DNA of 60,583 nt from Glycocaulis albus (GTDB lineage Bacteria > Pseudomonadota > Alphaproteobacteria > Caulobacterales > Maricaulaceae). The DNA lies in contig NZ_BMFS01000014.1 of assembly GCF_014639075.1 (NCBI RefSeq), positions 1-60,583 on the forward strand, read 5' to 3'. Below, piece by piece: positions 1 through 60,583 of the stretch. Below the pieces are notes generated by a model. It searched no databases, was not told the DNA's origin, and worked only from the letters and a program-made list of their open reading frames with translations. Within the stretch, counting starts at the first letter, position 1. Each line of letters begins with the position of its first letter. The position numbers and the translations under genes were made by a program.

Positions 1-269
1 AACACCCGGGGATCCATCGGCCTCCGTCCCGCAGCCAACATCGCACAATCGCAATACACAGGGATCCAGTCCTTTCGTCTCGTCTGAAACGCCGGACTGC
101 GGAAGCTCGGGTTCCGGGTCTGCGCTACGCTTCGCCCGGAATGACGAAGAAATAATGTTAGGCCGAAGCATGATAGTGGCTGGCCTTCTGAGCAAAAACC
201 CTAGCCAAATGCGCGCTCACACGACATTAGATGAACCCGTTGCCAACCTGCCAGCAAACGAGACTCGCC
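1..269. other. Leader region upstream of gatB, no gene seen
   Basis: No credible coding sequence is visible before gatB. The stretch holds half of a palindromic intergenic repeat (109-146) and then an AT-richer segment running into gatB. The upstream gene is outside the window. gatA and gatC often lie just upstream of gatB, but nothing here shows that. Confidence 0.5.
109..146. repeat. Half copy of a palindromic intergenic repeat
   Basis: The segment starts GGGTTCCGGGTCTGCGC and ends CCCGGAATGACG. It resembles the right arm of the full element at 52939-53032, which ends CCGGAATGACG after a TTCCGG block. Only one arm is present, so it is a partial or decayed copy. Its position in a short intergenic gap is typical of dispersed palindromic units in alphaproteobacteria. 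Confidence 0.6.
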
Positions 270-1778
270 ATGCCGCTTGATGATGCCACATACCGCTACA
301 CCCTTCCCGGCGCGACCGGCGAATGGGAGATTGTGATCGGTCTGGAAGTCCATGCGCAGGTGCAATCGAACGCCAAGCTGTTTTCGGGCGCTTCGACCGA
401 GTTCGGGGCAGCTCCGAATACCCATGTCAGCCTGGTCGACGCAGCGATGCCCGGCATGCTGCCAGTGATCAATAAGCACTGCGTGGAGCAGGCGGTGAAG
501 ACCGGCCTGGGCCTGAACGCGCAGATCAACAGCTTCTCGCGCTTTGACCGCAAGAATTACTTCTACCCCGACCTGCCGCAGGGCTATCAGATCAGCCAGT
601 TCCAGTTCCCCATCGTGGGCGAGGGCGAGATTGTGTGCGAGCGCGATGACGGCTCGCGCTTCACGGTCGGCATTGAGCGGCTGCACCTCGAACAGGATGC
701 CGGCAAATCGATCCACGACCTCGATCCGAACGCGACCTATGTGGACCTCAACCGTTCCGGCGTGGCGCTGATGGAGATTGTCTCCAAACCACATGTGCGT
801 TCACCGCAGGAGGCGGCAGCCTATGTGCGTACGCTGCGCACAATCGTGCGCTATCTCGATACCTGCGGCGGCGACATGGAAAAGGGCCAGATGCGCGCGG
901 ATGTGAACGTCTCAGTCTGCCGTCCCGGTCAGTACGAGAAATTCCGTGAAACCGGCGATTTCAAACATCTGGGCACGCGCTGCGAGATCAAGAACGTCAA
1001 CTCTCTGCGCTTCATCATGCAGGCCATCGAGTATGAGGCCCGCCGCCAGATCGATATCATCGAGGAAGGCGGCAAGATCGACCAGGAGACCCGCCTGTTT
1101 GATGCCAATACCGGCGTCACGCGGGCCATGCGCTCCAAGGAAGAAGCCCATGATTACCGCTACTTCCCCGATCCGGACCTTCTGCCGCTGGAGCTGGAAG
1201 AAAGCTTCATCGAAAACATCCGCGTGAACCTGCCCGAACTCCCTGAAGCCAAGCGAAAGCGCTTTGTCGAGGTGCTGGGCCTGTCCGAGTACGACGCCTC
1301 TGTGCTGACCGCCGACAAGGACCGCGCGGACTATTTCGAGGCCGTGATCGCGGGCGCGGATGCGAAGCTGTCGGCCAACTGGGTCAATAACGAGCTCTTC
1401 GGCCGGCTGAACAAGGAAGGGTTTTCCATTACCGAGAGCCCAGTCAGCCCGGTGCAGCTGGCAAAGCTCGTCAGCCTGATCACCTCCAACGTGATCTCCG
1501 GCAAGATCGCCAAGGATGTGTTCGAAATCGTCTGGGCCGAAGGCGGAGATCCAGAACAAATCGTCGAATCGCGGGGGATGAAACAGGTCACCGATACCGG
1601 CGCGATTCAGAAAGTGGTGGACGAGCTGATCGCGGCCAATCCTGAGCAGGCCGAAAAGGTGAAAGTGAAGCCGCAAACGCTTGGCTGGTTCGTCGGTCAG
1701 GTGATGAAGGCGACGGGTGGCAAGGCCAACCCGCAGGCGGTGAACGAGATTTTGAGGAAGAAGCTGTTGGATGTTTAG
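270..1778 (+). CDS. gatB: Aspartyl/glutamyl-tRNA amidotransferase subunit B
   Basis: GatB is the kinase/tRNA-binding subunit of GatCAB, which converts misacylated Glu-tRNA(Gln) and/or Asp-tRNA(Asn) to the amidated forms in the cytoplasm. The signature [12 protein letters not shown] lies near the N-terminus, followed by [16 protein letters not shown] and a C-terminal YqeY-like tail ending in ILRKKLLD. I place the start at ATG 270 (502 residues), which gives the usual short lead into the [14 protein letters not shown] block; an in-frame ATG at 231 would add 13 atypical residues. Neither start has a strong Shine-Dalgarno. The stop overlaps the next gene by 8 bp. Confidence 0.96.
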
Positions 1779-2712
1779 CGCCGCCGATTTCTTGCTTGGA
1801 GTTTTGTCAAGTGCCGTGGCCACCGTGGTCCTTGCCGCGGTCGGTCGGGCCCGCGGAGTGCTTGTCTTACGGAGACCTCCCCCGCGCCTGCGCATCGGGA
1901 AAACGCTTGCAGTCAAAGAAGAGCTAAACCAAGTATTTGCTGGTCAGTTTGAAATGGTGGGCATACGTCATTTACTGCCCCAAATGGAACACGACGGCCC
2001 GCTAGAGCTTGCTTCCGATCTGATCGAAGAAGCTGAGGATATCCGCCGTCATTTGGCCCGCAACCAAATGCATGCGTTGTTAGAAAAAGAAGCAAGCAAT
2101 TTAGATTCGGACCCACTTCACCTAGTCTACCGACATTGTGATTATGCGGCGATCCGCGCTCTTCGAAATCATGGCGGCAAGCCGCCCATAATTAGCGCTG
2201 GAGCAGTAGTGACGTGCTCCGAAAGCCGACAAGTAGTGCTCCATCAGCGGTCTCGGTTCAACGTAGATACTATGAAGGGGCGCCTTCATGTCTTCGGCGG
2301 CGCATATATGTATGAGACCTCCGGGCTTGGAAGCGACGCGGGAGACCTCAGCTTTACCGCCGCGCGTGAGATGTTCGAGGAGGCCGGTGTTTTCGGTGAG
2401 CCTCCGGCCAAATGGCCAGCTCTGATTTCGTGGGAAGTGCCGTCAGGATTTTTGCAGTATATCTACCTCGGAGTGGACGTGCCTTTGCATCAGATAGAGC
2501 GACAGCACGGCTATCCAGAGGGCAACGTTATACTTGTAGATTTCGACGAGCTTGAAGAATTGCTGGTCAAAGGAAAGTGGGTTGATTCTGGTCGGGCGGC
2601 CATTCTCTTGTGGTTGGCGTTAGGGGCGCCGACTGCGGGCCAGCAACGATTTGGCGCGGGAAAAGCCCGTGGAATTTATCGTCGTGTACTTAGGCAATTA
2701 GTATCAAACTGA
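1771..2712 (+). CDS. Membrane-anchored Nudix-like protein
   Basis: A 313-residue protein of unknown role. Residues 5-25 form one hydrophobic segment ([17 protein letters not shown]), followed by a charged linker and a C-terminal domain from about residue 140. That domain carries a Nudix-box-like signature: GGAYMYE, then [12 protein letters not shown]. The gap between the glycine/glutamate half and the REXXEE half is 16 residues rather than the usual 7, so this is a divergent or insertion-bearing Nudix box. The family hydrolyses nucleoside diphosphates linked to other moieties; the substrate here is unknown. The gene overlaps gatB by 8 bp but is visibly less GC-rich and uses more A/T-ending codons than its neighbours, suggesting horizontal acquisition. 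Confidence 0.7.
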
Positions 2713-2922
2713 TTTGTCGGCGCGCGCTACTTGGACACACCGCCGGGCTTGAGATTTGCGGCACGGTATGCAGCCTCTCCCTATTTTTGCCACGCATGGT
2801 GTGCATGAATGGCAGGGCAGGGGAACGCATTGAAGCGGCCCGCGCCTTGCAAGGGGCGTGGGTAACGATACTCACCGAAGTCCCCGCCAGCCTAGCAGGG
2901 ACTCGCGTTTGTGGAGACATCC

Positions 2923-3885
2923 ATGGCTGCCACGCGGTCTTTCGTCATTGCTGCCGTCCTGCTTGTAGCTGCCGTCGCGGCAGCCGGCATCTATATCGCC
3001 ACACGCCCGTCCGCCGACCCTGAGCCGGCGGTGCCTGAAGCGGCCGAGCAGACAGAGCGCGAGACGCCGCGCCCGCAGGCCTCCAGCCTTACCCCGCCCA
3101 GCTTTGACGTCGTACGCGTTGATGCGCGCGGCAATGCGGTCATCGCCGGTCGTGGCGCGCCGGGCGCCGAGGTGGCGCTTCTGGCCAACCAGAACGAGCT
3201 TACGCGCACGGCAATCACGAGCGCCGGCGAGTGGGTGATAATCCTGCAAAATCCACTGCCCACCGGCACGGTGGAGCTCAGCCTTCTCATGCGCACACCA
3301 GATGGTCAGGAAGTGCGCTCTGATCAGGTGGTAGTGGTGTCTGTGCCTGCGTCCCGCGATGAAACGCCGCTGGTGGTGCTGGGCCGCCCCGGCGAAGCCA
3401 GCCGTGTGCTGCAGGGGCCGCAAGACGGTGTGGGCGTCGGACCGCTAGTGCTTGAAACGGTCGATTATGACGAGAATGGCGCCGTCATTTTCTCTGGGCG
3501 TGCCGAACCGAATGCGCGCGTGCGCATCCTTGCCAATGGTGAGCTGCTCGCCGAAACGCAGGCAGATGAGGCCGGACGGTGGAGCGTTGCGGCCAGCACG
3601 GGGCTTGAGCCGGGCGTGTATGACCTCCAGCTTGATCAGCTCGATGAGGAAGGCCGCGTGACCGCGGTGATTGCCCTGCCATTCGAACGGGCCACACGCG
3701 AGGCGCTCTCGATGGGCGGTGAACGCGTAGTCGTACAGCCGGGCAACTCGCTTTGGCGCATTGCCCGCCGGCTTTACGGTGATGGCTTTCAGTACACTGT
3801 CATCTATCAGGCCAACCGCGACCAGATACGCGATCCCGACCTGATCTATCCCGGTCAGGTGCTGGCTGCGCCAGACGAAAACTGA
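2923..3885 (+). CDS. LysM domain cell-envelope protein
   Basis: A 320-residue protein with an N-terminal membrane anchor (FVIAAVLLVAAVAAAGIYIA), an acidic proline-rich linker, two Ig-like beta modules (about residues 55-120 and 165-240; each has the pattern G-A-PGAEV or A-EPNARV), and a C-terminal LysM module of about 45 residues with GNSLWRIARRLYG and LIYPGQVLAAP. LysM binds N-acetylglucosamine in peptidoglycan, so the protein probably tethers the inner membrane to the wall. The ATG at 2923 is preferred over the upstream GTG at 2911 because GGAG at 2912-2915 sits 7 nt before it. Confidence 0.87.
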   Translation: MAATRSFVIAAVLLVAAVAAAGIYIATRPSADPEPAVPEAAEQTERETPRPQASSLTPPSFDVVRVDARGNAVIAGRGAPGAEVALLANQNELTRTAITSAGEWVIILQNPLPTGTVELSLLMRTPDGQEVRSDQVVVVSVPASRDETPLVVLGRPGEASRVLQGPQDGVGVGPLVLETVDYDENGAVIFSGRAEPNARVRILANGELLAETQADEAGRWSVAASTGLEPGVYDLQLDQLDEEGRVTAVIALPFERATREALSMGGERVVVQPGNSLWRIARRLYGDGFQYTVIYQANRDQIRDPDLIYPGQVLAAPDEN

Positions 3886-3946
3886 GTTGCGCCGTAATTG
3901 GTCAAAAGACGTTGTTGCCATTGGCTAATCAGCCTATGCATTACGC

Positions 3947-5818
3947 ATGGCAACACCCAGTGACGTTGTAAAAACACCCGACAGCCAGCAGCCCGAAGGG
4001 CGGCTTGACGAGGCCATTGTCCGCGTAGCGGGGATTCTTGCTTCAAGGGACATGGCGCGCTGGCGGTTCCGCATGGTGCTGGCGTTCTTCCTGACGCTCA
4101 TAGCCAAACTCTTCGCTGTCGCCGCGCCGGTCCTTTTCGGTAACGGCATCAATGCCCTGACCAACAGTATCGATACCGGCGCCACATTGGCGTTCTGGGC
4201 GTTTGGCGGTGCATTTGTCGCCAACGCGCTAGCGCGCTTTGCATCTACATCGGCGCCGCAATTGCGTGATTCGCTTTTCGCCCCCGTGTCCCAGGACGCC
4301 CAGCGCATCATGGCGCTCAAAGGGTTCCTGCATGTGCAGTCCCTGTCCCTGCGCTATCACCAGACGCGCCGGGCCGGCGCGGTGAACCGCATCATTGATC
4401 GCGGCGCGAACGCGGTGGACTTCCTGCTGCGCTTTCTGGTGTTCAATATTGTTCCCGCGGTGGTGGAGCTGATCCTGGCGGCCACTGTTGCGGCTTTGCT
4501 CTACGGGTGGATATTTGCCGTCATCATCGTCGTCGCGGTGATGGCCTATGCGCTCGTCACCTGGTTCCTCACCGAATGGCGGGTCAAGCTGCGCCGCCAG
4601 ATGAACGAGGCTGATAGCGAGGTGAATGCCCGCGCGGTCGACATCCTGGCCAATTTCGAAACGGTGAAAGCCTTTGCCGCCGAGCGCCGCGAAGCCGAGC
4701 GCTATAACGATGCCAAGGGACGCTATGCCACGGCGGCGGCCAAGTCCGACCAGAGCCTGAATACACTCAATATCGTGCAAAGCGCGATCATGAATGGCGG
4801 CCTTCTGGCGGTCATGCTGATGGGCGCGCTGCTGGCGCTGCAAGGCCGCTTGCAGGTCGGCGATGTTGCGGCCCTGACCCTCATGCTGATGAGCGTCTAT
4901 CAGCCGCTCAACATTCTCGGCTTTGCCTATCGCCAGATACGTCAGGCAGCGGTCGATCTGGAAAAGCTGTTCCAGACGCTGACACTGGTTCCCGATGTGC
5001 AGGACAAGCCGGGCGCGAAGGAGCTTGTGGTGACCGAAGGCGGTATGTCCTTCGAGAATGTATCCTTTGCGCACGAGGGCCGCTCGCGTTCCGTGGAGAA
5101 TCTCAGCTTCGACGTAAAAGGCGGCACATTCGTGGGCATTGCCGGCCCGTCCGGTTCCGGCAAGTCGACTACGCTGCGTCTGCTCTTGCGTTTCTTCGAC
5201 CCGGACAAGGGCCGGGTGCTGATCGACGGGCAGGACATCGCGCATGTGACCCAGGAGAGCCTTCGCAACGCCATGGGTCTCGTCCCGCAGGACGTGGTGC
5301 TGTTCAACGACACCCTGCGCCAGAACCTGCTCTATGGCCGTCCTGACGCTACCGAGGAGCAACTTTGGGACGCCATTGACCGCGCGCGCCTGCGCCAGTT
5401 CGTCGAAGACCTGGAAGACGGGCTGGAAACGCGCGTTGGCGAGCGCGGGCTGAAGCTCTCCGGCGGCGAGAAACAGCGCGTGGGCGTCGCGCGGGCGATA
5501 TTGAAAGATCCGCCGATCCTGATCCTCGACGAGGCGACGTCCGCGCTTGATTCAGAAACCGAGAGCGATGTGCAGGAAGCCCTCAATGAAGTCATGAAGG
5601 GCCGCACGGTGATCTCCGTCGCGCACCGTCTCTCCACCATTGCCCGTGCCGACAAGATTTATGTCCTGCATGAGGGCGGTATCGCCGAACAGGGCACGCA
5701 TGATGAACTGGTGAATATGGGTGGTAGATACGCCGCCATGTGGGACCGCCAGATTCAGGCCGTCGACGCGGCCCGCAAGGTGCGTGACGCCACCGCAGCG
5801 CGCGAACGCGCACTGTAA
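3947..5818 (+). CDS. Atm1/HMT-type ABC exporter, fused TMD-NBD
   Basis: A 623-residue half-transporter that should work as a homodimer in the inner membrane. The N-terminal part has about six membrane helices (residues 35-320). The ATPase domain shows Walker A GPSGSGKST, Q-loop MGLVPQDVVLF, signature LSGGEKQR, Walker B PILILDEATSALD and the H-loop SVAHRLSTI. The long N-terminal cytosolic arm and the TMD motifs resemble the Atm1/heavy-metal-tolerance ABCB branch, which exports glutathione polysulfide or metal-glutathione species. Substrate is inferred from family only. It lies 61 bp after the LysM gene with a weak ribosome site. Confidence 0.9.
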   Translation: MATPSDVVKTPDSQQPEGRLDEAIVRVAGILASRDMARWRFRMVLAFFLTLIAKLFAVAAPVLFGNGINALTNSIDTGATLAFWAFGGAFVANALARFASTSAPQLRDSLFAPVSQDAQRIMALKGFLHVQSLSLRYHQTRRAGAVNRIIDRGANAVDFLLRFLVFNIVPAVVELILAATVAALLYGWIFAVIIVVAVMAYALVTWFLTEWRVKLRRQMNEADSEVNARAVDILANFETVKAFAAERREAERYNDAKGRYATAAAKSDQSLNTLNIVQSAIMNGGLLAVMLMGALLALQGRLQVGDVAALTLMLMSVYQPLNILGFAYRQIRQAAVDLEKLFQTLTLVPDVQDKPGAKELVVTEGGMSFENVSFAHEGRSRSVENLSFDVKGGTFVGIAGPSGSGKSTTLRLLLRFFDPDKGRVLIDGQDIAHVTQESLRNAMGLVPQDVVLFNDTLRQNLLYGRPDATEEQLWDAIDRARLRQFVEDLEDGLETRVGERGLKLSGGEKQRVGVARAILKDPPILILDEATSALDSETESDVQEALNEVMKGRTVISVAHRLSTIARADKIYVLHEGGIAEQGTHDELVNMGGRYAAMWDRQIQAVDAARKVRDATAARERAL

Positions 5819-5907
5819 TTGCCCGCCAGCCTCGGCGCGCCGGTTCAGTTCCTGTAAACGCCTCGCCCTTATGGTGCCTGCGCCTTGGATCGGTTGAGAG
5901 GAATGGC

Positions 5908-6345
5908 GTGGGACGCTCTGTTGAGACCCGGAACTGGCGGATTACGTCCGAACGCATCGGCAGCGTGGACTGGCAGGACGCGATGGAGTCATTCGCGCTC
6001 TACGCAGCTCTGGTGGAAGACGAAGGCGCGCGCGAAGTTCTCATGAACATGAGCGGTGCCGAGATCCTCATCTCCCATTCTGAAGCTCCCGAACTCGCCC
6101 GCATGTTCGCGCGCGAGACACCGGCAGCCCTCGCGATCGCGATCGTCAGACCCAGCCATAATAATGATGCGCGTTTTATCGAGGTCTTCACCGAGGAGCT
6201 CAAGCGCGCCGGACGCACGGTGGGCTTGTTTCAGACGCTTGAGGAAGCCGATGCGTTCTTGCTGGCCGAACGCCAGAACGGGGCCGGAGACGTGGTGCGC
6301 TCATCCAGCCCGCTGGACTGGCTGAAGAGGCTGATAGCCGGCTGA
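5908..6345 (+). CDS. Conserved hypothetical protein, STAS-like pattern
   Basis: A 145-residue soluble protein with no signal peptide or membrane segment, starting at GTG 5908. The alternation of short strands and helices, and the end of the domain (VGLFQTLEEADAFL), resemble SpoIIAA/STAS-like single-domain proteins of alphaproteobacteria, but no catalytic motif is recognisable and I do not assign a function. An ATG at 5903 is in another frame and soon meets a stop. It is followed after 3 bp by the convergent phosphoesterase. Confidence 0.62.
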   Translation: MGRSVETRNWRITSERIGSVDWQDAMESFALYAALVEDEGAREVLMNMSGAEILISHSEAPELARMFARETPAALAIAIVRPSHNNDARFIEVFTEELKRAGRTVGLFQTLEEADAFLLAERQNGAGDVVRSSSPLDWLKRLIAG

Positions 6346-6348
6346 GTG

Positions 6349-7140
6349 TCACCGTCCGGTGGCGATCATGCCTTCAGGCCCTGCTTCAAACAGACCGAGC
6401 GTGTGCTCGCGGAAGCGCTTGCCGTCAAACCGATGGGCCGTAACCTCAATATCATTGCCTGACAGGACGATTTCGCTGAACGAGGGCTGGCCCTCCCGCA
6501 GGCGCGTGGACAGGGTTCCCGCCGTCAGCGACAGGTAGGAACCGTGGGAATAGCGGTGCAGGTCGGCTGATGCTCCATGGACATGGCCTGACAGCACGAG
6601 GCGCACCGGGCTTGGCGCAACCATTGAGCTGGCCTTGATCCCGCGCGCTGTACGCGTTCGCAAAGGTGCGGTGGCTGGCGGTTTGAGCGGATGGTGGCAC
6701 ACGAGTATGCCCGGCTGTTCGCCGATTTCATCCAGCGCAATTCTCAGCTGGGCGGTACTGATCGAACCTTCAGCCCAGTTCGAGCGCGCCTGCCAGCCAC
6801 GTGCCGAATTCAGTCCGGCCGCGCGCCATGACCCGATATCCAGCGGCGCGCTCCGGTCGGCGAAATACCGTGCAAACCGGGAGAATGGACGCGAGACGCG
6901 CGAAACCGCATTCAGCAGCGGTGTGTCATGATTGCCCGGCACGACGAGCTGCGGCACGTCGAACTGGTCCAGCCAGGCGCGCGCAGCCTCGAATTCCGAG
7001 CGCTTGCCACGCTGGGTGAGATCGCCGCAGATCATCAGCGCAGCCGGCGCGCGGGCTGCGATAATGTCCCGGGCCGCATCCATGGCACGCGGATCCTCGG
7101 TGCCGAAATGCAGGTCTGCCAACTGGAATAGACGTATCAT
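6349..7140 (-). CDS. Calcineurin-like metallophosphoesterase
   Basis: A 263-residue cytosolic phosphoesterase. All metal-binding blocks of the family are visible in order: DLHFG (residue 9), GDLTQ (39), GNHDTP (69), CHHPLK (149) and GHVHG (185). This is the arrangement of class III cyclic-nucleotide phosphodiesterases (CpdA/Icc) and related enzymes, so the substrate may be a cyclic nucleotide or phospholipid. Its start codon overlaps the stop of the upstream lipid kinase gene (ATGA at 7137-7140), so the two are translationally coupled. Confidence 0.88.
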   Translation of the reverse strand: MIRLFQLADLHFGTEDPRAMDAARDIIAARAPAALMICGDLTQRGKRSEFEAARAWLDQFDVPQLVVPGNHDTPLLNAVSRVSRPFSRFARYFADRSAPLDIGSWRAAGLNSARGWQARSNWAEGSISTAQLRIALDEIGEQPGILVCHHPLKPPATAPLRTRTARGIKASSMVAPSPVRLVLSGHVHGASADLHRYSHGSYLSLTAGTLSTRLREGQPSFSEIVLSGNDIEVTAHRFDGKRFREHTLGLFEAGPEGMIATGR

Positions 7141-8030
7141 GCCTTGCGCGCTGTCAGCACTCTTGCTGCTTTCCTGACCAGCACAAACCGGGCGTTTCTG
7201 GGCAGGGTCACGGGTTCGCCGTCCAGTGTGGCCTCGATCCCTGTAGATTCAAGTGCCTCGACATCGATCCGGGATGCAAAGTCGCGCTCGACACCCCATG
7301 CATGACGCCAGTCCGCCAGCAGCCCGGTAAGGCCCGTATAGGCAAGGTCCAGCAATCCCTCCGGTGCCGTGGCAAGGACATCGAAGCCCGGCCGGTGCGG
7401 GTCTTCTGACAGAAATATGCCCAGCGCCTGTGCATCGTGCTGGTTGCCGGTATCCGCCACGCAGCGCATCGGGGTGTCGAGACCGAAGGCATTGGACTCG
7501 TTCAGTTCAGTGACCGCCTGGAGAAGGTCTGCCTGGCGAAGCGCCTCGCGCGGTGCAGCGAGCCGCGTCAGCCCGCCCAGCAGGGCGCCGACATAGAAGC
7601 GGCGCTCAAGCACTTCTCCGGCTGCGATGTCCATTTCCACCGGGTTTTCGAGCACGGCTTTCAGGCATGTGCCAGGATCGAGATCGCTGCCGTGCACGAA
7701 TTTGTGCAGCATATTCATGGTGCCGCCCGGCAGAGGCAGTATGGGCGGGTCGTCCGGCCCCAGCGTGTTCAGGGCACAGGCGGCGGTACCATCACCGCCC
7801 CAGACCACTATCGTGTCCGCCTCCTGCTCCAGCGCGCGCTGACACGCCGCCTCGCAATCATGATCGATCATCTCAAAGCTGGCCGAGACGCCCATATCGT
7901 CCAGAAGCGCCTCCATGATCTGGCGCCCGTCGGCGGGGACGCTTCCGCCATTGGGGTTTATTATCACGCATGCACGCGTGATCTGTCTGACTTTCGCCGG
8001 GCGGGTCGCAGTCTGTGTGATTGGGGTCAT
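7137..8030 (-). CDS. Diacylglycerol/sphingosine-type lipid kinase
   Basis: A 297-residue kinase of the DAGK catalytic family. Key motifs are INPNGG near the N-terminus, VVWGGDGTA (ATP site) and LPLPGGTMNML. The C-terminal half ends in a beta-sandwich with IEATLDGEPV, as in YegS/DgkB-type enzymes that phosphorylate diacylglycerol or other lipids at the membrane surface. I chose ATG at 8030. An upstream in-frame start at 8165 would overlap the divergent gene at 8133 and add 45 residues lacking family similarity. Pairing with a phosphoesterase suggests a lipid phosphorylation/dephosphorylation pair, which is inference. Confidence 0.87.
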   Translation of the reverse strand: MTPITQTATRPAKVRQITRACVIINPNGGSVPADGRQIMEALLDDMGVSASFEMIDHDCEAACQRALEQEADTIVVWGGDGTAACALNTLGPDDPPILPLPGGTMNMLHKFVHGSDLDPGTCLKAVLENPVEMDIAAGEVLERRFYVGALLGGLTRLAAPREALRQADLLQAVTELNESNAFGLDTPMRCVADTGNQHDAQALGIFLSEDPHRPGFDVLATAPEGLLDLAYTGLTGLLADWRHAWGVERDFASRIDVEALESTGIEATLDGEPVTLPRNARFVLVRKAARVLTARKA

Positions 8031-8132
8031 GCCGGTCGATAACGCCGTGCCGCAATTGAGGTTCCCCACCCCTGTAAACCATTTTTCATCCGGTGCCCTG
8101 TATTTCCGTACTGGTGAAGGGATCTGATCACC

Positions 8133-9230
8133 ATGACCGCAAGCGCAATCAGGGAAGTCACACAAGCCGACCTGCCGGACATCGTTCGCCTGGCGACCTT
8201 ATGCGGTTTTCCGGCGCGCACCACAGAAGGGTGGCGCTGGGTCCTTTTCGGTAATCCGCAGCAGGGCGCGATTGCGCCCGGCTGGGTCCATGAAGGGCCG
8301 GACAGTATAACCGGCTTTCTGGGCAATTTCGTCAATCGCTACCGCTGTGGCCCGGCACAACACCTTGTCGCTACCGGCCACACGGTGGTCACGGACCGGT
8401 CTGTGAAGGGGCAACAGGCCGGTATCCGCCTCATCCGGCACGGCGTGGCCCAGCCGCATGTCGACGCTTTCGTAACCCTCAACAACAACGCGCTTTCCGC
8501 TCCGCTCCTGCCACGTGTGGGTGCCCGCCCGTGGCTGGGACACCAGGGGCGCGAATGGGTGGAGTGGATATTGCGGCCTTCGCGGGTGTTGCGCGCGCTG
8601 CTGCCCGCCGCCGGACCGGCAGAGCGCTTCGATTGCCATCCGGGCTTTTCCTTCGCAGTGGAGGCCAGGCGTGGCGGCATCACTTTCGCGACGTTGGAGA
8701 GTGTCTGTGATGACGAACTGGAGGCGATAACCCCGGAAGGCGTTCCCGTCCGCCAGATAGATGTGGCCTCCTTGCGATATCGGCTCGCTGATCCGGACAG
8801 ACGTGCCGGTTCGAGCTATGTCGTTGCCAGAATGGGTGGCCGCGCTCTCGCACTGGCCTCAATCTTACTTACTAAGCCATCGCCTGAACGCCTCGACCAT
8901 GCCGAAATTGCCGATTGGGTGGCGTCCCCGTGTGCCGGCGGGGTAAAGGCGCAAAAAGCGTTGCTGCGCCATCTGGCCGTGATCGCCCGGCGGGCGGGAG
9001 CGTCCCGCTTGCGGCTGCATTTTCCGTCAATCGTTCCAGCTGGCGTCCTGCAGGCAGCAGGACCACATTTGCGGCGGCGGCATCGGCACGACCCATGCCA
9101 CGCCCTTGTGCGCAATGACGTGCTTGCCAGCTGGCAACCAGGTCCGGGTGACGCAGACTACTTCTTCGCTTTCAGGATTCCGCCCGCCCTGTTCGCGGCG
9201 CGGTCAGGAGCGCATGATCGGGTGGGCTGA
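8133..9230 (+). CDS. GNAT-like acyltransferase fold protein
   Basis: A 365-residue soluble protein. The N-terminal part (TQADLPDIVRLATLCGFPA, then GFLGNF, then a basic GQQAGIRLIRHG stretch near residue 95) follows the GNAT pattern of acceptor binding followed by the CoA pyrophosphate loop. A second, weaker GNAT-like half covers residues 200-350, so this is probably a double-GNAT protein of the kind often annotated as a hypothetical acetyltransferase. Substrate unknown. It is transcribed divergently from the lipid kinase gene. Confidence 0.62.
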   Translation: MTASAIREVTQADLPDIVRLATLCGFPARTTEGWRWVLFGNPQQGAIAPGWVHEGPDSITGFLGNFVNRYRCGPAQHLVATGHTVVTDRSVKGQQAGIRLIRHGVAQPHVDAFVTLNNNALSAPLLPRVGARPWLGHQGREWVEWILRPSRVLRALLPAAGPAERFDCHPGFSFAVEARRGGITFATLESVCDDELEAITPEGVPVRQIDVASLRYRLADPDRRAGSSYVVARMGGRALALASILLTKPSPERLDHAEIADWVASPCAGGVKAQKALLRHLAVIARRAGASRLRLHFPSIVPAGVLQAAGPHLRRRHRHDPCHALVRNDVLASWQPGPGDADYFFAFRIPPALFAARSGAHDRVG

Positions 9231-9252
9231 TATCTGGGAAATGTCGCTGCGA

Positions 9253-9328
9253 TGGCTCCCCGGGCCGGGCTCGAACCAGCGACAGGCGGATTAACAGTCC
9301 GCTGCTCTACCAACTGAGCTACCGGGGA
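9253..9328 (-). tRNA. tRNA-Asn (GTT)
   Basis: The reverse strand folds as a canonical 76-nt tRNA: acceptor TCCCCGG paired with CCGGGGA, D-arm GCTC, anticodon stem GGACT with loop carrying GTT, and T-arm GGTTCGAGCCC. The 3' CCA is encoded in the DNA. The anticodon GTT reads AAC and AAU. Confidence 0.97.
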
Positions 9329-9431
9329 ACACTCTCGCAAGCGAGGTGGGGTCTTTAGCAATACGGGTTCTGTCCCGCAAGGCGCTTTTGCCGTTAATTC
9401 CGGCAGAAGTTTCAGTCCCTGAAACCGGAAC

Positions 9432-9462
9432 AAAAAAAAATCGGGAGCCGCGAGGCTCCCGA
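9432..9462 (-). terminator. Strong orphan Rho-independent terminator
   Basis: On the minus strand a perfect 9-bp stem (TCGGGAGCC/GGCTCCCGA) closes a 4-nt loop and is followed by nine consecutive T residues. On the plus strand it lacks a proper T-tract. It is the strongest intrinsic terminator in the window, yet no minus-strand coding sequence ends next to it. Confidence 0.88.
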
Positions 9463-9505
9463 AAAGGCATGGGTGGATGGTGGGGTGTCTTCATGAAGAA
9501 GACGA
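9432..9505 (-). ncRNA. Candidate CtrA-linked small RNA
   Basis: No minus-strand gene leads into the strong terminator at 9432-9462, so it probably ends a short transcript. Just upstream on the minus strand lie a hairpin (9487-9503; arms GTCTTC and GAAGAC), an unstructured C-rich stretch containing ACCCCACCATCCACCC that could pair with G-rich ribosome sites, then the terminator. A -10-like GTTAAT (9512-9517) and a CtrA-like box (9524-9542) sit in front, predicting a start near 9505 and an RNA of about 74 nt. A 33-codon reading frame crosses the terminator and looks fortuitous. Promoter and start are inferred. Confidence 0.5.
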
Positions 9506-9523
9506 GAGCACATTAACGATTCG

Positions 9524-9542
9524 ATGGTTAATATCTCGCTAA
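9524..9542 (-). promoter_or_regulatory. CtrA-like box (TTAG-N7-TTAACCAT)
   Basis: Minus-strand sequence GTTAGCGAGATATTAACCAT matches the CtrA consensus TTAA-N7-TTAA with one mismatch, and includes the complete TTAACCAT half-site. A closely similar site, identical at 13 of 15 positions over the core, occurs at 28939-28953. It could serve the minus-strand small RNA, the plus-strand DUF962 gene, or both. Confidence 0.5.
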
Positions 9543-9665
9543 CGCCATTGGCCTGGTGAGATGAATGACTCACCGCTCTGACCAGGACCTTAACGGATGG
9601 CTCGCGGACAGGAGCGATGTGAGATAGGCTTTGGCTCCATCGCACAGCAGACAGGAGGCAGCGCC

Positions 9666-10052
9666 ATGAGCAAGACGCAGGACGATATCGGGATGGTAGA
9701 TGGCCGATATACCAGCTTTTCAGCCTTCTTTCCCTTCTATCTGCGCGAACACGCGATTCCCGCAACGCGCTACTGGCACTTTGTCGGCACGGTGCTCGCA
9801 CCGCTGGTGCTTGTCTGGGCGCTTGTCACGCAGACCTGGTGGGCGCTCCTTCTGGTGCCCGTCACGGGGTATTTCTTTGCTTGGGTCAGCCACGCCTTCA
9901 TCGAGCGCAACAAGCCCGCGACATTCACCTATCCGCTCTGGTCGCTGATCGGGGACTACAAGATGTTCTGGCTGTGGGTTACCGGCCGGCTGGACGCCGA
10001 GCTGGAAAAGGCCGGGGTGACGGATCACCCGCATGCGCGGCAAGGGGCATAG
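9666..10052 (+). CDS. DUF962/Mpo1-like membrane protein
   Basis: A 128-residue integral membrane protein. The pattern FSAFFPFYLREHAIPATRYWHFVGT, two hydrophobic segments in the middle, then SHAFIERNKPATFTYPLWS, is that of the DUF962/YGL010w family. The yeast member Mpo1 is an iron-dependent 2-hydroxy fatty acid dioxygenase; conserved His residues (H33, H39 region; SHAFIE) are present here. The start at 9666 is fixed by AGGAGG at 9653-9658. An upstream in-frame start at 9597 lacks such a site. A bacterial role in lipid alpha-oxidation is inferred. Confidence 0.85.
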   Translation: MSKTQDDIGMVDGRYTSFSAFFPFYLREHAIPATRYWHFVGTVLAPLVLVWALVTQTWWALLLVPVTGYFFAWVSHAFIERNKPATFTYPLWSLIGDYKMFWLWVTGRLDAELEKAGVTDHPHARQGA

Positions 10053-10078
10053 GCCCGTTCAGGGCGGGCAGCAGCATT

Positions 10079-10152
10079 TGGAGGCGCCACCCGGAATCGA
10101 ACCGGGGTACAAGGATTTGCAGTCCTCTGCGTCACCACTCCGCCATGGCGCC
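10079..10152 (-). tRNA. tRNA-Cys (GCA)
   Basis: A 74-nt tRNA on the minus strand: acceptor GGCGCCA with TGGCGCC, discriminator T, encoded CCA, anticodon loop with GCA, and T-arm GGTTCGATTCC. The T73 discriminator fits cysteine identity. Confidence 0.97.
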
Positions 10153-10253
10153 TCTTGTGGTGGGCGTAGAGCTATAGCGAGGCGGCCCGCCGGCTGCAAC
10201 GCGCTTTGCAGAAAGATGCGCATGAGTGCCGCCTTTGACGCTCAGCGGTGGCG

Positions 10254-10283
10254 TTGCACATTGCTGGCGGGCCACGATATAAG
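10254..10283 (+). promoter_or_regulatory. Candidate sigma-70 promoter for pcm
   Basis: TTGCAC (10254-10259) and TATAAG (10278-10283) are 18 bp apart, 35 bp upstream of the Pcm-like gene start. Match to the -35/-10 consensus is good but not verified by any start-site data. Confidence 0.45.
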
Positions 10284-10317
10284 CGCCCTTCCTTGAATAA
10301 TCGCGGACGGTCATCCC

Positions 10318-10971
10318 ATGAGTGAGCTCGCCGAAGCCAGACGGCAAATGGTTGCCTCCCAGATTCGCCCTGCCGATGTCACCGACCGGCGCCTGCAGGA
10401 TGCTATGCTGGCCATTCCGCGCGAACGTTTCCTGCCGCGCTCCATGGCCGGGTCGGCCTATGCGGACATGGAGATCGATCTGGGTGAGGGGCGCCGGTTC
10501 ATGCGGCCGCGCGATTTTGCCAAGCTGGTACAAGCTGTCGGCGTGAAGCCCGGCGAACTCGTCCTCGACCTTGCCTGTGCCCGCGGCTATTCCACTGCGA
10601 TCCTGTCACGGCTGTGCGAAACCGTGATTGGCCTTGAATCAAACGAGGCCTTTGCGTCCAAGGCGGAAGGCGCGCTTGCCGATATCGGCGCGGATAATGC
10701 CGTGATTGTGACCGGTGATATCAAAAAAGGCGCGCCGGAACAGGGACCGTTTGACGTTATACTTGTCAACAGCGCCGTCGAGATCGTTCCGGACGCGTGG
10801 TTGTCCCAGCTTGCCGAAGACGGCCGGTTGGGCGTGATCGTGCGCGAGAATGGTGTGGGCCGTGCAAGGGTTTACACGCGCAAAGGCGGAGTGGTGGGCA
10901 GCAGGACAGTCTTCGATTCGATGACAGCGCTCCTTCCGGGCTTCGGGCGCGAAGCGGAATTTTCGCTGTAG
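10318..10971 (+). CDS. Protein-L-isoaspartate O-methyltransferase-like protein
   Basis: A 217-residue class I methyltransferase of the PCMT family. The N-terminal RRQMVASQIRPADVTDRRL followed by AMLAIPRERFLP is characteristic, then the SAM-binding loop VLDLACARGYSTAILSRL and VTGDI. Canonical enzymes have DIGTGSGY at that loop; here it is DLACARGY, so activity on isoaspartate is less certain. In many alphaproteobacteria this PCMT-like gene sits directly before tolC, as here, and may serve envelope quality control. It ends in a hairpin terminator 5 bp downstream. Confidence 0.83.
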   Translation: MSELAEARRQMVASQIRPADVTDRRLQDAMLAIPRERFLPRSMAGSAYADMEIDLGEGRRFMRPRDFAKLVQAVGVKPGELVLDLACARGYSTAILSRLCETVIGLESNEAFASKAEGALADIGADNAVIVTGDIKKGAPEQGPFDVILVNSAVEIVPDAWLSQLAEDGRLGVIVRENGVGRARVYTRKGGVVGSRTVFDSMTALLPGFGREAEFSL

Positions 10972-10975
10972 CAGA

Positions 10976-10998
10976 AAGTGAACACTGTTCACTTTTTT
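10976..10998 (+). terminator. Palindromic terminator after pcm-like gene
   Basis: AAGTGAACACTGTTCACTT (10976-10994) is a perfect inverted repeat around one central base and runs into TTTT. It probably ends the pcm transcript, but the short loop means it could also be an operator ahead of tolC. Confidence 0.6.
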
Positions 10999-11086
10999 GT
11001 TGGCTTTAGCCGCGCGGGGATGGAATTTCAGGGCGTAGCGCCCATGTAGACGGGGCCGGGGTGGTCGTGAACCGTGAGAGGGACGC

Positions 11087-12442
11087 ATGAAATTTCCAAT
11101 AAGCTTTATGCTGGCCGCTGGGCTGGGGCTGAGCGGTCTGGCAGCCGGTGCGAGCGCCCAGACACTCAATGAGACACTCGAAGCGGCCTACCGCACTAGC
11201 CCGGTGCTGGCCGCGGAACGCGCGCGCTTGCGCCAGGCGAGTGAAGGTGTGGTGCAGGCCCGTGCGGCGCGCCTGCCCACCCTCTCTGCCAGCGCAGGCA
11301 TCTCTGACGGCGATAGCTGGGGCGCACCTGCAGGGGCGGGCGGTGCCGGTGGCGGTGATGTCAGCTACTCGCTTAGCGCCAGCCAGAGCCTTTATGCAGG
11401 CGGTGGCATTGATGCCTCCGTCGATCAGGCCCTGAACCGGATCGAGGCCAGCCGCTGGAACGTTGTCAGCACCGAGCAGGAGGTCATCCTGTCCGCGATC
11501 GCCGCGCATCTCGATGTCGTGCGTGATACGGCCATCGTTGAGATTCGCCGCAACAATGTGGACGTGCTGGCCGAGCAGTTGCGTGCTGCGCGTGACCGTT
11601 TCGAGGTGGGTGAGATCACCCGCACCGATGTTGCGCAGGCTGAAGCCCGCGTCTCGGGCGCGCAGGCACAGCTCTCGGCGGCACAGGCCACGCTTGCGGC
11701 ATCCCGCGCCGGCTATGAGCGGGTGACGGGGATTACGCCGCTGGATGTTGAACAGCCCGAAGGCCAGCCCGACGTCCCGGAATCGCTGGCGATTGCCGCC
11801 GATGTGGCACTTGAAAACAATCCGCTGCTGCTGTCGGCCCTGTTCAACGAGCAGGCAAGCCAGGCGGGCATCCGCCTTGCGCGCTCGGCCTTGCGGCCCG
11901 ATCTGGCTCTTTCGGCATCGGCATCCGAATCACGTGAATCCGATTTCACGGGCCGTGGGCGCGGCTCGGTCACCGTTGGCGCGCGTGTGTCCATGCCGAT
12001 ATTCACTGGCGGTCTGAACGAATCGCGTGTCCGTCAGGCGGTCGCGGCGGCTGATGAATCACGCCTCCAGGTGCTCAATGTGCGCCGTGCGGTTGCTGAA
12101 GGCATTTCGAACGCATGGAATAGCTATCTGGCAGCCGAGGCGGTGATCATTTCCAGCCGGGAGGCCGTCCGGGCAAACGAAATTGCGTTTGAAGGCGTGC
12201 GTCAGGAGGCCTTTGTCGGTCTGCGTACCACGCTGGATGTGCTTAACGCGGAACAGGAATTGCTCAACTCCCGCCTGGAGCTGGTTCGCGCGGAGCGCGA
12301 CTATCAGGTGGCAGCCTATGCCCTGTTGCAGGCCATGGGCCGGCTGACGGCCGAACAGGTGGGGCTGGAGCCGTTTGAAGAGGCTGATACGGCTGAAAAT
12401 CGCCGGTTCTGGCCTAACTTCCCTTTAACGGGCGGCAATTAG
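11087..12442 (+). CDS. tolC: TolC family outer-membrane efflux protein
   Basis: A 451-residue outer-membrane channel that completes tripartite efflux pumps and type I secretion systems. A signal peptide (residues 1-24, ending ASA-Q) precedes two repeats of the OEP domain. Each half holds the long coiled-coil helices and short strands; the second ends with NAEQELLNSRLELVRAERDYQVAAYALLQAMGRL reduced here to its key residues NAEQELL and LLQAMG. The start at 11087 follows GAGAGGG. The pcm-tolC-popZ order is conserved in Caulobacterales and relatives. The RND pair at 33.6-37.9 kb could use it as partner. Confidence 0.93.
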   Translation: MKFPISFMLAAGLGLSGLAAGASAQTLNETLEAAYRTSPVLAAERARLRQASEGVVQARAARLPTLSASAGISDGDSWGAPAGAGGAGGGDVSYSLSASQSLYAGGGIDASVDQALNRIEASRWNVVSTEQEVILSAIAAHLDVVRDTAIVEIRRNNVDVLAEQLRAARDRFEVGEITRTDVAQAEARVSGAQAQLSAAQATLAASRAGYERVTGITPLDVEQPEGQPDVPESLAIAADVALENNPLLLSALFNEQASQAGIRLARSALRPDLALSASASESRESDFTGRGRGSVTVGARVSMPIFTGGLNESRVRQAVAAADESRLQVLNVRRAVAEGISNAWNSYLAAEAVIISSREAVRANEIAFEGVRQEAFVGLRTTLDVLNAEQELLNSRLELVRAERDYQVAAYALLQAMGRLTAEQVGLEPFEEADTAENRRFWPNFPLTGGN

Positions 12443-12544
12443 GGTCTGAACCAGCACATGCAGTGCTGGACATCCAGGCAAGGGCATTCCAAGCTTGGCC
12501 CAGCGTCAAGCTAACCCCTCGCGACCATCCGAAGGACCTGTTTC

Positions 12545-13181
<637 letters not shown>

Positions 13182-13183
<2 letters not shown>

Positions 13184-13450
13184 GGCTTGTCCTCATAAAG
13201 GTTTCGGGCGTGACGCGTAGCGGATTTGGTGCCTGACAAGAAGAGACGGCCGCCGTGGAGCATCCCTCCACAAGGGCGGCTCGACGCCGTCAGGGGATAA
13301 ATCCGCCGCGCTCCGCAGGAGTGTGACGAAAATCGTCCACTTTTGCGTCGCAGTCCCTCGAAAGGGGGATGCCCTTACGTCGGGCCTGCTCCTGATATTG
13401 AACGATTTTCACCCAAATCACGCTCCAAACCCCTTATGAGGACAGGCCCT
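13182..13450. mobile_element. MITE-like inverted-repeat element, 269 bp
   Basis: The ends are imperfect inverted repeats of about 32 bp: left AGGGCTTGTCCTCATAA, right (reverse strand) AGGGCCTGTCCTCATAA, both continuing into a GGTTTcGGgCGTGA-like stretch. Nested inside are further inverted pairs: GCGGATTT/AAATCCGC (13220/13299), CCTGAC/GTCAGG (13232/13289), GTGGAG/CTCCAC around 13255-13270, and GAAAATCGT/ACGATTTTC. It encodes no transposase and shows no clear target duplication. It abuts the popZ stop codon. A non-autonomous element or a decayed insertion sequence are the two readings. Confidence 0.6.
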
Positions 13451-13496
13451 GGCCTGACATTCGCTGACATGGCCTCGTTTGAGGCTGGCACCTGTT

Positions 13497-13526
13497 ACAG
13501 ACGCCCCCTAAAAAGGGCGTCTGTTT
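13497..13526 (+). terminator. Rho-independent terminator downstream of popZ
   Basis: A perfect 10-bp stem (ACAGACGCCC at 13497-13506 with GGGCGTCTGT at 13515-13524) closes an 8-nt loop and is followed by TTCGTT. It lies past the inserted element and probably is the original popZ terminator, now 300 bp from the stop. Confidence 0.75.
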
Positions 13527-13544
13527 CGTTATGGGGTAGGTGAT

Positions 13545-14510
13545 TTGCGCAATTTTGACGCAATCTGGGCCGAGCTGGAGCCCTGGCTGGAGGGCCTGGA
13601 AAGCCGCCGCAAGGCTGCGGCGCGCCGGCTGGTGCTCGGCAGCGTTGGCGGTATCGCGGCGGGCCTCGTCGTGATTGCTCTCGGCTTTGCGGTAGGTGTG
13701 CCGTTTCCGTTCACCATGATGGGCGGCGTCATCACCGCCTTTTCTATTGCCGCAATTGCCGGCGTCCCGTTTTACAAGCTGCGTGACGAGGTAAAGCACG
13801 GTCTCAACGATCGTCTGGCGGACGCCTTTTCCCTGCGTTATGCGCCAAAGCCGGACAGTCCTGCGCACTTTGACAGCTTCCGCAGTCATGGGCTCATCCC
13901 TCACTCGCACAAGCGGGCGTTTGAGGACCACTTTTCCGGTGAGGCCCACGGGGCGGAATTCGAGCTTTACGAGGCTGAACTCAAGCAGCGCCGCCGTAGC
14001 AAGAAGCGCACCTACTATGTCACCGTGTTCCGCGGCGTGCTGATCGGCATTGCTTTTCCGCGCACTATTGAAGGGGTGACGCTGATCACCCGCGATCAGG
14101 GGATATTCAACGCACTGGATGGCCTCACCCGGTCGGCCAGGGGGCGCAAGCTGGAACGCATTGGCCTGGTGGATCCGAAGTTCGAGCGCATTTTTCAGGT
14201 CTACGGCACCGATCAGGTCATGGCGCGCTATCTGATGACGCCCACCTTCATGGAACGTGTGCTCGCTCTGGAGACAGCGCTGAAGGGCAAGAATGTGCGC
14301 GGCGTGTTTGATGAGGGCCTGGCCGAAGGGTTTGGCAAGGGCGAGTTGCTGCTGGCCGCCGAGACCGGCAACCTCTTCGAACCGGGGTCATTGTTCAAAC
14401 CCCTGAACGTGCGTGACCGGGTTGAGCGCCTCTACCGTGATTTCGAGCTTGTCGAGCAGATCATCGCGCTCGTCCTCGAGCCGGATGAAAAGCCTGAATG
14501 GATGGCCTGA
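13545..14510 (+). CDS. DUF3137 family membrane protein
   Basis: A 321-residue protein starting at TTG 13545, with TAGGTGA just before. Two hydrophobic helices (residues 29-50 and 57-75) are followed by a cytosolic domain with EAELKQRRRSKKRTYYVTVFRGVLI, the recognised core of DUF3137. The family is common in alphaproteobacteria but has no established function. The window gives no partner: a terminator separates it from popZ and a 150 bp gap separates it from the hydrolase. Confidence 0.8.
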   Translation: MRNFDAIWAELEPWLEGLESRRKAAARRLVLGSVGGIAAGLVVIALGFAVGVPFPFTMMGGVITAFSIAAIAGVPFYKLRDEVKHGLNDRLADAFSLRYAPKPDSPAHFDSFRSHGLIPHSHKRAFEDHFSGEAHGAEFELYEAELKQRRRSKKRTYYVTVFRGVLIGIAFPRTIEGVTLITRDQGIFNALDGLTRSARGRKLERIGLVDPKFERIFQVYGTDQVMARYLMTPTFMERVLALETALKGKNVRGVFDEGLAEGFGKGELLLAAETGNLFEPGSLFKPLNVRDRVERLYRDFELVEQIIALVLEPDEKPEWMA

Positions 14511-14586
14511 CGGCAGTTTCTTTGCCGGTCCTGCAGCTTGAAAAACGCAATAAAATCAGCTGAACACGACATAATGTCAGGTTCAG

Positions 14587-14614
14587 TTGACAATTGTGCG
14601 TCATGGAGTAATGT
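14587..14614 (+). promoter_or_regulatory. Possible promoter for the hydrolase operon
   Basis: A perfect -35 hexamer TTGACA (14587-14592) lies in an AT-rich gap, with a poor -10 (TAATGT) 16 bp further. It is 74 bp before the next start codon. Weak evidence only. Confidence 0.3.
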
Positions 14615-14660
14615 GTGCCTTACAAAATGACTATCGTCCATGACAAGCAAGGAGGTCATC

Positions 14661-15545
14661 ATGTGGGGACGTTTGAAGGACGCAGCGATTGCCGGCGTAA
14701 CCGGTGCATTTGTTGTGGCGGGCCTGGCGAGTGCCGAGGACCGGTTCATTGTGGAGCGTGAAGGCGACAGCTCGGCGCAGACGGTTGTGTTTGTGCCCGG
14801 CCTTGCCTCGTCAGGCGAAACCTGGCGCGCGGCAGTGGATGCGCTGGGCGATACCGTTGACGCCCATGTCATCACACTCGCCGGTTTCGCGGGTGTTCCG
14901 GCCGTGGAGACCGGCGGCAGCTTCGTGGAAAGTGCGGCGAGTGCCATCGCGGACTATATCGTGGCGGGCGATTACACGGATGTTGCCGTGGTCGGCCATT
15001 CACTGGGCGGGCAGGTTGCGTTGCAGGTCGCCGCCCGGGCGCCGGAGCGCGTTGGCGGTGTCGTTGTTGTGGATTCGGTGCCGTTTTATGCGCGTCTGTT
15101 CAATACACTGACCACGCCCGAGCAAGCCGCAGCCAATGCATCGGGGATTTCGGCCCAGTTCCGGGCCATGACGCAGGAGCAGTATCTGGCCATGATGGAG
15201 CAGGGCCTGCCGGTGCAAAGCCTCGACACCGGTTTTCATCCGGTTCTGATGGAGTGGGTTGCCGCATCCGACAGGGGCGCGGTGGCAGATGCTTTCGCCG
15301 AAGTGGCGGGGCGTGATTTCTCACCGGTTCTGGACGATGTGTCGGCGCCAGTTTTGGTGCTGACGGCATGGGCGCCGGGTTCGCCAATGGATAGCGAGGC
15401 TGTGCAAAGGCTTTACGCGGGGCAATATGCGCCGCTGGAAAACGCCAGCGTCGAAGTAATCGAGGGCGCGCGCCACTTCCTGATGATTGACCAGCCGGAC
15501 GCCTTCAATGCGCGCCTTGCGCGCTTCCTTTCCGAACGCCGCTAG
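14661..15545 (+). CDS. Secreted alpha/beta hydrolase
   Basis: A 294-residue alpha/beta-hydrolase fold enzyme. The start at 14661 is fixed by AGGAGG a few bases upstream. An N-terminal hydrophobic segment (AGVTGAFVVAGLASAED) looks like a signal peptide or anchor. The oxyanion region FVPGLASSGETW, the nucleophile elbow VVGHSLGGQ, an acid near LVLTAWAPGSPMD and the catalytic His in GARHFLMIDQP are all visible. Substrate unknown. The next gene starts 16 bp downstream, so they form an operon with the small membrane protein and the XRE regulator. Confidence 0.85.
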   Translation: MWGRLKDAAIAGVTGAFVVAGLASAEDRFIVEREGDSSAQTVVFVPGLASSGETWRAAVDALGDTVDAHVITLAGFAGVPAVETGGSFVESAASAIADYIVAGDYTDVAVVGHSLGGQVALQVAARAPERVGGVVVVDSVPFYARLFNTLTTPEQAAANASGISAQFRAMTQEQYLAMMEQGLPVQSLDTGFHPVLMEWVAASDRGAVADAFAEVAGRDFSPVLDDVSAPVLVLTAWAPGSPMDSEAVQRLYAGQYAPLENASVEVIEGARHFLMIDQPDAFNARLARFLSERR

Positions 15546-15561
15546 ACAGGGGAGAGTTCAC

Positions 15562-15966
15562 ATGACATCGGCAAGCAATCCTCACGCCCGCCGCTATATG
15601 CTGCACATGCTACTCGCCATGGTAGGCTACACGGCCTTGCTGTTCGCATCGATCACAGTACTGCGCGGCGAGACAATCACCAATGACTGGCTGCGTATCA
15701 TCATCGCTATCTCGCCTGTGTTTCCAGCACTGTACGGGCTACACGCGTTCATCACTTTTTTCCGTTCCATGGATGAGTTCAATCGTGCGGTGATTTCCGA
15801 GGCCAACCTCATTTCTGCCGGCGCCGTTGCATTCCTCAGCTTTGCCTACGCCTTCGCCCAGCAGGCGAGTGACCTGCTGCCGGAAATTGGTCTTATCTGG
15901 GTTCTGCCTGCCATCGTGGGTGGCCAGGGCCTTGCCGCGTGCATCGTGCGCGCACGATACCGCTAG
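15562..15966 (+). CDS. Small four-helix membrane protein
   Basis: A 134-residue integral membrane protein with four predicted hydrophobic segments (about residues 14-33, 45-65, 85-103 and 110-128) and a conserved-looking FFRSMDEFNRAV loop. The ATG at 15562 is preceded by GGGGAGAG. It is directly followed by a small XRE regulator (13 bp gap). Membrane protein plus compact HTH pairs of this type are widespread; the membrane partner is of unknown function. Confidence 0.8.
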   Translation: MTSASNPHARRYMLHMLLAMVGYTALLFASITVLRGETITNDWLRIIIAISPVFPALYGLHAFITFFRSMDEFNRAVISEANLISAGAVAFLSFAYAFAQQASDLLPEIGLIWVLPAIVGGQGLAACIVRARYR

Positions 15967-15979
15967 GGGGTTCAGGCAG

Positions 15980-16174
15980 ATGAAGAACCGGCTGAAGGTT
16001 CTGCGCGCTGAGCGCAACTGGAGCCAGGCTGATCTGGCGGATCGGGCAGGGGTGTCACGGCAGGCGATCAATGCGGTGGAGACGGGCAAGTTCGATCCGT
16101 CTCTGCCGCTCGCTTTCACGCTCGCTGAGGTGTTCGGCCTGAAAATCGAGGATATCTTCGATCCAAAGGGGTGA
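15980..16174 (+). CDS. Small XRE/Cro-type regulator
   Basis: A 64-residue single-domain helix-turn-helix protein: RNWSQADLADRAGVSRQAINAVETG gives the turn (SQADLADRAG, SRQAINAVE), followed by PSLPLAFTLAEVFGLKIEDIF. This is the compact YgzD-like regulator group, usually a repressor of the operon it sits in. It follows the four-helix protein by 13 bp and probably autoregulates the preceding genes. Confidence 0.88.
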   Translation: MKNRLKVLRAERNWSQADLADRAGVSRQAINAVETGKFDPSLPLAFTLAEVFGLKIEDIFDPKG

Positions 16175-16180
16175 GGTGGA

Positions 16181-17065
16181 TCAGACCCACTTTGCCCCTT
16201 TGGCCAGGCCGCCCGCCTTCGCGTATTCCTGCGTGCCCCGGGTGTAGACGTGGTCGCTTTCGACAATGTCGCTGGCCTTGAAGTCCGGCAGACCTTTCAG
16301 GCGGCTATAGATGGGATCGAAATCCTGTCCGGCGGTCGCCTCCATCAGTTCCTCATAGGAATTGATGACGAAATAGGTCTGCTGGAAATCGTCATAGCGG
16401 TAATCGGTACGCATCACGCGTTCGAGATCGAAATGGACCCGGTTGGGCGAGCGCCCCTCCAGCGCAAAAACGGATTCAGACTGGCTCGAAACGATGCCTG
16501 CGCCGTAGATGCGCTGGCCTTCGGGCGTATTGATGAGACCGAACTCCACCGTGTACCAGTACAGCCGGGTCAGGTTCTCGATCATGTCGTGCCGGGCCGC
16601 TTTTGCGCCACCTTCACCATAGGCCTGCATATAGTCGGCAAAGACAGGCTGGGTCAGAAGCGGGACATGGCCGAACACATCATGGAAAATGTCGGGCTCG
16701 GGCAGATAGTCCAGCTTGTCCGCATCGCGGATGAACCGTCCGGCGACGAAGCGCCGGTTGGCCAGATGGTCAAAAAACACGTCATTGGGGATGAGTCCGT
16801 GGACGGCAACGACCGTCCAGCCGGTGAGCTTTTCCAGCTTCTCGTTCATGCGGCGGAAATCGGGGATGCCGCCATCATTGAGGTTCAAGAGTTCCAGCCC
16901 CTTGAAGTGCTCCGGTGCCGCGCGGCCCTGAAGCACCTTCATCTGGCGCTTGTAGAGCGTGTCCCAGACACCGTGCTCCTCAGACGTGTAGCGGTCCCAG
17001 CACTGGTCAATCGTGTGGTCAGCGGCGGGGGTCTGTTCGGCGACGACGGGATCCTGGACAGGCAT
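16181..17065 (-). CDS. phhA: Phenylalanine 4-monooxygenase
   Basis: A 294-residue monomeric bacterial phenylalanine hydroxylase, converting phenylalanine to tyrosine with tetrahydropterin and O2. The iron ligands are visible in FHDVFGHVPLL (two His) and YWYTVEFGL (Glu); the pterin-site block GLIPNDVFFDHLANRRF precedes them. Length matches bacterial PhhA, which lacks the regulatory ACT domain. GGAGCGAG lies just before the ATG. No pterin carbinolamine dehydratase (phhB) is in view. It converges on the XRE gene with a 6 bp gap. Confidence 0.95.
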   Translation of the reverse strand: MPVQDPVVAEQTPAADHTIDQCWDRYTSEEHGVWDTLYKRQMKVLQGRAAPEHFKGLELLNLNDGGIPDFRRMNEKLEKLTGWTVVAVHGLIPNDVFFDHLANRRFVAGRFIRDADKLDYLPEPDIFHDVFGHVPLLTQPVFADYMQAYGEGGAKAARHDMIENLTRLYWYTVEFGLINTPEGQRIYGAGIVSSQSESVFALEGRSPNRVHFDLERVMRTDYRYDDFQQTYFVINSYEELMEATAGQDFDPIYSRLKGLPDFKASDIVESDHVYTRGTQEYAKAGGLAKGAKWV

Positions 17066-17161
17066 GGCTCGCTCCGGATTCGGTAAACTTCTCCGGCAGG
17101 ATAAAGCACGGCCCCCCGCTTGCGCGAGAGGCCGAACTGCAAGGCATATGTTTTTATGCGC

Positions 17162-18130
17162 TTACCGGATGCAGAGCACGTCGGAGAGCGCACCGTTCGA
17201 GGGCGCAGTGCGGCCCTGACCGATGAAGTAGTGATTGCCGCGTCCCTGATCGGTGATGGCGAAATAGGCCGCGGCCCGGAAGCCTTCACCCCTGCAGAGC
17301 GCGTCTGCTGTCACCTGATCGCAGGCCCGCTGGTCAAAACTGCTCATGCAGCGGGCCACCGGAGCGCCGCTGATGCGCGGGTTCGCGTAGTAGGTGCTTT
17401 GTGCGCCGCGCGTGCCCCCGAAAACCGAACCCGGACGCAGGTTCGAACCCGGATTATACCCTGGATTGGGCGCAGGATTATAGCCCGGATTGCCAGTGCC
17501 GGGCGGCGTGTACTGGGAGGTCGGCGAGGCCGAGCTGATTTCCCGGTCCAGTCCCAGCCTGCGCAAATCGGACGCCTCGTTGCGCAGCGTCTCGCAACGC
17601 CCGCCAAAACTGGCATGCTGGCAGACAATCCATTCACCGCTCAGCACGCGTAAAGAGCGCGCCCGGTCGTTGAACTGGATCGAGTTGAAATTGTCGGTAT
17701 TGGCCACGATCAGGCGCGCCTCGCCGCCGAAATTCGGCTCGGAGAACATCATCAGGGCCTCGCGCCCGCCACGGCGGAAGTCAATCGGCCGGGCCGAACT
17801 GATCTGGCGGTTCCAGCCGCCGGTCAGCTGGGGCGCATCCTCCCAGAAAATCTGGCAGCGGCTGCGGTAATTGATGTCGAAGCAGATTTCCCAGTAACCG
17901 CGTTCGATGCGGAAGGAGCTGGGCATGTCGTTGAAGTTCATGCGGCGGAAATCTGGCGCATCGCCGTCCACGCGGATGGAGCGGCCCGTATAATTCGGCC
18001 CTTCGAAGAACTCGATGACGGGCGGTCCACCGCCGCCCGGACGCCCGCGCTGTGCCTCGGCGTCAAGCGGAATGAAAACAAACGCAAGCGCAGCCGCTCC
18101 CAGAGCGGCAATGCCTTTGGGCAGGTTCAT
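17162..18130 (-). CDS. Secreted beta/gamma-crystallin family protein
   Basis: A 322-residue exported protein. After a signal peptide ending DAEAQ come two crystallin domains, each of two Greek-key repeats: residues 38-118 (IEFFEGPNYTGRSI, YWEICFDINYRSRC) and 125-205 (LMMFSEPNFGGEARLI, WIVCQHASFGGRC). A flexible segment with NPGYNP repeats follows, then a cysteine-containing C-terminal region (RCMSSFDQRACDQVTADALC). Bacterial members bind Ca2+ and may stabilise envelope proteins. A 12-bp inverted repeat lies just upstream. Longer in-frame extension upstream is discounted because it lacks a signal peptide. Confidence 0.83.
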   Translation of the reverse strand: MNLPKGIAALGAAALAFVFIPLDAEAQRGRPGGGGPPVIEFFEGPNYTGRSIRVDGDAPDFRRMNFNDMPSSFRIERGYWEICFDINYRSRCQIFWEDAPQLTGGWNRQISSARPIDFRRGGREALMMFSEPNFGGEARLIVANTDNFNSIQFNDRARSLRVLSGEWIVCQHASFGGRCETLRNEASDLRRLGLDREISSASPTSQYTPPGTGNPGYNPAPNPGYNPGSNLRPGSVFGGTRGAQSTYYANPRISGAPVARCMSSFDQRACDQVTADALCRGEGFRAAAYFAITDQGRGNHYFIGQGRTAPSNGALSDVLCIR

Positions 18131-18154
18131 GACAGATACTCCCTTTCCAGCCTG

Positions 18155-18188
18155 TTCATGGCGGAAAGGATGGTCGTTCCGCCGTGAA
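18155..18188 (-). repeat. 12-bp inverted repeat before the crystallin gene
   Basis: TTCATGGCGGAA (18155-18166) pairs with TTCCGCCGTGAA (18177-18188) with one G-T wobble. It is 25 bp upstream of the crystallin start on the minus strand and has no T-tract in either direction, so it may be an operator or a leader hairpin, or serve to end the ggt transcript. Confidence 0.4.
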
Positions 18189-18224
18189 CCCCCGATGAAA
18201 GCCCTGCCGGACTTCCGTTCATCA

Positions 18225-19997
18225 TCAATAGCCTTGTGCGGCCCCGTCGGTGCGCATTTCCGAGGCGGCGGAAAGAACCCCGGTGACGGGATCGCGCCGG
18301 ATGGCCTGATAGCCCCCGAACCCGCCATCGCTGTCGCCCAGAACATGGCCGCGCCGCTCCAGCTCCTCGCGCACGTCTTGCGGGACGCCGCTTTCCAGAT
18401 GGACAACGCCCAGGCCGGCAGGAGTGCCCAGCCCGTCTGTCGGCTCGGTCGAACCTTCATGGCGCCAGCGGGCGCCATCGCCAGCCTGTTGGATGTTCAG
18501 GCCGAAATCGATCATGTTGGTGAGCACCTGCACATGGCCTTGGGGCTGCATGGCCCCGCCCATTACGCCGAAGCTGAGATAGCCCTGACCGTCATAGGTC
18601 ACCATGCCGGGAATGATGGTGTGGAAGGGGCGTTTGCCGGGCTCGTAGACATTCGGGTGGCCGTCATCGAGCGAGAAGGCCTCGCCGCGGTTCTGGAACA
18701 TGAAGCCGAGCCCGTCAGGCACAATGCCGGCACCCATGCCGCGATAGTTCGACTGGATCAGCGACACCATCATGCCGCTGGAATCGGCGGTCGTCAGATA
18801 GGTCGTGTCATTGTGCTCTATCTGGGGCGGGTCACCCGGCCCCGCCTGTTCCATTGCGCGGTCCATCGAGATGAGGGCGCGCCGCTCTCCGGCATATTCG
18901 TCCGAGAGCAGCCATTCGACCGGTGCGGGCTGATAGGCGGGGTCAGCATAGAAGCGCGCGCGGTCCTCGAAGGCGAGGCGCTTGGCCTCGATCATCACGT
19001 GCAGCGTGTCCGCGCTCATATAGCCCATCGAGGCGAGGTCATAGCCTTCCAGGATATTGAGCATTTGCAGGACGCTCATGCCCTGGCCCTGCGGCGGGAT
19101 CTGCCAGACATCATAGCCGCGGTAATTGACGGTTACGGGGTCCACCCATTCCGAGCTGTGGGCCGCAAAATCCTCATAGCGCAGCCAGCCGCCGATCCGT
19201 CGCATATAGGCGTCGATCGTGCGGGCGATTTCGCCCTCGTAATAGGCATCGCGCCCCTGCTCGGCGAGCAGGCGGTAGGTGCGGGCGAGGTCCGGATTGC
19301 GGAATATCTCGCCCTCTGCCGGCGCGCGCCCGTCCGCGTTCAGATAGGTTGCGCGGGCATTGTCGAACTCGTTGAAGGCGCCCGCATCGTAGCGCGCCTG
19401 CAGGATGCGCATATTGCGCTCCCAGTAATAGGCAATCGTCTGGCTGACGGGGAAGCCTTCCTCGGCATAGCGGATAGCCGGGGCCAGAACCTGCTCCATC
19501 GGCAGCCGGCCGAAGCGTTCATGGAGGGTGAACCAGCCATCTACCGCGCCGGGAACCGAAACGGGCAAAGGCCCGACGGGCGGTATCGTGCCTTCCGGCG
19601 TCAGATTGGCACGCACGGTCTCGATATCGAGGCCCATGGGCGAACGGCCCGCCCCGTTCAGTCCGTAAACCTGCCCGGTTTCGGGATCATAGACGAGGAC
19701 GAAAATGTCACCCCCAATGCCGTTGCCGACCGGCTCCATCAGACCCAGAACCGCGTTCATGGCGATGGCGGCATCGACCGCATTGCCGCCCGCTTTCAGG
19801 ATGTCGATGCCGACCATGCTGGCGAGCGGTTGCGCAGACGCTGTTGCCCCATTCACCGCCTGTATCGGCGAGCGGCCTGCATAATGGTCGCCCGTGATCC
19901 GGTCGCCGGGATAGAAGGTCTGCGCGGCGCTTGCCGGCACGAGATGGGTAAAGGCCATGACGGCTCCTGCGGCCAGAAGTGCGTTCAGCGATTTCAT
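18225..19997 (-). CDS. ggt: Gamma-glutamyltransferase
   Basis: A 590-residue periplasmic N-terminal nucleophile hydrolase that cleaves gamma-glutamyl bonds such as in glutathione. It begins with a signal peptide ending ASAAQ. The small subunit after autocleavage starts at a Thr in NDTTYLTTADSSG, and SGMMVSLIQSNY and GLGFMFQNRG follow in the typical order. Length is normal for the family. It is on the same strand as the crystallin gene, 94 bp upstream of it. Glutathione relevance is family-based. Confidence 0.93.
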   Translation of the reverse strand: MKSLNALLAAGAVMAFTHLVPASAAQTFYPGDRITGDHYAGRSPIQAVNGATASAQPLASMVGIDILKAGGNAVDAAIAMNAVLGLMEPVGNGIGGDIFVLVYDPETGQVYGLNGAGRSPMGLDIETVRANLTPEGTIPPVGPLPVSVPGAVDGWFTLHERFGRLPMEQVLAPAIRYAEEGFPVSQTIAYYWERNMRILQARYDAGAFNEFDNARATYLNADGRAPAEGEIFRNPDLARTYRLLAEQGRDAYYEGEIARTIDAYMRRIGGWLRYEDFAAHSSEWVDPVTVNYRGYDVWQIPPQGQGMSVLQMLNILEGYDLASMGYMSADTLHVMIEAKRLAFEDRARFYADPAYQPAPVEWLLSDEYAGERRALISMDRAMEQAGPGDPPQIEHNDTTYLTTADSSGMMVSLIQSNYRGMGAGIVPDGLGFMFQNRGEAFSLDDGHPNVYEPGKRPFHTIIPGMVTYDGQGYLSFGVMGGAMQPQGHVQVLTNMIDFGLNIQQAGDGARWRHEGSTEPTDGLGTPAGLGVVHLESGVPQDVREELERRGHVLGDSDGGFGGYQAIRRDPVTGVLSAASEMRTDGAAQGY

Positions 19998-20109
19998 GAT
20001 GCTCCCCTTCGCCCCGTCAGCTTGGTTCAGGGCTGTGTCTTGAATGACATCATGGCGCTGGCCCGGCTGGAAGCAAGCAAAACTCCGTTCTGATCACGCG
20101 CGCGTGACG

Positions 20110-22101
20110 TCAATTGCCTCCATCTCCGCCGCCCCGGCGCTGCCGGTCCAGCAGGCCGCGCAAGAGGTCAGCGGGAGTAGGCTGAGCCTGTTCCTCGCCC
20201 TCCTCATCCTCACCCTGCCGTTGACCGGGCAAAAGACGGTCCAGCAGGCCGCGCGCCTGACCGGTAGCCAGCTCGCGGGCCACGGCCTCGAAGTCGATAC
20301 TGAAGGACGGGTCTGCAAACCCGCCGCGTATGCGCACCGGCACCGCGATGCCGTTCAGCTCCGGCGTGCCGCCCTGGCCGGCCAGCGAGGCAACGGCGCG
20401 CGGCGAGACCCGATAGTCCATGGACTGTTCAGCGAGGTTGAATTCACCCGCGCCGGTGACGCGCAGAAGCGGGCTGAGCATGGAGAGGTCGTTGTTGGAC
20501 AGAACGCCATTACGGATGGTGAAACTGCCGCCCAGTTCGCTGAAATCGGTTTCTTCCTCCGGCCCGAAGCCTTGTGGCAGCTGGCGCGTGGTGATCGCGG
20601 TCTGCACGCCGCGCAGTATCTGCGCCAGGTTGAAGCCTTCGATGGCCCCGTCACTGAGGCGCAGATTTCCGTTGCCGGAGAGAGAGCGCATGATAGCCGC
20701 CGTGCTGGCGCCGGAACTGTTCAGATCAATCGCGAAATTGCCAAGGCCGCGCAGCGCCGAGAAATCTGCTGCTGCGCCAAGGAAGGGCTGGGTCTGAAGA
20801 CCCTGCAACCGGGCGGTAAGCGCATAGCTGGGGGTTGCGCCGCGGGCATTCACGACCAGCTGGCCGGAGCCATTACCGCCATACAGCGTGAAGCGCGACA
20901 GGTCCGCGACGAGCCGTCCATTGGTCAGCCGGGCGCGCACATCGGCCTCGCTGACCTCGATATCGCCGAAGATCAACCGGCCGGCGCTGAGGCGCAGATC
21001 GGCGTCGACCAGGCGCAGGGCCGCCAGATCAATCTCCTCGGTGCTCCACTCGGTCCGGCCTCCGGACGCCGTTCCGGACTGCTCTTCCGGCATGTACGGG
21101 TTGAGGTCGAGTACCGGAATGGCGAGCTGGCCGTTCAGCAGCGGGCGCTCACCTTCGGTCAGGACCGTCAGCGCACCGGTGGCGGTGATCTCGTCGAGGC
21201 GCAGCCGCGCATTCTCGAAACTCAACTCACCGGGCACGCTCGTGAAGCGGCCGGAGGCCGAGGCGCTGCGCAGCGCTGACCCTGGCGGTAAAGGCTCGCC
21301 TGCCAGCCGTGCCAGGCCGGGAATGTCGGCCTCGACGCTGGCCTCCCCGGACAGGTCGAACGTGCTGCTTTCCAGCGCGCTGCCATCAAAACTCATGGTC
21401 AGCGGGGTTGAGCGGACGTCCAGCGTCAGCGGCGTTTCTCGGCCCTCCATGAAGGGGCGCAAGCCTCCCAGTCCGGCATTGAGGGATATCGACTCGCCGC
21501 GCAAAATGAAATCGGCACTCAGGCTCGCATCCCGGTCGAGGTCTTGGGCCTGGAGATGCACATTGAGCTGTGAAACCTCCCAGGTCTCTGATCCGTCGGA
21601 AAAGCTCAAGGCGCCGTTTTCAATGCGGATATTGGAAAACGTCCCGTCAATCGGCAGGGCGCCCGGCTGGCGGAAACCGCCATTATCGTCTGACGGCGGC
21701 GGGGCGGCGGAATCGGCGGTGGCAAACGTCCAGTTATTGCCGCTGGCGCTCTGGCGCAGGCGGATAACCGGCTCGACCATGACAAATTCGCTCACCTCCA
21801 CCCGGTTGGAAAACAGCGGCCACAGGGCGAGGCCAAGGCGCAGCTCGGATAGCTCGGCAAAGGCCTCCTCGCCGAACCCCTCCGCATTGCCGATGGAGAC
21901 ATCGCCTGCCGTTATCTGGATCGCGGGCAGGATAGACAGGCCGATATCGCCGCCAATGCTCACTTCGCGGCCGAGCTGTTCGCCCGCGCGCCGTTCAATC
22001 TCCCCGCGCCAGTTTTCCGGCGTCAGCAGCATGGGGATGAGAAGAGCGGCGGCAATCGCGATCCCGCCAAGGATCAGAAGGATGACAAGCAGGCGGCGCA
22101 T
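20110..22101 (-). CDS. AsmA family inner-membrane protein
   Basis: A 663-residue protein starting at ATG 22101 (MRRLLVILLILGG), with one N-terminal transmembrane helix and a long periplasmic body made of beta-rich repeats. Signature stretches include LGREVSIGGDIGLSILPAIQI at the N-terminus, and near the C-terminus FDFSALRG-like and LRVTGAGEFNLAEQSMDYR. AsmA-like proteins bridge inner and outer membranes and are linked to lipid transport and outer-membrane homeostasis. The tail is acidic/glutamine-rich (RQGEDEEGEEQAQPTP) then basic. Confidence 0.88.
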   Translation of the reverse strand: MRRLLVILLILGGIAIAAALLIPMLLTPENWRGEIERRAGEQLGREVSIGGDIGLSILPAIQITAGDVSIGNAEGFGEEAFAELSELRLGLALWPLFSNRVEVSEFVMVEPVIRLRQSASGNNWTFATADSAAPPPSDDNGGFRQPGALPIDGTFSNIRIENGALSFSDGSETWEVSQLNVHLQAQDLDRDASLSADFILRGESISLNAGLGGLRPFMEGRETPLTLDVRSTPLTMSFDGSALESSTFDLSGEASVEADIPGLARLAGEPLPPGSALRSASASGRFTSVPGELSFENARLRLDEITATGALTVLTEGERPLLNGQLAIPVLDLNPYMPEEQSGTASGGRTEWSTEEIDLAALRLVDADLRLSAGRLIFGDIEVSEADVRARLTNGRLVADLSRFTLYGGNGSGQLVVNARGATPSYALTARLQGLQTQPFLGAAADFSALRGLGNFAIDLNSSGASTAAIMRSLSGNGNLRLSDGAIEGFNLAQILRGVQTAITTRQLPQGFGPEEETDFSELGGSFTIRNGVLSNNDLSMLSPLLRVTGAGEFNLAEQSMDYRVSPRAVASLAGQGGTPELNGIAVPVRIRGGFADPSFSIDFEAVARELATGQARGLLDRLLPGQRQGEDEEGEEQAQPTPADLLRGLLDRQRRGGGDGGN

Positions 22102-22260
22102 GGTATCGGCTCCGGATTTGCTGCAGGGCAGCGGCAACGGAAACAGTTCCGCCGCTGACCGGCTTATGTTTAACTTCTCAAGGCAACAGTTTCCATCACC
22201 CGGGGGCGAAGTTTAACGCAGCCGGGCAGGGGAGTGGATATCTTGAAGGGAGATACCGGA

Positions 22261-23079
22261 ATGTCTGACATGGTTGATACGCCTGCCGGCCGGCTGCCGG
22301 TGGTAAAGATGGACCGGCGCGAATTGCTGATGGGGCTGGCCGCGGGCACCGTAGTCCCGCTGGTGGCCGGCTGCACCGCGCACAATGAGGCGCTCGGCCG
22401 CAGCCAGCTGATGATCGTGTCTGATGCGCAGATCGCGCAGCTCTCCCAGCAGACCTGGCAGCAATCACTGCAGCAGGAGCGCGTCAGCCGGGATGCGGGC
22501 AAACGCCGCCAGGTGGAGCGTGTGGGAACACGCATCGCGCAAGGCTCCGGCCTCACCCAGTATGACTGGGAATTCGTGGTGTTCGAGAACGACCAGATCA
22601 ATGCCTGGGTGCTGCCCAACGGCAAGGTGGCCATCTATTCGGGCCTTCTCGATGTGGTCGGCAATGACGACCAGCTGGCCACCGTCATCGGCCACGAGGC
22701 CGGACATGTGGCGGGCCGCCACGCGCAGGAGCGCGCCTCCCAGCAAATGGCAGCCGGCATGGGTGCCAGCCTTGCTGCCGTGGCGCTCGATCAGGGCGGA
22801 GTGGACAATGCCGGCATGTGGGCTGGTGTGCTCGGCGCGGGGCTCACCTTTGGTGTGCTGCTGCCCTATTCACGCCGTCACGAATACGAGGCCGACCGGC
22901 TGGGCGCCGACTACATGACCCGTTCCAGTTACCGGGCCAGCGAGGCGCTGACTTTCTGGAACGGGATGATGGCGCGCAGCTCGCGCGGATCGCAGCCCGC
23001 CTTCCTGTCCACCCACCCCTCCGATGCCCAGCGCATGCAGGCGCTGGACGCGCATATCCGCGCTTCCGGCTACGCCTGA
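22261..23079 (+). CDS. M48 family metallopeptidase, lipoprotein-like
   Basis: A 272-residue zinc protease. It contains the HEAGH motif (zinc ligands and catalytic Glu) in TVIGHEAGHVAGRHAQE, and a third ligand in RRHEYEADRLGADYM. The N-terminus (RRELLMGLAAGTVVPLVAGC) has a twin Arg-like pair and a lipobox-like cysteine, so it may be an anchored lipoprotein. This is the layout of BepA/LoiP-type periplasmic proteases that clear misassembled outer-membrane proteins. ATG 22261 is chosen because AGGGAG precedes it; an upstream GTG at 22234 is also open. Confidence 0.85.
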   Translation: MSDMVDTPAGRLPVVKMDRRELLMGLAAGTVVPLVAGCTAHNEALGRSQLMIVSDAQIAQLSQQTWQQSLQQERVSRDAGKRRQVERVGTRIAQGSGLTQYDWEFVVFENDQINAWVLPNGKVAIYSGLLDVVGNDDQLATVIGHEAGHVAGRHAQERASQQMAAGMGASLAAVALDQGGVDNAGMWAGVLGAGLTFGVLLPYSRRHEYEADRLGADYMTRSSYRASEALTFWNGMMARSSRGSQPAFLSTHPSDAQRMQALDAHIRASGYA

Positions 23080-23184
23080 TTGACGTGACAGACGACATGG
23101 CCGCCGGTCTTGCATCGCAACTCCGGCGGCGCTATGTCAGCGCTCCCGCCGCCTTGAGGCCTTGCCCTCGCGCCGGGTTTGCGT

Positions 23185-23261
23185 GCCGCCTTAGCTCAGT
23201 TGGTTAGAGCGCTAGATTGTGGATCTAGAGGTCCCCCGTTCGAGCCGGGGAGGCGGTACCA
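23185..23261 (+). tRNA. tRNA-His (GTG), without G-1
   Basis: A 77-nt tRNA: acceptor GCCGCCT pairs with AGGCGGT (G1:U72), then A73 and encoded CCA. The anticodon loop TTGTGGA carries GTG. The base before position 1 is T, so there is no encoded G-1, and the discriminator is A not C. This is the atypical tRNA-His known from many alphaproteobacteria, recognised by a correspondingly divergent HisRS. Confidence 0.96.
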
Positions 23262-23332
23262 TTTTTCCAAACCCCACCCTTATTTTCCACAGGAAAGTGC
23301 TGACCCTCTGCGCGTTGCAGGGCGCGGCTTGC

Positions 23333-23347
23333 TTAACGATAGGTTAA
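23333..23347 (+). promoter_or_regulatory. CtrA box, perfect TTAA-N7-TTAA
   Basis: TTAACGATAGGTTAA matches the CtrA core exactly, 67 bp before the next start codon. CtrA is the master cell-cycle regulator of alphaproteobacteria and usually binds at -35 of its promoters. Confidence 0.6.
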
Positions 23348-23413
23348 TCTGTCACAGAGGGCAGGCGTTAGGACACCTATGCCGGTTGAGGGCCCGGCGG
23401 CCAGGGAGCAGGC

Positions 23414-24088
23414 ATGGCGAGACTTAGCAGCACGACCGGCACCAGCTTCATCATCCTTGATGATGGCGAACTTTATGACGAGTCCGAGATTGACCGGATT
23501 TGCGAACGTCACGCCATTGCCGATGCAGATCAGAAAATGGCGCTGTGGCGCCTGCTGGAGGAGTGCGGGCGCGCGCTGATCGACCAGAAGCGCCTCCAGA
23601 CCCGGCGCACCCAGATCGCCCGCCTGCGTCAGGATCTGCAGATGGGATTACGTCTCACCGGCCAGCTGGCCGGGCTTGTGCCCGACGCGGCGCAGCTGCG
23701 CGACGATACGCCCACCATGACGCTGACCCGCCGCCACCTTGCCGCACTGCGCGAAGCTGAACGCCGGCTTGATGCCGGCCGTGATGGCAGCGTCCGCACC
23801 CGTCTGGAGGATGCCGCCCCGGCGCTGGAATGCCTTCAACGCGTGTTCGAGATGGCGTTGGAAGCCTGCGGTGAACGCGAGGACGAGAGCGGGCCGGACG
23901 ATGCGTGGCGCGCTGCCGTAACGGCCTTTTATTCGCGCACTCTGTCGCGCCCCTGGTCCCGCCAGGGCGACAATGCCGGGGAACGTTTCCTTGCCGATTG
24001 CCGCATCGCGCTGGAGCGTGCCACTGAAGACGGTGAGGGGGCCGAACGCGTCAGCCCGGTGCGTCTGGCAAGCCAGACGGCGGGCTAG
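23414..24088 (+). CDS. Hypothetical protein behind a CtrA box
   Basis: A 224-residue soluble, charged, largely helical protein without signal peptide, membrane segment or recognised motif. Residues 50-130 are rich in Arg and Glu with heptad-like spacing, suggesting helices or a short coiled coil. It is preceded at 67 bp by a perfect CtrA-like box, and lies near genes for a lytic transglycosylase and phosphorelay proteins. That context suggests a cell-cycle or surface-structure role, by inference only. Confidence 0.65.
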   Translation: MARLSSTTGTSFIILDDGELYDESEIDRICERHAIADADQKMALWRLLEECGRALIDQKRLQTRRTQIARLRQDLQMGLRLTGQLAGLVPDAAQLRDDTPTMTLTRRHLAALREAERRLDAGRDGSVRTRLEDAAPALECLQRVFEMALEACGEREDESGPDDAWRAAVTAFYSRTLSRPWSRQGDNAGERFLADCRIALERATEDGEGAERVSPVRLASQTAG

Positions 24089-24093
24089 CGTTC

Positions 24094-24507
24094 TCAGCCC
24101 TCGTTCGCGTTGCGCTCGCGTTCTTCCACCAGAGCGCGGGCCGCGTCTTCGTCTTCGACTTCCTCTATGGATGCGATCCGGCAACGCCAGCCATCGTCAG
24201 GTATGACGAACTCGCTCATGGGCTGGCAGATGCGCTGATTGCCCCTGATGGAGGTGGCAATTTCCACCCCGAAATTCAGCCCCGCGCACCGCGTGGCCGT
24301 TGTAACCAGGAAAAAGCTGCTGGCGCCCGAACGCAGGATGAGGTGCCGGTCGTCAATGACCGAATAGCCGCTGATATTGCCGACATAGACGCATCGGTCC
24401 GATTGCGCGCTTCCGCCGGCCATCGCTGTGCCGGACAGGGTGATTGCCGCGCCGGCAGCCGCTATAGCTGCGCCAATGCGGGAGATGGCTCCGAGTTTCA
24501 CCGTCAT
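24094..24507 (-). CDS. Small secreted DUF6491-type protein
   Basis: A 137-residue protein with a signal peptide (residues 1-30, ending SGTAMAGGS). The mature part has the pattern CVYVGNISGYSVIDDRHLIL, then FFLVTTATRCAGL, and CRIASIEEVE; two pairs of cysteines probably form a disulfide. This is like the DUF6491 family of alphaproteobacterial periplasmic proteins, function unknown. I start it at ATG 24507; an upstream in-frame start at 24594 would lie in front of the signal peptide. It is divergent from the FAD oxidoreductase gene. Confidence 0.68.
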   Translation of the reverse strand: MTVKLGAISRIGAAIAAAGAAITLSGTAMAGGSAQSDRCVYVGNISGYSVIDDRHLILRSGASSFFLVTTATRCAGLNFGVEIATSIRGNQRICQPMSEFVIPDDGWRCRIASIEEVEDEDAARALVEERERNANEG

Positions 24508-24575
24508 GGTAACGCGAACCTTTCCTGTCTGCCTTGTTCCCGCCTCGAACCAGAGGTTCGTCAAGCGAGGGTGAT

Positions 24576-25670
24576 ATGCGTAACGACGCTCCACGCGTGT
24601 GCATCATCGGTGCCGGGGCAGCCGGGCTAGCACTGGCGTATGCGCTGTCATTGCGCGGAATTAATACCGTTATTTGTGACGCTGGTAAGGCAGGACAAGG
24701 CGCTTTGTCGGCATCTGCGGGCATGATCGCTCCGGGGGCCGAGCTCTGGGAGGGGCGCCAGCGGGCGCATCCTCTATCGGGAGCGTTTGGGGTTCTGGCG
24801 CGCCGGAGCGCTTCGCTCTGGCCCGGCTGGGCGCGCCAGCTACAGGCTGAAACGGGCGTGGATATCGGCTATCGCCGGTGCGGAGCGCTGCTGCCCGGCT
24901 CGCCTGGCATCGTGGACTGGCTGGCCGGGCACGGTGTGCAAGCGCGCCTTCTCCGCGCGGAGCAGGCCAGCGCACATATTCCCGGCCTTGTCATGCCGCA
25001 GGGTGCTGCCTTTCTGCCCGGCGAGGCGCAAGTATCCGCGCCCTTGCTTGCCTCGGCGCTGATCGCGGCGATCACTGCGCGCGGCGGCATCATGCGTGAG
25101 CAGTCGCGTGTGGTAGCGCTGCATCGCCAGGGCGATGCCTGGCATGTCCGGCTGGCATCCGGCGATGTGATTGAGGCCGATTTCGTGGCGCTGGCTGCCG
25201 GTTGGGCCGCCACAGAGCTGCATCCCGCCGCGGCGGACATCTACCCGGTCAAGGGGCAGGCACTCATCGTGGATGCAGGCGCGCCGCTGGACTGGCCAAT
25301 TCTGCGCGGCGGCGACGTATATCTGGCCGCCAAGCCCGGCGGACGCCTGCTGATCGGTGCCAGTGTGGAGCCGGGCAGAAGCGATGCCGGCACGGAACCG
25401 GACATGGCCAGAGAGCTGATCGCACGCGCGGCGCGTCATGTGCCGCAGATTGCCTCCATGGCACCGCTATCACATTGGGCGGGTGTGCGGCCTGCCTTGC
25501 CGGGCCTGATGCCGCGGGCGGGTCTGGCTGAGCCCGGCCTCGTGGTGTCGCTCGGAGCTTACCGGCATGGAGTCATGCTGGCCCCCGTGCTGGCCGAAGG
25601 CCTTGCCGCGCTGATCGCCGGGGGCAGGCTGGACGACGACATCGTCCCCTTCGCGCCGGATTACGGTTAA
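24576..25670 (+). CDS. FAD-dependent glycine oxidase-like oxidoreductase
   Basis: A 364-residue flavoprotein of the D-amino-acid oxidase family. The dinucleotide-binding motif VCIIGAGAAGLALAYALSL is at residue 8, followed by the conserved SASAGMIAPG. Near the C-terminus are GVRPALPGLMP and GAYRHGVMLAPVLAE, the substrate/FAD loop. Resemblance to ThiO (glycine oxidase for thiamine thiazole) is plausible, but no thi genes adjoin it. GAGGGTG precedes the ATG at 24576. Confidence 0.85.
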   Translation: MRNDAPRVCIIGAGAAGLALAYALSLRGINTVICDAGKAGQGALSASAGMIAPGAELWEGRQRAHPLSGAFGVLARRSASLWPGWARQLQAETGVDIGYRRCGALLPGSPGIVDWLAGHGVQARLLRAEQASAHIPGLVMPQGAAFLPGEAQVSAPLLASALIAAITARGGIMREQSRVVALHRQGDAWHVRLASGDVIEADFVALAAGWAATELHPAAADIYPVKGQALIVDAGAPLDWPILRGGDVYLAAKPGGRLLIGASVEPGRSDAGTEPDMARELIARAARHVPQIASMAPLSHWAGVRPALPGLMPRAGLAEPGLVVSLGAYRHGVMLAPVLAEGLAALIAGGRLDDDIVPFAPDYG

Positions 25671-25681
25671 CGAAGGCTTAT
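25667..25681. promoter_or_regulatory. CtrA-like box ahead of the transglycosylase
   Basis: Plus-strand TTAACGAAGGCTTAT, i.e. minus-strand ATAA-N7-TTAA followed by C, deviates from the CtrA core by one base. It is 56 bp before the lytic transglycosylase start codon and overlaps the end of the preceding gene. Confidence 0.45.
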
Positions 25682-25736
25682 CCTCCGGCAGGTGAGATAG
25701 GGTGCAAGCGATTCTTTTTCGGAGCGTCCCGTTCTC

Positions 25737-26567
25737 ATGCCCGACCGCATTGGTAATGTCCTCGCAGGCCAGTTGCAGAACACGTTCTCGCCCTCGCGTC
25801 TGATTTCGGACGCGGCCAGCGCCACGGGTGCGAATTTCGACTTTCTGATGCGCACGGCGGCCAGGGAAAGCAATTTCGACGCAGGCGCGCGCGCCAGCAC
25901 GTCCAGCGCATCAGGCATGTTCCAGTTTATCGAGCAGACCTGGCTTGCCATGGTGGCCCGCCATGGCGAGCGGCATGGCTATGGCGACATGGCATCGTCG
26001 GTCCGCCAGGACGGCAACCGGTTTGTGGTCGATGACCCTGCGCGCCGCCAGGAAATTCTCGACATGCGCTTTGACCCGCGCGCAGCCAGCCTGATGGCTG
26101 GTGAGCTGACGGCGGAAAACGCTGCTATCCTGCGTTCCGCCACTGGCCGCGAGCCGACAACCGGCGAGCTTTACGCCGCCCACTTCCTCGGTGCATCGCG
26201 CGCCGCGCGCCTGATCGAGACGGCTCACACAAATCCCGACATGCGTGCCGATGCGCTGTTTCCCGATGCGGCATCAGCCAACCGGCGCGTGTTCTTTGAC
26301 GGCGCGCGGCCGCGCAGCGCGTCTGAGCTCCTGTCATTCCTCACCCGCGAGCGTCCGGTCGCCAATGTGCCCGATACGGTCGCGGCGCCTCGCATGGTGG
26401 CCGAGGCCCAGCCGGGTGCCAGCTTGCAGAGGGTGCGGGAAAACCTGCGGGCGGGCGTGTCCGGATACGCGACAGGCGGTGCGCCGGGTGCCGTATTGTC
26501 GCCGGCGGTAATGGAAATCCTGAACACGCTGGATATGCCGCTGCGCAGCCGCGGGCGGCGCTCCTGA
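25737..26567 (+). CDS. Lytic transglycosylase (SLT-like)
   Basis: A 276-residue murein-cleaving enzyme. The catalytic Glu sits in TAARESNFD (about residue 44), followed by SSASGMFQFIEQTWL and the substrate-site GELYAAHFLGASRA. There is no obvious N-terminal signal peptide; the first 25 residues resemble those of alphaproteobacterial transglycosylases that open the wall for flagella and pili. It follows a CtrA-like box at 56 bp, consistent with cell-cycle timing. Local opening of peptidoglycan for a surface structure is inferred. Confidence 0.83.
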   Translation: MPDRIGNVLAGQLQNTFSPSRLISDAASATGANFDFLMRTAARESNFDAGARASTSSASGMFQFIEQTWLAMVARHGERHGYGDMASSVRQDGNRFVVDDPARRQEILDMRFDPRAASLMAGELTAENAAILRSATGREPTTGELYAAHFLGASRAARLIETAHTNPDMRADALFPDAASANRRVFFDGARPRSASELLSFLTRERPVANVPDTVAAPRMVAEAQPGASLQRVRENLRAGVSGYATGGAPGAVLSPAVMEILNTLDMPLRSRGRRS

Positions 26568-26657
26568 CGGCTGGCTGGTGTGCAGCAATAACCCGTTAAG
26601 ATTTCGGGCGCACGCTTGTGTGTGCCGGGTGTGCGTGTTGTCTGGGAGTTTGAGGCC

Positions 26658-27824
26658 ATGAGTGTACAGGCTTTGAGAGCGCGGCTCACCCGCGAGGATG
26701 TCGCCCGGCTTGCCAGCGCGCAGGACGATGAGGGCAGGGCGCTAGCCGCACGCAAGATCTGCGCGCGCATATCCATGCCCGGCCTCACACAAAGCGAGCG
26801 TCAGGCAGCCAACGCCATCCTTGAAGTTCTCGCCGGCGATGCCGCCGAGATTGTGCGGCGGGCCTTGTCGGTTACGTTGGCCCGCTCCCCGAACCTTCCG
26901 CGCGATGTCGCCCGCAAGCTCGCCGCCGATATCGATTCCATTGCCGTTCCCGTTATCGCCGGATCTCCCTCGCTGACCGAGGACGACCTCACCGAAATTG
27001 TCCGCTCCGGCACGGTCATACGGCAGCTCGCGATTGCCGGGCGCGCCGAAGTGCCCGGAAAGGTCGTGCGGGAGCTGGTCATGCGCGGTGCTGACCCGGC
27101 GGTGCAACGTGTAATCGCCAATGACGGCGCGCATTTCGATGCCGGTTGCTACGCACTGACTTTCGAGCGCTACCGGGATCAGCCTGCCATGCTCGAGCAC
27201 TTCGTAGAGCGTGCCAGCTTGCCGATGGAAGTCACTGAAAAACTTATCAATGTGATTTCCGAGGCAGCTGTGGAACGCCTGGTGTCGCGCCATGCGCTCC
27301 CGCCGCAACTGGCCGTGGAGCTGGCGGAGGCGACACGCGAACGGGCGACAGTCGATCTGGTCGAGCAGGCAGGCCTGAGTCCGGACCCGCGCCGGTTCGT
27401 CCAGCAATTGCAGATGAATGGGCGGCTCACGCCCTCACTGATCCTGCGGGCGCTGTTCCGCGGTCATATGAGCTTTTTCGAACATTGCATGGCCGAGCTG
27501 GCTGGTATTCCGCACGCCAAGGCCTGGCTGCTGATACACGATGCCGGGCCTCTGGGGCTGGATGCTGTCTTTGAACGCTCAGGCCTGCCACGCCGGATTC
27601 TGCCGGCGGTCCGGGCATCGGTCGCCGCCTATCACTCGCTGGAAATGGGCGGGCAGGGGCCAGCTGATGTGATGAAGTTCCGCGCGGCGCTGACCCAGCG
27701 CATCTTCACCCAGTTTCAGGGCGCGCCGGAGGCGGATCTGGAATACTGCATGTCGCGGCTTGAGGCCGATATGCACGCTATCAACGAGGATGTGCCCGCC
27801 GGCGCGGCGCGCCAGGCAGGCTGA
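26658..27824 (+). CDS. DUF2336 domain protein
   Basis: A 388-residue all-helical protein that starts at ATG 26658, with GGGAG 10 bp upstream. Helical HEAT-like repeats fill residues 25-270 (patterns like ARSPNLPRDVARKLAADI, then VIRQLAIAGRAEVPGKVV), the core of DUF2336, and a distinct C-terminal domain follows (LILRALFRGHMSFFEHCMA). The family is abundant in alphaproteobacteria and has no assigned function, though it often lies near chemotaxis and cell-cycle genes. It lies between a lytic transglycosylase and an Hpt/receiver pair. Confidence 0.82.
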   Translation: MSVQALRARLTREDVARLASAQDDEGRALAARKICARISMPGLTQSERQAANAILEVLAGDAAEIVRRALSVTLARSPNLPRDVARKLAADIDSIAVPVIAGSPSLTEDDLTEIVRSGTVIRQLAIAGRAEVPGKVVRELVMRGADPAVQRVIANDGAHFDAGCYALTFERYRDQPAMLEHFVERASLPMEVTEKLINVISEAAVERLVSRHALPPQLAVELAEATRERATVDLVEQAGLSPDPRRFVQQLQMNGRLTPSLILRALFRGHMSFFEHCMAELAGIPHAKAWLLIHDAGPLGLDAVFERSGLPRRILPAVRASVAAYHSLEMGGQGPADVMKFRAALTQRIFTQFQGAPEADLEYCMSRLEADMHAINEDVPAGAARQAG

Positions 27825-27851
27825 TCGCGATAGCCGGGATGCGGCGCCGGC

Positions 27852-28346
27852 TCAGGCCGGCGCGCCGACCAGCGCGATAACCCGCGTTTCCAGCTCTTCG
27901 GCCAGTGTACGGCCAACCGCATGTTCGTCCGTGCGGATATTCTGACGCAGGGCTGCGCGGATGGCGCCGACATGGGCTTCCACAAGCTGTACCGGCACAA
28001 GCTCGCGCTTCTCGCCGGTTTCCACCAGGCGTGAGAGGGATGCTGCCATGCGGGTGACCAGCGGAAACTCGTAGGTCGCGCCAAGGCCGCGCAGATCATG
28101 CGCGACGGTGAACAGCTCGTCGCCGGCCTCGCTGGTCAGGCCTTGCGCCTGCACCTTGGCCAGCGCGGCTTCCAGCTTGTCGACCTCTTCGGCCAGCCAG
28201 TCGGAGAACTCTTCCTTCATTTCGGCGAGTGCCGCCTCGGCGCGCGCAATGGCGGCCGGGTCGGCTGGCGCAATGCGCCCGCCCACTTTGACTTTCAGCA
28301 TGTTGGGCGGATTGATGATCTCTATGGGTCGCTCGCGTTGCGTCAT
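27852..28346 (-). CDS. Hpt domain phosphotransfer protein
   Basis: A 164-residue protein with an Hpt core: AHDLRGLGATYEFPLVTRMAASL gives the phosphoaccepting His in the HDLRG context at about residue 83. The N-terminal 60 residues form a charged helix (AEAALAEMKEEFSDWLAEEVDKL). It would relay phosphate between a hybrid kinase and a response regulator. The gene follows the receiver-domain gene on the same strand after 24 bp, so the two are probably co-transcribed and may be partners. Confidence 0.86.
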   Translation of the reverse strand: MTQRERPIEIINPPNMLKVKVGGRIAPADPAAIARAEAALAEMKEEFSDWLAEEVDKLEAALAKVQAQGLTSEAGDELFTVAHDLRGLGATYEFPLVTRMAASLSRLVETGEKRELVPVQLVEAHVGAIRAALRQNIRTDEHAVGRTLAEELETRVIALVGAPA

Positions 28347-28370
28347 GGCCTTGTCCCTTCCCCTTATATC

Positions 28371-28880
28371 CTAGAGTGCCGCGTCTTCGCGACGTTCCGG
28401 CCCTTCATACTCATTGTTCAGACGCCGCCTGTCGGGTCCGAAAAATACCTTGGTGCGCACGAACGGGCGCGGGCGGTTCACGATGACCTGCAGGCGCTTG
28501 TAGAGCTGCTCGGCCGAAAACGGCTTGACGAGGAACTCGGTAACTCCGGCGTCCCGCGCTTCGCGGACCCGCGAGGGTTCGGCATAAGCGGTCAGCATTA
28601 CGATGGGGATGAAGGGATTGCTGCTCTTTTCAGGGTTGCGCAAATGCCGGACCAGAGCCAGCCCGTCCACCGGCGCCATCTTCCAGTCCGTGATGATTAC
28701 GTCGATCTGTTCGACAGACAAGATACTCAGCGCGCGCTTGGCGTCGGCCGCCTCGAATACATTGTCGCAGCCAAACGCACCCAGAACGGCGCGAACCAGC
28801 CCGCGCATGGCCGCGTTGTCATCGACCAGCAGCACGCGCAGTTTGGTAAAGGCGATGTCGGCAGGAAGTTCGCCAGCCAA
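28371..28880 (-). CDS. Single-domain response regulator
   Basis: A CheY-like receiver: KLRVLLVDDN (acid pair), VDVIITDWKM with the phosphoacceptor Asp, IPIVMLTAYAE (switch Thr) and EFLVKPF (Lys). A C-terminal extension (RPFVRTKVFFGPDRRRL, then GPERRED) is conserved among alphaproteobacterial orthologues of this subgroup but has no known fold. I choose the TTG at 28880 because GAGG precedes it at 7 nt, giving 169 residues; a GTG at 28934 is the alternative. A CtrA-like box is 59 nt upstream. Confidence 0.87.
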   Translation of the reverse strand: MAGELPADIAFTKLRVLLVDDNAAMRGLVRAVLGAFGCDNVFEAADAKRALSILSVEQIDVIITDWKMAPVDGLALVRHLRNPEKSSNPFIPIVMLTAYAEPSRVREARDAGVTEFLVKPFSAEQLYKRLQVIVNRPRPFVRTKVFFGPDRRRLNNEYEGPERREDAAL

Positions 28881-28938
28881 AACGCAACCTCGTTTGCAGT
28901 GTCCCCCAGTTTGGAGGCAAACACTACGCGGCACTTGC

Positions 28939-28953
28939 TTAATATCCGGCTAA
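28939..28953 (-). promoter_or_regulatory. CtrA-like box before the receiver gene
   Basis: Minus-strand TTAGCCGGATATTAA is one mismatch from TTAA-N7-TTAA and is identical at 13 of 15 positions to the site at 9524-9542. It lies 59 nt upstream of the TTG start of the receiver gene. Confidence 0.5.
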
Positions 28954-28961
28954 GCTGCGGT

Positions 28962-29720
28962 TTAAGACGTGAATTGCTCGAGAATGATGCGCTCATCCAG
29001 TGCCCGGCCGGCATCGAACAGCATGGTCAGCGTCACATCGCCCGCCTCGGCTATTGTGACAGAACTGACATCGCGAAACTCGCGATTGTCTGCCACCGCT
29101 GCGACCGGACGGCGAACCGGCTCTATCACGTCGAATTTCACGGTGCTGGAATGGCTCAGCAGCGCGCCGCGCCAGCGGCGTGGCCGGAACGCGCTGATAG
29201 GGGTCAGCGCCAGCAGGCTCGCATCGATCGGCAGGATCGGCCCGTGCGCAGAGAAATTATAGGCTGTTGAACCGGCAGGGGTGGAGACGAGCACGCCATC
29301 GGCCGCCAGCTCTTCCATGCGCTCCACCCCGTCGATGAATATGCGGACCTTGGCCGTCTGCCGTGTCTGGCGCAGCAGCGAAACCTCGTTGATCGCCAGG
29401 GATTCGAAGGACTCGCCGGACACGCTCGTGCCCATGGCCCGCAAGGGGTGAATGATCGCCTTCTCGGCGGCCTGAAGATGCGCTGGCAGGTCGTCGTGAA
29501 CAGGATCGTTCATCAGGAAGCCGACAGAGCCGAAATTCATCCCGTAAACCGGGATGTTGTGGCCCATGACCGCATGCAGCGCGTCCAGCATGCAGCCATC
29601 TCCGCCCAGCGCGACAACACAGTCGGCCTCCACAAGCGGGCAATCGCCATAGCGTTTGACCAGCGCATTGCGCGCGCTGAGCGCATCGGGCCGGTCGGCG
29701 GCGTGAAAGGCCAGGCGCAT
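28962..29720 (-). CDS. nadK: NAD kinase
   Basis: A 252-residue NAD+ kinase producing NADP+. The ATP/NAD site GGDG occurs in [18 protein letters not shown], the second motif is LAINEVSLL, and the third is [16 protein letters not shown]. Start at ATG 29720; the reading frame stays open far upstream but that part is antisense to egtB and has no family similarity. The length suits the short alphaproteobacterial NadK. The gene's downstream end lies near the receiver gene but the two are separate transcription units, as a CtrA-like box intervenes. Confidence 0.95.
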
Positions 29721-29882
29721 GGGGAAAATCCGTAAACGAGGCAAGCGGAGATTCCCATTCAAGCGGTGCCCGTGAAGCCGTGCAAGGGGCGAAAGCGCCG
29801 ATGGAACGTCCGGCGCACCTTTCCGTAACCCTTCCGGGTATGCCAGACTTGATTCAGACAGCAGACGAAAAGCGGACCCGCT

Positions 29883-31169
29883 ATGGCTACTGAAACCGCA
29901 ATCATGGTGCCTGACGATCCGGGGCATGCGATGCGCGCCCGTCTCGTCGAGCGGTTTCACCGGCTGCGTTCGCGGTCCACCGCCCTGACATCGCGCCTGT
30001 CGGATGAGGATATGGGCGCCCAGACCATGGAGGACGTGTCCCCGTCCAAATGGCATCTGGCTCACACCAGCTGGTTTTGGGAAACCTTCCTGCTGGAGCC
30101 GTACCTGCCCGGGTATGAGGCCTTCGACCCGCGTTTCGGCTATCTGTTCAATTCCTATTACGAGGCGTTGGGCGAGCGTCAGCCGCGCGCAGCGCGTGGC
30201 CACATCACGCGTCCGGGCGTTGCCCATGTCATGGCTTACCGCGCACACGTCGATGGCGCGATGGAGCGTCTGATCGCGGCCTGTGACGACGCCGTGCTGG
30301 GCCAGATCGCGGCTCTGATTGAAACCGGCATCGCCCATGAGGAGCAACATCAGGAACTGATCCTGACCGACATCAAGCATGTCCTGAGCGTCAATCCTTT
30401 CGGGGAGGCTTATGGCAAGGCGGAGCCGCCGTCCGTCCAGCCAGGCCCGGTTGCGGGCTGGATCGAATGTACAGGCGGGCTGGACGAATTTGGCGCCGAT
30501 GGCGGCGGCTTTTTCTTCGACAATGAAGGCCCGCGCCACAAGGCCTGGCTGGGTCCGTTTGCGCTGTCCACCCATTGCGTCACGAACGCACAATACGCCG
30601 AATTTATCGCAGATGGCGGATATGAGGCCGCCGGCCTGTGGCTGTCCGATGGCTGGGCGCGTATTCAGGCACAAGGCAGGCTCTGCCCGCTCTACTGGCG
30701 CGGCGCCCCGGGCGAATGGCGTGAATTCACCCTGCACGGCGAACGCGAACTGGATCCTTCGGCGCCGGTCAGTCATCTCGACTATTTCGAGGCCAGTGCC
30801 TTTGCCGAGTGGACGGGCTACCGCCTGCCGGAGGAGCGTGAATGGGAGCTGGCCGCGCGCCAGCATGACCCGCAGGCAACCCGCGCCATGGCGCCTGATG
30901 GATGGCTGCATCCGTCTGCTGCTGATCAGGGCAGCCTGTTTGGCGGCGTATGGCAATGGACGCGCTCTGCCTACGCCCCCTATCCGGGCTATCGCGCACA
31001 AGGCGGCGCGCTGGGCGAATACAATGGCAAGTTCATGTGCGGCCAGTTCGTGCTGAAGGGCGGGTCTGCCCTCACCCCGCCCGGTCATGTGCGCGCCAGC
31101 TACCGCAACTTCTTCCCGCCCCAGGCACAGTGGCAGATGACGGGGCTGCGGCTGGCGAAGGATGTGTGA
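29883..31169 (+). CDS. egtB: Ergothioneine biosynthesis protein EgtB
   Basis: A 428-residue non-haem iron sulfoxide synthase that joins trimethylhistidine (hercynine) to gamma-glutamyl-cysteine or cysteine. The N-terminal DinB_2 domain provides metal ligands in [11 protein letters not shown] and [12 protein letters not shown]. The C-terminal FGE-sulfatase domain (from about residue 205) has [28 protein letters not shown] and [10 protein letters not shown]. The usual partner egtD (histidine methyltransferase) is not in this window. The next gene starts 2 bp after its stop. Confidence 0.93.
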
Positions 31170-31171
31170 GC

Positions 31172-31807
31172 ATGCCGGTCCGCGCGATGATTGCCGACGC
31201 CGCGGACTACTTCGCCAAGGGGTGCGGGCGCTGCGAGCGGTTTGCCACGCCGGAGTGTTCCACCCGCCAGTGGATTGACGGGCTGGAGGCTTTGCGCCGG
31301 CTGTGCCTTGAAGCTGGACTGACCGAAACCGCCAAATGGGGCCATCCCTGCTATATGCACGCTGGCCGCAATATCGCGATCATCGGTGCCTTTCGTGGCG
31401 ATTTCCGGCTCAGTTTCTTCAACGCGGCCCTGATGAAGGATCCCGAAGGCGTGTTGCGCAAAAGCGGGCCCAACTGCCGGCATGCTGACATGATTGGCTT
31501 CACCAGCACCGCCGGGGTGACCCGGCTGGAGCCGGTGCTCCGGGCCTATCTCGCCGAAGCGATGGCGTATGCCGATGCTGGCATCAAGCCGGTCCATGAG
31601 GAGGCGGAAATCGAATCGCCCGATGAACTTGCCGAGGCGCTCGACCACGACCCTGTGCTTGCAGAGGCGTTTCACGCGCTGACACCGGGGCGGCAGAAAA
31701 GCTATGTGATCAATATCGGTTCGGCCAAGGCCCCGGCCACCCGGCAGGCGCGTATTGAGAAGTTCCGCCCGAAAATACTGGCGGGCAAGGGCGCGATGGA
31801 GCGCTGA
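31172..31807 (+). CDS. YdeI/OmpD-associated family protein
   Basis: A 211-residue cytosolic protein. The N-terminal 110 residues follow the DUF1801/YdhG fold ([19 protein letters not shown]), and the C-terminus shows the family's [26 protein letters not shown] pattern (here cited by GRQKSYVIN and [10 protein letters not shown]). The fold resembles iron-chaperone-like and antibiotic-response proteins. It begins 2 bp after the egtB stop, implying translational coupling; any role in ergothioneine metabolism is untested. Confidence 0.83.
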
Positions 31808-31915
31808 ACGGGGCGGGCGCGGCGGACTTGATTTGACGTGCGCCGGTCTGCGCGCAATTCTTGACCAGACGATCAGCGAAAGGCCCGCCGGGCGGGTCCG
31901 CACGGGAGACATGTC

Positions 31916-32680
31916 ATGGATGACCGCGCCCAGCTTTCCATAAAGGATCAGGTTTCAGCCGAGGAATGGAAGGCGCGCTGCGACCTCGCCGCGCTCTACC
32001 GTCTGATCTTCATGCATGGCTGGGATGATCTTTTCTTCACCCACATTTCCATGCGCGTGCCGGGGCCGGAGGAGTATTTCCTCTTGAACCCGTTCGGCCT
32101 GCTGTTTGAGGACGTCACCGCCTCCAACCTCGTCAAGGTGGACCTTGAGGGCAATGTCCTGCCGCCCAGCCAATACGGCATCAATCCGGCAGGTTTCACC
32201 ATCCATTCGGCAATCCATCATGCCCGGCCCGATGTGAAGGTGATCATGCACCTGCATACCGATCAGGGCGTTGCCGTATCGGCGCAGAAGCGCGGCCTTC
32301 TGCCGATCTCGCAAAGCGCGATGACGGTGATGAAGGATGTCGCCTATCACGGTTATGAGGGCATCGCGCTGGAAGAGGACGAGAAAGAACGTCTGGTAGC
32401 CGACCTTGGCGCGAAGAATCTGATGATCCTCAATAATCACGGCACGCTGACTTGCGGCGATCATCCCTTCTCCTGCTATGTGCGCATGTACATGCTGGAG
32501 CGCGCCTGCAAGATGCAGACGCTGGCACAGGGCGCTGAACTGGTCGAATGGGGCAAGGACATGCAGGACCGGGTCTATGCCCAGGGCGAGCAGGCCTTCA
32601 CCAACGAATTCTTCAAGGAAATTGCGTGGGCCGCGCTGCGCGGCCGGGTCGACAGGCAGTCCCCGGGGTATGACGCGTAG
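31916..32680 (+). CDS. Class II aldolase/adducin family protein
   Basis: A 254-residue zinc-dependent aldolase-fold protein. The metal histidines are seen in VIMHLHTDQG and the third in NNHGTLTCG; the N-terminal FTHISMRVPG is typical of the family. Members act on sugar phosphates such as fuculose- and ribulose-phosphate, but several groups in alphaproteobacteria are uncharacterised. GGGAG at 8 nt supports the ATG at 31916. No sugar kinase or transport genes adjoin, so the substrate is open. Confidence 0.9.
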   Translation: MDDRAQLSIKDQVSAEEWKARCDLAALYRLIFMHGWDDLFFTHISMRVPGPEEYFLLNPFGLLFEDVTASNLVKVDLEGNVLPPSQYGINPAGFTIHSAIHHARPDVKVIMHLHTDQGVAVSAQKRGLLPISQSAMTVMKDVAYHGYEGIALEEDEKERLVADLGAKNLMILNNHGTLTCGDHPFSCYVRMYMLERACKMQTLAQGAELVEWGKDMQDRVYAQGEQAFTNEFFKEIAWAALRGRVDRQSPGYDA

Positions 32681-32689
32681 GTCTGGCTG

Positions 32690-33481
32690 ATGAGAGGCGG
32701 CGCATGGGCGTTGGCCGCCTGCGCGCCCGTGCTGCTGGCGGCCCTGCCGTCTGAAGCGCGCGCCGGTGCCTGGACCCAGAAGCGCGGCGAGGGCATCCTG
32801 CTGACCGGCTATTCCTCGCACTGGTTGACTGCTCCGGGCGGCACCGAACTGCGTAAATCCGAAGTCAGCTTTTATGCCGAATATGGCGTGCTCGACCGGC
32901 TGACGCTGGTCGGACGCATTGCTGTGCAGTCGCTCGGAGAGACGCGGGCCGCCCCCGATGAAGTGGCGGACAGCGCCTTCAGCAATGCGCTGATAGCCGT
33001 TGGCGGCACCGAGGCCGGCGTGCGGCTGAAACTTCTGGAAAGGGGCGCCTGGGTCGTCTCCGCGCAGCTTTCGCGTACGTTTGAAGCCAGTGGTGAAAAC
33101 CGGAACAATCAGCGCTTTGGCACAGGCGGCGGCGATGTCGAGACGCGCCTGCTCGCCGGACGCGCATTTGGCCGGGACGGATTTGCCGATATCCAGATCG
33201 CCCGCCGGTCCCTGTCCGAAAGAGGCGGCGAAGAGTGGCGTTTCGATACCGCGCTGGGTGTGCCGGTGTCACCGCGCTGGCGTATTCTCACGGAAACATT
33301 TTCGGTGCACGCCGGGCGCCAGCCGGGTGCGCTTGCCTATTCCGGCCATCGCGCCCAGATCAGCGCCGTGTATGACGCGCCGGCCGGGTTTTCGGTCTCG
33401 GCGGGTCTTCTAGGAACGCTTCACACCGACAATTCGGCACGCGAGCGGGCGGCCTTTGTCCGCCTGTGGCGGCGGTTCTAG
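32690..33481 (+). CDS. Putative outer-membrane beta-barrel protein
   Basis: A 263-residue exported protein with a signal peptide ending SEARAG. The mature chain is a series of amphipathic beta strands with aromatic girdle residues and a C-terminal Phe (LWRRF), as expected for a barrel inserted by BAM. No named family is recognised. It follows the aldolase by 9 bp, so may share its transcript. The similarity of repeated stretches (LAGRAFG, DIQIARRSLSE) is typical of barrel strands, not of a duplication. Confidence 0.72.
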   Translation: MRGGAWALAACAPVLLAALPSEARAGAWTQKRGEGILLTGYSSHWLTAPGGTELRKSEVSFYAEYGVLDRLTLVGRIAVQSLGETRAAPDEVADSAFSNALIAVGGTEAGVRLKLLERGAWVVSAQLSRTFEASGENRNNQRFGTGGGDVETRLLAGRAFGRDGFADIQIARRSLSERGGEEWRFDTALGVPVSPRWRILTETFSVHAGRQPGALAYSGHRAQISAVYDAPAGFSVSAGLLGTLHTDNSARERAAFVRLWRRF

Positions 33482-33595
33482 CGTCCGCCAGGGCCGCTGC
33501 CGCGCGAGCGGCCATGTGCTCATCACGGCGAATTCATTTTGCTTTTTGTGACCGGCGACGCATATCGCTACGCAAAAGAAAATAGTGAGACCGCC

Positions 33596-34735
33596 ATGCG
33601 CCGCGCCATGTTTTTGATCATTGTTGCCATCGTATTTGCCGGCATGGCCGCGGCTGTGGTCGTGCGGGCCGTATCGCAGAACACGGGCGGCGCCGGTCAG
33701 ATGCGCGGCATGGCGACGCCGGTTGCCCTGTACGAGGTCGAGACGCGCAGCTTTGCCGACATTGTCGAGGCGTTGGGTACCGCCAATGCCAATGAGTCGG
33801 TGCTTGTCACCGCCAAAATCTCCGACACCATCTCGCGCATCCACTTTGACTCTGGTCAGCAGGTGGCCGCTGGCGACATTCTCGTCGAGTTGCGTGATGC
33901 CGAGGAGGTGGCTGGCCTGTCCGAGGCGCGCGCCTCGCTGCGCGAAGCGCAGCAGGAGCTGGAGCGTATCCGGGATCTTACCGAACGTGGTGTCGCGCCG
34001 CGTTCGCGCCTTGATGAAATCCAGGCAAATGCGGAGCGCGCCCGCGCCCGCGTAGCAGCGCTGGAGGCCCGCGTGGCTGACCGGCTCATCCGCGCCCCGT
34101 TTGACGGTGTCGTGGGGCTGAGGGCCGTGAGCCTGGGCCAGCTTGTGCGCCCCGGAGACACGATTGCGCAGCTTGATGATACGAGCATCATCAAGCTGGA
34201 CTTCACCTTGCCGGAGCGTTTCCTCGCCACGGTATCGGCCGGTATGGAAATTGTCGCCCTCACATCGGCCTTTCCCGGTGAAGAGTTCACAGGTCAGATC
34301 ACCCAGATCGACAGCCGCATTGATCCGGCCACACGCGCCGTGACCGTGCGTGCGGAAATCGACAATGCGGACGGGCGGTTGCGGCCAGGTCTTCTGATGA
34401 CGGTGCAGGTCCGGCGTGATCCGCGCACACGGCCTTCCGTGCCGGAAACCGCCATTACACGGCTTCGTGACCAGGTGTTCGTCTATACCGTGGCACAGGA
34501 CGAGGCAGGCCAGTATGCCGTACAGCGCGAAATTCGCGTCGGCGCCCGTTCGGACGGCTTTCTGGAAGTGCTGGACGGCCTTGAAGCCGGCACGGTCATC
34601 GTGCGTCAGGGCGTTCACCGCATACGCGATGGCGCGCGCATTTCGCCGCGTGACGCCGTCCAGGGCCCCCGGACGGCGGACAACGCGGTCGCCGCCGCGG
34701 CCGCTGGCACCTCTGCCGGGAGCGCAAATCCATGA
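33596..34735 (+). CDS. RND efflux periplasmic adaptor (HlyD-like)
   Basis: A 379-residue membrane-fusion protein that links an inner-membrane RND pump to an outer-membrane channel. It has an N-terminal anchor (MFLIIVAIVFAGMAAAVVV), a split biotinyl-lipoyl domain (RIHFDSGQQVAAGDILVEL and LIRAPFDGVVG), an alpha-hairpin coiled coil between (about residues 85-160), and beta-barrel and membrane-proximal domains. The ATG at 33596 is chosen; an upstream start at 33539 would add 19 residues. Its stop overlaps the permease start by 4 bp. Confidence 0.93.
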   Translation: MRRAMFLIIVAIVFAGMAAAVVVRAVSQNTGGAGQMRGMATPVALYEVETRSFADIVEALGTANANESVLVTAKISDTISRIHFDSGQQVAAGDILVELRDAEEVAGLSEARASLREAQQELERIRDLTERGVAPRSRLDEIQANAERARARVAALEARVADRLIRAPFDGVVGLRAVSLGQLVRPGDTIAQLDDTSIIKLDFTLPERFLATVSAGMEIVALTSAFPGEEFTGQITQIDSRIDPATRAVTVRAEIDNADGRLRPGLLMTVQVRRDPRTRPSVPETAITRLRDQVFVYTVAQDEAGQYAVQREIRVGARSDGFLEVLDGLEAGTVIVRQGVHRIRDGARISPRDAVQGPRTADNAVAAAAAGTSAGSANP

Positions 34736-37700
34736 CTCTGTCTGATATCGCCGTCCGCCGCCCGGTTATCGCCTTTGTAGCCAGCGCGCTGATTGTGGTT
34801 TTCGGGGTTCTGGGCATACGCGACCTGCCGCTTCGCGAACTGCCCGATGTCGACCAGCCGGTCGTGTCGGTTCGGGCAGACTTTCCTGGTGCCAATGCCG
34901 AGGTGATGGAAAATCAGGTCACGCAGCCCATTGAAGGCGCGCTGGGCGGAATTGAGGGGGTCGATACGATCCGCTCCAGTTCCGAAGATGGCGAGTCGCG
35001 GATATCGATCACCTTCCGCCTCGGCCGTGATCTTGAAGCGGCCGCCAACGATGTGCGTGAGGCGGTATCGCGCGCCCGCCGGCAACTGCCGCCGGATGTC
35101 GAGGAGGTGATTGTCACCAAGCAGGATTCCGACGCCCGTCCCTTCCTCTGGTACAACCTCCTGTCGGAATCGATGACGGCAGAAGAGCTGACCGACTATG
35201 CCGACCGCTTCCTGGTTGACCGGTTCTCTGTCATTGACGGCATTTCCCAGGTGCAGATCGGCGGCCAGCGCCGCTATGCGATGCGCATCTGGCTGGACCC
35301 GCAGGCCATGGCCGCCCGCCAGCTTACCGTGGCAGATATCGAAAACGCGCTGCGTGCAGAGAATGTGGAACTGCCCGGCGGGTCCCTTGAAACAACCTCC
35401 AGCCAGCTGGTTGTCCGCGTCGAGCGCCTGTTTGCCACCGAAGACAGCTTCCGCCGCCTGCCGATCACGCGCGGTGACGGCCACATTGTCCGGCTTGGCG
35501 AGATCGCCGATGTAGAGCTTGCAGCCGAACAGGAACGCGCCCTGTTCCGGGGCAATGGCCAGAACATGATCGGCATCGGCTTCATCCGGCAGAGCCGGTC
35601 GAACGCTGTCGCGGTGGCCGACGCGATACGCGCCGAAGCGGACCGTGTGAGCCCGCAACTGCCCGAAGGCATGCAGCTGCTCAACGCGTCCGATGATACC
35701 GTTTTCATCCGGGAATCGATCAACGAGGTCTGGCGCACGCTGGCGGTTGCCGCCACGCTTGTGGTGCTGGTGATCTACCTGTTCCTCGGCAGCTTCCGTG
35801 CTGCGGTTATCCCGGCTGCGGTGGTGCCGGTCTGCCTGATCGGCGTGTTTGCCGTACTGGCGGCTTTCGGCTTCTCCATCAACATTCTGACCCTTCTCGC
35901 GCTGGTGCTCGCCATCGGGCTGGTGGTCGACGATTCCATCGTGGTTATGGAGAATATCCAGCGCCGGGTCGATCTGGGCGAGCCGCCGAAGCTGGCTTCG
36001 CTTCAGGGCGCCCGCCAGGTATTCTTTGCCGTCATCGCTACCACGGCAACGCTGGTGGCCGTGTTCGTGCCGCTGGTGGTATTGCCCGGCCTGATCGGAC
36101 GGATCTTTACCGAGCTCGCCGTCGCGATTACCGGCGCTGTGGTGCTGTCCAGCTTTGTGGCGCTGACCCTGTCGCCGATGATGAGCTCGAAGCTGGTCCG
36201 GCCAAGCGAGGGCGTGCGCGGGCCGGCGCGCTGGGTGGACAAGGGCGTCACAAGGCTGCGCAACGCCTACAAGGAGTCGCTCGACGTCGTCCTGTCGCTT
36301 CCCTGGCTGATCATTCCCTTTGTTGTGGCAGCCGTAGGCGGGTCGGTGTTCCTGTTCAGCCAGTTGCCCAGCGAACTGACACCGCCCGAGGACCGCGGCA
36401 ATTTCTTCAGCCGGTTCAGCGCCGCGGACGGGGCGAGCTTTGAATACACCGCCGAACAGGCCGACATCATCGAAGACATTCTCATGGAGTATGTCGAAGC
36501 GGGCGAGCTGCGCCGCGTGCTGGTGGTCGTGCCCGGCTTTGGCGGCGGCTCGGATTTCTCCAGCGGGATCGTGGTCGGCACGATGACCCCATGGGGCGAA
36601 CGCCGCCCGGGCATGGAGATCGTCAACGAGGTCAATCAGCGCCTTGGCCAGCTGACCGGCGTGCGGGCCTTTGCCTCCATGCGGTCGTCGCTGGGCGGTG
36701 GCGGTGGCGGCGGGGATGATATCCAGATCGTCCTGCAAGGCTCGGACTACGACCTCATCGACCGTGAGGCCGACCGGCTGATCGCGACGCTCGAGGAAAC
36801 CAATCCCAATCTTCTGCGGGCCCGCAAGGACTATGAGCCTACCTCGCCGCGCCTGGTGGTGGATATCGACCGGGAACGGGCCGCAGCGCTTGGTGTGTCG
36901 GTGTCGGACATTGGCCGCACCCTGCAGACCCATCTGGGGTCACGGCGCATGGGCCAGTTCATCGACCGGGGTGAAGCCTATAACGTGATCGCGGAAAACC
37001 GCCGCGAACAGCGCTCCAGCCAGTCTGATCTGGAAATGCTCTATGTGCGCGGTGGCGCAGGCGAGCTGATCCCGCTGTCAAACCTGATATCCCTGCGCGA
37101 GACCGGCGAAGCGCAGGAACGCAACCGCTTTAACCGGCAGCGCTCCATCACCGTGTCGGCGACGCTGGCCGATGGCTACACGCTGGGTGAGGCGATCGAC
37201 TGGCTGGACAGTTACTCCACCTCGCAACTGCCCGCCGACATGGCCACCGAGTACGTCGGCAGCGCGCGCGAATTTCTCGAATCCAACAATGCAATGCTGT
37301 TCGCATTCGCCATGGCATTGCTGATCGTGTTCCTGGTTCTGGCAGCGCAGTTTGAAAGCTTCATCCAGCCGCTGGTCATCATGCTGACCGTCCCGCTCGC
37401 GGTCGCCGGCGGCCTGTTCGGCCTCTACATGGCGGGCTCCTCACTGAACATCTATTCCCAGATCGGATTGATCATTCTGGTGGGGCTGGCCGCCAAGAAC
37501 GGCATTCTCATCGTGGAATTTGCCAATCAGCTGCGCGAGGAAGGCATGAGCGTCGCAGAGGCGACACTCGAGGCCGCAGCCACACGATTCCGCCCCATCC
37601 TGATGACCGGCATCTCGACGGCCATTGGCGCCTTCCCGCTGGTCATGGCCTACGGTCCGGGCTCTGAGAGCCGTATCACCATCGGTGTGGTCATCTTCAC

Positions 37701-37872
37701 CGGTGTGATGGTTGCAACCCTGTTCACGCTCTTCGTGGTGCCCACCGCCTATGCCGTATTCGGCAAGTACACCAAGACACCCAACTGGGTATCGCGTCAG
37801 CTGGAGAAAGAGGCCCGCCAGGCCGGCCAGAGCCTTGGGGGCACCGATACGATCCAGCAACCGGCGGAGTAG
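34732..37872 (+). CDS. RND multidrug efflux permease (AcrB-like)
   Basis: A 1046-residue proton-driven RND pump with twelve transmembrane helices and two large periplasmic loops. The proton-relay aspartates are in LVVDDSIVVMENI; the second half has GLAAKNGILIVEFANQLREEG. The N-terminus IAVRRPVIAFVASALIVVFG is characteristic. The ATGA overlap with the adaptor gene shows co-translation. The outer-membrane partner is probably the TolC at 11.1 kb. The C-terminal half of the permease is normal in length and no key residue appears lost; substrate unknown. Confidence 0.95.
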   Translation: MTLSDIAVRRPVIAFVASALIVVFGVLGIRDLPLRELPDVDQPVVSVRADFPGANAEVMENQVTQPIEGALGGIEGVDTIRSSSEDGESRISITFRLGRDLEAAANDVREAVSRARRQLPPDVEEVIVTKQDSDARPFLWYNLLSESMTAEELTDYADRFLVDRFSVIDGISQVQIGGQRRYAMRIWLDPQAMAARQLTVADIENALRAENVELPGGSLETTSSQLVVRVERLFATEDSFRRLPITRGDGHIVRLGEIADVELAAEQERALFRGNGQNMIGIGFIRQSRSNAVAVADAIRAEADRVSPQLPEGMQLLNASDDTVFIRESINEVWRTLAVAATLVVLVIYLFLGSFRAAVIPAAVVPVCLIGVFAVLAAFGFSINILTLLALVLAIGLVVDDSIVVMENIQRRVDLGEPPKLASLQGARQVFFAVIATTATLVAVFVPLVVLPGLIGRIFTELAVAITGAVVLSSFVALTLSPMMSSKLVRPSEGVRGPARWVDKGVTRLRNAYKESLDVVLSLPWLIIPFVVAAVGGSVFLFSQLPSELTPPEDRGNFFSRFSAADGASFEYTAEQADIIEDILMEYVEAGELRRVLVVVPGFGGGSDFSSGIVVGTMTPWGERRPGMEIVNEVNQRLGQLTGVRAFASMRSSLGGGGGGGDDIQIVLQGSDYDLIDREADRLIATLEETNPNLLRARKDYEPTSPRLVVDIDRERAAALGVSVSDIGRTLQTHLGSRRMGQFIDRGEAYNVIAENRREQRSSQSDLEMLYVRGGAGELIPLSNLISLRETGEAQERNRFNRQRSITVSATLADGYTLGEAIDWLDSYSTSQLPADMATEYVGSAREFLESNNAMLFAFAMALLIVFLVLAAQFESFIQPLVIMLTVPLAVAGGLFGLYMAGSSLNIYSQIGLIILVGLAAKNGILIVEFANQLREEGMSVAEATLEAAATRFRPILMTGISTAIGAFPLVMAYGPGSESRITIGVVIFTGVMVATLFTLFVVPTAYAVFGKYTKTPNWVSRQLEKEARQAGQSLGGTDTIQQPAE

Positions 37873-37881
37873 GCAGCGGCG

Positions 37882-38373
37882 CTAGCGCGCCGTTTCCACG
37901 GCCAGAAAGGCGATCAGGTCGTTGCGGTCGCTCTCGTCGCGCAGGCCCGCAAAGCTCATGCGATTGCCGGGAAGGTAGGTGCGGGGGTTGGCCAGCCACT
38001 GGTCCAGCTCGGCCTTGGTCCACACAAAGTCGGCCTGTTCGAGCGCGCGCGAGAACCGGAAGCCCTCTGCCTCGCCAACCTGCCGCCCGAACATGCCATG
38101 CAGGTTCGGGCCTACCAGATGACGGTCATCCGCACCCAGCGTGTGGCACGAGGCACAGCGCCGGAACAGCCGGCGGCCATTATCGAGATTTGCCGATGCG
38201 TAAGGCTCGCCAAGGCCGGACAGGATCGCTTGGGCCTCATCGGCCGTGGCCGTTGTTTCGGGCGCGCCGCCGTGGGTTTGCGGTTGCGGCGACGGGGTTG
38301 CGCTGTCGCTCTCCCCGCACGCCGCGAGAATCAGGGTCAACACCACAGAGGTCAGAACTGCCTTACGGGTCAT
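37882..38373 (-). CDS. Lipoprotein class I cytochrome c
   Basis: A 163-residue cytochrome with a lipoprotein signal (LTLILAACGES) and a linker rich in Thr, Ala and Pro. The haem motif CASCH occurs in RCASCHTLGADD at about residue 75 and the axial Met in GNRMSFAGL, with the fold of cytochrome c2. It would shuttle electrons in the periplasm, tethered to the membrane. It converges on the RND operon with a 9 bp gap, where a GC-rich hairpin (37877-37892) may end both transcripts. Confidence 0.9.
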   Translation of the reverse strand: MTRKAVLTSVVLTLILAACGESDSATPSPQPQTHGGAPETTATADEAQAILSGLGEPYASANLDNGRRLFRRCASCHTLGADDRHLVGPNLHGMFGRQVGEAEGFRFSRALEQADFVWTKAELDQWLANPRTYLPGNRMSFAGLRDESDRNDLIAFLAVETAR

Positions 38374-38432
38374 GGTCGGCCATCTCCTGCGTCACTGTCA
38401 CCGCCCAGACCTAGCGCCGGTTTCGAGCGCTA

Positions 38433-38894
38433 TCAATCGGCAGCGGGGGCGGATGGCTGCGTCACGTTTTCACGCCGCGCTGTCAGAATGAACAGGAACT
38501 CGCCTTCCAGCGTTATGCCGCCCTGCCGGTTGGTGATGCGGGCGTGGGTGGTTGCCTTGCGGCCTGTCCGCCCGGTGACTTCAGCGTATGCGAGCGCAGG
38601 CCCGTCTTCAGGCGCAAAAGGGCGCCGGTACTGCAGGCTTGCAGTCGCTGTCACAAAGACCTCGCCGGGTCCGCACAGCGTATTGGTGGCCAGCCCTGCC
38701 ACCTGATCAAGCCAGCCGGCGCTGGCCCCGCCATGCACCGCGTTATTCAGGTTCAGCCAGTGTTTCGCGACGGGAATTTCCAGCCTCGCCCGGCCGTCAC
38801 CCAGCTCGATCACGCGTGCGTTCAGCAGCCCCCAGAAGCGTGCCTGGGCCTCGTGGCTGCCAAAATGATCCATCAGGCGGTCAGGCAAAGTCAT
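38433..38894 (-). CDS. PaaI-type hotdog thioesterase
   Basis: A 153-residue hotdog-fold thioesterase. The catalytic region is NNAVHGGASAGWLDQVAG (Asp/His position equivalent of HGG), a hallmark of PaaI-like enzymes that release CoA from aryl or short acyl thioesters. It is the last gene of the minus-strand operon thiolase, acyl-CoA ligase, thioesterase, with an ATGA overlap. In the paa pathway PaaI rescues dead-end thioesters; the same role could apply to this cluster's unknown substrate. Confidence 0.9.
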   Translation of the reverse strand: MTLPDRLMDHFGSHEAQARFWGLLNARVIELGDGRARLEIPVAKHWLNLNNAVHGGASAGWLDQVAGLATNTLCGPGEVFVTATASLQYRRPFAPEDGPALAYAEVTGRTGRKATTHARITNRQGGITLEGEFLFILTARRENVTQPSAPAAD

Positions 38895-40417
38895 TGGCTG
38901 TTGCTGCGCTCGTCGGTCTGCGGCGGGTACACGACACTGCGTACGCTGGAGCGTGTGACCTTGCCAACAGGATTGCGGGGCAGGCGCGCCAGAAGGTGGA
39001 TGGCCTTGGGCGTCTTTACAGGCCCCAGAAGCTCTCGCGCCAGCAGTACAAGCTGGCTGGTATCGAGGCTATGTCCCCTCAAGGGTGTAACGGCCGCCTC
39101 CAGGCGCTCCCCCCACTGAGGATCAGGCACGGCAAACGCGCATGCCTCATCGACGCCCGGCAAGGTCAGCAGCGCAGCCTCAACTTCTGCAGGGTGGATG
39201 TTGTAACCGCCCGAGATCAGCATGTCGCTCGCCCGGCCGGTGATGAACAGATAGCCCTCACGATCAAGATGCCCCAGATCTCCGGTATGCAGCCAGCCGC
39301 CGCGCAGCGTGTCTCTGGTGCGCGAGACATCGTCGAGATAGCCGTCCATCAGGAGCGGTCCCTTCACGGTAATCTCGCCTGTCTGGCCTGGGCGAAGTGC
39401 CTCCCCCTCGCTTCCGGTGATCGCGATTTCGCATAACCGCCCCGCCTTGCCGACCGAGTTGGAGAGCCGTGGATCTGCCAGTTCGGATTCGGTGATCGCG
39501 GCGATGGTCATGGGCGCTTCGGTCTGCCCGTAAAGACCGGCAATGCGCGCTCCGAAAGACCGCTGGGCCCTCAGCAGCTGGTCTGCGGGCATGGGCGCGG
39601 CGCCATAGATGATGCGCCGGAGCGCTGGCGCTTCAATCGGCCTGTCCACCAGCGCACACAGCCGCATGATCAGCGTCGGGGCCATGAAGCTCTCCGTCAC
39701 GGCTTCGTCGCGCAGCAGCCGCAGGATGAGGTTGGGCTCGGCCTTGTGCAGCAATACCAGCCTGCCGCCACGCGCCAGCGTGGGCAGCACAAAGTGTGAC
39801 GCGCCATGCGTAAGGGGCGAGCAGGCCAGAAAGACCGGCTTGGTCTGCGCTCCGAAACGCTCTTCCATATTGATGATGTTGGCCATTACTGACCGGTTGG
39901 ACTGGATCACGCCCTTGGGCTCGCCCGTCGAGCCGCCAGTGAACTTGACAGCCATTGTGTCTTCGGGCTTGCGCACCAGCGGTTCGAAACCGGGCGCCGG
40001 CGCCAGGTTTTCCGGTATGGTTTCCACGCCCTCCGCCAGCGGAGCGAGTATCCGTGCCTCGTCGGGCCCGGCAAGGATTAGGTCGGGTTTCGCCTTCCCA
40101 ATGGCTGCAGCATTGAGCTGCGGCCCGTTGCTGGGGTTCAGCGGCACCCAGACCAGTCCTGCTGACTGGATCGCCAGATACGCCGCGACGTGGTCGATCG
40201 TGTTGGGGGCAGATAGCGCAATGCGTGCGCCAGGCGCAAAGCGGCTCGCCAGATGCGCAGCCAGGCTGCGCACACGCTGGGAAAGCGCATAAAAGCCGAT
40301 CCGCCCGATCAGGCGTCCTTCGGCATCATACTCGCAGGCTGCGCCGTGATCGGGGAATCGGCGCGCAGCCTCCCAGAACAGGCTGACCGGATGGGTGGAA
40401 AGCGTTGGCTGTATCAT
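38891..40417 (-). CDS. Acyl-CoA synthetase (AMP-forming)
   Basis: A 508-residue ANL-family ligase that forms an acyl-adenylate and then the CoA thioester. Motifs: P-loop VKFTGGSTGEPKGV, adenine-site GLYGQTEAP, the hinge LYITGRASDMLISGG (cited as GRASDMLISGG, with domain-alternating Lys/Arg), and NPVGKVTRS holding the catalytic lysine. It overlaps both neighbours by 4 bp, so translation is coupled to thiolase and thioesterase. Substrate is not evident, but the family covers aromatic and medium-chain acids. Confidence 0.93.
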   Translation of the reverse strand: MIQPTLSTHPVSLFWEAARRFPDHGAACEYDAEGRLIGRIGFYALSQRVRSLAAHLASRFAPGARIALSAPNTIDHVAAYLAIQSAGLVWVPLNPSNGPQLNAAAIGKAKPDLILAGPDEARILAPLAEGVETIPENLAPAPGFEPLVRKPEDTMAVKFTGGSTGEPKGVIQSNRSVMANIINMEERFGAQTKPVFLACSPLTHGASHFVLPTLARGGRLVLLHKAEPNLILRLLRDEAVTESFMAPTLIMRLCALVDRPIEAPALRRIIYGAAPMPADQLLRAQRSFGARIAGLYGQTEAPMTIAAITESELADPRLSNSVGKAGRLCEIAITGSEGEALRPGQTGEITVKGPLLMDGYLDDVSRTRDTLRGGWLHTGDLGHLDREGYLFITGRASDMLISGGYNIHPAEVEAALLTLPGVDEACAFAVPDPQWGERLEAAVTPLRGHSLDTSQLVLLARELLGPVKTPKAIHLLARLPRNPVGKVTRSSVRSVVYPPQTDERSNSQ

Positions 40418-41637
40418 CGCGTCAGCACCGTCACCAAGGTCACGGCCTCCTCGACGCCGAGAAACCCGCCCCCATTCTCACACACGCCGGCGCGGGCGTT
40501 TTCGACCTGCATGTTGCCGGCTTCCCCCCGTAGCTGCGCGCACATTTCCGCGATCTGGACAATGCCGGTTGCCCCCACCGGATGGCCCTTGGCGACAAGC
40601 CCTCCGCCGGCATTGACCGGAATGCGGCCGCCGCGCGCCGTCGCGCCCGAGGCGGTAAAGGCGCCACCTTGTCCGCGCGGGCACAGGCCAAGATTTTCGA
40701 TCTGCAGGATTTCGGCAAAGCTTGTCGCGTCATGCACCTCAGCGATGTGCATATCGGCAGGGCCAAGCCCGGATGCCTCCCACGCCATGTCCGCCGCCCG
40801 CTTGCCCAGATGGCGGTCCCAGTCAGTGATGAGCCGCCCGCGGGCTGTCGTCCAGCCTGTTCCGGCCAGTTTTACCGCGCGGGCATTACCCTTCGCGGCG
40901 CAGGCCGATTGCAGCACGATGGCCGCTGCCCCGTCGCTGACCGGCGCGCACATGGCGCGGGTGAGGGGCCAGATTACCGCCTTGTCGGCCAGCACGTCCT
41001 CCGGCGTGAAGGGTGTGCGGTATTGCGCATTCGGGTTTGAGGCAGCGTGGGTGTGGTTCTTGGCAGCGGCGATCGCCAATTGCTGGCGCGTCGTGCCGAA
41101 AGCCTCCATATGGGCGCGCGCGATCCCGGCATAGATGTCCATGAAGAAGCTGCGCGGTGCTTCCGGGGCGTCTGGCGGTATCAGCTCGGCCCCAAGGGCT
41201 GCCATCGTGCTCGCTGTTTCATCTATGCGTTCGATATCGGTGCCGCCCCGGAAGGCCGCCATCACCTGATCGGTCCGGTCAGGGAAAACCATCTTCTCCG
41301 CGCCAACGGCGAGAACTGTCTCAGCCTCGCCTGCGCGGATCATGGACGCACCCAGCGCCACGGCAGACGAGCCGGATGCACAGGCGTTTTCCACGTTGAC
41401 GATCCTGATCCCTTCAATGCCAAGGGGGCTAAGCGCAATCTCGCCGCGTACGGCATTCTGGCCTTCCAGCATGGGCTGGCGGGTGTTCGAAAACAGGGCC
41501 GCCTCGATACGGTCCGGCGAGAGCCCGGCATCGGCAAGTGCTGCCATAACCGCCTCCCGGGTCAGATCCTTCACTGAACGTGCCGGATGCTTGCCGAGCG
41601 GGGTCATGGCTGCGCCGGTGATGTAAACACTGTCCAT
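40414..41637 (-). CDS. SCP-x-type thiolase
   Basis: A 407-residue thiolase. The nucleophile Cys lies in VENACASGSSA (about residue 89), then EVHDATSF and GHPVGATG (catalytic His). The motif EVHDATSF rather than NEAFA places it among SCP-x/sterol-carrier-protein thiolases, typically acting on branched or ring-derived acyl-CoAs. ATG at 41637 is preferred over TTG 41640. It is the first gene of the operon and is divergent to paaN across a 138 bp gap. Confidence 0.9.
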   Translation of the reverse strand: MDSVYITGAAMTPLGKHPARSVKDLTREAVMAALADAGLSPDRIEAALFSNTRQPMLEGQNAVRGEIALSPLGIEGIRIVNVENACASGSSAVALGASMIRAGEAETVLAVGAEKMVFPDRTDQVMAAFRGGTDIERIDETASTMAALGAELIPPDAPEAPRSFFMDIYAGIARAHMEAFGTTRQQLAIAAAKNHTHAASNPNAQYRTPFTPEDVLADKAVIWPLTRAMCAPVSDGAAAIVLQSACAAKGNARAVKLAGTGWTTARGRLITDWDRHLGKRAADMAWEASGLGPADMHIAEVHDATSFAEILQIENLGLCPRGQGGAFTASGATARGGRIPVNAGGGLVAKGHPVGATGIVQIAEMCAQLRGEAGNMQVENARAGVCENGGGFLGVEEAVTLVTVLTR

Positions 41638-41775
41638 CAAACCACTGCCTTGAAGCGGGCGGTTGCCGGGTTGCCCTGTAACTTCGATAAAGATACTTTC
41701 TGCTCCGACGATACCGGCGCGTGCCGGTTATGCAATCATCTTGGTAAAAGAAATGTCCGCTCCGGAGGGATTTTC

Positions 41776-43461
41776 ATGAGCGTTGCAGCCCGGCTCTACG
41801 ATCAGCACCGCGAAACGCTGGACACGGCATTGAAGGCCGTCAGGATCCGCGACCACTGGAGCCCGTTCAGGGAATCGCCCAGCGCGAAACTGCATGGCGA
41901 GGAGGCACCCCGCCTTGGCAAGTCCCGCTTCGAGGCGCAGCTGGGCAAGCCGTTCGATCTCGAGCAGCCCGGAACCATCGGAACGGTCGGAGCTGAAGTG
42001 TCGCCCTATACCCGGGAGCCGCTGGGGATCACCTATCCCAAATCCGATCCGGCAGCCTTGTTTGCTGCGTCGCGCAAGGCGATGAGTGGCTGGACGAAGG
42101 CGAGCGTGGAGGAGCGCGCAGGCATCATCACCGAGATGCTGTTTGCGATGGAGCGCAACGCATTCGAGAACGCGCACGCTACCATGCATACGGCCGGGCA
42201 GGGCTATGTGATGGCATTTTCCGGCTCCGGCGCGAATGCGCTGGACCGCGGGCTGGAAGCGCTTGTCTACGCCATGAAAGCCATGCAGGACGTGCCTGAG
42301 ACCGCCAGCTGGACCAAGCGCTTCCTTGAGCCGGAGCCCGTCAGCCTGAAAAAGCGTTATGTGCGTGTGCCGCTGGGTCCGGCGGTCGTCATTTGCTGTG
42401 CCACCTTCCCTTTGTGGAACGCCTACCCGGCGATGACCGCCAATCTGATGACCGGTAATCCCGTTATAGTGAAACCGCACCCTACCGGCGTGCTGCCGGT
42501 CGCCATGGCCGTGCGCACCTGCCGCGAGGTGCTGGAGAAGGCAGGCTACGATCCAAACCTTGTCCTGCTGGCGGCGGACGAGCCGATGGACCAGATCACG
42601 ATCCGGCTGCTCGAGCAGCCTGATTGCCGGATCGTCGATTATACCGGTTCGCAGCGCTTCGGCACCTGGATCGAGAATAACTGCCCCGGGCGGCTGGTCT
42701 TCACCGAGACCGCGGGCTGCAACTCGGTCGTGATCCATTCGGCGAACGATTTTGGCCGCGTCGCCCACACGGTCGCGCGCGCCATGGTGACGTTTGCCGC
42801 CCAGATGTGCACCGCGCCGCAGAATGTCTTCATCCCGCGTTCCGGCGTGCAGACCCCGGACGGAATTATTGCCTATGACGACGCGGTGGAAACGCTGGTG
42901 TCTGCGATGGACAAAATCGCGGGCGACAACACGCTGGGGCCGGCCATCGCGGCTGCCGTGCAAGCCGATGCGACCATCGAGAATGTCGAGGCCATGACCC
43001 GCAAGGGCGAAGCGGAGGGCAATATCTTGCGCCGCTCCGGCCCGGTTTCGAACCCGGACTACCCGCAAGCCCGCACCGCCAGCCCCGTCCTGATCGAGTG
43101 CGATCCGGCCAATGAGGATTTCTATGGCGAGGAGCGCTTCGGCCCGGTCAGCTTCGTGATTCCCGTCGACAGCGCGCAGGAGGGTGTGCGTCTGGCCACC
43201 TCGCAGGCGCGAACGCGCGGTGCCATCGCCTCCTATCTCTATTCCACCGACGAGAGCTTCATCGACGCCGCCGAGCCAGACTATCTGGGCGCCGGGGCCT
43301 CGGTCAGCATCAATATAGACCGGGGCATGCCGATGAATTTCATGGGCGCCTATTCGGATTATCACGTCACCGGGCTCAATCCGGCGGGCAATGCCAGCCT
43401 GACCGACCTTGCCTTCGTCGCGCCGCGCTTCCGTGTCGTGCAGATGCGCAGGCCCGGCTGA
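41776..43461 (+). CDS. PaaN-like aldehyde dehydrogenase
   Basis: A 561-residue ALDH-superfamily enzyme of the PaaN group. The cofactor/Glu motif is TETAGCNSVVI and the nucleophile Cys is in FAAQMCTAPQNVF; the N-terminal 90 residues (ARLYDQHRETLDTAL) match the PaaN leader rather than a typical ALDH. GGAGG precedes the ATG by 6 nt. PaaN-like proteins occur in phenylacetate and other ring-cleavage loci and probably oxidise an aldehyde (semialdehyde) intermediate. No hydratase domain is attached. Confidence 0.87.
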   Translation: MSVAARLYDQHRETLDTALKAVRIRDHWSPFRESPSAKLHGEEAPRLGKSRFEAQLGKPFDLEQPGTIGTVGAEVSPYTREPLGITYPKSDPAALFAASRKAMSGWTKASVEERAGIITEMLFAMERNAFENAHATMHTAGQGYVMAFSGSGANALDRGLEALVYAMKAMQDVPETASWTKRFLEPEPVSLKKRYVRVPLGPAVVICCATFPLWNAYPAMTANLMTGNPVIVKPHPTGVLPVAMAVRTCREVLEKAGYDPNLVLLAADEPMDQITIRLLEQPDCRIVDYTGSQRFGTWIENNCPGRLVFTETAGCNSVVIHSANDFGRVAHTVARAMVTFAAQMCTAPQNVFIPRSGVQTPDGIIAYDDAVETLVSAMDKIAGDNTLGPAIAAAVQADATIENVEAMTRKGEAEGNILRRSGPVSNPDYPQARTASPVLIECDPANEDFYGEERFGPVSFVIPVDSAQEGVRLATSQARTRGAIASYLYSTDESFIDAAEPDYLGAGASVSINIDRGMPMNFMGAYSDYHVTGLNPAGNASLTDLAFVAPRFRVVQMRRPG

Positions 43462-43515
43462 GGCAAGCCGCGTTCTTTGCGCCACACTCCGGGCCAACAT
43501 GACGGTTTCTTTAAA

Positions 43516-43541
43516 AAAGTGACCTTGAGTTAGTTCGTTTA
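43516..43541 (+). promoter_or_regulatory. Motif pair upstream of the TonB receptor
   Basis: AAAGTGACC (43516-43524) is followed by GAGTTAGTTCG (43527-43537). The same two words occur in front of the flavin oxygenase gene: GAGTTAGTTTCGCTAAC (47360-47376) and AAAGTGACC (47377-47385). Here the inverted repeat is imperfect (half-site GTTAG only). It is 87-112 bp before the receptor start. Possible shared regulator site. Confidence 0.35.
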
Positions 43542-43627
43542 TTGAAGTTATGGTGTGCCTGATACGGTGAGGCGGGCGATTCCACCTGTCTTTACCGGAA
43601 TCCAAGAGAAGTTCAGGGGAGGTTCGA

Positions 43628-45835
43628 ATGAACAGATCAAAAGCGTGGCTGCGCCTGTCTGTCGGTGCGATGGCACTGACGGGCGCGCTGGCCTCGGCCG
43701 GCACCGCGATTGCGCAGTCCGCCGAAATCATCACCGTGACGGCCCAGCGCCGCGAACAGTCCGTGCAGGACGTGCCGGTCGCCGTGACCGCCTTCAGCGC
43801 TGCGGATTTGCGCGATTCGTCGATTGCCGGTGTCGAGGGCATTGCCGAGCGCACGCCCGGCTTCACCATGACGCGGTTCAATATCGGTGAGCCGCAGCTC
43901 TATATCCGGGGCATCGGTTCCACGTCCGACTCGGCAGCGGGTGATCCCTCTGTCGCGGTATCCATCGACGAGGTCTATATCGGCCGGGCCGGTGGCGGCG
44001 CCCTCAGCTTCTTCGACATCGAGCGTGTCGAGGTGCTGCGCGGTCCGCAAGGCACGCTCTATGGCCGCAACGCGGCTGGCGGCGCGGTGAACATCATCTC
44101 GGCCCGCCCGGATGCCACGCAATCCTTTGGCGAGTTCACCTTCGGCTATGGCGACTATAATGACCGTCTGGTCAGCGCCGTGCTGAACGGCCCGCTCGGT
44201 GATCAGGGCGCCGCCGGACGCCTGGCTTTCCTCTACCAGGCCAATGACGGCTACTCTGAAAGCGTGCCGTCGGGTGCTGACCTGGGCGGTTCCAGCACCT
44301 GGGGCGTGCGCGGTTCGATCAGCTGGGATGCCGGCAATTGGAGCTTCCTGGCTCAGGCCGACTATGCCTCGGACGAAACCGACGGGCAGGCCCGCGTTCC
44401 GGTGCTCGGCCCGAACACCAACCCGGCCTTTGTGGGCCTGATCGGCGCCATCCGGGCCGGGCTCGACGAGCGTCAGAGCTTCTCCGATCCGGATACCTTC
44501 CAGGAGCGTGACAGCTGGGGCGTGCTTTTCCGCGCCGACACCACTCTGGGCGACATGGATTTCACCTCGCTGACCTCCTATCGGGGCCTCGAATTTTCCT
44601 GGTTTGATGATCTGGGCGGCCTTCCGGTTCCGCCGTATGTATTGCGCGTGGAAGACGTCAACCAGGACGAGGCCTGGCAGTTCACGCAGGAATTCCGCCT
44701 GTCACGCACGCTCGATAATGGCGCGTTCTGGGTGGCCGGGCTCTACCTCTTCCACGAGGAAGTGGACCGCAACGAAAATTTCGTCGTGGATGCCCGCGCA
44801 CCGCTGCCCGCCATTGCGTCGGGTGACGTGACCTTCTTCCAGGAAGCCACGAACCAGTCTGCCGCCGTGTTTGCCCAGCTCACCATGCCGCTGGCCGATA
44901 CGCTGAATCTGACTGTAGGTGGCCGGCTTACCTACGACTCCAAGGAGATATTCGCCCGCGGCGTCGACAATGCGACACCGGGCGGACCTTTCCCGGGTAT
45001 CCCGCTTGGCCCGCCTCCGGGTGTCGCCTATCCCAATGGCGCTTCGGGCAGCGAAAGCTGGACCGAGCCGACCTGGCGGCTGGCGCTGGACTGGCAGGCA
45101 TCGGACAATGTGATGCTCTATGCGTCCTATGACCGCGGCTACAAGTCCGGCCTCTATCCCAGCCAGGCACAAAGCGCCGCGCAGGCAACCACTGCGCTTG
45201 ATCCGGAAATTCTCGACAATTTCGAGATCGGGATGAAATCGACCTTCGCCGAAGGCCGGGGCATCTTCAATCTGGCGGCGTTCTACACCGACTATCAAAG
45301 CCTGCAGGTTTATGAGCTGTTGGGCCTTGCCCTGTCGACCTCGAACGCGGATGCGGAAATCCGTGGCGTGGAGGCGGAATTCGCCTTCCAGGCCAATGAG
45401 TATTTCGAGTTCGGCGGCTCCTACGCCTATCTCGATGCCCAGTACACCTCCGATGCGGTCTCCAATCTCGGCGTGCTGCCCTATAACGGCAACCAGCTGA
45501 CCCGTTCACCGGAGCATCAGTACAATGTCTATGCGGCACTGGAGCTTCCCATAGCGTCCGGTACGGCGCGTGCGCGCGTCGACTATAACTGGACGGGTGA
45601 CTACTATTTCGACCCGTCCAACGCGCCGGAAACGCTGGTGGAATCCTATGGCACGGTCGATGCCCGGCTGAGCTGGGGACCGGACGATGCCAACTGGGAT
45701 ATCTCGCTGTGGGGCCGCAACCTCACCGACGAGCTCTATCCCAGCCATATCATCAAGAACCTCGATATCGGGTTCACGGTGTTCGCGCCGCCGCGCACCT
45801 TCGGCGCGCAGTTCCGTATGCGTCTGGGCGGATAG
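43628..45835 (+). CDS. TonB-dependent receptor
   Basis: A 735-residue outer-membrane receptor. A signal peptide ends near ASAGTAIAQS, followed by a TonB-box-like EIITVTAQRREQ, a plug domain (VPVAVTAFSAADLRDSS, LYGRNAAGGAVNII) and a 22-stranded barrel closing in FGAQFRMRLGG. The TonB-box and plug style (AQRREQ) match the large receptor group of Sphingomonadales and Hyphomonadaceae that import aromatics and plant polymers as well as iron complexes. It lies between paaN and the HxlR region, so may import the substrate of the cluster. Confidence 0.93.
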   Translation: MNRSKAWLRLSVGAMALTGALASAGTAIAQSAEIITVTAQRREQSVQDVPVAVTAFSAADLRDSSIAGVEGIAERTPGFTMTRFNIGEPQLYIRGIGSTSDSAAGDPSVAVSIDEVYIGRAGGGALSFFDIERVEVLRGPQGTLYGRNAAGGAVNIISARPDATQSFGEFTFGYGDYNDRLVSAVLNGPLGDQGAAGRLAFLYQANDGYSESVPSGADLGGSSTWGVRGSISWDAGNWSFLAQADYASDETDGQARVPVLGPNTNPAFVGLIGAIRAGLDERQSFSDPDTFQERDSWGVLFRADTTLGDMDFTSLTSYRGLEFSWFDDLGGLPVPPYVLRVEDVNQDEAWQFTQEFRLSRTLDNGAFWVAGLYLFHEEVDRNENFVVDARAPLPAIASGDVTFFQEATNQSAAVFAQLTMPLADTLNLTVGGRLTYDSKEIFARGVDNATPGGPFPGIPLGPPPGVAYPNGASGSESWTEPTWRLALDWQASDNVMLYASYDRGYKSGLYPSQAQSAAQATTALDPEILDNFEIGMKSTFAEGRGIFNLAAFYTDYQSLQVYELLGLALSTSNADAEIRGVEAEFAFQANEYFEFGGSYAYLDAQYTSDAVSNLGVLPYNGNQLTRSPEHQYNVYAALELPIASGTARARVDYNWTGDYYFDPSNAPETLVESYGTVDARLSWGPDDANWDISLWGRNLTDELYPSHIIKNLDIGFTVFAPPRTFGAQFRMRLGG

Positions 45836-45861
45836 TCTTTCGGGGACAGACGTAAGACGGG

Positions 45862-45894
45862 AAGGGCGGTGCCTCACGGTGCCGCCCTTTTTTT
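45862..45894. terminator. Bidirectional terminator between convergent genes
   Basis: AAGGGCGG (45862-45869) pairs with CCGCCCTT (45882-45889) around a 12-nt loop and runs into TTTTT. It lies between the receptor stop (45835) and the DUF1801 gene end (45894). It serves the receptor directly; on the opposite strand it is preceded by A-rich sequence. Confidence 0.78.
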
Positions 45895-46295
45895 CAGACC
45901 AGCCGCTCCAGCCTGCCCTTGCGCCTGATCAGATTGCGGTAGTCCCATTGCACGGTACGTGCTTCGGCCAGCCAGCGGCGCAGGAGATCTTCGTCGATCT
46001 GCTCGGGCGCCGTGTAGCGCGCCTCCGCGGCCTTGAATGTGCCTTCGGGCTTCAGACCCGGCGTTTCAAAGGACTGCCCGCTCCAGAACAGCAGGCGCAC
46101 GCAAGACTTCAGCTTGCTATAGCCGGTGACCGGATTGCCATCGAGGAACCAGACCGGGTGGGCATGCCAGATCTTGCTTTCCGCTTCCGGCAGCGCGTCG
46201 TCGATCACATGCCGGAGCGTGTCGCATATCGTCCGGTCAGCCTTGGACTGTGCGCCGTGATAGGCCTCTATGCTTTCAAATCGCGGGGCTTTCAT
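45894..46295 (-). CDS. DUF1801 domain protein
   Basis: A 133-residue soluble protein of the YdhG/DUF1801 fold: ICDTLRHVIDDALPEAESKIWHAHPVWFL is cited by its core KIWHAHPVWFL; KLKSCVRLLFWSGQSF and ARYTAPEQIDEDLL follow. The family fold resembles frataxin-like iron-binding proteins, but function is unknown. It lies downstream of the HxlR gene on the same strand after 20 bp and probably shares its transcript. Confidence 0.82.
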   Translation of the reverse strand: MKAPRFESIEAYHGAQSKADRTICDTLRHVIDDALPEAESKIWHAHPVWFLDGNPVTGYSKLKSCVRLLFWSGQSFETPGLKPEGTFKAAEARYTAPEQIDEDLLRRWLAEARTVQWDYRNLIRRKGRLERLV

Positions 46296-46315
46296 GGGCG
46301 CCTCCTTGCCGTGTT

Positions 46316-47284
46316 CTACTGCGCGGCGCTGATAGCGGCGCGTTCGCTGGCCGAGAGGGCCGGCACCGGCCGCACGCTGCGCGCATCAATCTCCTCGCCG
46401 GTCACGGCGTTACGCAGAACCGGCAGCACGGTCTTTCCGGTCGTCTGGGAAACCAGTTCGACAGGCAGCTTGCCCGGCTCGCACAGCCAGCGTGCGCCCC
46501 AGGCGAAGAAGGCCAGCACAGTCGGGTAGAGGGCCAGTCCGCGCTGGGTGAGCACATATTCGAAGCGTTCAGGGCGTATCTGGTAGCGTTTGCGCGCAAG
46601 GATTCCGTGGGAAACCAGACTTTCGAGCCGGTCTGCCAGCACGCTGGTCGACACATCCAGCGTTTTCAGGAAATCGTCATAGCGCCGCACCCGGTAGAAG
46701 CACGCGGCCAGCACCAGATTGGTCCAGTAATCTCCGAACAGCTCTATCCCCAGCTCGATAGGCTTGCCGCTGGCGCGCATGGCGGGCTGGACTTTCCGGC
46801 GGCGCATCTCTTTCAGGGCGGGCGCCTTTCCGGGCACCGGCCCGGGCCTGGGCATGACGTCTCCCGGCAGGATGGGGGCCCCGCTGTCTTCACCGGCCAT
46901 GATCGGTTCCACCGCGCCGCTGCCATCGCGCGCGACAAGCCTGATCGCGCGGGCCGGGTCAGAGCGCGGTGACCAGTCCTGCTCCCAGAGGATAAGCATG
47001 ATCGCGACGCCATAAAGGTCGCGTCCCATTGCGGTCAGAACGTACTCGTAGCGGTCTGGCCGCGTCTGATACTGGCGGCGGGAAAGCAACCCGGCATCGG
47101 TCAACGTCTTCAACCGCCGGGCCAGTACCGAGCGGGCGATGGCCAGCCGTTCCATCCAGTCATCAAACCGGCGCGCACCCCGGAACGCCTCACGCAGGAT
47201 CAGCATGGTCCACGCCTCTCCCACCACGTCCATGGCGTGGGAGACGGGGTTGTTCTGAATCATCTGCTTGAGACGGGAGTCCAT
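46316..47284 (-). CDS. Tandem HxlR-type transcriptional regulator
   Basis: A 322-residue protein made of two HxlR-type winged-helix domains. Domain 1 (residues 10-105) has VVGEAWTMLILREAFRG, RRFDDWMERL and SVLARRLKTL; domain 2 (residues 175-265) has LFGDYWTNLVLAACF, RRYDDFLKTL and SVLADRLESL. Normal HxlR proteins have one domain and act as dimers, so this looks like a fused pseudo-dimer. ATG 47284 is preferred to the start at 47323. It is divergent from the flavin oxygenase gene across about 100 bp holding a perfect inverted repeat. Confidence 0.88.
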   Translation of the reverse strand: MDSRLKQMIQNNPVSHAMDVVGEAWTMLILREAFRGARRFDDWMERLAIARSVLARRLKTLTDAGLLSRRQYQTRPDRYEYVLTAMGRDLYGVAIMLILWEQDWSPRSDPARAIRLVARDGSGAVEPIMAGEDSGAPILPGDVMPRPGPVPGKAPALKEMRRRKVQPAMRASGKPIELGIELFGDYWTNLVLAACFYRVRRYDDFLKTLDVSTSVLADRLESLVSHGILARKRYQIRPERFEYVLTQRGLALYPTVLAFFAWGARWLCEPGKLPVELVSQTTGKTVLPVLRNAVTGEEIDARSVRPVPALSASERAAISAAQ

Positions 47285-47361
47285 GCGCCCACTAGAGCCG
47301 ATGGATTTACAATACGCAAACACCCTTGCGGGGGTTGAGGCAGTCCGCGAAACCCGCTAGA

Positions 47362-47376
47362 GTTAGTTTCGCTAAC
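47362..47376. promoter_or_regulatory. Candidate operator GTTAG-N5-CTAAC
   Basis: A perfect inverted repeat GTTAGTTTCGCTAAC lies in the 101 bp gap between the HxlR gene (start 47284, minus) and the flavin oxygenase gene (start 47386, plus). HxlR regulators bind short symmetric sites next to their own gene, so this is the likely operator. A related half-site precedes the TonB receptor. Confidence 0.5.
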
Positions 47377-47385
47377 AAAGTGACC

Positions 47386-48408
47386 ATGTCCGCTCAGACC
47401 GCAACATCAACCAGAAAAGGCCGACGCTTGAACCGCTTGCCCGATACGATCACACGCCGCTTGCGCCTGCCACTGGTAGCTGCGCCGATGTTTCTGGTGT
47501 CCGGGCCGGACATGGTGCTCGCGGCGTGCCGCGCGGGAGTCATTGGGTCGTTTCCCGGCCCGAATTGCCGCACGATCGAGGATGTTGAAGTCTGGATGAA
47601 GACGATCAGCGAGGCGCTGACCGATGAGGATGCGCCCTGGGCCTACAACATGGTCTGCCATTCCTCTTATCCGCGCTTTGATGCGGAGCTGGAGCTGGTC
47701 CGGAAATATCAGCCGCCGATTGTCATCACGGCGCTTGGCGGCCCGCACCGCGTCGTCGAGGCGGTGCATGCCTATGGCGGGCTGGTGTTTGCCGATGTGA
47801 ACTCGGTGGAATTTGCCGCAAAGGCGGCAGCGACGGGCGTGGACGGGCTCGTGCTGGTCTGCGCGGGGGCGGGCGGCCACACAGGCGCCGTCGCCAACGT
47901 GGCCTTCATCGAGGCGGTCCGCCAGTTTTTCGACGGCATCATTGCCGTTGCTGGCGGCATCTCCACAGGACGCGGCATCCGCGCCGCCGAGGCGATGGGG
48001 GCGGACCTTGCCTATATCGGCACCGCCTTCATCCCGGCTGAAGAGAGCCTCGCGCACCCCGACTACAAGGACATGGTGGTGCGCTCGGGCGCGTCCGACA
48101 TTGTGGTGTCGGCCTCGGTTACAGGCGTCCCGGCAAGCTGGCTGAAAGAGAGCCTGAAACGCTCCGGGCTGGACCCGGAAAACCTGCCCGGAAAGGGCAG
48201 GGTGCAGTTTGATGATCCCTCCAGGATCCTGAAAGGCTGGAAGGATGTCTGGTCTGCCGGTCAGGGGGTCGGAGCGGTGAATGCCGTCGAGCCGCTGGGC
48301 GCAATCGTAGCCCGGCTGGCCCGCGAATACGGTTTGCATGAACAAGGGCCGTCCATGGCCCGTCCTCATCTGGAAAGGAGTGCTCGTGATGAACGCCCCG
48401 GTGCATGA
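47386..48408 (+). CDS. Nitronate monooxygenase-family flavoprotein
   Basis: A 340-residue FMN TIM-barrel enzyme of the 2-nitropropane dioxygenase/NMO group. The FMN region RLPLVAAPMFLVSGPDMVLAACRAG, reduced to VAAPMFLVSGPDM, and the catalytic His in GAGGHTGAVAN are visible, as is GGISTGRGIRAAEAMGADLAYIGTAF (GGISTGRG). The group includes true nitronate oxidases and FabK-like enoyl reductases; context favours a step on an unsaturated acid, unproven. The start at 47386 is used. Its 3' end overlaps the dioxygenase gene by 20 bp. Confidence 0.88.
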   Translation: MSAQTATSTRKGRRLNRLPDTITRRLRLPLVAAPMFLVSGPDMVLAACRAGVIGSFPGPNCRTIEDVEVWMKTISEALTDEDAPWAYNMVCHSSYPRFDAELELVRKYQPPIVITALGGPHRVVEAVHAYGGLVFADVNSVEFAAKAAATGVDGLVLVCAGAGGHTGAVANVAFIEAVRQFFDGIIAVAGGISTGRGIRAAEAMGADLAYIGTAFIPAEESLAHPDYKDMVVRSGASDIVVSASVTGVPASWLKESLKRSGLDPENLPGKGRVQFDDPSRILKGWKDVWSAGQGVGAVNAVEPLGAIVARLAREYGLHEQGPSMARPHLERSARDERPGA

Positions 48409-49876
48409 GTCCGATAACGGTATGGAGCGCGACGCGCCTTCATGGCTGGCCAATATAGATAACGCCTATTTGCGCGGCCTGTACGCGCCGGTCGCCCATG
48501 AAACGACAGCCGAGGCGCTGAAGGTCATTGGCGAGATCCCGGCCGATCTGTGCGGCGCCTACATGCGCAATGGCCCCAACCAGGTCTATCAGCCCAAGTC
48601 CAAGCATCACTGGTTTGACGGTGACGGCATGGTCCACACCATCGCCTTCAAGGACGGCAAGGCGAGCTATCGCTCGCGCTTCGTGCGCACCGCGCATTTC
48701 AATGCCAATGCCGCCAGGGGGCAGGAGCAATGGCCGGGCTATATGGGCCATCCTGACCCCAACGCGCCTCCGGGGGCGGGTTCGGACGGCTGGCTGAAGG
48801 ACTCCGGCAATACCGATCTCATCCTGCACAATGGCGAGGTGCTGGCGCTCTGGTATCAGGCGGGCGTGCCGGTACGCCTCGATCCGGCGACCGGCGAGAC
48901 GCTCGGCGAGCAAACCTGGGGCGGGGCGCTGACCCGTCAGGTGTCGGCCCACGCCAAGACCGACCCGGTGACCGGCGAGCTCTTCTTCTTCGATTACAAC
49001 ACCAAGCCGCCCTACATGACCTATCATGTGGTGTCGCGTGAGGGTCAGATGATCCGTAACGTCCCCATCGATGTGCCGGGTCCGCGCCTGCCGCACGACA
49101 TGGCGATGACGGAAAACTACGCGATCCTGCATGACCTGCCGTTGTTCTGGGATCCCGAGCTTCTGCCGCGCGGCATCCACAAGGTGACCTTCTACCCCGA
49201 CATCCCGTCACGCTTCGGCGTCATCCCGAAATACGGGAAGGAAGGCGATGTGCGCTGGTTCGAGGCCGAGCCGTGCTACATCTACCATGTCACCAATTCC
49301 TGGGAGGAAGGCGACTGGATCATCATGGAGGGATGCCGGGTGACCGAGCCGTGCCCGGAATCCAAGCCCGGCCAGGGCATGTATTCGCGCATGATGGCCT
49401 TCCTCCTCCTGAAGGCACGCTTCCACCGCTGGAAGTTCAACCTGAAAACCGGTGAAACGCGCGAGGAATGGCTGGATGACCGCAATGCGGAATTCCCGAC
49501 CGTGAACATGGATGTGACGGGCCGCAAGTCGCGCTATTCCTACCATGTCTCCATTCCGACAAACCGCGAGACGATGGTGTTTGACGGGCTGATCAAGTTC
49601 GACACGCAAACCGGCTCTTCACAAAGCCTGAAATTCAAGGATGGCTGGTACGGGTCCGAAAGCCCGTTCGCGCCCCGCCTGAACCCGAATGGCGACGAGG
49701 ATGACGGCTATCTCATCACCTTCATCACCAACGAGGTAGACGGCCAGTCGGAGTGTCATATCATCGATGCAAAGGACATTGCGGCGGGGCCGGTGGCACG
49801 GGTCGTTCTGCCCTCGCGCGTGCCGGCAGGATTCCACTCGACATGGGTGCCGGGAAAAGAGATGGGCTGGGCCTGA
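48389..49876 (+). CDS. Carotenoid cleavage-type dioxygenase
   Basis: A 495-residue RPE65/carotenoid-oxygenase family enzyme: a seven-bladed propeller with an Fe(II) centre held by four His. The four appear in VSAHAKTDP, RLPHDMAMT, CYIYHVTNSWEE and AGFHSTWVPG, and the N-terminal PADLCGAYMRNGPNQVYQ plus HHWFDGDGMVH is the family opening. Members cleave C=C bonds of carotenoids, apocarotenoids, stilbenes or isoeugenol. AAGGAG lies 8 nt before the ATG. The gene starts inside the previous one, so the two are coupled. Confidence 0.93.
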   Translation: MNAPVHESDNGMERDAPSWLANIDNAYLRGLYAPVAHETTAEALKVIGEIPADLCGAYMRNGPNQVYQPKSKHHWFDGDGMVHTIAFKDGKASYRSRFVRTAHFNANAARGQEQWPGYMGHPDPNAPPGAGSDGWLKDSGNTDLILHNGEVLALWYQAGVPVRLDPATGETLGEQTWGGALTRQVSAHAKTDPVTGELFFFDYNTKPPYMTYHVVSREGQMIRNVPIDVPGPRLPHDMAMTENYAILHDLPLFWDPELLPRGIHKVTFYPDIPSRFGVIPKYGKEGDVRWFEAEPCYIYHVTNSWEEGDWIIMEGCRVTEPCPESKPGQGMYSRMMAFLLLKARFHRWKFNLKTGETREEWLDDRNAEFPTVNMDVTGRKSRYSYHVSIPTNRETMVFDGLIKFDTQTGSSQSLKFKDGWYGSESPFAPRLNPNGDEDDGYLITFITNEVDGQSECHIIDAKDIAAGPVARVVLPSRVPAGFHSTWVPGKEMGWA

Positions 49877-49988
49877 CAGGCCCGGGCCGGACACAAGACC
49901 ATTGCCGTGCCTGAACGCGCCCGATGCCACGAGGCGCGGGGCAGGGCATCTTCGACTCTGACAATACAGGCCTGGGGAGGCAGACAGG

Positions 49989-51692
49989 ATGAAACTCGCA
50001 CCGCCAAAGAAGATTGCCGCCTATCGCAAGCAGGGCTGGTGGGGCGATGACACATTCTACGATGTCTTCCTGCAGGCGGCTGCCAAACGCCCGCAGGCCC
50101 TGGCGGCGATCGATCCGCCAGACCGTGAAGCGCTGACCGGGCGCAAGCCCCGCCGCCTTGTATGGGCCGATCTCGCTGACGAGGTTGAACGCACGGCAGC
50201 GGCGCTTGTCGGGCAGGGGCTGGTCAAGGGTGACCGCGTGGTCATGCAGATGCCCAACGTGGTCGACACGCTTTCCATCTATCTGGCCTGCGCCAAGCTC
50301 GGCATCATCCTCAGCCCTGTGCCGGTTCAGTATGCTGGCCACGAATTGCGCCACGCGATGGACTCGGTTCGTCCGCGCGCCTTCGTTGCGTCAAAAATGT
50401 TCAAGGACCGGGAACTGGCGCGCGGCTGCAAGGCGGTGGCTGGAGACCGGGCCAAAGTCCTCTCCATGGACGGGGGCGGCGATGGGCTCGTCGATTTTTC
50501 TGCCGAGATCAGCCGCGCCAACACCCGCAAAGGCCCGTTCGGTCTTGGCGGTGCTGTCGCCAGGCAGAAGGGCGAGGCCGACGATTGCTTCACCATCTGC
50601 TGGACGTCGGGCACAACGGGTGTGCCCAAGGGCGTGCCGCGCTCTCACAATCACTGGATGGCCATTGGTCCGGCGACCTGGCACGGCATGGCGATCCAGC
50701 CCCATGACGTGCTGCTCAATCCATTCCCGATGACGAATATGGCCGCGATTGGCGGCATGTTTGTCTCCTGGCTTCTCAGCGAAGGCACGCTTGTCCTTCA
50801 CCATCCGTTTGATCTGCCGGTCTTCCTCAAACAGCTGGTCACCGAGAAGGTGACGGCAACCATCGCGCCGCCGGCGGTGCTCACTATGCTGCTCAAGCAG
50901 GAGGGCATGCTGGACCAGTTTGACCTGTCCCGTTTGCGGGTAGTCGGTTCCGGTTCTGCGCCGCTATCCGAGTTCATGGTCAAGGGCTGGCAGGACAGAG
51001 GTGTCGAGATCGTCAACCTGTTCGGGTCCAACGAAGGTATTTCATTGTGTTCAGGCCCGGAGGACGTGCCAGACCCCGCCTTGCGCGCGACCGCCTTCCC
51101 GCGCTTCGGGCACAAGGGCGCAAGCTTTTCCAATCCCATGCATGAGCGTATCGAGACCCGGCTGGTCTCCATCGAGACCGGCACGGAAGTCACCGCGCCC
51201 GGCGAGGATGGCGAGTTGCTGGTACGTGGCCCATCGGTTTTCGAGGGCTATTGGGGAGCGACGGCCGCCGAACAAAAGGAGGTGTTTGACGCGGACGGCT
51301 ATTTCCGGACCGGTGATCTCTTCCAGATTTCCGCAGCAGACGACGCCTTTCTCGTGTTTCGCGGGCGCGCCAAGGACATCATCATCCGTGGTGGTGTGAA
51401 TATCTCTGCCGCCGAGCTCGACACACTGCTTGAAGGCCATCCCAAGCTTGCCGAGGCGGCCGTGTTCGGCATGCCTGACGAGGTGATGGGCGAGCGCATC
51501 TGGGTCGCCGCCGTGCCAGCCGCGGGTGAAACGGTAACGCTGGAGGAGGTCGTGGACTTTCTGAAGGCCAAGGAAATCGCCAACTTCAAACTGCCCGAGC
51601 AGATGATCATCGTGGAAGCGCTGCCGCGCAATCCGCTCAACAAGGTGCTCCGCTGGCGCCTTGTCGAGATGGCAAGGGAACAAAAGTCATGA
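49989..51692 (+). CDS. Acyl-CoA synthetase (AMP-forming)
   Basis: A 567-residue ANL ligase. Motifs: P-loop ICWTSGTTGVPKGV, NLFGSNEGI, the hinge GRAKDIIIRGGVNIS and the catalytic Lys in NPLNKVLRW. The N-terminal KKIAAYRKQGWWGDDTF is typical of ligases in aromatic/cyclohexane carboxylate pathways. It would activate the acid made after C=C cleavage and aldehyde oxidation. The stop overlaps the next thiolase gene by 4 bp. AGG-rich leader (GGGGAGGC) precedes the ATG. Confidence 0.93.
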   Translation: MKLAPPKKIAAYRKQGWWGDDTFYDVFLQAAAKRPQALAAIDPPDREALTGRKPRRLVWADLADEVERTAAALVGQGLVKGDRVVMQMPNVVDTLSIYLACAKLGIILSPVPVQYAGHELRHAMDSVRPRAFVASKMFKDRELARGCKAVAGDRAKVLSMDGGGDGLVDFSAEISRANTRKGPFGLGGAVARQKGEADDCFTICWTSGTTGVPKGVPRSHNHWMAIGPATWHGMAIQPHDVLLNPFPMTNMAAIGGMFVSWLLSEGTLVLHHPFDLPVFLKQLVTEKVTATIAPPAVLTMLLKQEGMLDQFDLSRLRVVGSGSAPLSEFMVKGWQDRGVEIVNLFGSNEGISLCSGPEDVPDPALRATAFPRFGHKGASFSNPMHERIETRLVSIETGTEVTAPGEDGELLVRGPSVFEGYWGATAAEQKEVFDADGYFRTGDLFQISAADDAFLVFRGRAKDIIIRGGVNISAAELDTLLEGHPKLAEAAVFGMPDEVMGERIWVAAVPAAGETVTLEEVVDFLKAKEIANFKLPEQMIIVEALPRNPLNKVLRWRLVEMAREQKS

Positions 51693-52921
51693 CCGCTCCC
51701 GTCTTCATTCTCGGCGGCTCGCAGAGCGATTTCTCTGCCAACTGGACGCGGGGCGGCAAGTCGCTTTTCGACCTGATCGAAGAGACGACCCGCGCCGCGC
51801 TCGACGATGTGCGCATGGATGCCGCCGAGATCGATGCGGTGCATGTCGGCAATTTTGCCGGCGAGCTGTTCTGCGGTCAGGGCATGCTGGGCGGCTTCAT
51901 GGGTCACATCGACCCCGGCTTTGAAGGCAAGCCCACAAGCCGCCACGAGGCCGCCTGTGCGTCTGGCTCGATGGCGATCCTTGCCGCCATGAGTGACATA
52001 CTGGCCGGCCATTACGGCACCATCGCCGTCGTCGGTGTGGAGATGATGCGCAACGTGCCCGGCGAAACGGCGGCCCAGCATCTGGGCAGTGCCGCGTGGG
52101 CGGGACGCGAGGCACTAGGCGCGCGCTATCTCTGGCCAGCCATGTTTTCCGATCTGGCCGAAGAATATGACCGCCGCTACGGGCTGAAATACGAACACCT
52201 CGCCGCCATCTCCAAAATCAATTTCGACAACGCCAAGCGCAATCCGCATGCCCAGACACGGGCCTGGCAGTTTGGCGAGGGCAGTTTCACGCAGGATGCT
52301 GAGGCCAACCCGGTCATCGAGGGCTGGATGCGACGCTCCGATTGCGGGCAGGTGACCGATGGCTCTGCCGTCATCGTCCTGGCCGGGGAGACGGCCGCGC
52401 GGGCGTATGCTGCGAAGCGCGGCCTGGACCTCGCCGCGATCCCGCGCCTGAAGGGCTGGGGGCACACCACCGCGCCGCTTCTGATGGAAACCAAGCTCGA
52501 AAAATCACGCAAAGAGGGCGGCTACGCCCTGCCGTGGACGCGCAAGGCCATCACTGATGCCTATGCCCGCGCCGGGATATCCGGCCCTGATGACGTGGAC
52601 GGGATCGAGACTCACGACTGCTTCTCCGTCACCGAATACATGGCGATCGAACATTTCGGCCTGACCGCGCCGGGCGAGGGGTGGAAGGCCGTCGAGAACG
52701 GCATGATCGCCTTCGACGGCAAGCTGCCGGTCAACCCGTCTGGCGGGCTGATCGGGCTGGGCCATCCGGTCGGCGCAACAGGCGTGCGCATGGCGCTCGA
52801 CGCCGCGCGCCAGACCTCCGGCAAGGCGGGTGACATGCAGGTCGAGGCTGCGAAAACCTTCGCCACCTTCAATGTCGGCGGCTCCGGCACGGCCAATGTC
52901 TCTTTCGTGATCGGCGTTTAA
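51689..52921 (+). CDS. SCP-x-type thiolase
   Basis: A 410-residue thiolase with the nucleophile Cys in HEAACASGSMA (about residue 90), HDCFSVTE (acid/base region of SCP-x thiolases), GHPVGATG and ATFNVGGSGTANV. It is of the same broad type as the minus-strand thiolase at 40.4 kb but not closely similar to it, so the cluster has two separate SCP-x enzymes. Coupled translationally to the acyl-CoA ligase by an ATGA overlap. Confidence 0.9.
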   Translation: MTAPVFILGGSQSDFSANWTRGGKSLFDLIEETTRAALDDVRMDAAEIDAVHVGNFAGELFCGQGMLGGFMGHIDPGFEGKPTSRHEAACASGSMAILAAMSDILAGHYGTIAVVGVEMMRNVPGETAAQHLGSAAWAGREALGARYLWPAMFSDLAEEYDRRYGLKYEHLAAISKINFDNAKRNPHAQTRAWQFGEGSFTQDAEANPVIEGWMRRSDCGQVTDGSAVIVLAGETAARAYAAKRGLDLAAIPRLKGWGHTTAPLLMETKLEKSRKEGGYALPWTRKAITDAYARAGISGPDDVDGIETHDCFSVTEYMAIEHFGLTAPGEGWKAVENGMIAFDGKLPVNPSGGLIGLGHPVGATGVRMALDAARQTSGKAGDMQVEAAKTFATFNVGGSGTANVSFVIGV

Positions 52922-52938
52922 GCGCCTCCTTCTCTCTT

Positions 52939-53032
52939 CGTCATTCCGGGGGAGCGTAGCGACACCCGGAACCCAGTTTTTTCGAAGCTATCTGGGTTCC
53001 GGCTCTGCAGCTTCGCTGCGGCCGGAATGACG
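52939..53032. repeat. Palindromic intergenic repeat, 94 bp
   Basis: The element begins CGTCATTCCGGGGGAGCG and ends GCGGCCGGAATGACG; inside are paired CCGGAACCCAG and CTGGGTTCCGG. The two arms are imperfectly complementary across the whole length and would form a large hairpin. A half copy is at 109-146. Such units are dispersed in alphaproteobacterial intergenic regions. It splits the otherwise continuous acyl-CoA ligase-thiolase-thiolase run. Confidence 0.72.
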
Positions 53033-53064
53033 AGTGAAATTGAACTTTGAAGAGAAAATCTCCC

Positions 53065-54273
53065 ATGACCCACACCTATATCTATGACGCCGTGCGTTCG
53101 CCGCGCGGCAAGGCCAAGGAAGATGGCGGGCTGGCGGCCCTGAAGCCGCACGCGCTGACCGGCCAGCTCATCACGGCGCTGGCGGCGCGCAATGGCGAGG
53201 CAGCAGTCAACGATGCGGCGAGCCTGACATTGGGCTGCGTGGGGCAGGTGGGTGCGCAAGGCGGTCATCTCGCTCTCGTCACGCGCCTGCATGCGGGACT
53301 GCCGGACAGCCTGCGGGCCCTGACCATCAATAATTACTGCGTATCGGGCCTGACGGCGGTCGGCATGGCGGCTAGCGAGGCACAGGCAATCGGTGATGAC
53401 CGGCTGCGCCTTGCCGGCGGCGTGGAGATGATGAGCGCAGTGCCCTTCATGGGCGACAAGGCGCATTACTATGCCGACCGGGAAACGGCGGCCGCGCTGC
53501 GCTATGTGCCGGTGGCCCTCTCTGCTGACCTGATGGCCACGATGGAGGGCTTTTCAAGGGACGACCTCAATGCCGTCACCGCCCGCTCGCACCAGCGTGC
53601 GGCCGCCGCATGGGAACGGGGCGGGCTGGACGAGATCATCCCCATCACCGGTCCAGACGGATCGGTGGCGCTGGAGCGCGATGAAAGCGTGCGCGCTGGC
53701 ACCACGGCGGAAGGGCTTGGCCGCTTTCCGCCCGCCTTCGCCGAGATGGGCGCAGCCGGTTTCGACGCCGTAATGCTGAAGGCCCGGCCCGAGCTGAAAG
53801 AGATCAGCCATGTCCACTCTGTCGCCAACTGCCCGCCTGTGTGCGACGGCGCGGCGCTGGCGCTTGTGGGTTCCAGGGATGCGGGTAAGGCCGCCGGGCT
53901 GGCCCCCAAAGCCCGCATCCGCGCCTTCACCGAGGCCACCGGCGACCCCGTGCTGCAACTCACGGCCGGTTTCGCGGCCATGGACCAGTTGCTCGCACGC
54001 ACGGGTCTGAAACTCTCGGACTTTGACCGGATCGAGTTCATGGAGGCCTTCGCCGCCACGCCGGTGAAGTTCGAGCGTGATTATGCGCCCGATATGGACA
54101 AGGTGAACCCGGAGGGCGGGCATCTCGCCATGGGCCACCCGATGGGCGCGTCCGGCGCGATCCTTCTGGCCACCATGGTGGCGGGGCTGGAGCGCTCCGG
54201 GGGCACGCTCGGCCTGATCGTCGCCCATGGCGGCTCCGGCGTCGGCAGCGCAATGATCGTGGAGCGGGTCTGA
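53065..54273 (+). CDS. Divergent FadA-type thiolase
   Basis: A 402-residue biosynthetic/degradative thiolase fold protein. The nucleophile Cys is in TINNYCVSGLTA (about residue 90) and GHPMGASG has the His. Two usual catalytic positions differ: the NEAFA Asn is Met (EFMEAFAAT), and the C-terminal CxG Cys is His (VAHGGSGVG). It may still act, or may be specialised. ATG at 53065 is used; an upstream TTG at 53047 is weaker. It closes the plus-strand catabolic run. Confidence 0.85.
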   Translation: MTHTYIYDAVRSPRGKAKEDGGLAALKPHALTGQLITALAARNGEAAVNDAASLTLGCVGQVGAQGGHLALVTRLHAGLPDSLRALTINNYCVSGLTAVGMAASEAQAIGDDRLRLAGGVEMMSAVPFMGDKAHYYADRETAAALRYVPVALSADLMATMEGFSRDDLNAVTARSHQRAAAAWERGGLDEIIPITGPDGSVALERDESVRAGTTAEGLGRFPPAFAEMGAAGFDAVMLKARPELKEISHVHSVANCPPVCDGAALALVGSRDAGKAAGLAPKARIRAFTEATGDPVLQLTAGFAAMDQLLARTGLKLSDFDRIEFMEAFAATPVKFERDYAPDMDKVNPEGGHLAMGHPMGASGAILLATMVAGLERSGGTLGLIVAHGGSGVGSAMIVERV

Positions 54274-54366
54274 TCGTTCGTGCCGCTTGCGGGCCGTCTT
54301 CCTTGCGCTAGTGTGATGATTGGTTAACGCCGGTCAGTGAGGGCGCGGCGCACGAAGGGGGTTGCG

Positions 54367-56574
54367 ATGGTTCGGGACTGGCAGGGGGCGCTGGCGGCGC
54401 TGACACTGGCGTTTGGCGTATCGGCGGCTGGCTGGACCGTGCAGGAGGACGCCGCGCCGCCTGTAGAACCTGAGAGCACGGCTGAAGACGCCGGACCGGA
54501 AGACGCGCCGGACCTGTTGAACCCCGAAGAGGCATTGCCGTCTGAAGCGGCTGCATCCTCCTTCATGGACGCTCCTCCGCGAGCGTCCACTTCGCTTGCC
54601 GAAGGCGATACTGTCCCGGTCATCTGCCCGTTTCGCGATACCATCGACTATGAACCGGGCGATATAAGCTGCGGCCTGCTGGCGGTTCGCGAAAACCGCG
54701 AGGCAGAGACCAGCCGCATCATCCAGCTTCTCTATGTGAAAATTCACGCGCGCGGACCGGAGGATGAAGACAGCGAGGACGGGGAGGATGACGGCGAGGC
54801 GCAGGCCTTTCAGCCGCTGGCCGATCCCATCGCCTATCTGACGGGCGGGCCGGGTGTGGGTGTGCCCAGCTATGTCGAACGCTTCAAGGATCACGCCGCT
54901 ACGCAAACCCGCGACCTCTATATCCTCCAGCAGCGTGGCATTACCCAGTCGGGCGATTTCTGTCCGCTATTCTCGCTGGAAGAACCCGCGCTCAATACCG
55001 GCCAGACCGTGGCCGAGCAGGAAGAGTTCGAGCGCCGCCGGCTTGCGCGCTGTTTTGAACGGGCTCTGGCAGAGGGCGTGGACCTCTCGGCCTACAACAC
55101 GGTGGAGAATGCCCGCGATGTGCGCGTGCTGCGCGAGGCGCTTGGCTATGACAGCTGGAATGTTTGGGGCATTTCCTACGGTTCTCATCTCGGGCAGATG
55201 CTGACGCGGGTCGATCCGGAAGGCATCCGGGCGCTCGTGCTGGACGCCATTGTGCCCAACGATCTTGAGAACCTGATGCGCATCCACCGCTGGGCGGGCC
55301 GGGTGCTCGATCATATTGTCACGACCTGCGAGGCCGATGCGGCCTGCGCGCGTGCCTATCCCGATCTGGAAGAGCGCACCTATGCCGCGATTGCTGCCCT
55401 GCAGGAAAATCCGGTCATGGTGACGGTATCCGACACCGAGGTATTCCCCGGCGGTCAGGTAGCGGTCGGCGGTGCGGCGATTGCCTTTGCGCCTTTTTCC
55501 ATGATGTACGAGCAAAGCACCTATGCAGGACTGGCAGGTGTACTGAATGCGCTGGTGCGCGCTGCCGAGCGGCGTGACGAGACGGTCTTTACCGCTATTG
55601 CGCTAGGCGGTGGCGGTGACCTCACAGGCGGTGATTTTTCACCCGGCATGAACGCCGCGATTTCCTGCAATGACGGTTACACCTGGCAAAGCGCACGGGT
55701 GATCGCCGAGGACATGAGCGAAGTGCCGGGCCTTGCGGGGCTCATCGGCTCGGTCGAGGGCGCCGAGGCGAGCCAGGCGCTGTGTGAGCAATACGGGATG
55801 GGGCTGCGTGACCGGACCGACTACATGCCGGTCAGTTTTGACGGACCGGCACTGGTCGTGAACGGTGCCTGGGATCCGATCACACCGCCCGACCTTGCCC
55901 GCCAGATCATGCCGGGCTTTTCCAATGGCCGGTATCTTGAAGTGCCCTTCGCCGGCCATGGGCCTACCCGGTCTGACGAATGCACGGCCGATATCATGGT
56001 AGCATTCTTTGATGATCCGGCAGGTGAGCTCGATACAGAGTGCGCCGAGACGGCCAATGCCGAGCCCTCCTTTGTTATTCCCATGACATCGCGCTTCGTT
56101 GCGAGAGCCATCGTGAATATGGAGGAAGACCGCCCCGCACTGATCGGCCTGCTGGCCTGGGGCGGTATCTCGGCGCTCATCCTTGCCATTGCGCTGCTCG
56201 TTTTCCCGGTGGCCTTCGTTCTGCGCCGTATTGACGGTACGGCTTCGGCCAATACTGGCGGCGCGCGTGCGGCCAGCGTGGCGGCTGCCGCGCTCGGCAT
56301 TGGCGGTCTCGCCGTGCTGGGCTATGCCGCCTGGTATACCAGCGAGATATCGCCGATCGTGCTGATTGCAGGGTTTGCCGGTCCTGCGCGTATAGGTGCC
56401 TGGGCCATATTGCTGGGCGGGCTTGCCGGGCTCGCAGCGCTCTTTCTCGTGGCAGGCGCACGCCTCTCCTCGGGGCGCATGGCTATTGGCACGCTGGGCG
56501 GCATCATCCTGACGGCACTGGCCGCCCTTTCGCTCGCCGTGTTCGCGGCGGTATCGGATCTGACACCTTTCTAG
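54367..56574 (+). CDS. S33-type peptidase with C-terminal membrane domain
   Basis: A 735-residue protein. After an N-terminal signal/anchor comes an acidic linker, then an alpha/beta-hydrolase domain of the tripeptidyl-aminopeptidase (S33) kind: TGGPGVGV and QQRGITQSG for the oxyanion region, nucleophile Ser in WGISYGSHLG, Asp in GAWDPITPP, His in FAGHGPTRSDEC. The last 130 residues add four hydrophobic helices (GLLAWGGISALILAIALLVF and three more), unlike usual S33 secreted enzymes. AAGGGGG precedes the ATG at 54367. Probably anchored and periplasm-facing; the membrane domain is of unknown role. Confidence 0.83.
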   Translation: MVRDWQGALAALTLAFGVSAAGWTVQEDAAPPVEPESTAEDAGPEDAPDLLNPEEALPSEAAASSFMDAPPRASTSLAEGDTVPVICPFRDTIDYEPGDISCGLLAVRENREAETSRIIQLLYVKIHARGPEDEDSEDGEDDGEAQAFQPLADPIAYLTGGPGVGVPSYVERFKDHAATQTRDLYILQQRGITQSGDFCPLFSLEEPALNTGQTVAEQEEFERRRLARCFERALAEGVDLSAYNTVENARDVRVLREALGYDSWNVWGISYGSHLGQMLTRVDPEGIRALVLDAIVPNDLENLMRIHRWAGRVLDHIVTTCEADAACARAYPDLEERTYAAIAALQENPVMVTVSDTEVFPGGQVAVGGAAIAFAPFSMMYEQSTYAGLAGVLNALVRAAERRDETVFTAIALGGGGDLTGGDFSPGMNAAISCNDGYTWQSARVIAEDMSEVPGLAGLIGSVEGAEASQALCEQYGMGLRDRTDYMPVSFDGPALVVNGAWDPITPPDLARQIMPGFSNGRYLEVPFAGHGPTRSDECTADIMVAFFDDPAGELDTECAETANAEPSFVIPMTSRFVARAIVNMEEDRPALIGLLAWGGISALILAIALLVFPVAFVLRRIDGTASANTGGARAASVAAAALGIGGLAVLGYAAWYTSEISPIVLIAGFAGPARIGAWAILLGGLAGLAALFLVAGARLSSGRMAIGTLGGIILTALAALSLAVFAAVSDLTPF

Positions 56575-56596
56575 GGTGTGGGCCCCTTGCAGGCGC

Positions 56597-56634
56597 GCGC
56601 GCTTAAGTCCATGACGTCATGGACTTAAGCGCGC
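56597..56634. repeat. Perfect 38-bp palindrome
   Basis: The left arm GCGCGCTTAAGTCCATGAC is followed immediately by its exact reverse complement, giving a gapless 38-bp palindrome centred between 56615 and 56616. It sits in the 83 bp gap after the S33 gene. No T-tract follows, so it is not a classical terminator. A possible start codon of the next gene (ATG 56619) lies inside it, but ATG 56658 is more likely. Confidence 0.95.
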
Positions 56635-56657
56635 ATCCTTTTCCGGGCACCTCCTCC

Positions 56658-58493
56658 ATGTCTCTGCCAGTCATACTTCTTGGAATGGTCATGGTAGCCA
56701 CCATGGCGCTCTTTCTGTGGGGCAGGCTGCGCCATGACGCGGTCGCACTGGCGGCACTTGTGGCGTGTGTGCTGCTCGGGCTGGTCCCGGCCGGCGAGGC
56801 CTTTTCGGGCTTCGGCCATCCGGCCGTCATCACGGTGGCATGCGTCCTGATTCTGTCCGGCGCGCTGCAATCCGCCGGTACGGTGGATGTGATTGCGCGC
56901 ATCGTGCTTCCGAAGAAGGCGCATCCCACCGTGATGCTGATATCGCTGTCGGTGCTGGCGGCGTTCCTGTCGGCCTTCATGAACAATGTCGGCGCCCTTG
57001 CGCTGCTCATGCCGATAGCATTGCAGATCGCCCGCAAGCAGGGGCTGGCGCCCGGCCGCCTGCTGATGCCGTTATCTTTCGCCTCCATTCTCGGCGGGAT
57101 GACAACGCTTATCGGTACACCGCCCAACCTGATCGTATCGGGCTTCCGGGCAGAGGCGGGCCCCGGCCCGTTCGCCATGTTTGATTTCACGCCGGTCGGA
57201 CTGGCCGTGGCCGGCGCCGGTATCGTTTTCGTACTGGCGCTTTCCTGGCTTCTGGTTCCCCGCCGCCAGTCCCAGGGCGCGGAAGGTTTCGAGACCGGCA
57301 ACTATCTGACCGAGGCCCGCGTGCTTGATGACAGCGCGGCCAACGGCAAGACGCTGCGCGAGCTTCAGTCGAAACTGGACGAGGCCAGCGCAGATGTGCT
57401 CGCCCTGATACGCGACGAGAAGCGCTACCCGTCCCCACACGCCAACCGGAAGGTGAAGGCTGGCGATCTGCTGGTCATCGAGGCGGACCCCGAAGGGCTG
57501 ACATCGGCTCTGTCCGCGCTGGGACTGCAGCTGGAAGAGGAAGCCTCGACCATCCCGGACGGCGAGGACGCACAGGAGATGGCCGGCAAGGAGGATGAAG
57601 CCACGGCCGGAAGCCGCCGCCGCATCGTCCATGCCGACGAGGTGCACCTGGCCGAATATGCCGTTTCTCCGGGCTCGGGCCTTTCCGGGCGCTCGGCCAG
57701 CGATATCCGCCTGCGCACACGCTTTCAGGTCAATCTCCTGGCGATCTCCCGTAACGCGACGCACTCACGCGCACGGCTGCGCACGATGAAGCTTAAAGAA
57801 GGGGATGTGTTGCTGCTGCAGGGCAGCGAGGAGGCGATGGCGGAATTTGCCGCGCACATGGGCTGTGTGCCGCTCGCCGAACGCACGCTGCGCATTCCCG
57901 ATGCGAGGAAGGCGGTCACGGCTGCCGTGATCATGGGCGGTGCGGTTGCCCTGGCTGCCACGGGCACTTTGCCGGCGGCGATGGCGTTTGCAGTCGGCGT
58001 GCTGGCCGTGATGGTGCTGCGCATCATTCCGCTGCGCAATATATATGACAATGTCGACTGGCCGGTAATCGTGCTCCTCGGCGCGCTATTACCTGTGGCG
58101 GAAGCGCTTGAAACGACAGGCGCCGCCAGCTTCCTGTCTGGCCAGCTGCTCGCGCTGACAGGTCAGGCAGGACCGGTTCTGGTGCTCGCGATAATCCTGG
58201 TGGCGACCATGACGCTGTCCGACTTCATGAACAATGCGGCCACCGCCGCGGTCATGTGCCCTGTCGCGATCAGCCTTGCTGCGGGCATGAATGTCAGCCC
58301 TGATCCCTTGCTGATGGCTGTGGCGGTAGGCGCCTCTTGCGCCTTCCTGACGCCGATCGGGCACCAGAACAATACGCTGATCCTAGGGCCCGGCGGCTTC
58401 AGGTTCAGCGATTACTGGCGCCTGGGCCTGCCACTGGAGATTGTGGTTGTGGCTGTCGGTGTGCCGGTGATCCTGCTGGTCTGGCCTCTCTAG
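56658..58493 (+). CDS. SLC13/DASS-type transporter with two RCK_C domains
   Basis: A 611-residue membrane transporter. Two anion-binding motifs of the family appear: AFLSAFMNNVGALALLMPIA and LSDFMNNAATAAVMCPVA. Between the halves sits a soluble insert of about 200 residues with two TrkA_C (RCK_C) modules (ALIRDEKRYPSPHAN, then KAGDLLVIEADPE; and RFQVNLLAISRNA, then KLKEGDVLLLQGSEE). This matches SAC1/SLT-like anion transporters, which carry sulfate or dicarboxylates. The start at 56658 is preferred since the hydrophobic helix follows at once; ATG 56619 lies inside the palindrome. Confidence 0.9.
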   Translation: MSLPVILLGMVMVATMALFLWGRLRHDAVALAALVACVLLGLVPAGEAFSGFGHPAVITVACVLILSGALQSAGTVDVIARIVLPKKAHPTVMLISLSVLAAFLSAFMNNVGALALLMPIALQIARKQGLAPGRLLMPLSFASILGGMTTLIGTPPNLIVSGFRAEAGPGPFAMFDFTPVGLAVAGAGIVFVLALSWLLVPRRQSQGAEGFETGNYLTEARVLDDSAANGKTLRELQSKLDEASADVLALIRDEKRYPSPHANRKVKAGDLLVIEADPEGLTSALSALGLQLEEEASTIPDGEDAQEMAGKEDEATAGSRRRIVHADEVHLAEYAVSPGSGLSGRSASDIRLRTRFQVNLLAISRNATHSRARLRTMKLKEGDVLLLQGSEEAMAEFAAHMGCVPLAERTLRIPDARKAVTAAVIMGGAVALAATGTLPAAMAFAVGVLAVMVLRIIPLRNIYDNVDWPVIVLLGALLPVAEALETTGAASFLSGQLLALTGQAGPVLVLAIILVATMTLSDFMNNAATAAVMCPVAISLAAGMNVSPDPLLMAVAVGASCAFLTPIGHQNNTLILGPGGFRFSDYWRLGLPLEIVVVAVGVPVILLVWPL

Positions 58494-58513
58494 AACAAGG
58501 AAAGAAAACCGAT

Positions 58514-59722
58514 ATGGCAGATGGTGCGTTGTCCCACATCAAGGTTCTCGATCTTTCGCGCGTCCTCGCCGGGCCCTGGTGCGCACAGATACTGGGCGAT
58601 CTGGGCGCTGACGTGATCAAGGTGGAGAACCCCGATGGCGGAGATGATACGCGCGGCTGGGGACCGCCCTTCATGCCGGACGAGGCCGGCGGCGAGGGGG
58701 ACGCGGCCTATTATCTGTGCGCCAACCGGAACAAGCGCTCGATTGCCGTCAATCTGCGCGAGGCAGAGGGTCAGGCAATCATTTGCCAGCTGGCGGCGCA
58801 AAGCGACGTGGTGATCGAAAACTACAAGACCGGTGGCCTGAAACGCTTCGGTCTGGATTATGAGTCCTTGAAACAGGACAACCCCTCTATTGTGTATTGC
58901 TCAGTAACCGGCTTCGGGCAGACCGGGCCGAGCGCTCACCTGCCGGGCTATGATTTTCTGATTCAGGCCATGGGTGGCCTGATGAGCGTCACTGGTGAGG
59001 ATGAGCCGGTAAAGGTGGGGGTTCCCATCGTTGACCTGTTTACCGGCGTTTACGCGGCCGGCGCGATACTGGCCGCGCTTGTGGCTCGCGATCAGGGCAG
59101 GGGCGGGCAGTATATCGACATGGCCCTTTTCGATGTGCAGGCGGCCATGCTGGCCAATCAGGCCTGCAACTACCTCGTCGGTGGCAAGGTGCCCGGCCGC
59201 ATGGGGAACCGACATCCCAACATCGTTCCGTATCAGGACTTTCCGACCGCCGACGGGCGCATTGCGGTCGCGGTCGGGGCAGACCGCCAGTTCCGCGCTT
59301 TCGCAGCGGTACTGGGACGTCCCGAATGGGCGGACGATCCGCGTTATGCGCGCAATGCTGCTCGAGTTGAATACCGTGAAGAACTGTGTGGCGAGATCGC
59401 CAGCATAATGCGCCGCAAGACCAGCGATGAGTGGCGTGCTGGCCTTGACGCGGCGGGTATACCGTGCGGACCGATCCAGGGGCTCGATGGTGTGTTTTCA
59501 GAACCACAGGCCCGGGCGCGGGAGCTTGCATTTCAGATGAATGTCACCGGGTCGGGTGCGGCCACGCTGGTGGCCAACCCGATGCGCCTGTCGCAAACGC
59601 CGCCGCAATACACAAAGGCACCGCCACGATTCGCCGAACACACAGCGGAAGTGTTGCAAGAACGCCTCGGAGTGTCACAAAACGATGTTGCCAGGCTCAG
59701 AGAGCTGGGAATACTGGCCTGA
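58514..59722 (+). CDS. CaiB/BaiF-type CoA-transferase
   Basis: A 402-residue class III CoA-transferase. The family pattern is clear: VLDLSRVLAGPWCAQILGDLGADVIKVE, reduced to LDLSRVLAGPWC and LGADVIKVE; NKRSIAVNL; GYDFLIQAMGGLM with the catalytic Asp; and GNRHPNIVPYQ. It would move CoA between carboxylates. The ATG at 58514 lies after AAGGAAAG. It is 20 bp from the transporter gene, so an operon is likely: import of a carboxylate and its CoA activation. Substrate unknown. Confidence 0.92.
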   Translation: MADGALSHIKVLDLSRVLAGPWCAQILGDLGADVIKVENPDGGDDTRGWGPPFMPDEAGGEGDAAYYLCANRNKRSIAVNLREAEGQAIICQLAAQSDVVIENYKTGGLKRFGLDYESLKQDNPSIVYCSVTGFGQTGPSAHLPGYDFLIQAMGGLMSVTGEDEPVKVGVPIVDLFTGVYAAGAILAALVARDQGRGGQYIDMALFDVQAAMLANQACNYLVGGKVPGRMGNRHPNIVPYQDFPTADGRIAVAVGADRQFRAFAAVLGRPEWADDPRYARNAARVEYREELCGEIASIMRRKTSDEWRAGLDAAGIPCGPIQGLDGVFSEPQARARELAFQMNVTGSGAATLVANPMRLSQTPPQYTKAPPRFAEHTAEVLQERLGVSQNDVARLRELGILA

Positions 59723-59736
59723 CGAATATTCTTTTT

Positions 59737-59762
59737 GGAACCGAAGCACTGGCTTCCGCGTA
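59737..59762 (+). promoter_or_regulatory. Possible EcfG-type promoter before ompA-like gene
   Basis: GGAAC (59737-59741) and CGTA (59759-59762) are 17 bp apart, close to the general-stress sigma consensus GGAAC-N16/17-CGTT (one mismatch). It is about 115 bp upstream of the OmpA-like start. Low confidence. Confidence 0.25.
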
Positions 59763-59878
59763 AGAAATCCGCTACTCCAATAGCAGAAGCGCCGGGCTCC
59801 GGCTGTTTCGTGCGTCCAAACGGCGCTTTGTACATCACACTCAACGAAGGACGTAGTTCCGCGTCCGGAGGGGGAATT

Positions 59879-60583
59879 ATGAAAAAACGGCTTCTTACAG
59901 CTGCTGCTGTCGGTGCCTTTCTTGCTCTGCCGTCCGTAGCGGCGGCACAGGAAGGTTGGTACGTCCGCGGCGCTCTTGGTTATGGTGCTCCCGGCGATGC
60001 CGACGTCACCAGCCCGGCATTCACTGCCAATCCGTCTCGCGAAATCAGTGGCAAGAGCAATCTTCGTGAAGCGCTCGCCATCGGTTATCAGTTGGACAGC
60101 AACTGGCGCGTTGAAGGTGAACTTGCTCACCGTTTCAACCAGACCGGTGCGATGGGCAACTTTGAAGAGAGCACCAGCTCTGTTCATGCTTGGTCGCTGA
60201 TGGCGTCTGCTATCTACGATTTCGCCGGCTCTGACTGGTACCGCCCCTATGTTGGTGCGGGTATCGGCTATGTCAGCTCGCACTTCTCAGGCACCGGTGC
60301 CAGCACGGGCACCGCGACTGCGGCTTCGGTTCCCGTTACCATCCGCGGCGATGACGGTGCTCTGGGCTACCACCTTCTGGCCGGTATTGGCTGGGTTCTG
60401 TCCGAAAACCTGATGCTTGACACCGAGTATCGTTATTTCGGCTACGGCTCCACCTCCTACAATAACGGCAGCGTGAGTGCTCTGCGTGGGCATGAGGCTT
60501 GGATCGGCCTGCGTTACCTGTTTGCCGCTCCGGCTCCGGTAGCCCCGCCGCCCCCGCCGCCTCCGCCCCCGCCGCCCCCGCCG
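59879..60583 (+). CDS. OmpA-like outer-membrane protein (3' end missing)
   Basis: The first 235 codons of an open gene that runs off the window. A signal peptide (residues 1-23, ending VAAAQ) leads to an eight-stranded OmpA-like barrel, with aromatic-rich strands (GWYVRGALGYG, WRVEGELAHRF, LDTEYRYFGYG, HEAWIGLRYLF), then a run of Pro (APAPVAPPPP...) that normally joins the barrel to a peptidoglycan-binding OmpA domain. Codons are biased to GCT, GGT and CGT, unlike neighbours, as in a highly expressed gene. GGAGGGGG precedes the ATG. Confidence 0.88.
   Translation, partial: MKKRLLTAAAVGAFLALPSVAAAQEGWYVRGALGYGAPGDADVTSPAFTANPSREISGKSNLREALAIGYQLDSNWRVEGELAHRFNQTGAMGNFEESTSSVHAWSLMASAIYDFAGSDWYRPYVGAGIGYVSSHFSGTGASTGTATAASVPVTIRGDDGALGYHLLAGIGWVLSENLMLDTEYRYFGYGSTSYNNGSVSALRGHEAWIGLRYLFAAPAPVAPPPPPPPPPPPPP

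Follow-up and report, generated by a model that had tools for sequence, protein, structure and literature searches.

A conserved, reshuffled gene set around a carotenoid-cleavage-type dioxygenase, with a possible role in the breakdown of an imported C=C compound

The window, a stretch of 60,583 nucleotides of Glycocaulis albus DNA, carries a catabolic gene set that is conserved, reshuffled and spread across phyla. Ten of the window's 13 genes at 37.9-54.3 kb, namely two ligases, three thiolases, a PaaN_2 dehydrogenase, a carotenoid-cleavage-type dioxygenase (CCD), an NMO-like flavoprotein, a tandem HxlR regulator and a TonB receptor, recur together elsewhere in reshuffled order, as does a hotdog thioesterase. 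We give about an even chance to the reading that they form a probably horizontally moving module, under HxlR control, that breaks down an imported compound bearing an activated double bond (C=C), our best guess for the compound being something like an apocarotenoid or norisoprenoid.

Gene content, linkage and recurrence

Pfam and NCBIfam profiles place every gene family named in a first-pass annotation of the letters alone where that annotation had put it (Table 1), with curated cut-offs passed for the Pfam families, the PaaN_2 model and the thio2 model. The annotation had also proposed translational coupling by overlaps of 4-20 nt, and we measure three overlaps of 4 nt (38891-38894, 40414-40417 and 51689-51692) and one of 20 nt, the CCD ATG being at 48389 and the stop of the NMO-like gene at 48406-48408.

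Table 1. Features of the window at 37.9-54.3 kb
Feature	Position	Strand	Profile match or remark
Cytochrome c	37882-38373		outside module, RND-efflux neighbourhood
Hotdog (4HBT) thioesterase	38433..38894	-	PF03061 over cut-off
Acyl-CoA ligase 1, lig1	38891..40417	-	PF00501/PF13193
SCP2-type thiolase-like protein 1, thio1	40414..41637	-	PF22691/PF00108; ATG 41637, ORF from TTG 41640
PaaN_2-type aldehyde dehydrogenase	41776..43461	+	PF00171; ATG 41776, ORF opens 41587
TonB-dependent receptor	43628..45835	+	PF00593/PF07715
Tandem two-domain HxlR regulator	46316..47284	-	PF01638, two stretches; ATG 47284
Candidate operator, 15-bp dyad GTTAG-N5-CTAAC	47362..47376		between HxlR and NMO-CCD operon
FabK/NMO-like FMN TIM-barrel protein	47380..48408	+	PF03060; GTG start 47380
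Carotenoid-cleavage-type (RPE65 family) dioxygenase, CCD	48389..49876	+	PF03055, 450.1 bits
Acyl-CoA ligase 2, lig2	49989..51692	+	PF00501/PF13193
SCP2-type thiolase 2, thio2	51689..52921	+	NF004936, 623.2 bits, cut-off 375
Degradative-thiolase-like protein 3, thio3	53065..54273	+	PF00108/PF02803; ORF opens 53047

At least four of eight core enzymes stand together in 42 of 99 CCD loci, in four phyla, counting the window and three congeners. Gene by gene, thio2 is present in 60 of the 99 loci, thio3 in 50, the tandem HxlR also in 50 (median 321 aa), lig2 in 47, the PaaN_2-type aldehyde dehydrogenase in 27 and lig1 in 14, window and congeners counted; receptors related to that of the window are in 18, and a second receptor cluster (c14) is in 10. 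4HBT genes lie within loci L039, L041, L069 and L089, and at 32-33% identity in L042 (= L092) and L104. The order NMO-CCD-lig2-thio2-thio3 is strictly collinear in 10 loci (the window, three congeners and six sphingomonads), and thio1 and lig1 are side by side on the same strand in 13. Among 249 genomes of the window's order, thio2 occurs in 60, all of which have a CCD (Fisher p 9e-28 for the association, uncorrected for kinship), and the CCD is within 20 kb of thio2 in 52 of the 60. Similarly, 24 of the 25 best NMO-like proteins of that order are encoded within 20 kb of a CCD, against 0 of the next 34.

The full module is nevertheless a minority form around CCDs. Around 20 nearer CCDs, thio2 is present in 10 and absent from 10 within 20 kb, with lig2 in one only, and around 20 distant CCDs no thio2 is found at 38% identity or above. 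The CCD is alone in 20 of the 99 loci, some of them ended by contig ends. By product names, versions of the module are plasmid-borne on pENH92 and pRW412b, while the Polaromonas locus L133 has no module enzyme except the CCD. The Cupriavidus plasmid version has, again by product names, a porin, an MFS and a TTT binding protein, and a small soluble substrate therefore fits better there than a carotenoid. Other loci add Rieske, SnoaL/LEH-like, DapB-like, SDR or DUF1295 genes, and because these accessory genes vary, substrates may differ between versions of the module. DUF1295 is a frequent neighbour (22 of the 99 loci) that falls outside the window parts because this genome has a single copy, on a different contig.

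The first-pass annotation had treated the genes as one functional cluster, and linkage in relatives upholds this, with many relatives having only the CCD or the CCD and thio2. That they are chance neighbours of catabolic type might be supposed from their spread over both strands in several units, but recurrence across orders and phyla in differing arrangements makes it next to negligible as an explanation. The flanking genes contrast with the module in this respect: the hydrolase (abh) and CitMHS have no match at the compared loci beyond the genus, and RND is matched there at 25-30% only, in few loci.

The cytochrome c, which had been counted in, is better assigned to the RND-efflux neighbourhood, and neither it nor DUF1801 belongs to the module. 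RND and cytochrome c adjoin in the congener G178 (L175) with no module enzyme matched within 20 kb, and beyond the genus the only CCD loci with a cytochrome c homologue matched nearby (L047, L050/L117 and L162) are without the module. In G178 a tandem HxlR, 50% like that of the window, sits after the cytochrome c with no module enzyme matched, so the site is not a clean empty insertion site.

The dioxygenase and its candidate substrates

The CCD covers the full PF03055 profile (1-469/469), and its H205, H253, H317 and H500, which we take to be the four Fe-binding histidines, are invariant across 13 aligned proteins. Oxidative cleavage of a C=C bond is the catalysis its sequence predicts. By sequence score it is closer to plant CCD1 (281.8 bits) than to lignostilbene dioxygenases (LSDs; 176-178 bits), and among solved structures the closest by sequence are carotenoid 9,10-dioxygenases. 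Against the apo-carotenoid 13,14-dioxygenase model NF052295 it scores 308.8 bits, under the cut-off of 675. A fold model (pLDDT 76.9, pTM 0.83) confirms the fold assignment and that only. Foldseek with this model gives a plant (Osmanthus) CCD1 as first by E-value at ~34% identity, and the TM-scores are 0.81/0.89 to LsdA and 0.79/0.76 to CCD1, so that the comparison of predicted folds fits CCD1 and LSDs alike and does not separate them. In a FastTree phylogeny of CCDs, which has long branches, the module label changes 31 times, where shuffled labels average 46.1; it is clustered but not a single clade, and hence the CCD alone is no predictor of the module.

The fit of LSDs and NOV1 to the model, as good as that of CCD1 by TM-score, is one ground for supposing that a stilbenoid, lignostilbene or phenylpropene is what the module breaks down, with the CCD as an LSD- or isoeugenol-type oxygenase and the other enzymes handling aryl aldehydes or aryl-CoA. 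A tannase/feruloyl-esterase family gene in L119, an additional AMP-binding ligase (c17) in variant loci, which we liken to feruloyl-CoA synthases, and the porin and TTT protein of the Cupriavidus version point the same way. We consider this substrate class unlikely, since the CCD is far under the cut-offs of the lignostilbene dioxygenase models NF053778/NF053780 (231.2 bits where 800 is needed, and 229.7 where 650 is), and aryl aldehydes are not known to require thiolases. Met and Trp align at the positions that an approximate mapping, by offset from LSD numbering, gives for the LSD Tyr and Lys that presumably bind the substrate 4-hydroxyl. Lignostilbene, among the substrates first proposed, accordingly loses ground by sequence scores and still fits by fold.

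It is somewhat improbable, too, that the substrate is another activated alkene (a sesqui- or diterpenoid enone, a polyketide or an abscisic-acid-like compound), neither carotenoid cleavage product nor stilbenoid. Variant loci do have accessory reductases and SnoaL/LEH-like proteins, and bacteria break down abscisic acid with shortening of the side chain by enzymes that excerpts of the source leave unnamed (PMC9599779), but the CCD sequence leans to the carotenoid side of its family.

Membership in that family would also suit a CCD that acts on the cell's own carotenoids (e.g., to retinal) beside unrelated genes, which we regard as highly improbable. The CCD is strongly linked to CoA enzymes, and in a search confined, among carotenoid synthesis genes, to CrtI, neither the window genome (best match 30.7 bits vs a cut-off of 238.1) nor any of four congeners has a CrtI that passes, while of 14 genomes carrying both CCD and thio2, 3 have one. 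The ring epoxidase subunits PaaA/PaaC have no match in the window genome and are present in 3 of those 14. With no CrtI over cut-off and no PaaA/PaaC, endogenous carotenoid and phenylacetate are therefore unlikely substrates; the locus is, as had been claimed, not a phenylacetate locus, and an imported substrate is probable.

CoA enzymes, regulator and proposed route

Thio1 and thio2 match SCP2-type structures. Thio2 keeps the Cys90 nucleophile, HDCF and GHP in 55 of 55 rows. In thio1, Cys87 and the GHP histidine are conserved in 16 of 16 members, and HDAT replaces HDCF in all 16; in thio3, Cys98 and the GHP histidine are conserved in 49 of 49, and the CxG cysteine is kept in only 7 of 49, with His in the window. 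The second catalytic Cys of thiolases lies in the CXG motif (PMC3406046), and since most thio1 (12/16) and thio3 (42/49) proteins are without this standard cysteine, thiolysis is not assured. The aldehyde dehydrogenase, described at first as PaaN-like, passes the PaaN_2 model TIGR02288 with 613.1 bits over a cut-off of 578.75. For the thioesterase the hotdog assignment stands and the PaaI identity does not (TIGR02286, 30 bits vs cut-off 118.9), leaving a generic 4HBT protein. The nearest solved structures of the NMO-like protein are FabK-type, and its GTG start is kept in the window and three congeners. No hydratase is in the cluster, as noted before; the conclusion drawn from this, that the locus is not one of beta-oxidation, is not supported, given 10 ECH_1 matches on other contigs of the genome.

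The tandem HxlR is one chain (322-335 aa by start codon; PF01638, 130.7 bits) with two HxlR stretches. The dyad next to it overlaps a -10-like TAGAGT (47358-47363), 17 nt past TTGAGG (47335-47340), hexamers that match at 8 of 12 positions, below the scan threshold, and it is inside 29 invariant columns common to the window and three congeners. The exact dyad has one site in the 2.85-Mb genome, and because a reversed control pattern also has one, its rarity is no evidence; with one mismatch allowed it is the only site in the window, where 22 of 100 shuffles have at least one. Beyond the window genome and the three congeners, no compared locus has the exact dyad, and the G178 loci examined lack the dyad. 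As a candidate operator it is supported by where it lies and by its conservation, not by rarity. Generic scans for promoters (4 found vs mean 3.2) and terminators (12 found vs mean 11.9) do no better than shuffles.

The route that we infer, from each reaction and the order of reactions to the repression and the substrate, would be as follows. The tandem HxlR protein would repress the module and de-repression switch it on. The TonB receptor would take up from outside a hydrophobic compound whose C=C bond is activated, perhaps a polyene or enone, as acid or aldehyde, of the apocarotenoid or norisoprenoid kind. The CCD-type Fe(II) dioxygenase would split it at the double bond into carbonyl products. 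The translationally coupled FMN protein might reduce or oxidise the conjugated position next to the cleaved bond, the PaaN_2-type dehydrogenase would oxidise the aldehyde product, and lig1 and lig2 would form CoA thioesters. Thio2, which would suit an alpha-methyl-branched 3-oxoacyl-CoA, with thio1 and thio3, may then strip short acyl-CoA units, the hotdog thioesterase regaining CoA and hydratase steps being supplied by genes outside the cluster.

Algae, plants and soils are rich in carotenoids and the products of their breakdown. If the route is true, the module is a genetic marker for carbon flow from these compounds, it accounts for part of the many bacterial CCDs labelled merely "carotenoid oxygenase", and the labels "PaaN" and "acetyl-CoA acetyltransferase" in such loci may mislead. 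Whatever the substrate, this is a widespread orphan pathway whose regulator, operator and gateway enzyme can be put to the test. We suggest tentatively, with the balance somewhat against it, that the module is an undescribed cross-phylum and partly plasmid-borne use of carbon from exogenous apocarotenoids or other polyenes, with a CCD gateway into a CoA pathway, a branched-chain SCP2 thiolase, a thiolase-like enzyme mostly without its second catalytic Cys and a fused-dimer HxlR repressor. The titles and abstract openings listed gave no bacterial catabolic cluster with a CCD leading into a CoA-dependent breakdown route.

Comparison with known systems

The plant CCD1-type 9,10 dioxygenases and NosCCD, NACOX1 and SaCCO have the RPE65 fold and four conserved His in common with the window CCD, which differs from them in that its gene sits inside a CoA-ligase/thiolase module. 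LsdA, NOV1 and LSD4 also have the fold in common, with TM-scores as high as those of CCD1, but the window CCD scores lower against them by sequence and, by the approximate mapping, seems not to keep the putative phenol-binding residues. The phenylacetate (paa) pathway likewise has a PaaN_2 dehydrogenase, thiolase, hotdog thioesterase and CoA ligase; the window genome is without PaaA/PaaC and has the CCD instead. In the acetovanillone pathway of Sphingobium SYK-6, a ligase and a thiolase act on a beta-keto acid, which is likewise ligase-thiolase shortening without a local hydratase or dehydrogenase; the window cluster differs in having a C=C dioxygenase and no carboxylase that can be seen. Bacterial enzymes of the wider CCD family cleave apocarotenals according to excerpts of a review of the family, in which the word "operon" is absent (PMC5133782). 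Thio1 and thio2 are SCP2-type proteins, as are the SCP2 thiolases and Ltp2/Sal steroid aldolases described in excerpts of a further source (PMC12329534). By coordinates, the gaps in the cluster leave no room for the gene of a DUF35 partner, and where those aldolases have the motifs YDHF/YDCY, thio2 retains HDCF.

Gene content and a candidate operator

Pfam and NCBIfam profile searches find every gene family that the first-pass annotation claimed for the cluster, and the gene overlaps that it put at 4-20 nt are borne out, with sizes of 4, 4, 4, and 20 nt. The genome is 2.85 Mb in 27 contigs. The genes 3' of the cluster have Pfam matches to an alpha/beta hydrolase, a CitMHS transporter, and a CaiB-type CoA transferase. 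The DUF1801 gene between the TonB receptor and HxlR is also found in the congener G078 (L034) and has no match at the corresponding loci of congeners G058 and G208 (L032, L033), which is a small gain or loss within the cluster.

Genes of the cluster and the candidate operator
Feature	Position	Strand	Basis or place
Cytochrome c	37882-38373	minus	Pfam/NCBIfam
Hotdog thioesterase	38433-38894	minus	Pfam/NCBIfam
Acyl-CoA ligase (lig1)	38891-40417	minus	Pfam/NCBIfam
SCP2-type thiolase (thio1)	40414-41637	minus	Pfam/NCBIfam
PaaN_2 aldehyde dehydrogenase	41776-43461	plus	Pfam/NCBIfam
TonB receptor	43628-45835	plus	Pfam/NCBIfam
DUF1801	45894-46295	minus	Pfam/NCBIfam
Two-domain HxlR	46316-47284	minus	Pfam/NCBIfam
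Candidate operator dyad GTTAG-TTTCG-CTAAC	47362-47376		between HxlR ATG (47284) and NMO GTG (47380)
FabK/NMO-like protein (NMO)	47380-48408	plus	Pfam/NCBIfam
Carotenoid-cleavage-type dioxygenase (CCD)	48389-49876	plus	Pfam/NCBIfam
Ligase (lig2)	49989-51692	plus	Pfam/NCBIfam
SCP2-type thiolase (thio2)	51689-52921	plus	Pfam/NCBIfam
Third thiolase (thio3)	53065-54273	plus	Pfam/NCBIfam

The dyad falls within 29 columns invariant across the window and three near congeners, and among 174 compared loci it is restricted to those of these four genomes, with none in the loci of the congener G178. It overlaps TAGAGT (47358-47363), 17 nt 3' of TTGAGG (47335-47340), the hexamers having 8 of 12 consensus letters. 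The window has no second site with up to one mismatch. The genome has one exact copy of the site, yet it also has one of the reversed control pattern, and 22 of 100 shuffled windows contain one or more sites when a single mismatch is allowed, so the support for the dyad is its place and conservation. The natural reading is that it is a predicted repressor site.

Recurrence and linkage of the module

The suggestion that the same gene set be sought in relatives was followed with two sets of loci, 20 regions of 20 kb, each around a CCD from the order and mostly top-ranked matches, and 80 named CCD loci, the highest-ranking among at least 591, both compared with the window proteins and by ORF clustering. 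Removal of two duplicates and addition of the window gave 99 loci, which are best CCD matches rather than a random sample, many truncated by contig ends. The set recurs, with at least 4 of 8 core enzymes in 42/99. Counting the window and congeners, thio2 is in 60 of the 99, HxlR and thio3 in 50 each, lig2 in 47, NMO in 41, the aldehyde dehydrogenase in 27, the TonB receptor in 18, thio1 in 16, and lig1 in 14; 20 CCDs have no partner. Loci with at least four core enzymes are attributed by their record titles to Pseudomonadota, Nocardia (L093, L113), an Anaerolineae metagenome-assembled genome (MAG; L067), and Sporosarcina (L072). Strict collinearity of NMO-CCD-lig2-thio2-thio3 is seen in 10 loci (the window, three congeners, and six sphingomonads); L067 keeps this order apart from an inserted lipocalin-like gene, and in L072 the arrangement is NMO-CCD-lig2-thio3.

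Across the compared CCD loci, the flanking hydrolase and CitMHS genes have no match outside the genus, the flanking RND efflux pump is matched there at just 25-30% in a few loci (L054, L163, L174), and CaiB-like genes match at 24-45% in several. A class II aldolase-like gene (31916-32680) and the cytochrome c gene flank the RND pump, and their homologues (43-50%) are mutually close in L047, L050 (= L117, Parvularcula), and L162, several kb from CCDs lacking the module. Another, larger type of CCD locus (L035, L048, L091, L106, L125, L128), perhaps a sister pathway, carries, in varying combinations, an additional CoA ligase, SnoaL/LEH-like, DapB-like, and DUF1295 genes, SDRs, and an MFS carrier.

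Among 249 genomes of the order, CCD is found in 109 (E ≤ 1e-60), at 94-95% identity to that of the window in three and at most 51% in all others, and thio2 is found in 60 (E ≤ 1e-80), every one of which has CCD (Fisher p = 9e-28, uncorrected for kinship). Thio2 is on the contig of CCD in 55 of the 60 and on another contig in 5; the distance is at most 20 kb in 52, at most 300 bp in 22, and 50-170 kb in 3. NMO-like proteins are near-universal (235/249, E ≤ 1e-60), but 24 of the best 25 lie within 20 kb of a CCD as against none of the next 34, with distances measured to the stronger CCD places only. Around a control set of 20 weaker-matching CCDs (31-36% identity in 19 and 43-45% in one partial), a threshold of at least 38% identity gave no thio2, thio3, or lig2, and NMO (41%) near 2; lower thiolase matches (27-33%) are near 3. 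Of 20 stronger CCDs taken from lower ranks of the list, 10 have thio2 nearby, 5 HxlR, 4 thio3, 2 NMO, and 1 lig2. Hence thio2 is the commonest CCD partner, and the full module is a minority form.

It is likely that the module moved horizontally. G178 has a diverged version (CCD 48%, thio2 68%) at another place, while at its RND-cytochrome c site, which is the locus of the window, a tandem-HxlR-like gene (L175 3852-4838, 50% to that of the window) sits beside cytochrome c with no module enzymes matched next to it. By FastTree path, the closest CCDs outside the genus belong to two MAGs, one of Myxococcota (L052) and one of Chloroflexota (L053). Judged by product names, there are plasmid versions on Cupriavidus pENH92, with integrases and transposases on either side, and Sphingopyxis pRW412b. 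On the latter, from Sphingopyxis granuli (L134), an annotated ring-hydroxylating dioxygenase alpha subunit gene is immediately 5' of CCD.

Enzymes and possible substrates

The proposed route, from import through C=C cleavage, aldehyde oxidation, and CoA activation to thiolysis, fits the parts, with a putative order of steps. Four His, which we take to be the Fe(II) ligands, are invariant across 13 aligned CCD proteins. The nearest solved structures by sequence are a carotenoid 9,10-dioxygenase (281.8 bits), VP14 (202.1), and two lignostilbene dioxygenases (LSDs; 178.2 and 176.0). The top Foldseek match by E-value to the CCD model (pLDDT 76.9) is Osmanthus CCD1 at 34% identity, but TM-scores are 0.81/0.89 to LsdA versus 0.79/0.76 to CCD1, and, with the LsdA scores equal or above, the modeled fold does not discriminate between CCD1 and LSD. 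The approximate counterparts of the LSD phenol-binding Tyr and Lys are Met and Trp in the CCD of the window. The substrate may also be a stilbenoid or another enone.

Polyisoprenoids yield alpha-methyl-branched chains, and an SCP2 thiolase in the module hints at such chains. TonB receptors are found in Alpha- and Gammaproteobacteria loci, and the Cupriavidus plasmid has a porin, an MFS, and a TTT protein as transport genes; these differences speak against an intact C40 carotenoid and favor something smaller, an apocarotenoid or norisoprenoid-like compound. In profile searches, nothing in the window genome or in those of four congeners exceeds the cut-off for phytoene desaturase CrtI, and the window genome has no match to the phenylacetate epoxidase subunits PaaA/PaaC, so endogenous carotenoid and phenylacetate are both unlikely as substrates; CrtI and PaaA/PaaC are each in 3 of 14 genomes having CCD and thio2. 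Ten ECH_1 matches lie elsewhere in the genome, so hydratase steps could be supplied from outside the cluster.

Thiolase motifs, named following PMC3406046, were counted in ORF-cluster rows that possibly include non-module thiolases. Thio2 keeps Cys90, HDCF, and GHP in 55/55; thio1 keeps Cys87, the GHP His, and HDAT in 16/16, with the CXG-place cysteine in 4, the window among them; thio3 keeps Cys98 and the GHP His in 49/49, with the CXG-place cysteine in just 7. The NMO-like protein best matches FabK-type reductases (89.7 bits), versus 45-50 for nitronate monooxygenases and 84.4 for 3bo9, deposited as a putative nitroalkane dioxygenase.

Relation to known systems

The literature searched, which left out most subscription journals, yielded among the matches listed no CCD-thiolase or CCD-ligase catabolic cluster and no description of this combination as a recurring module. 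Related work covers carotenoid cleavage enzymes (PMC5133782), abscisic acid catabolism (PMC9599779), and SCP2 thiolases/aldolases (PMC12329534), and all of the enzyme families of the module are already known.
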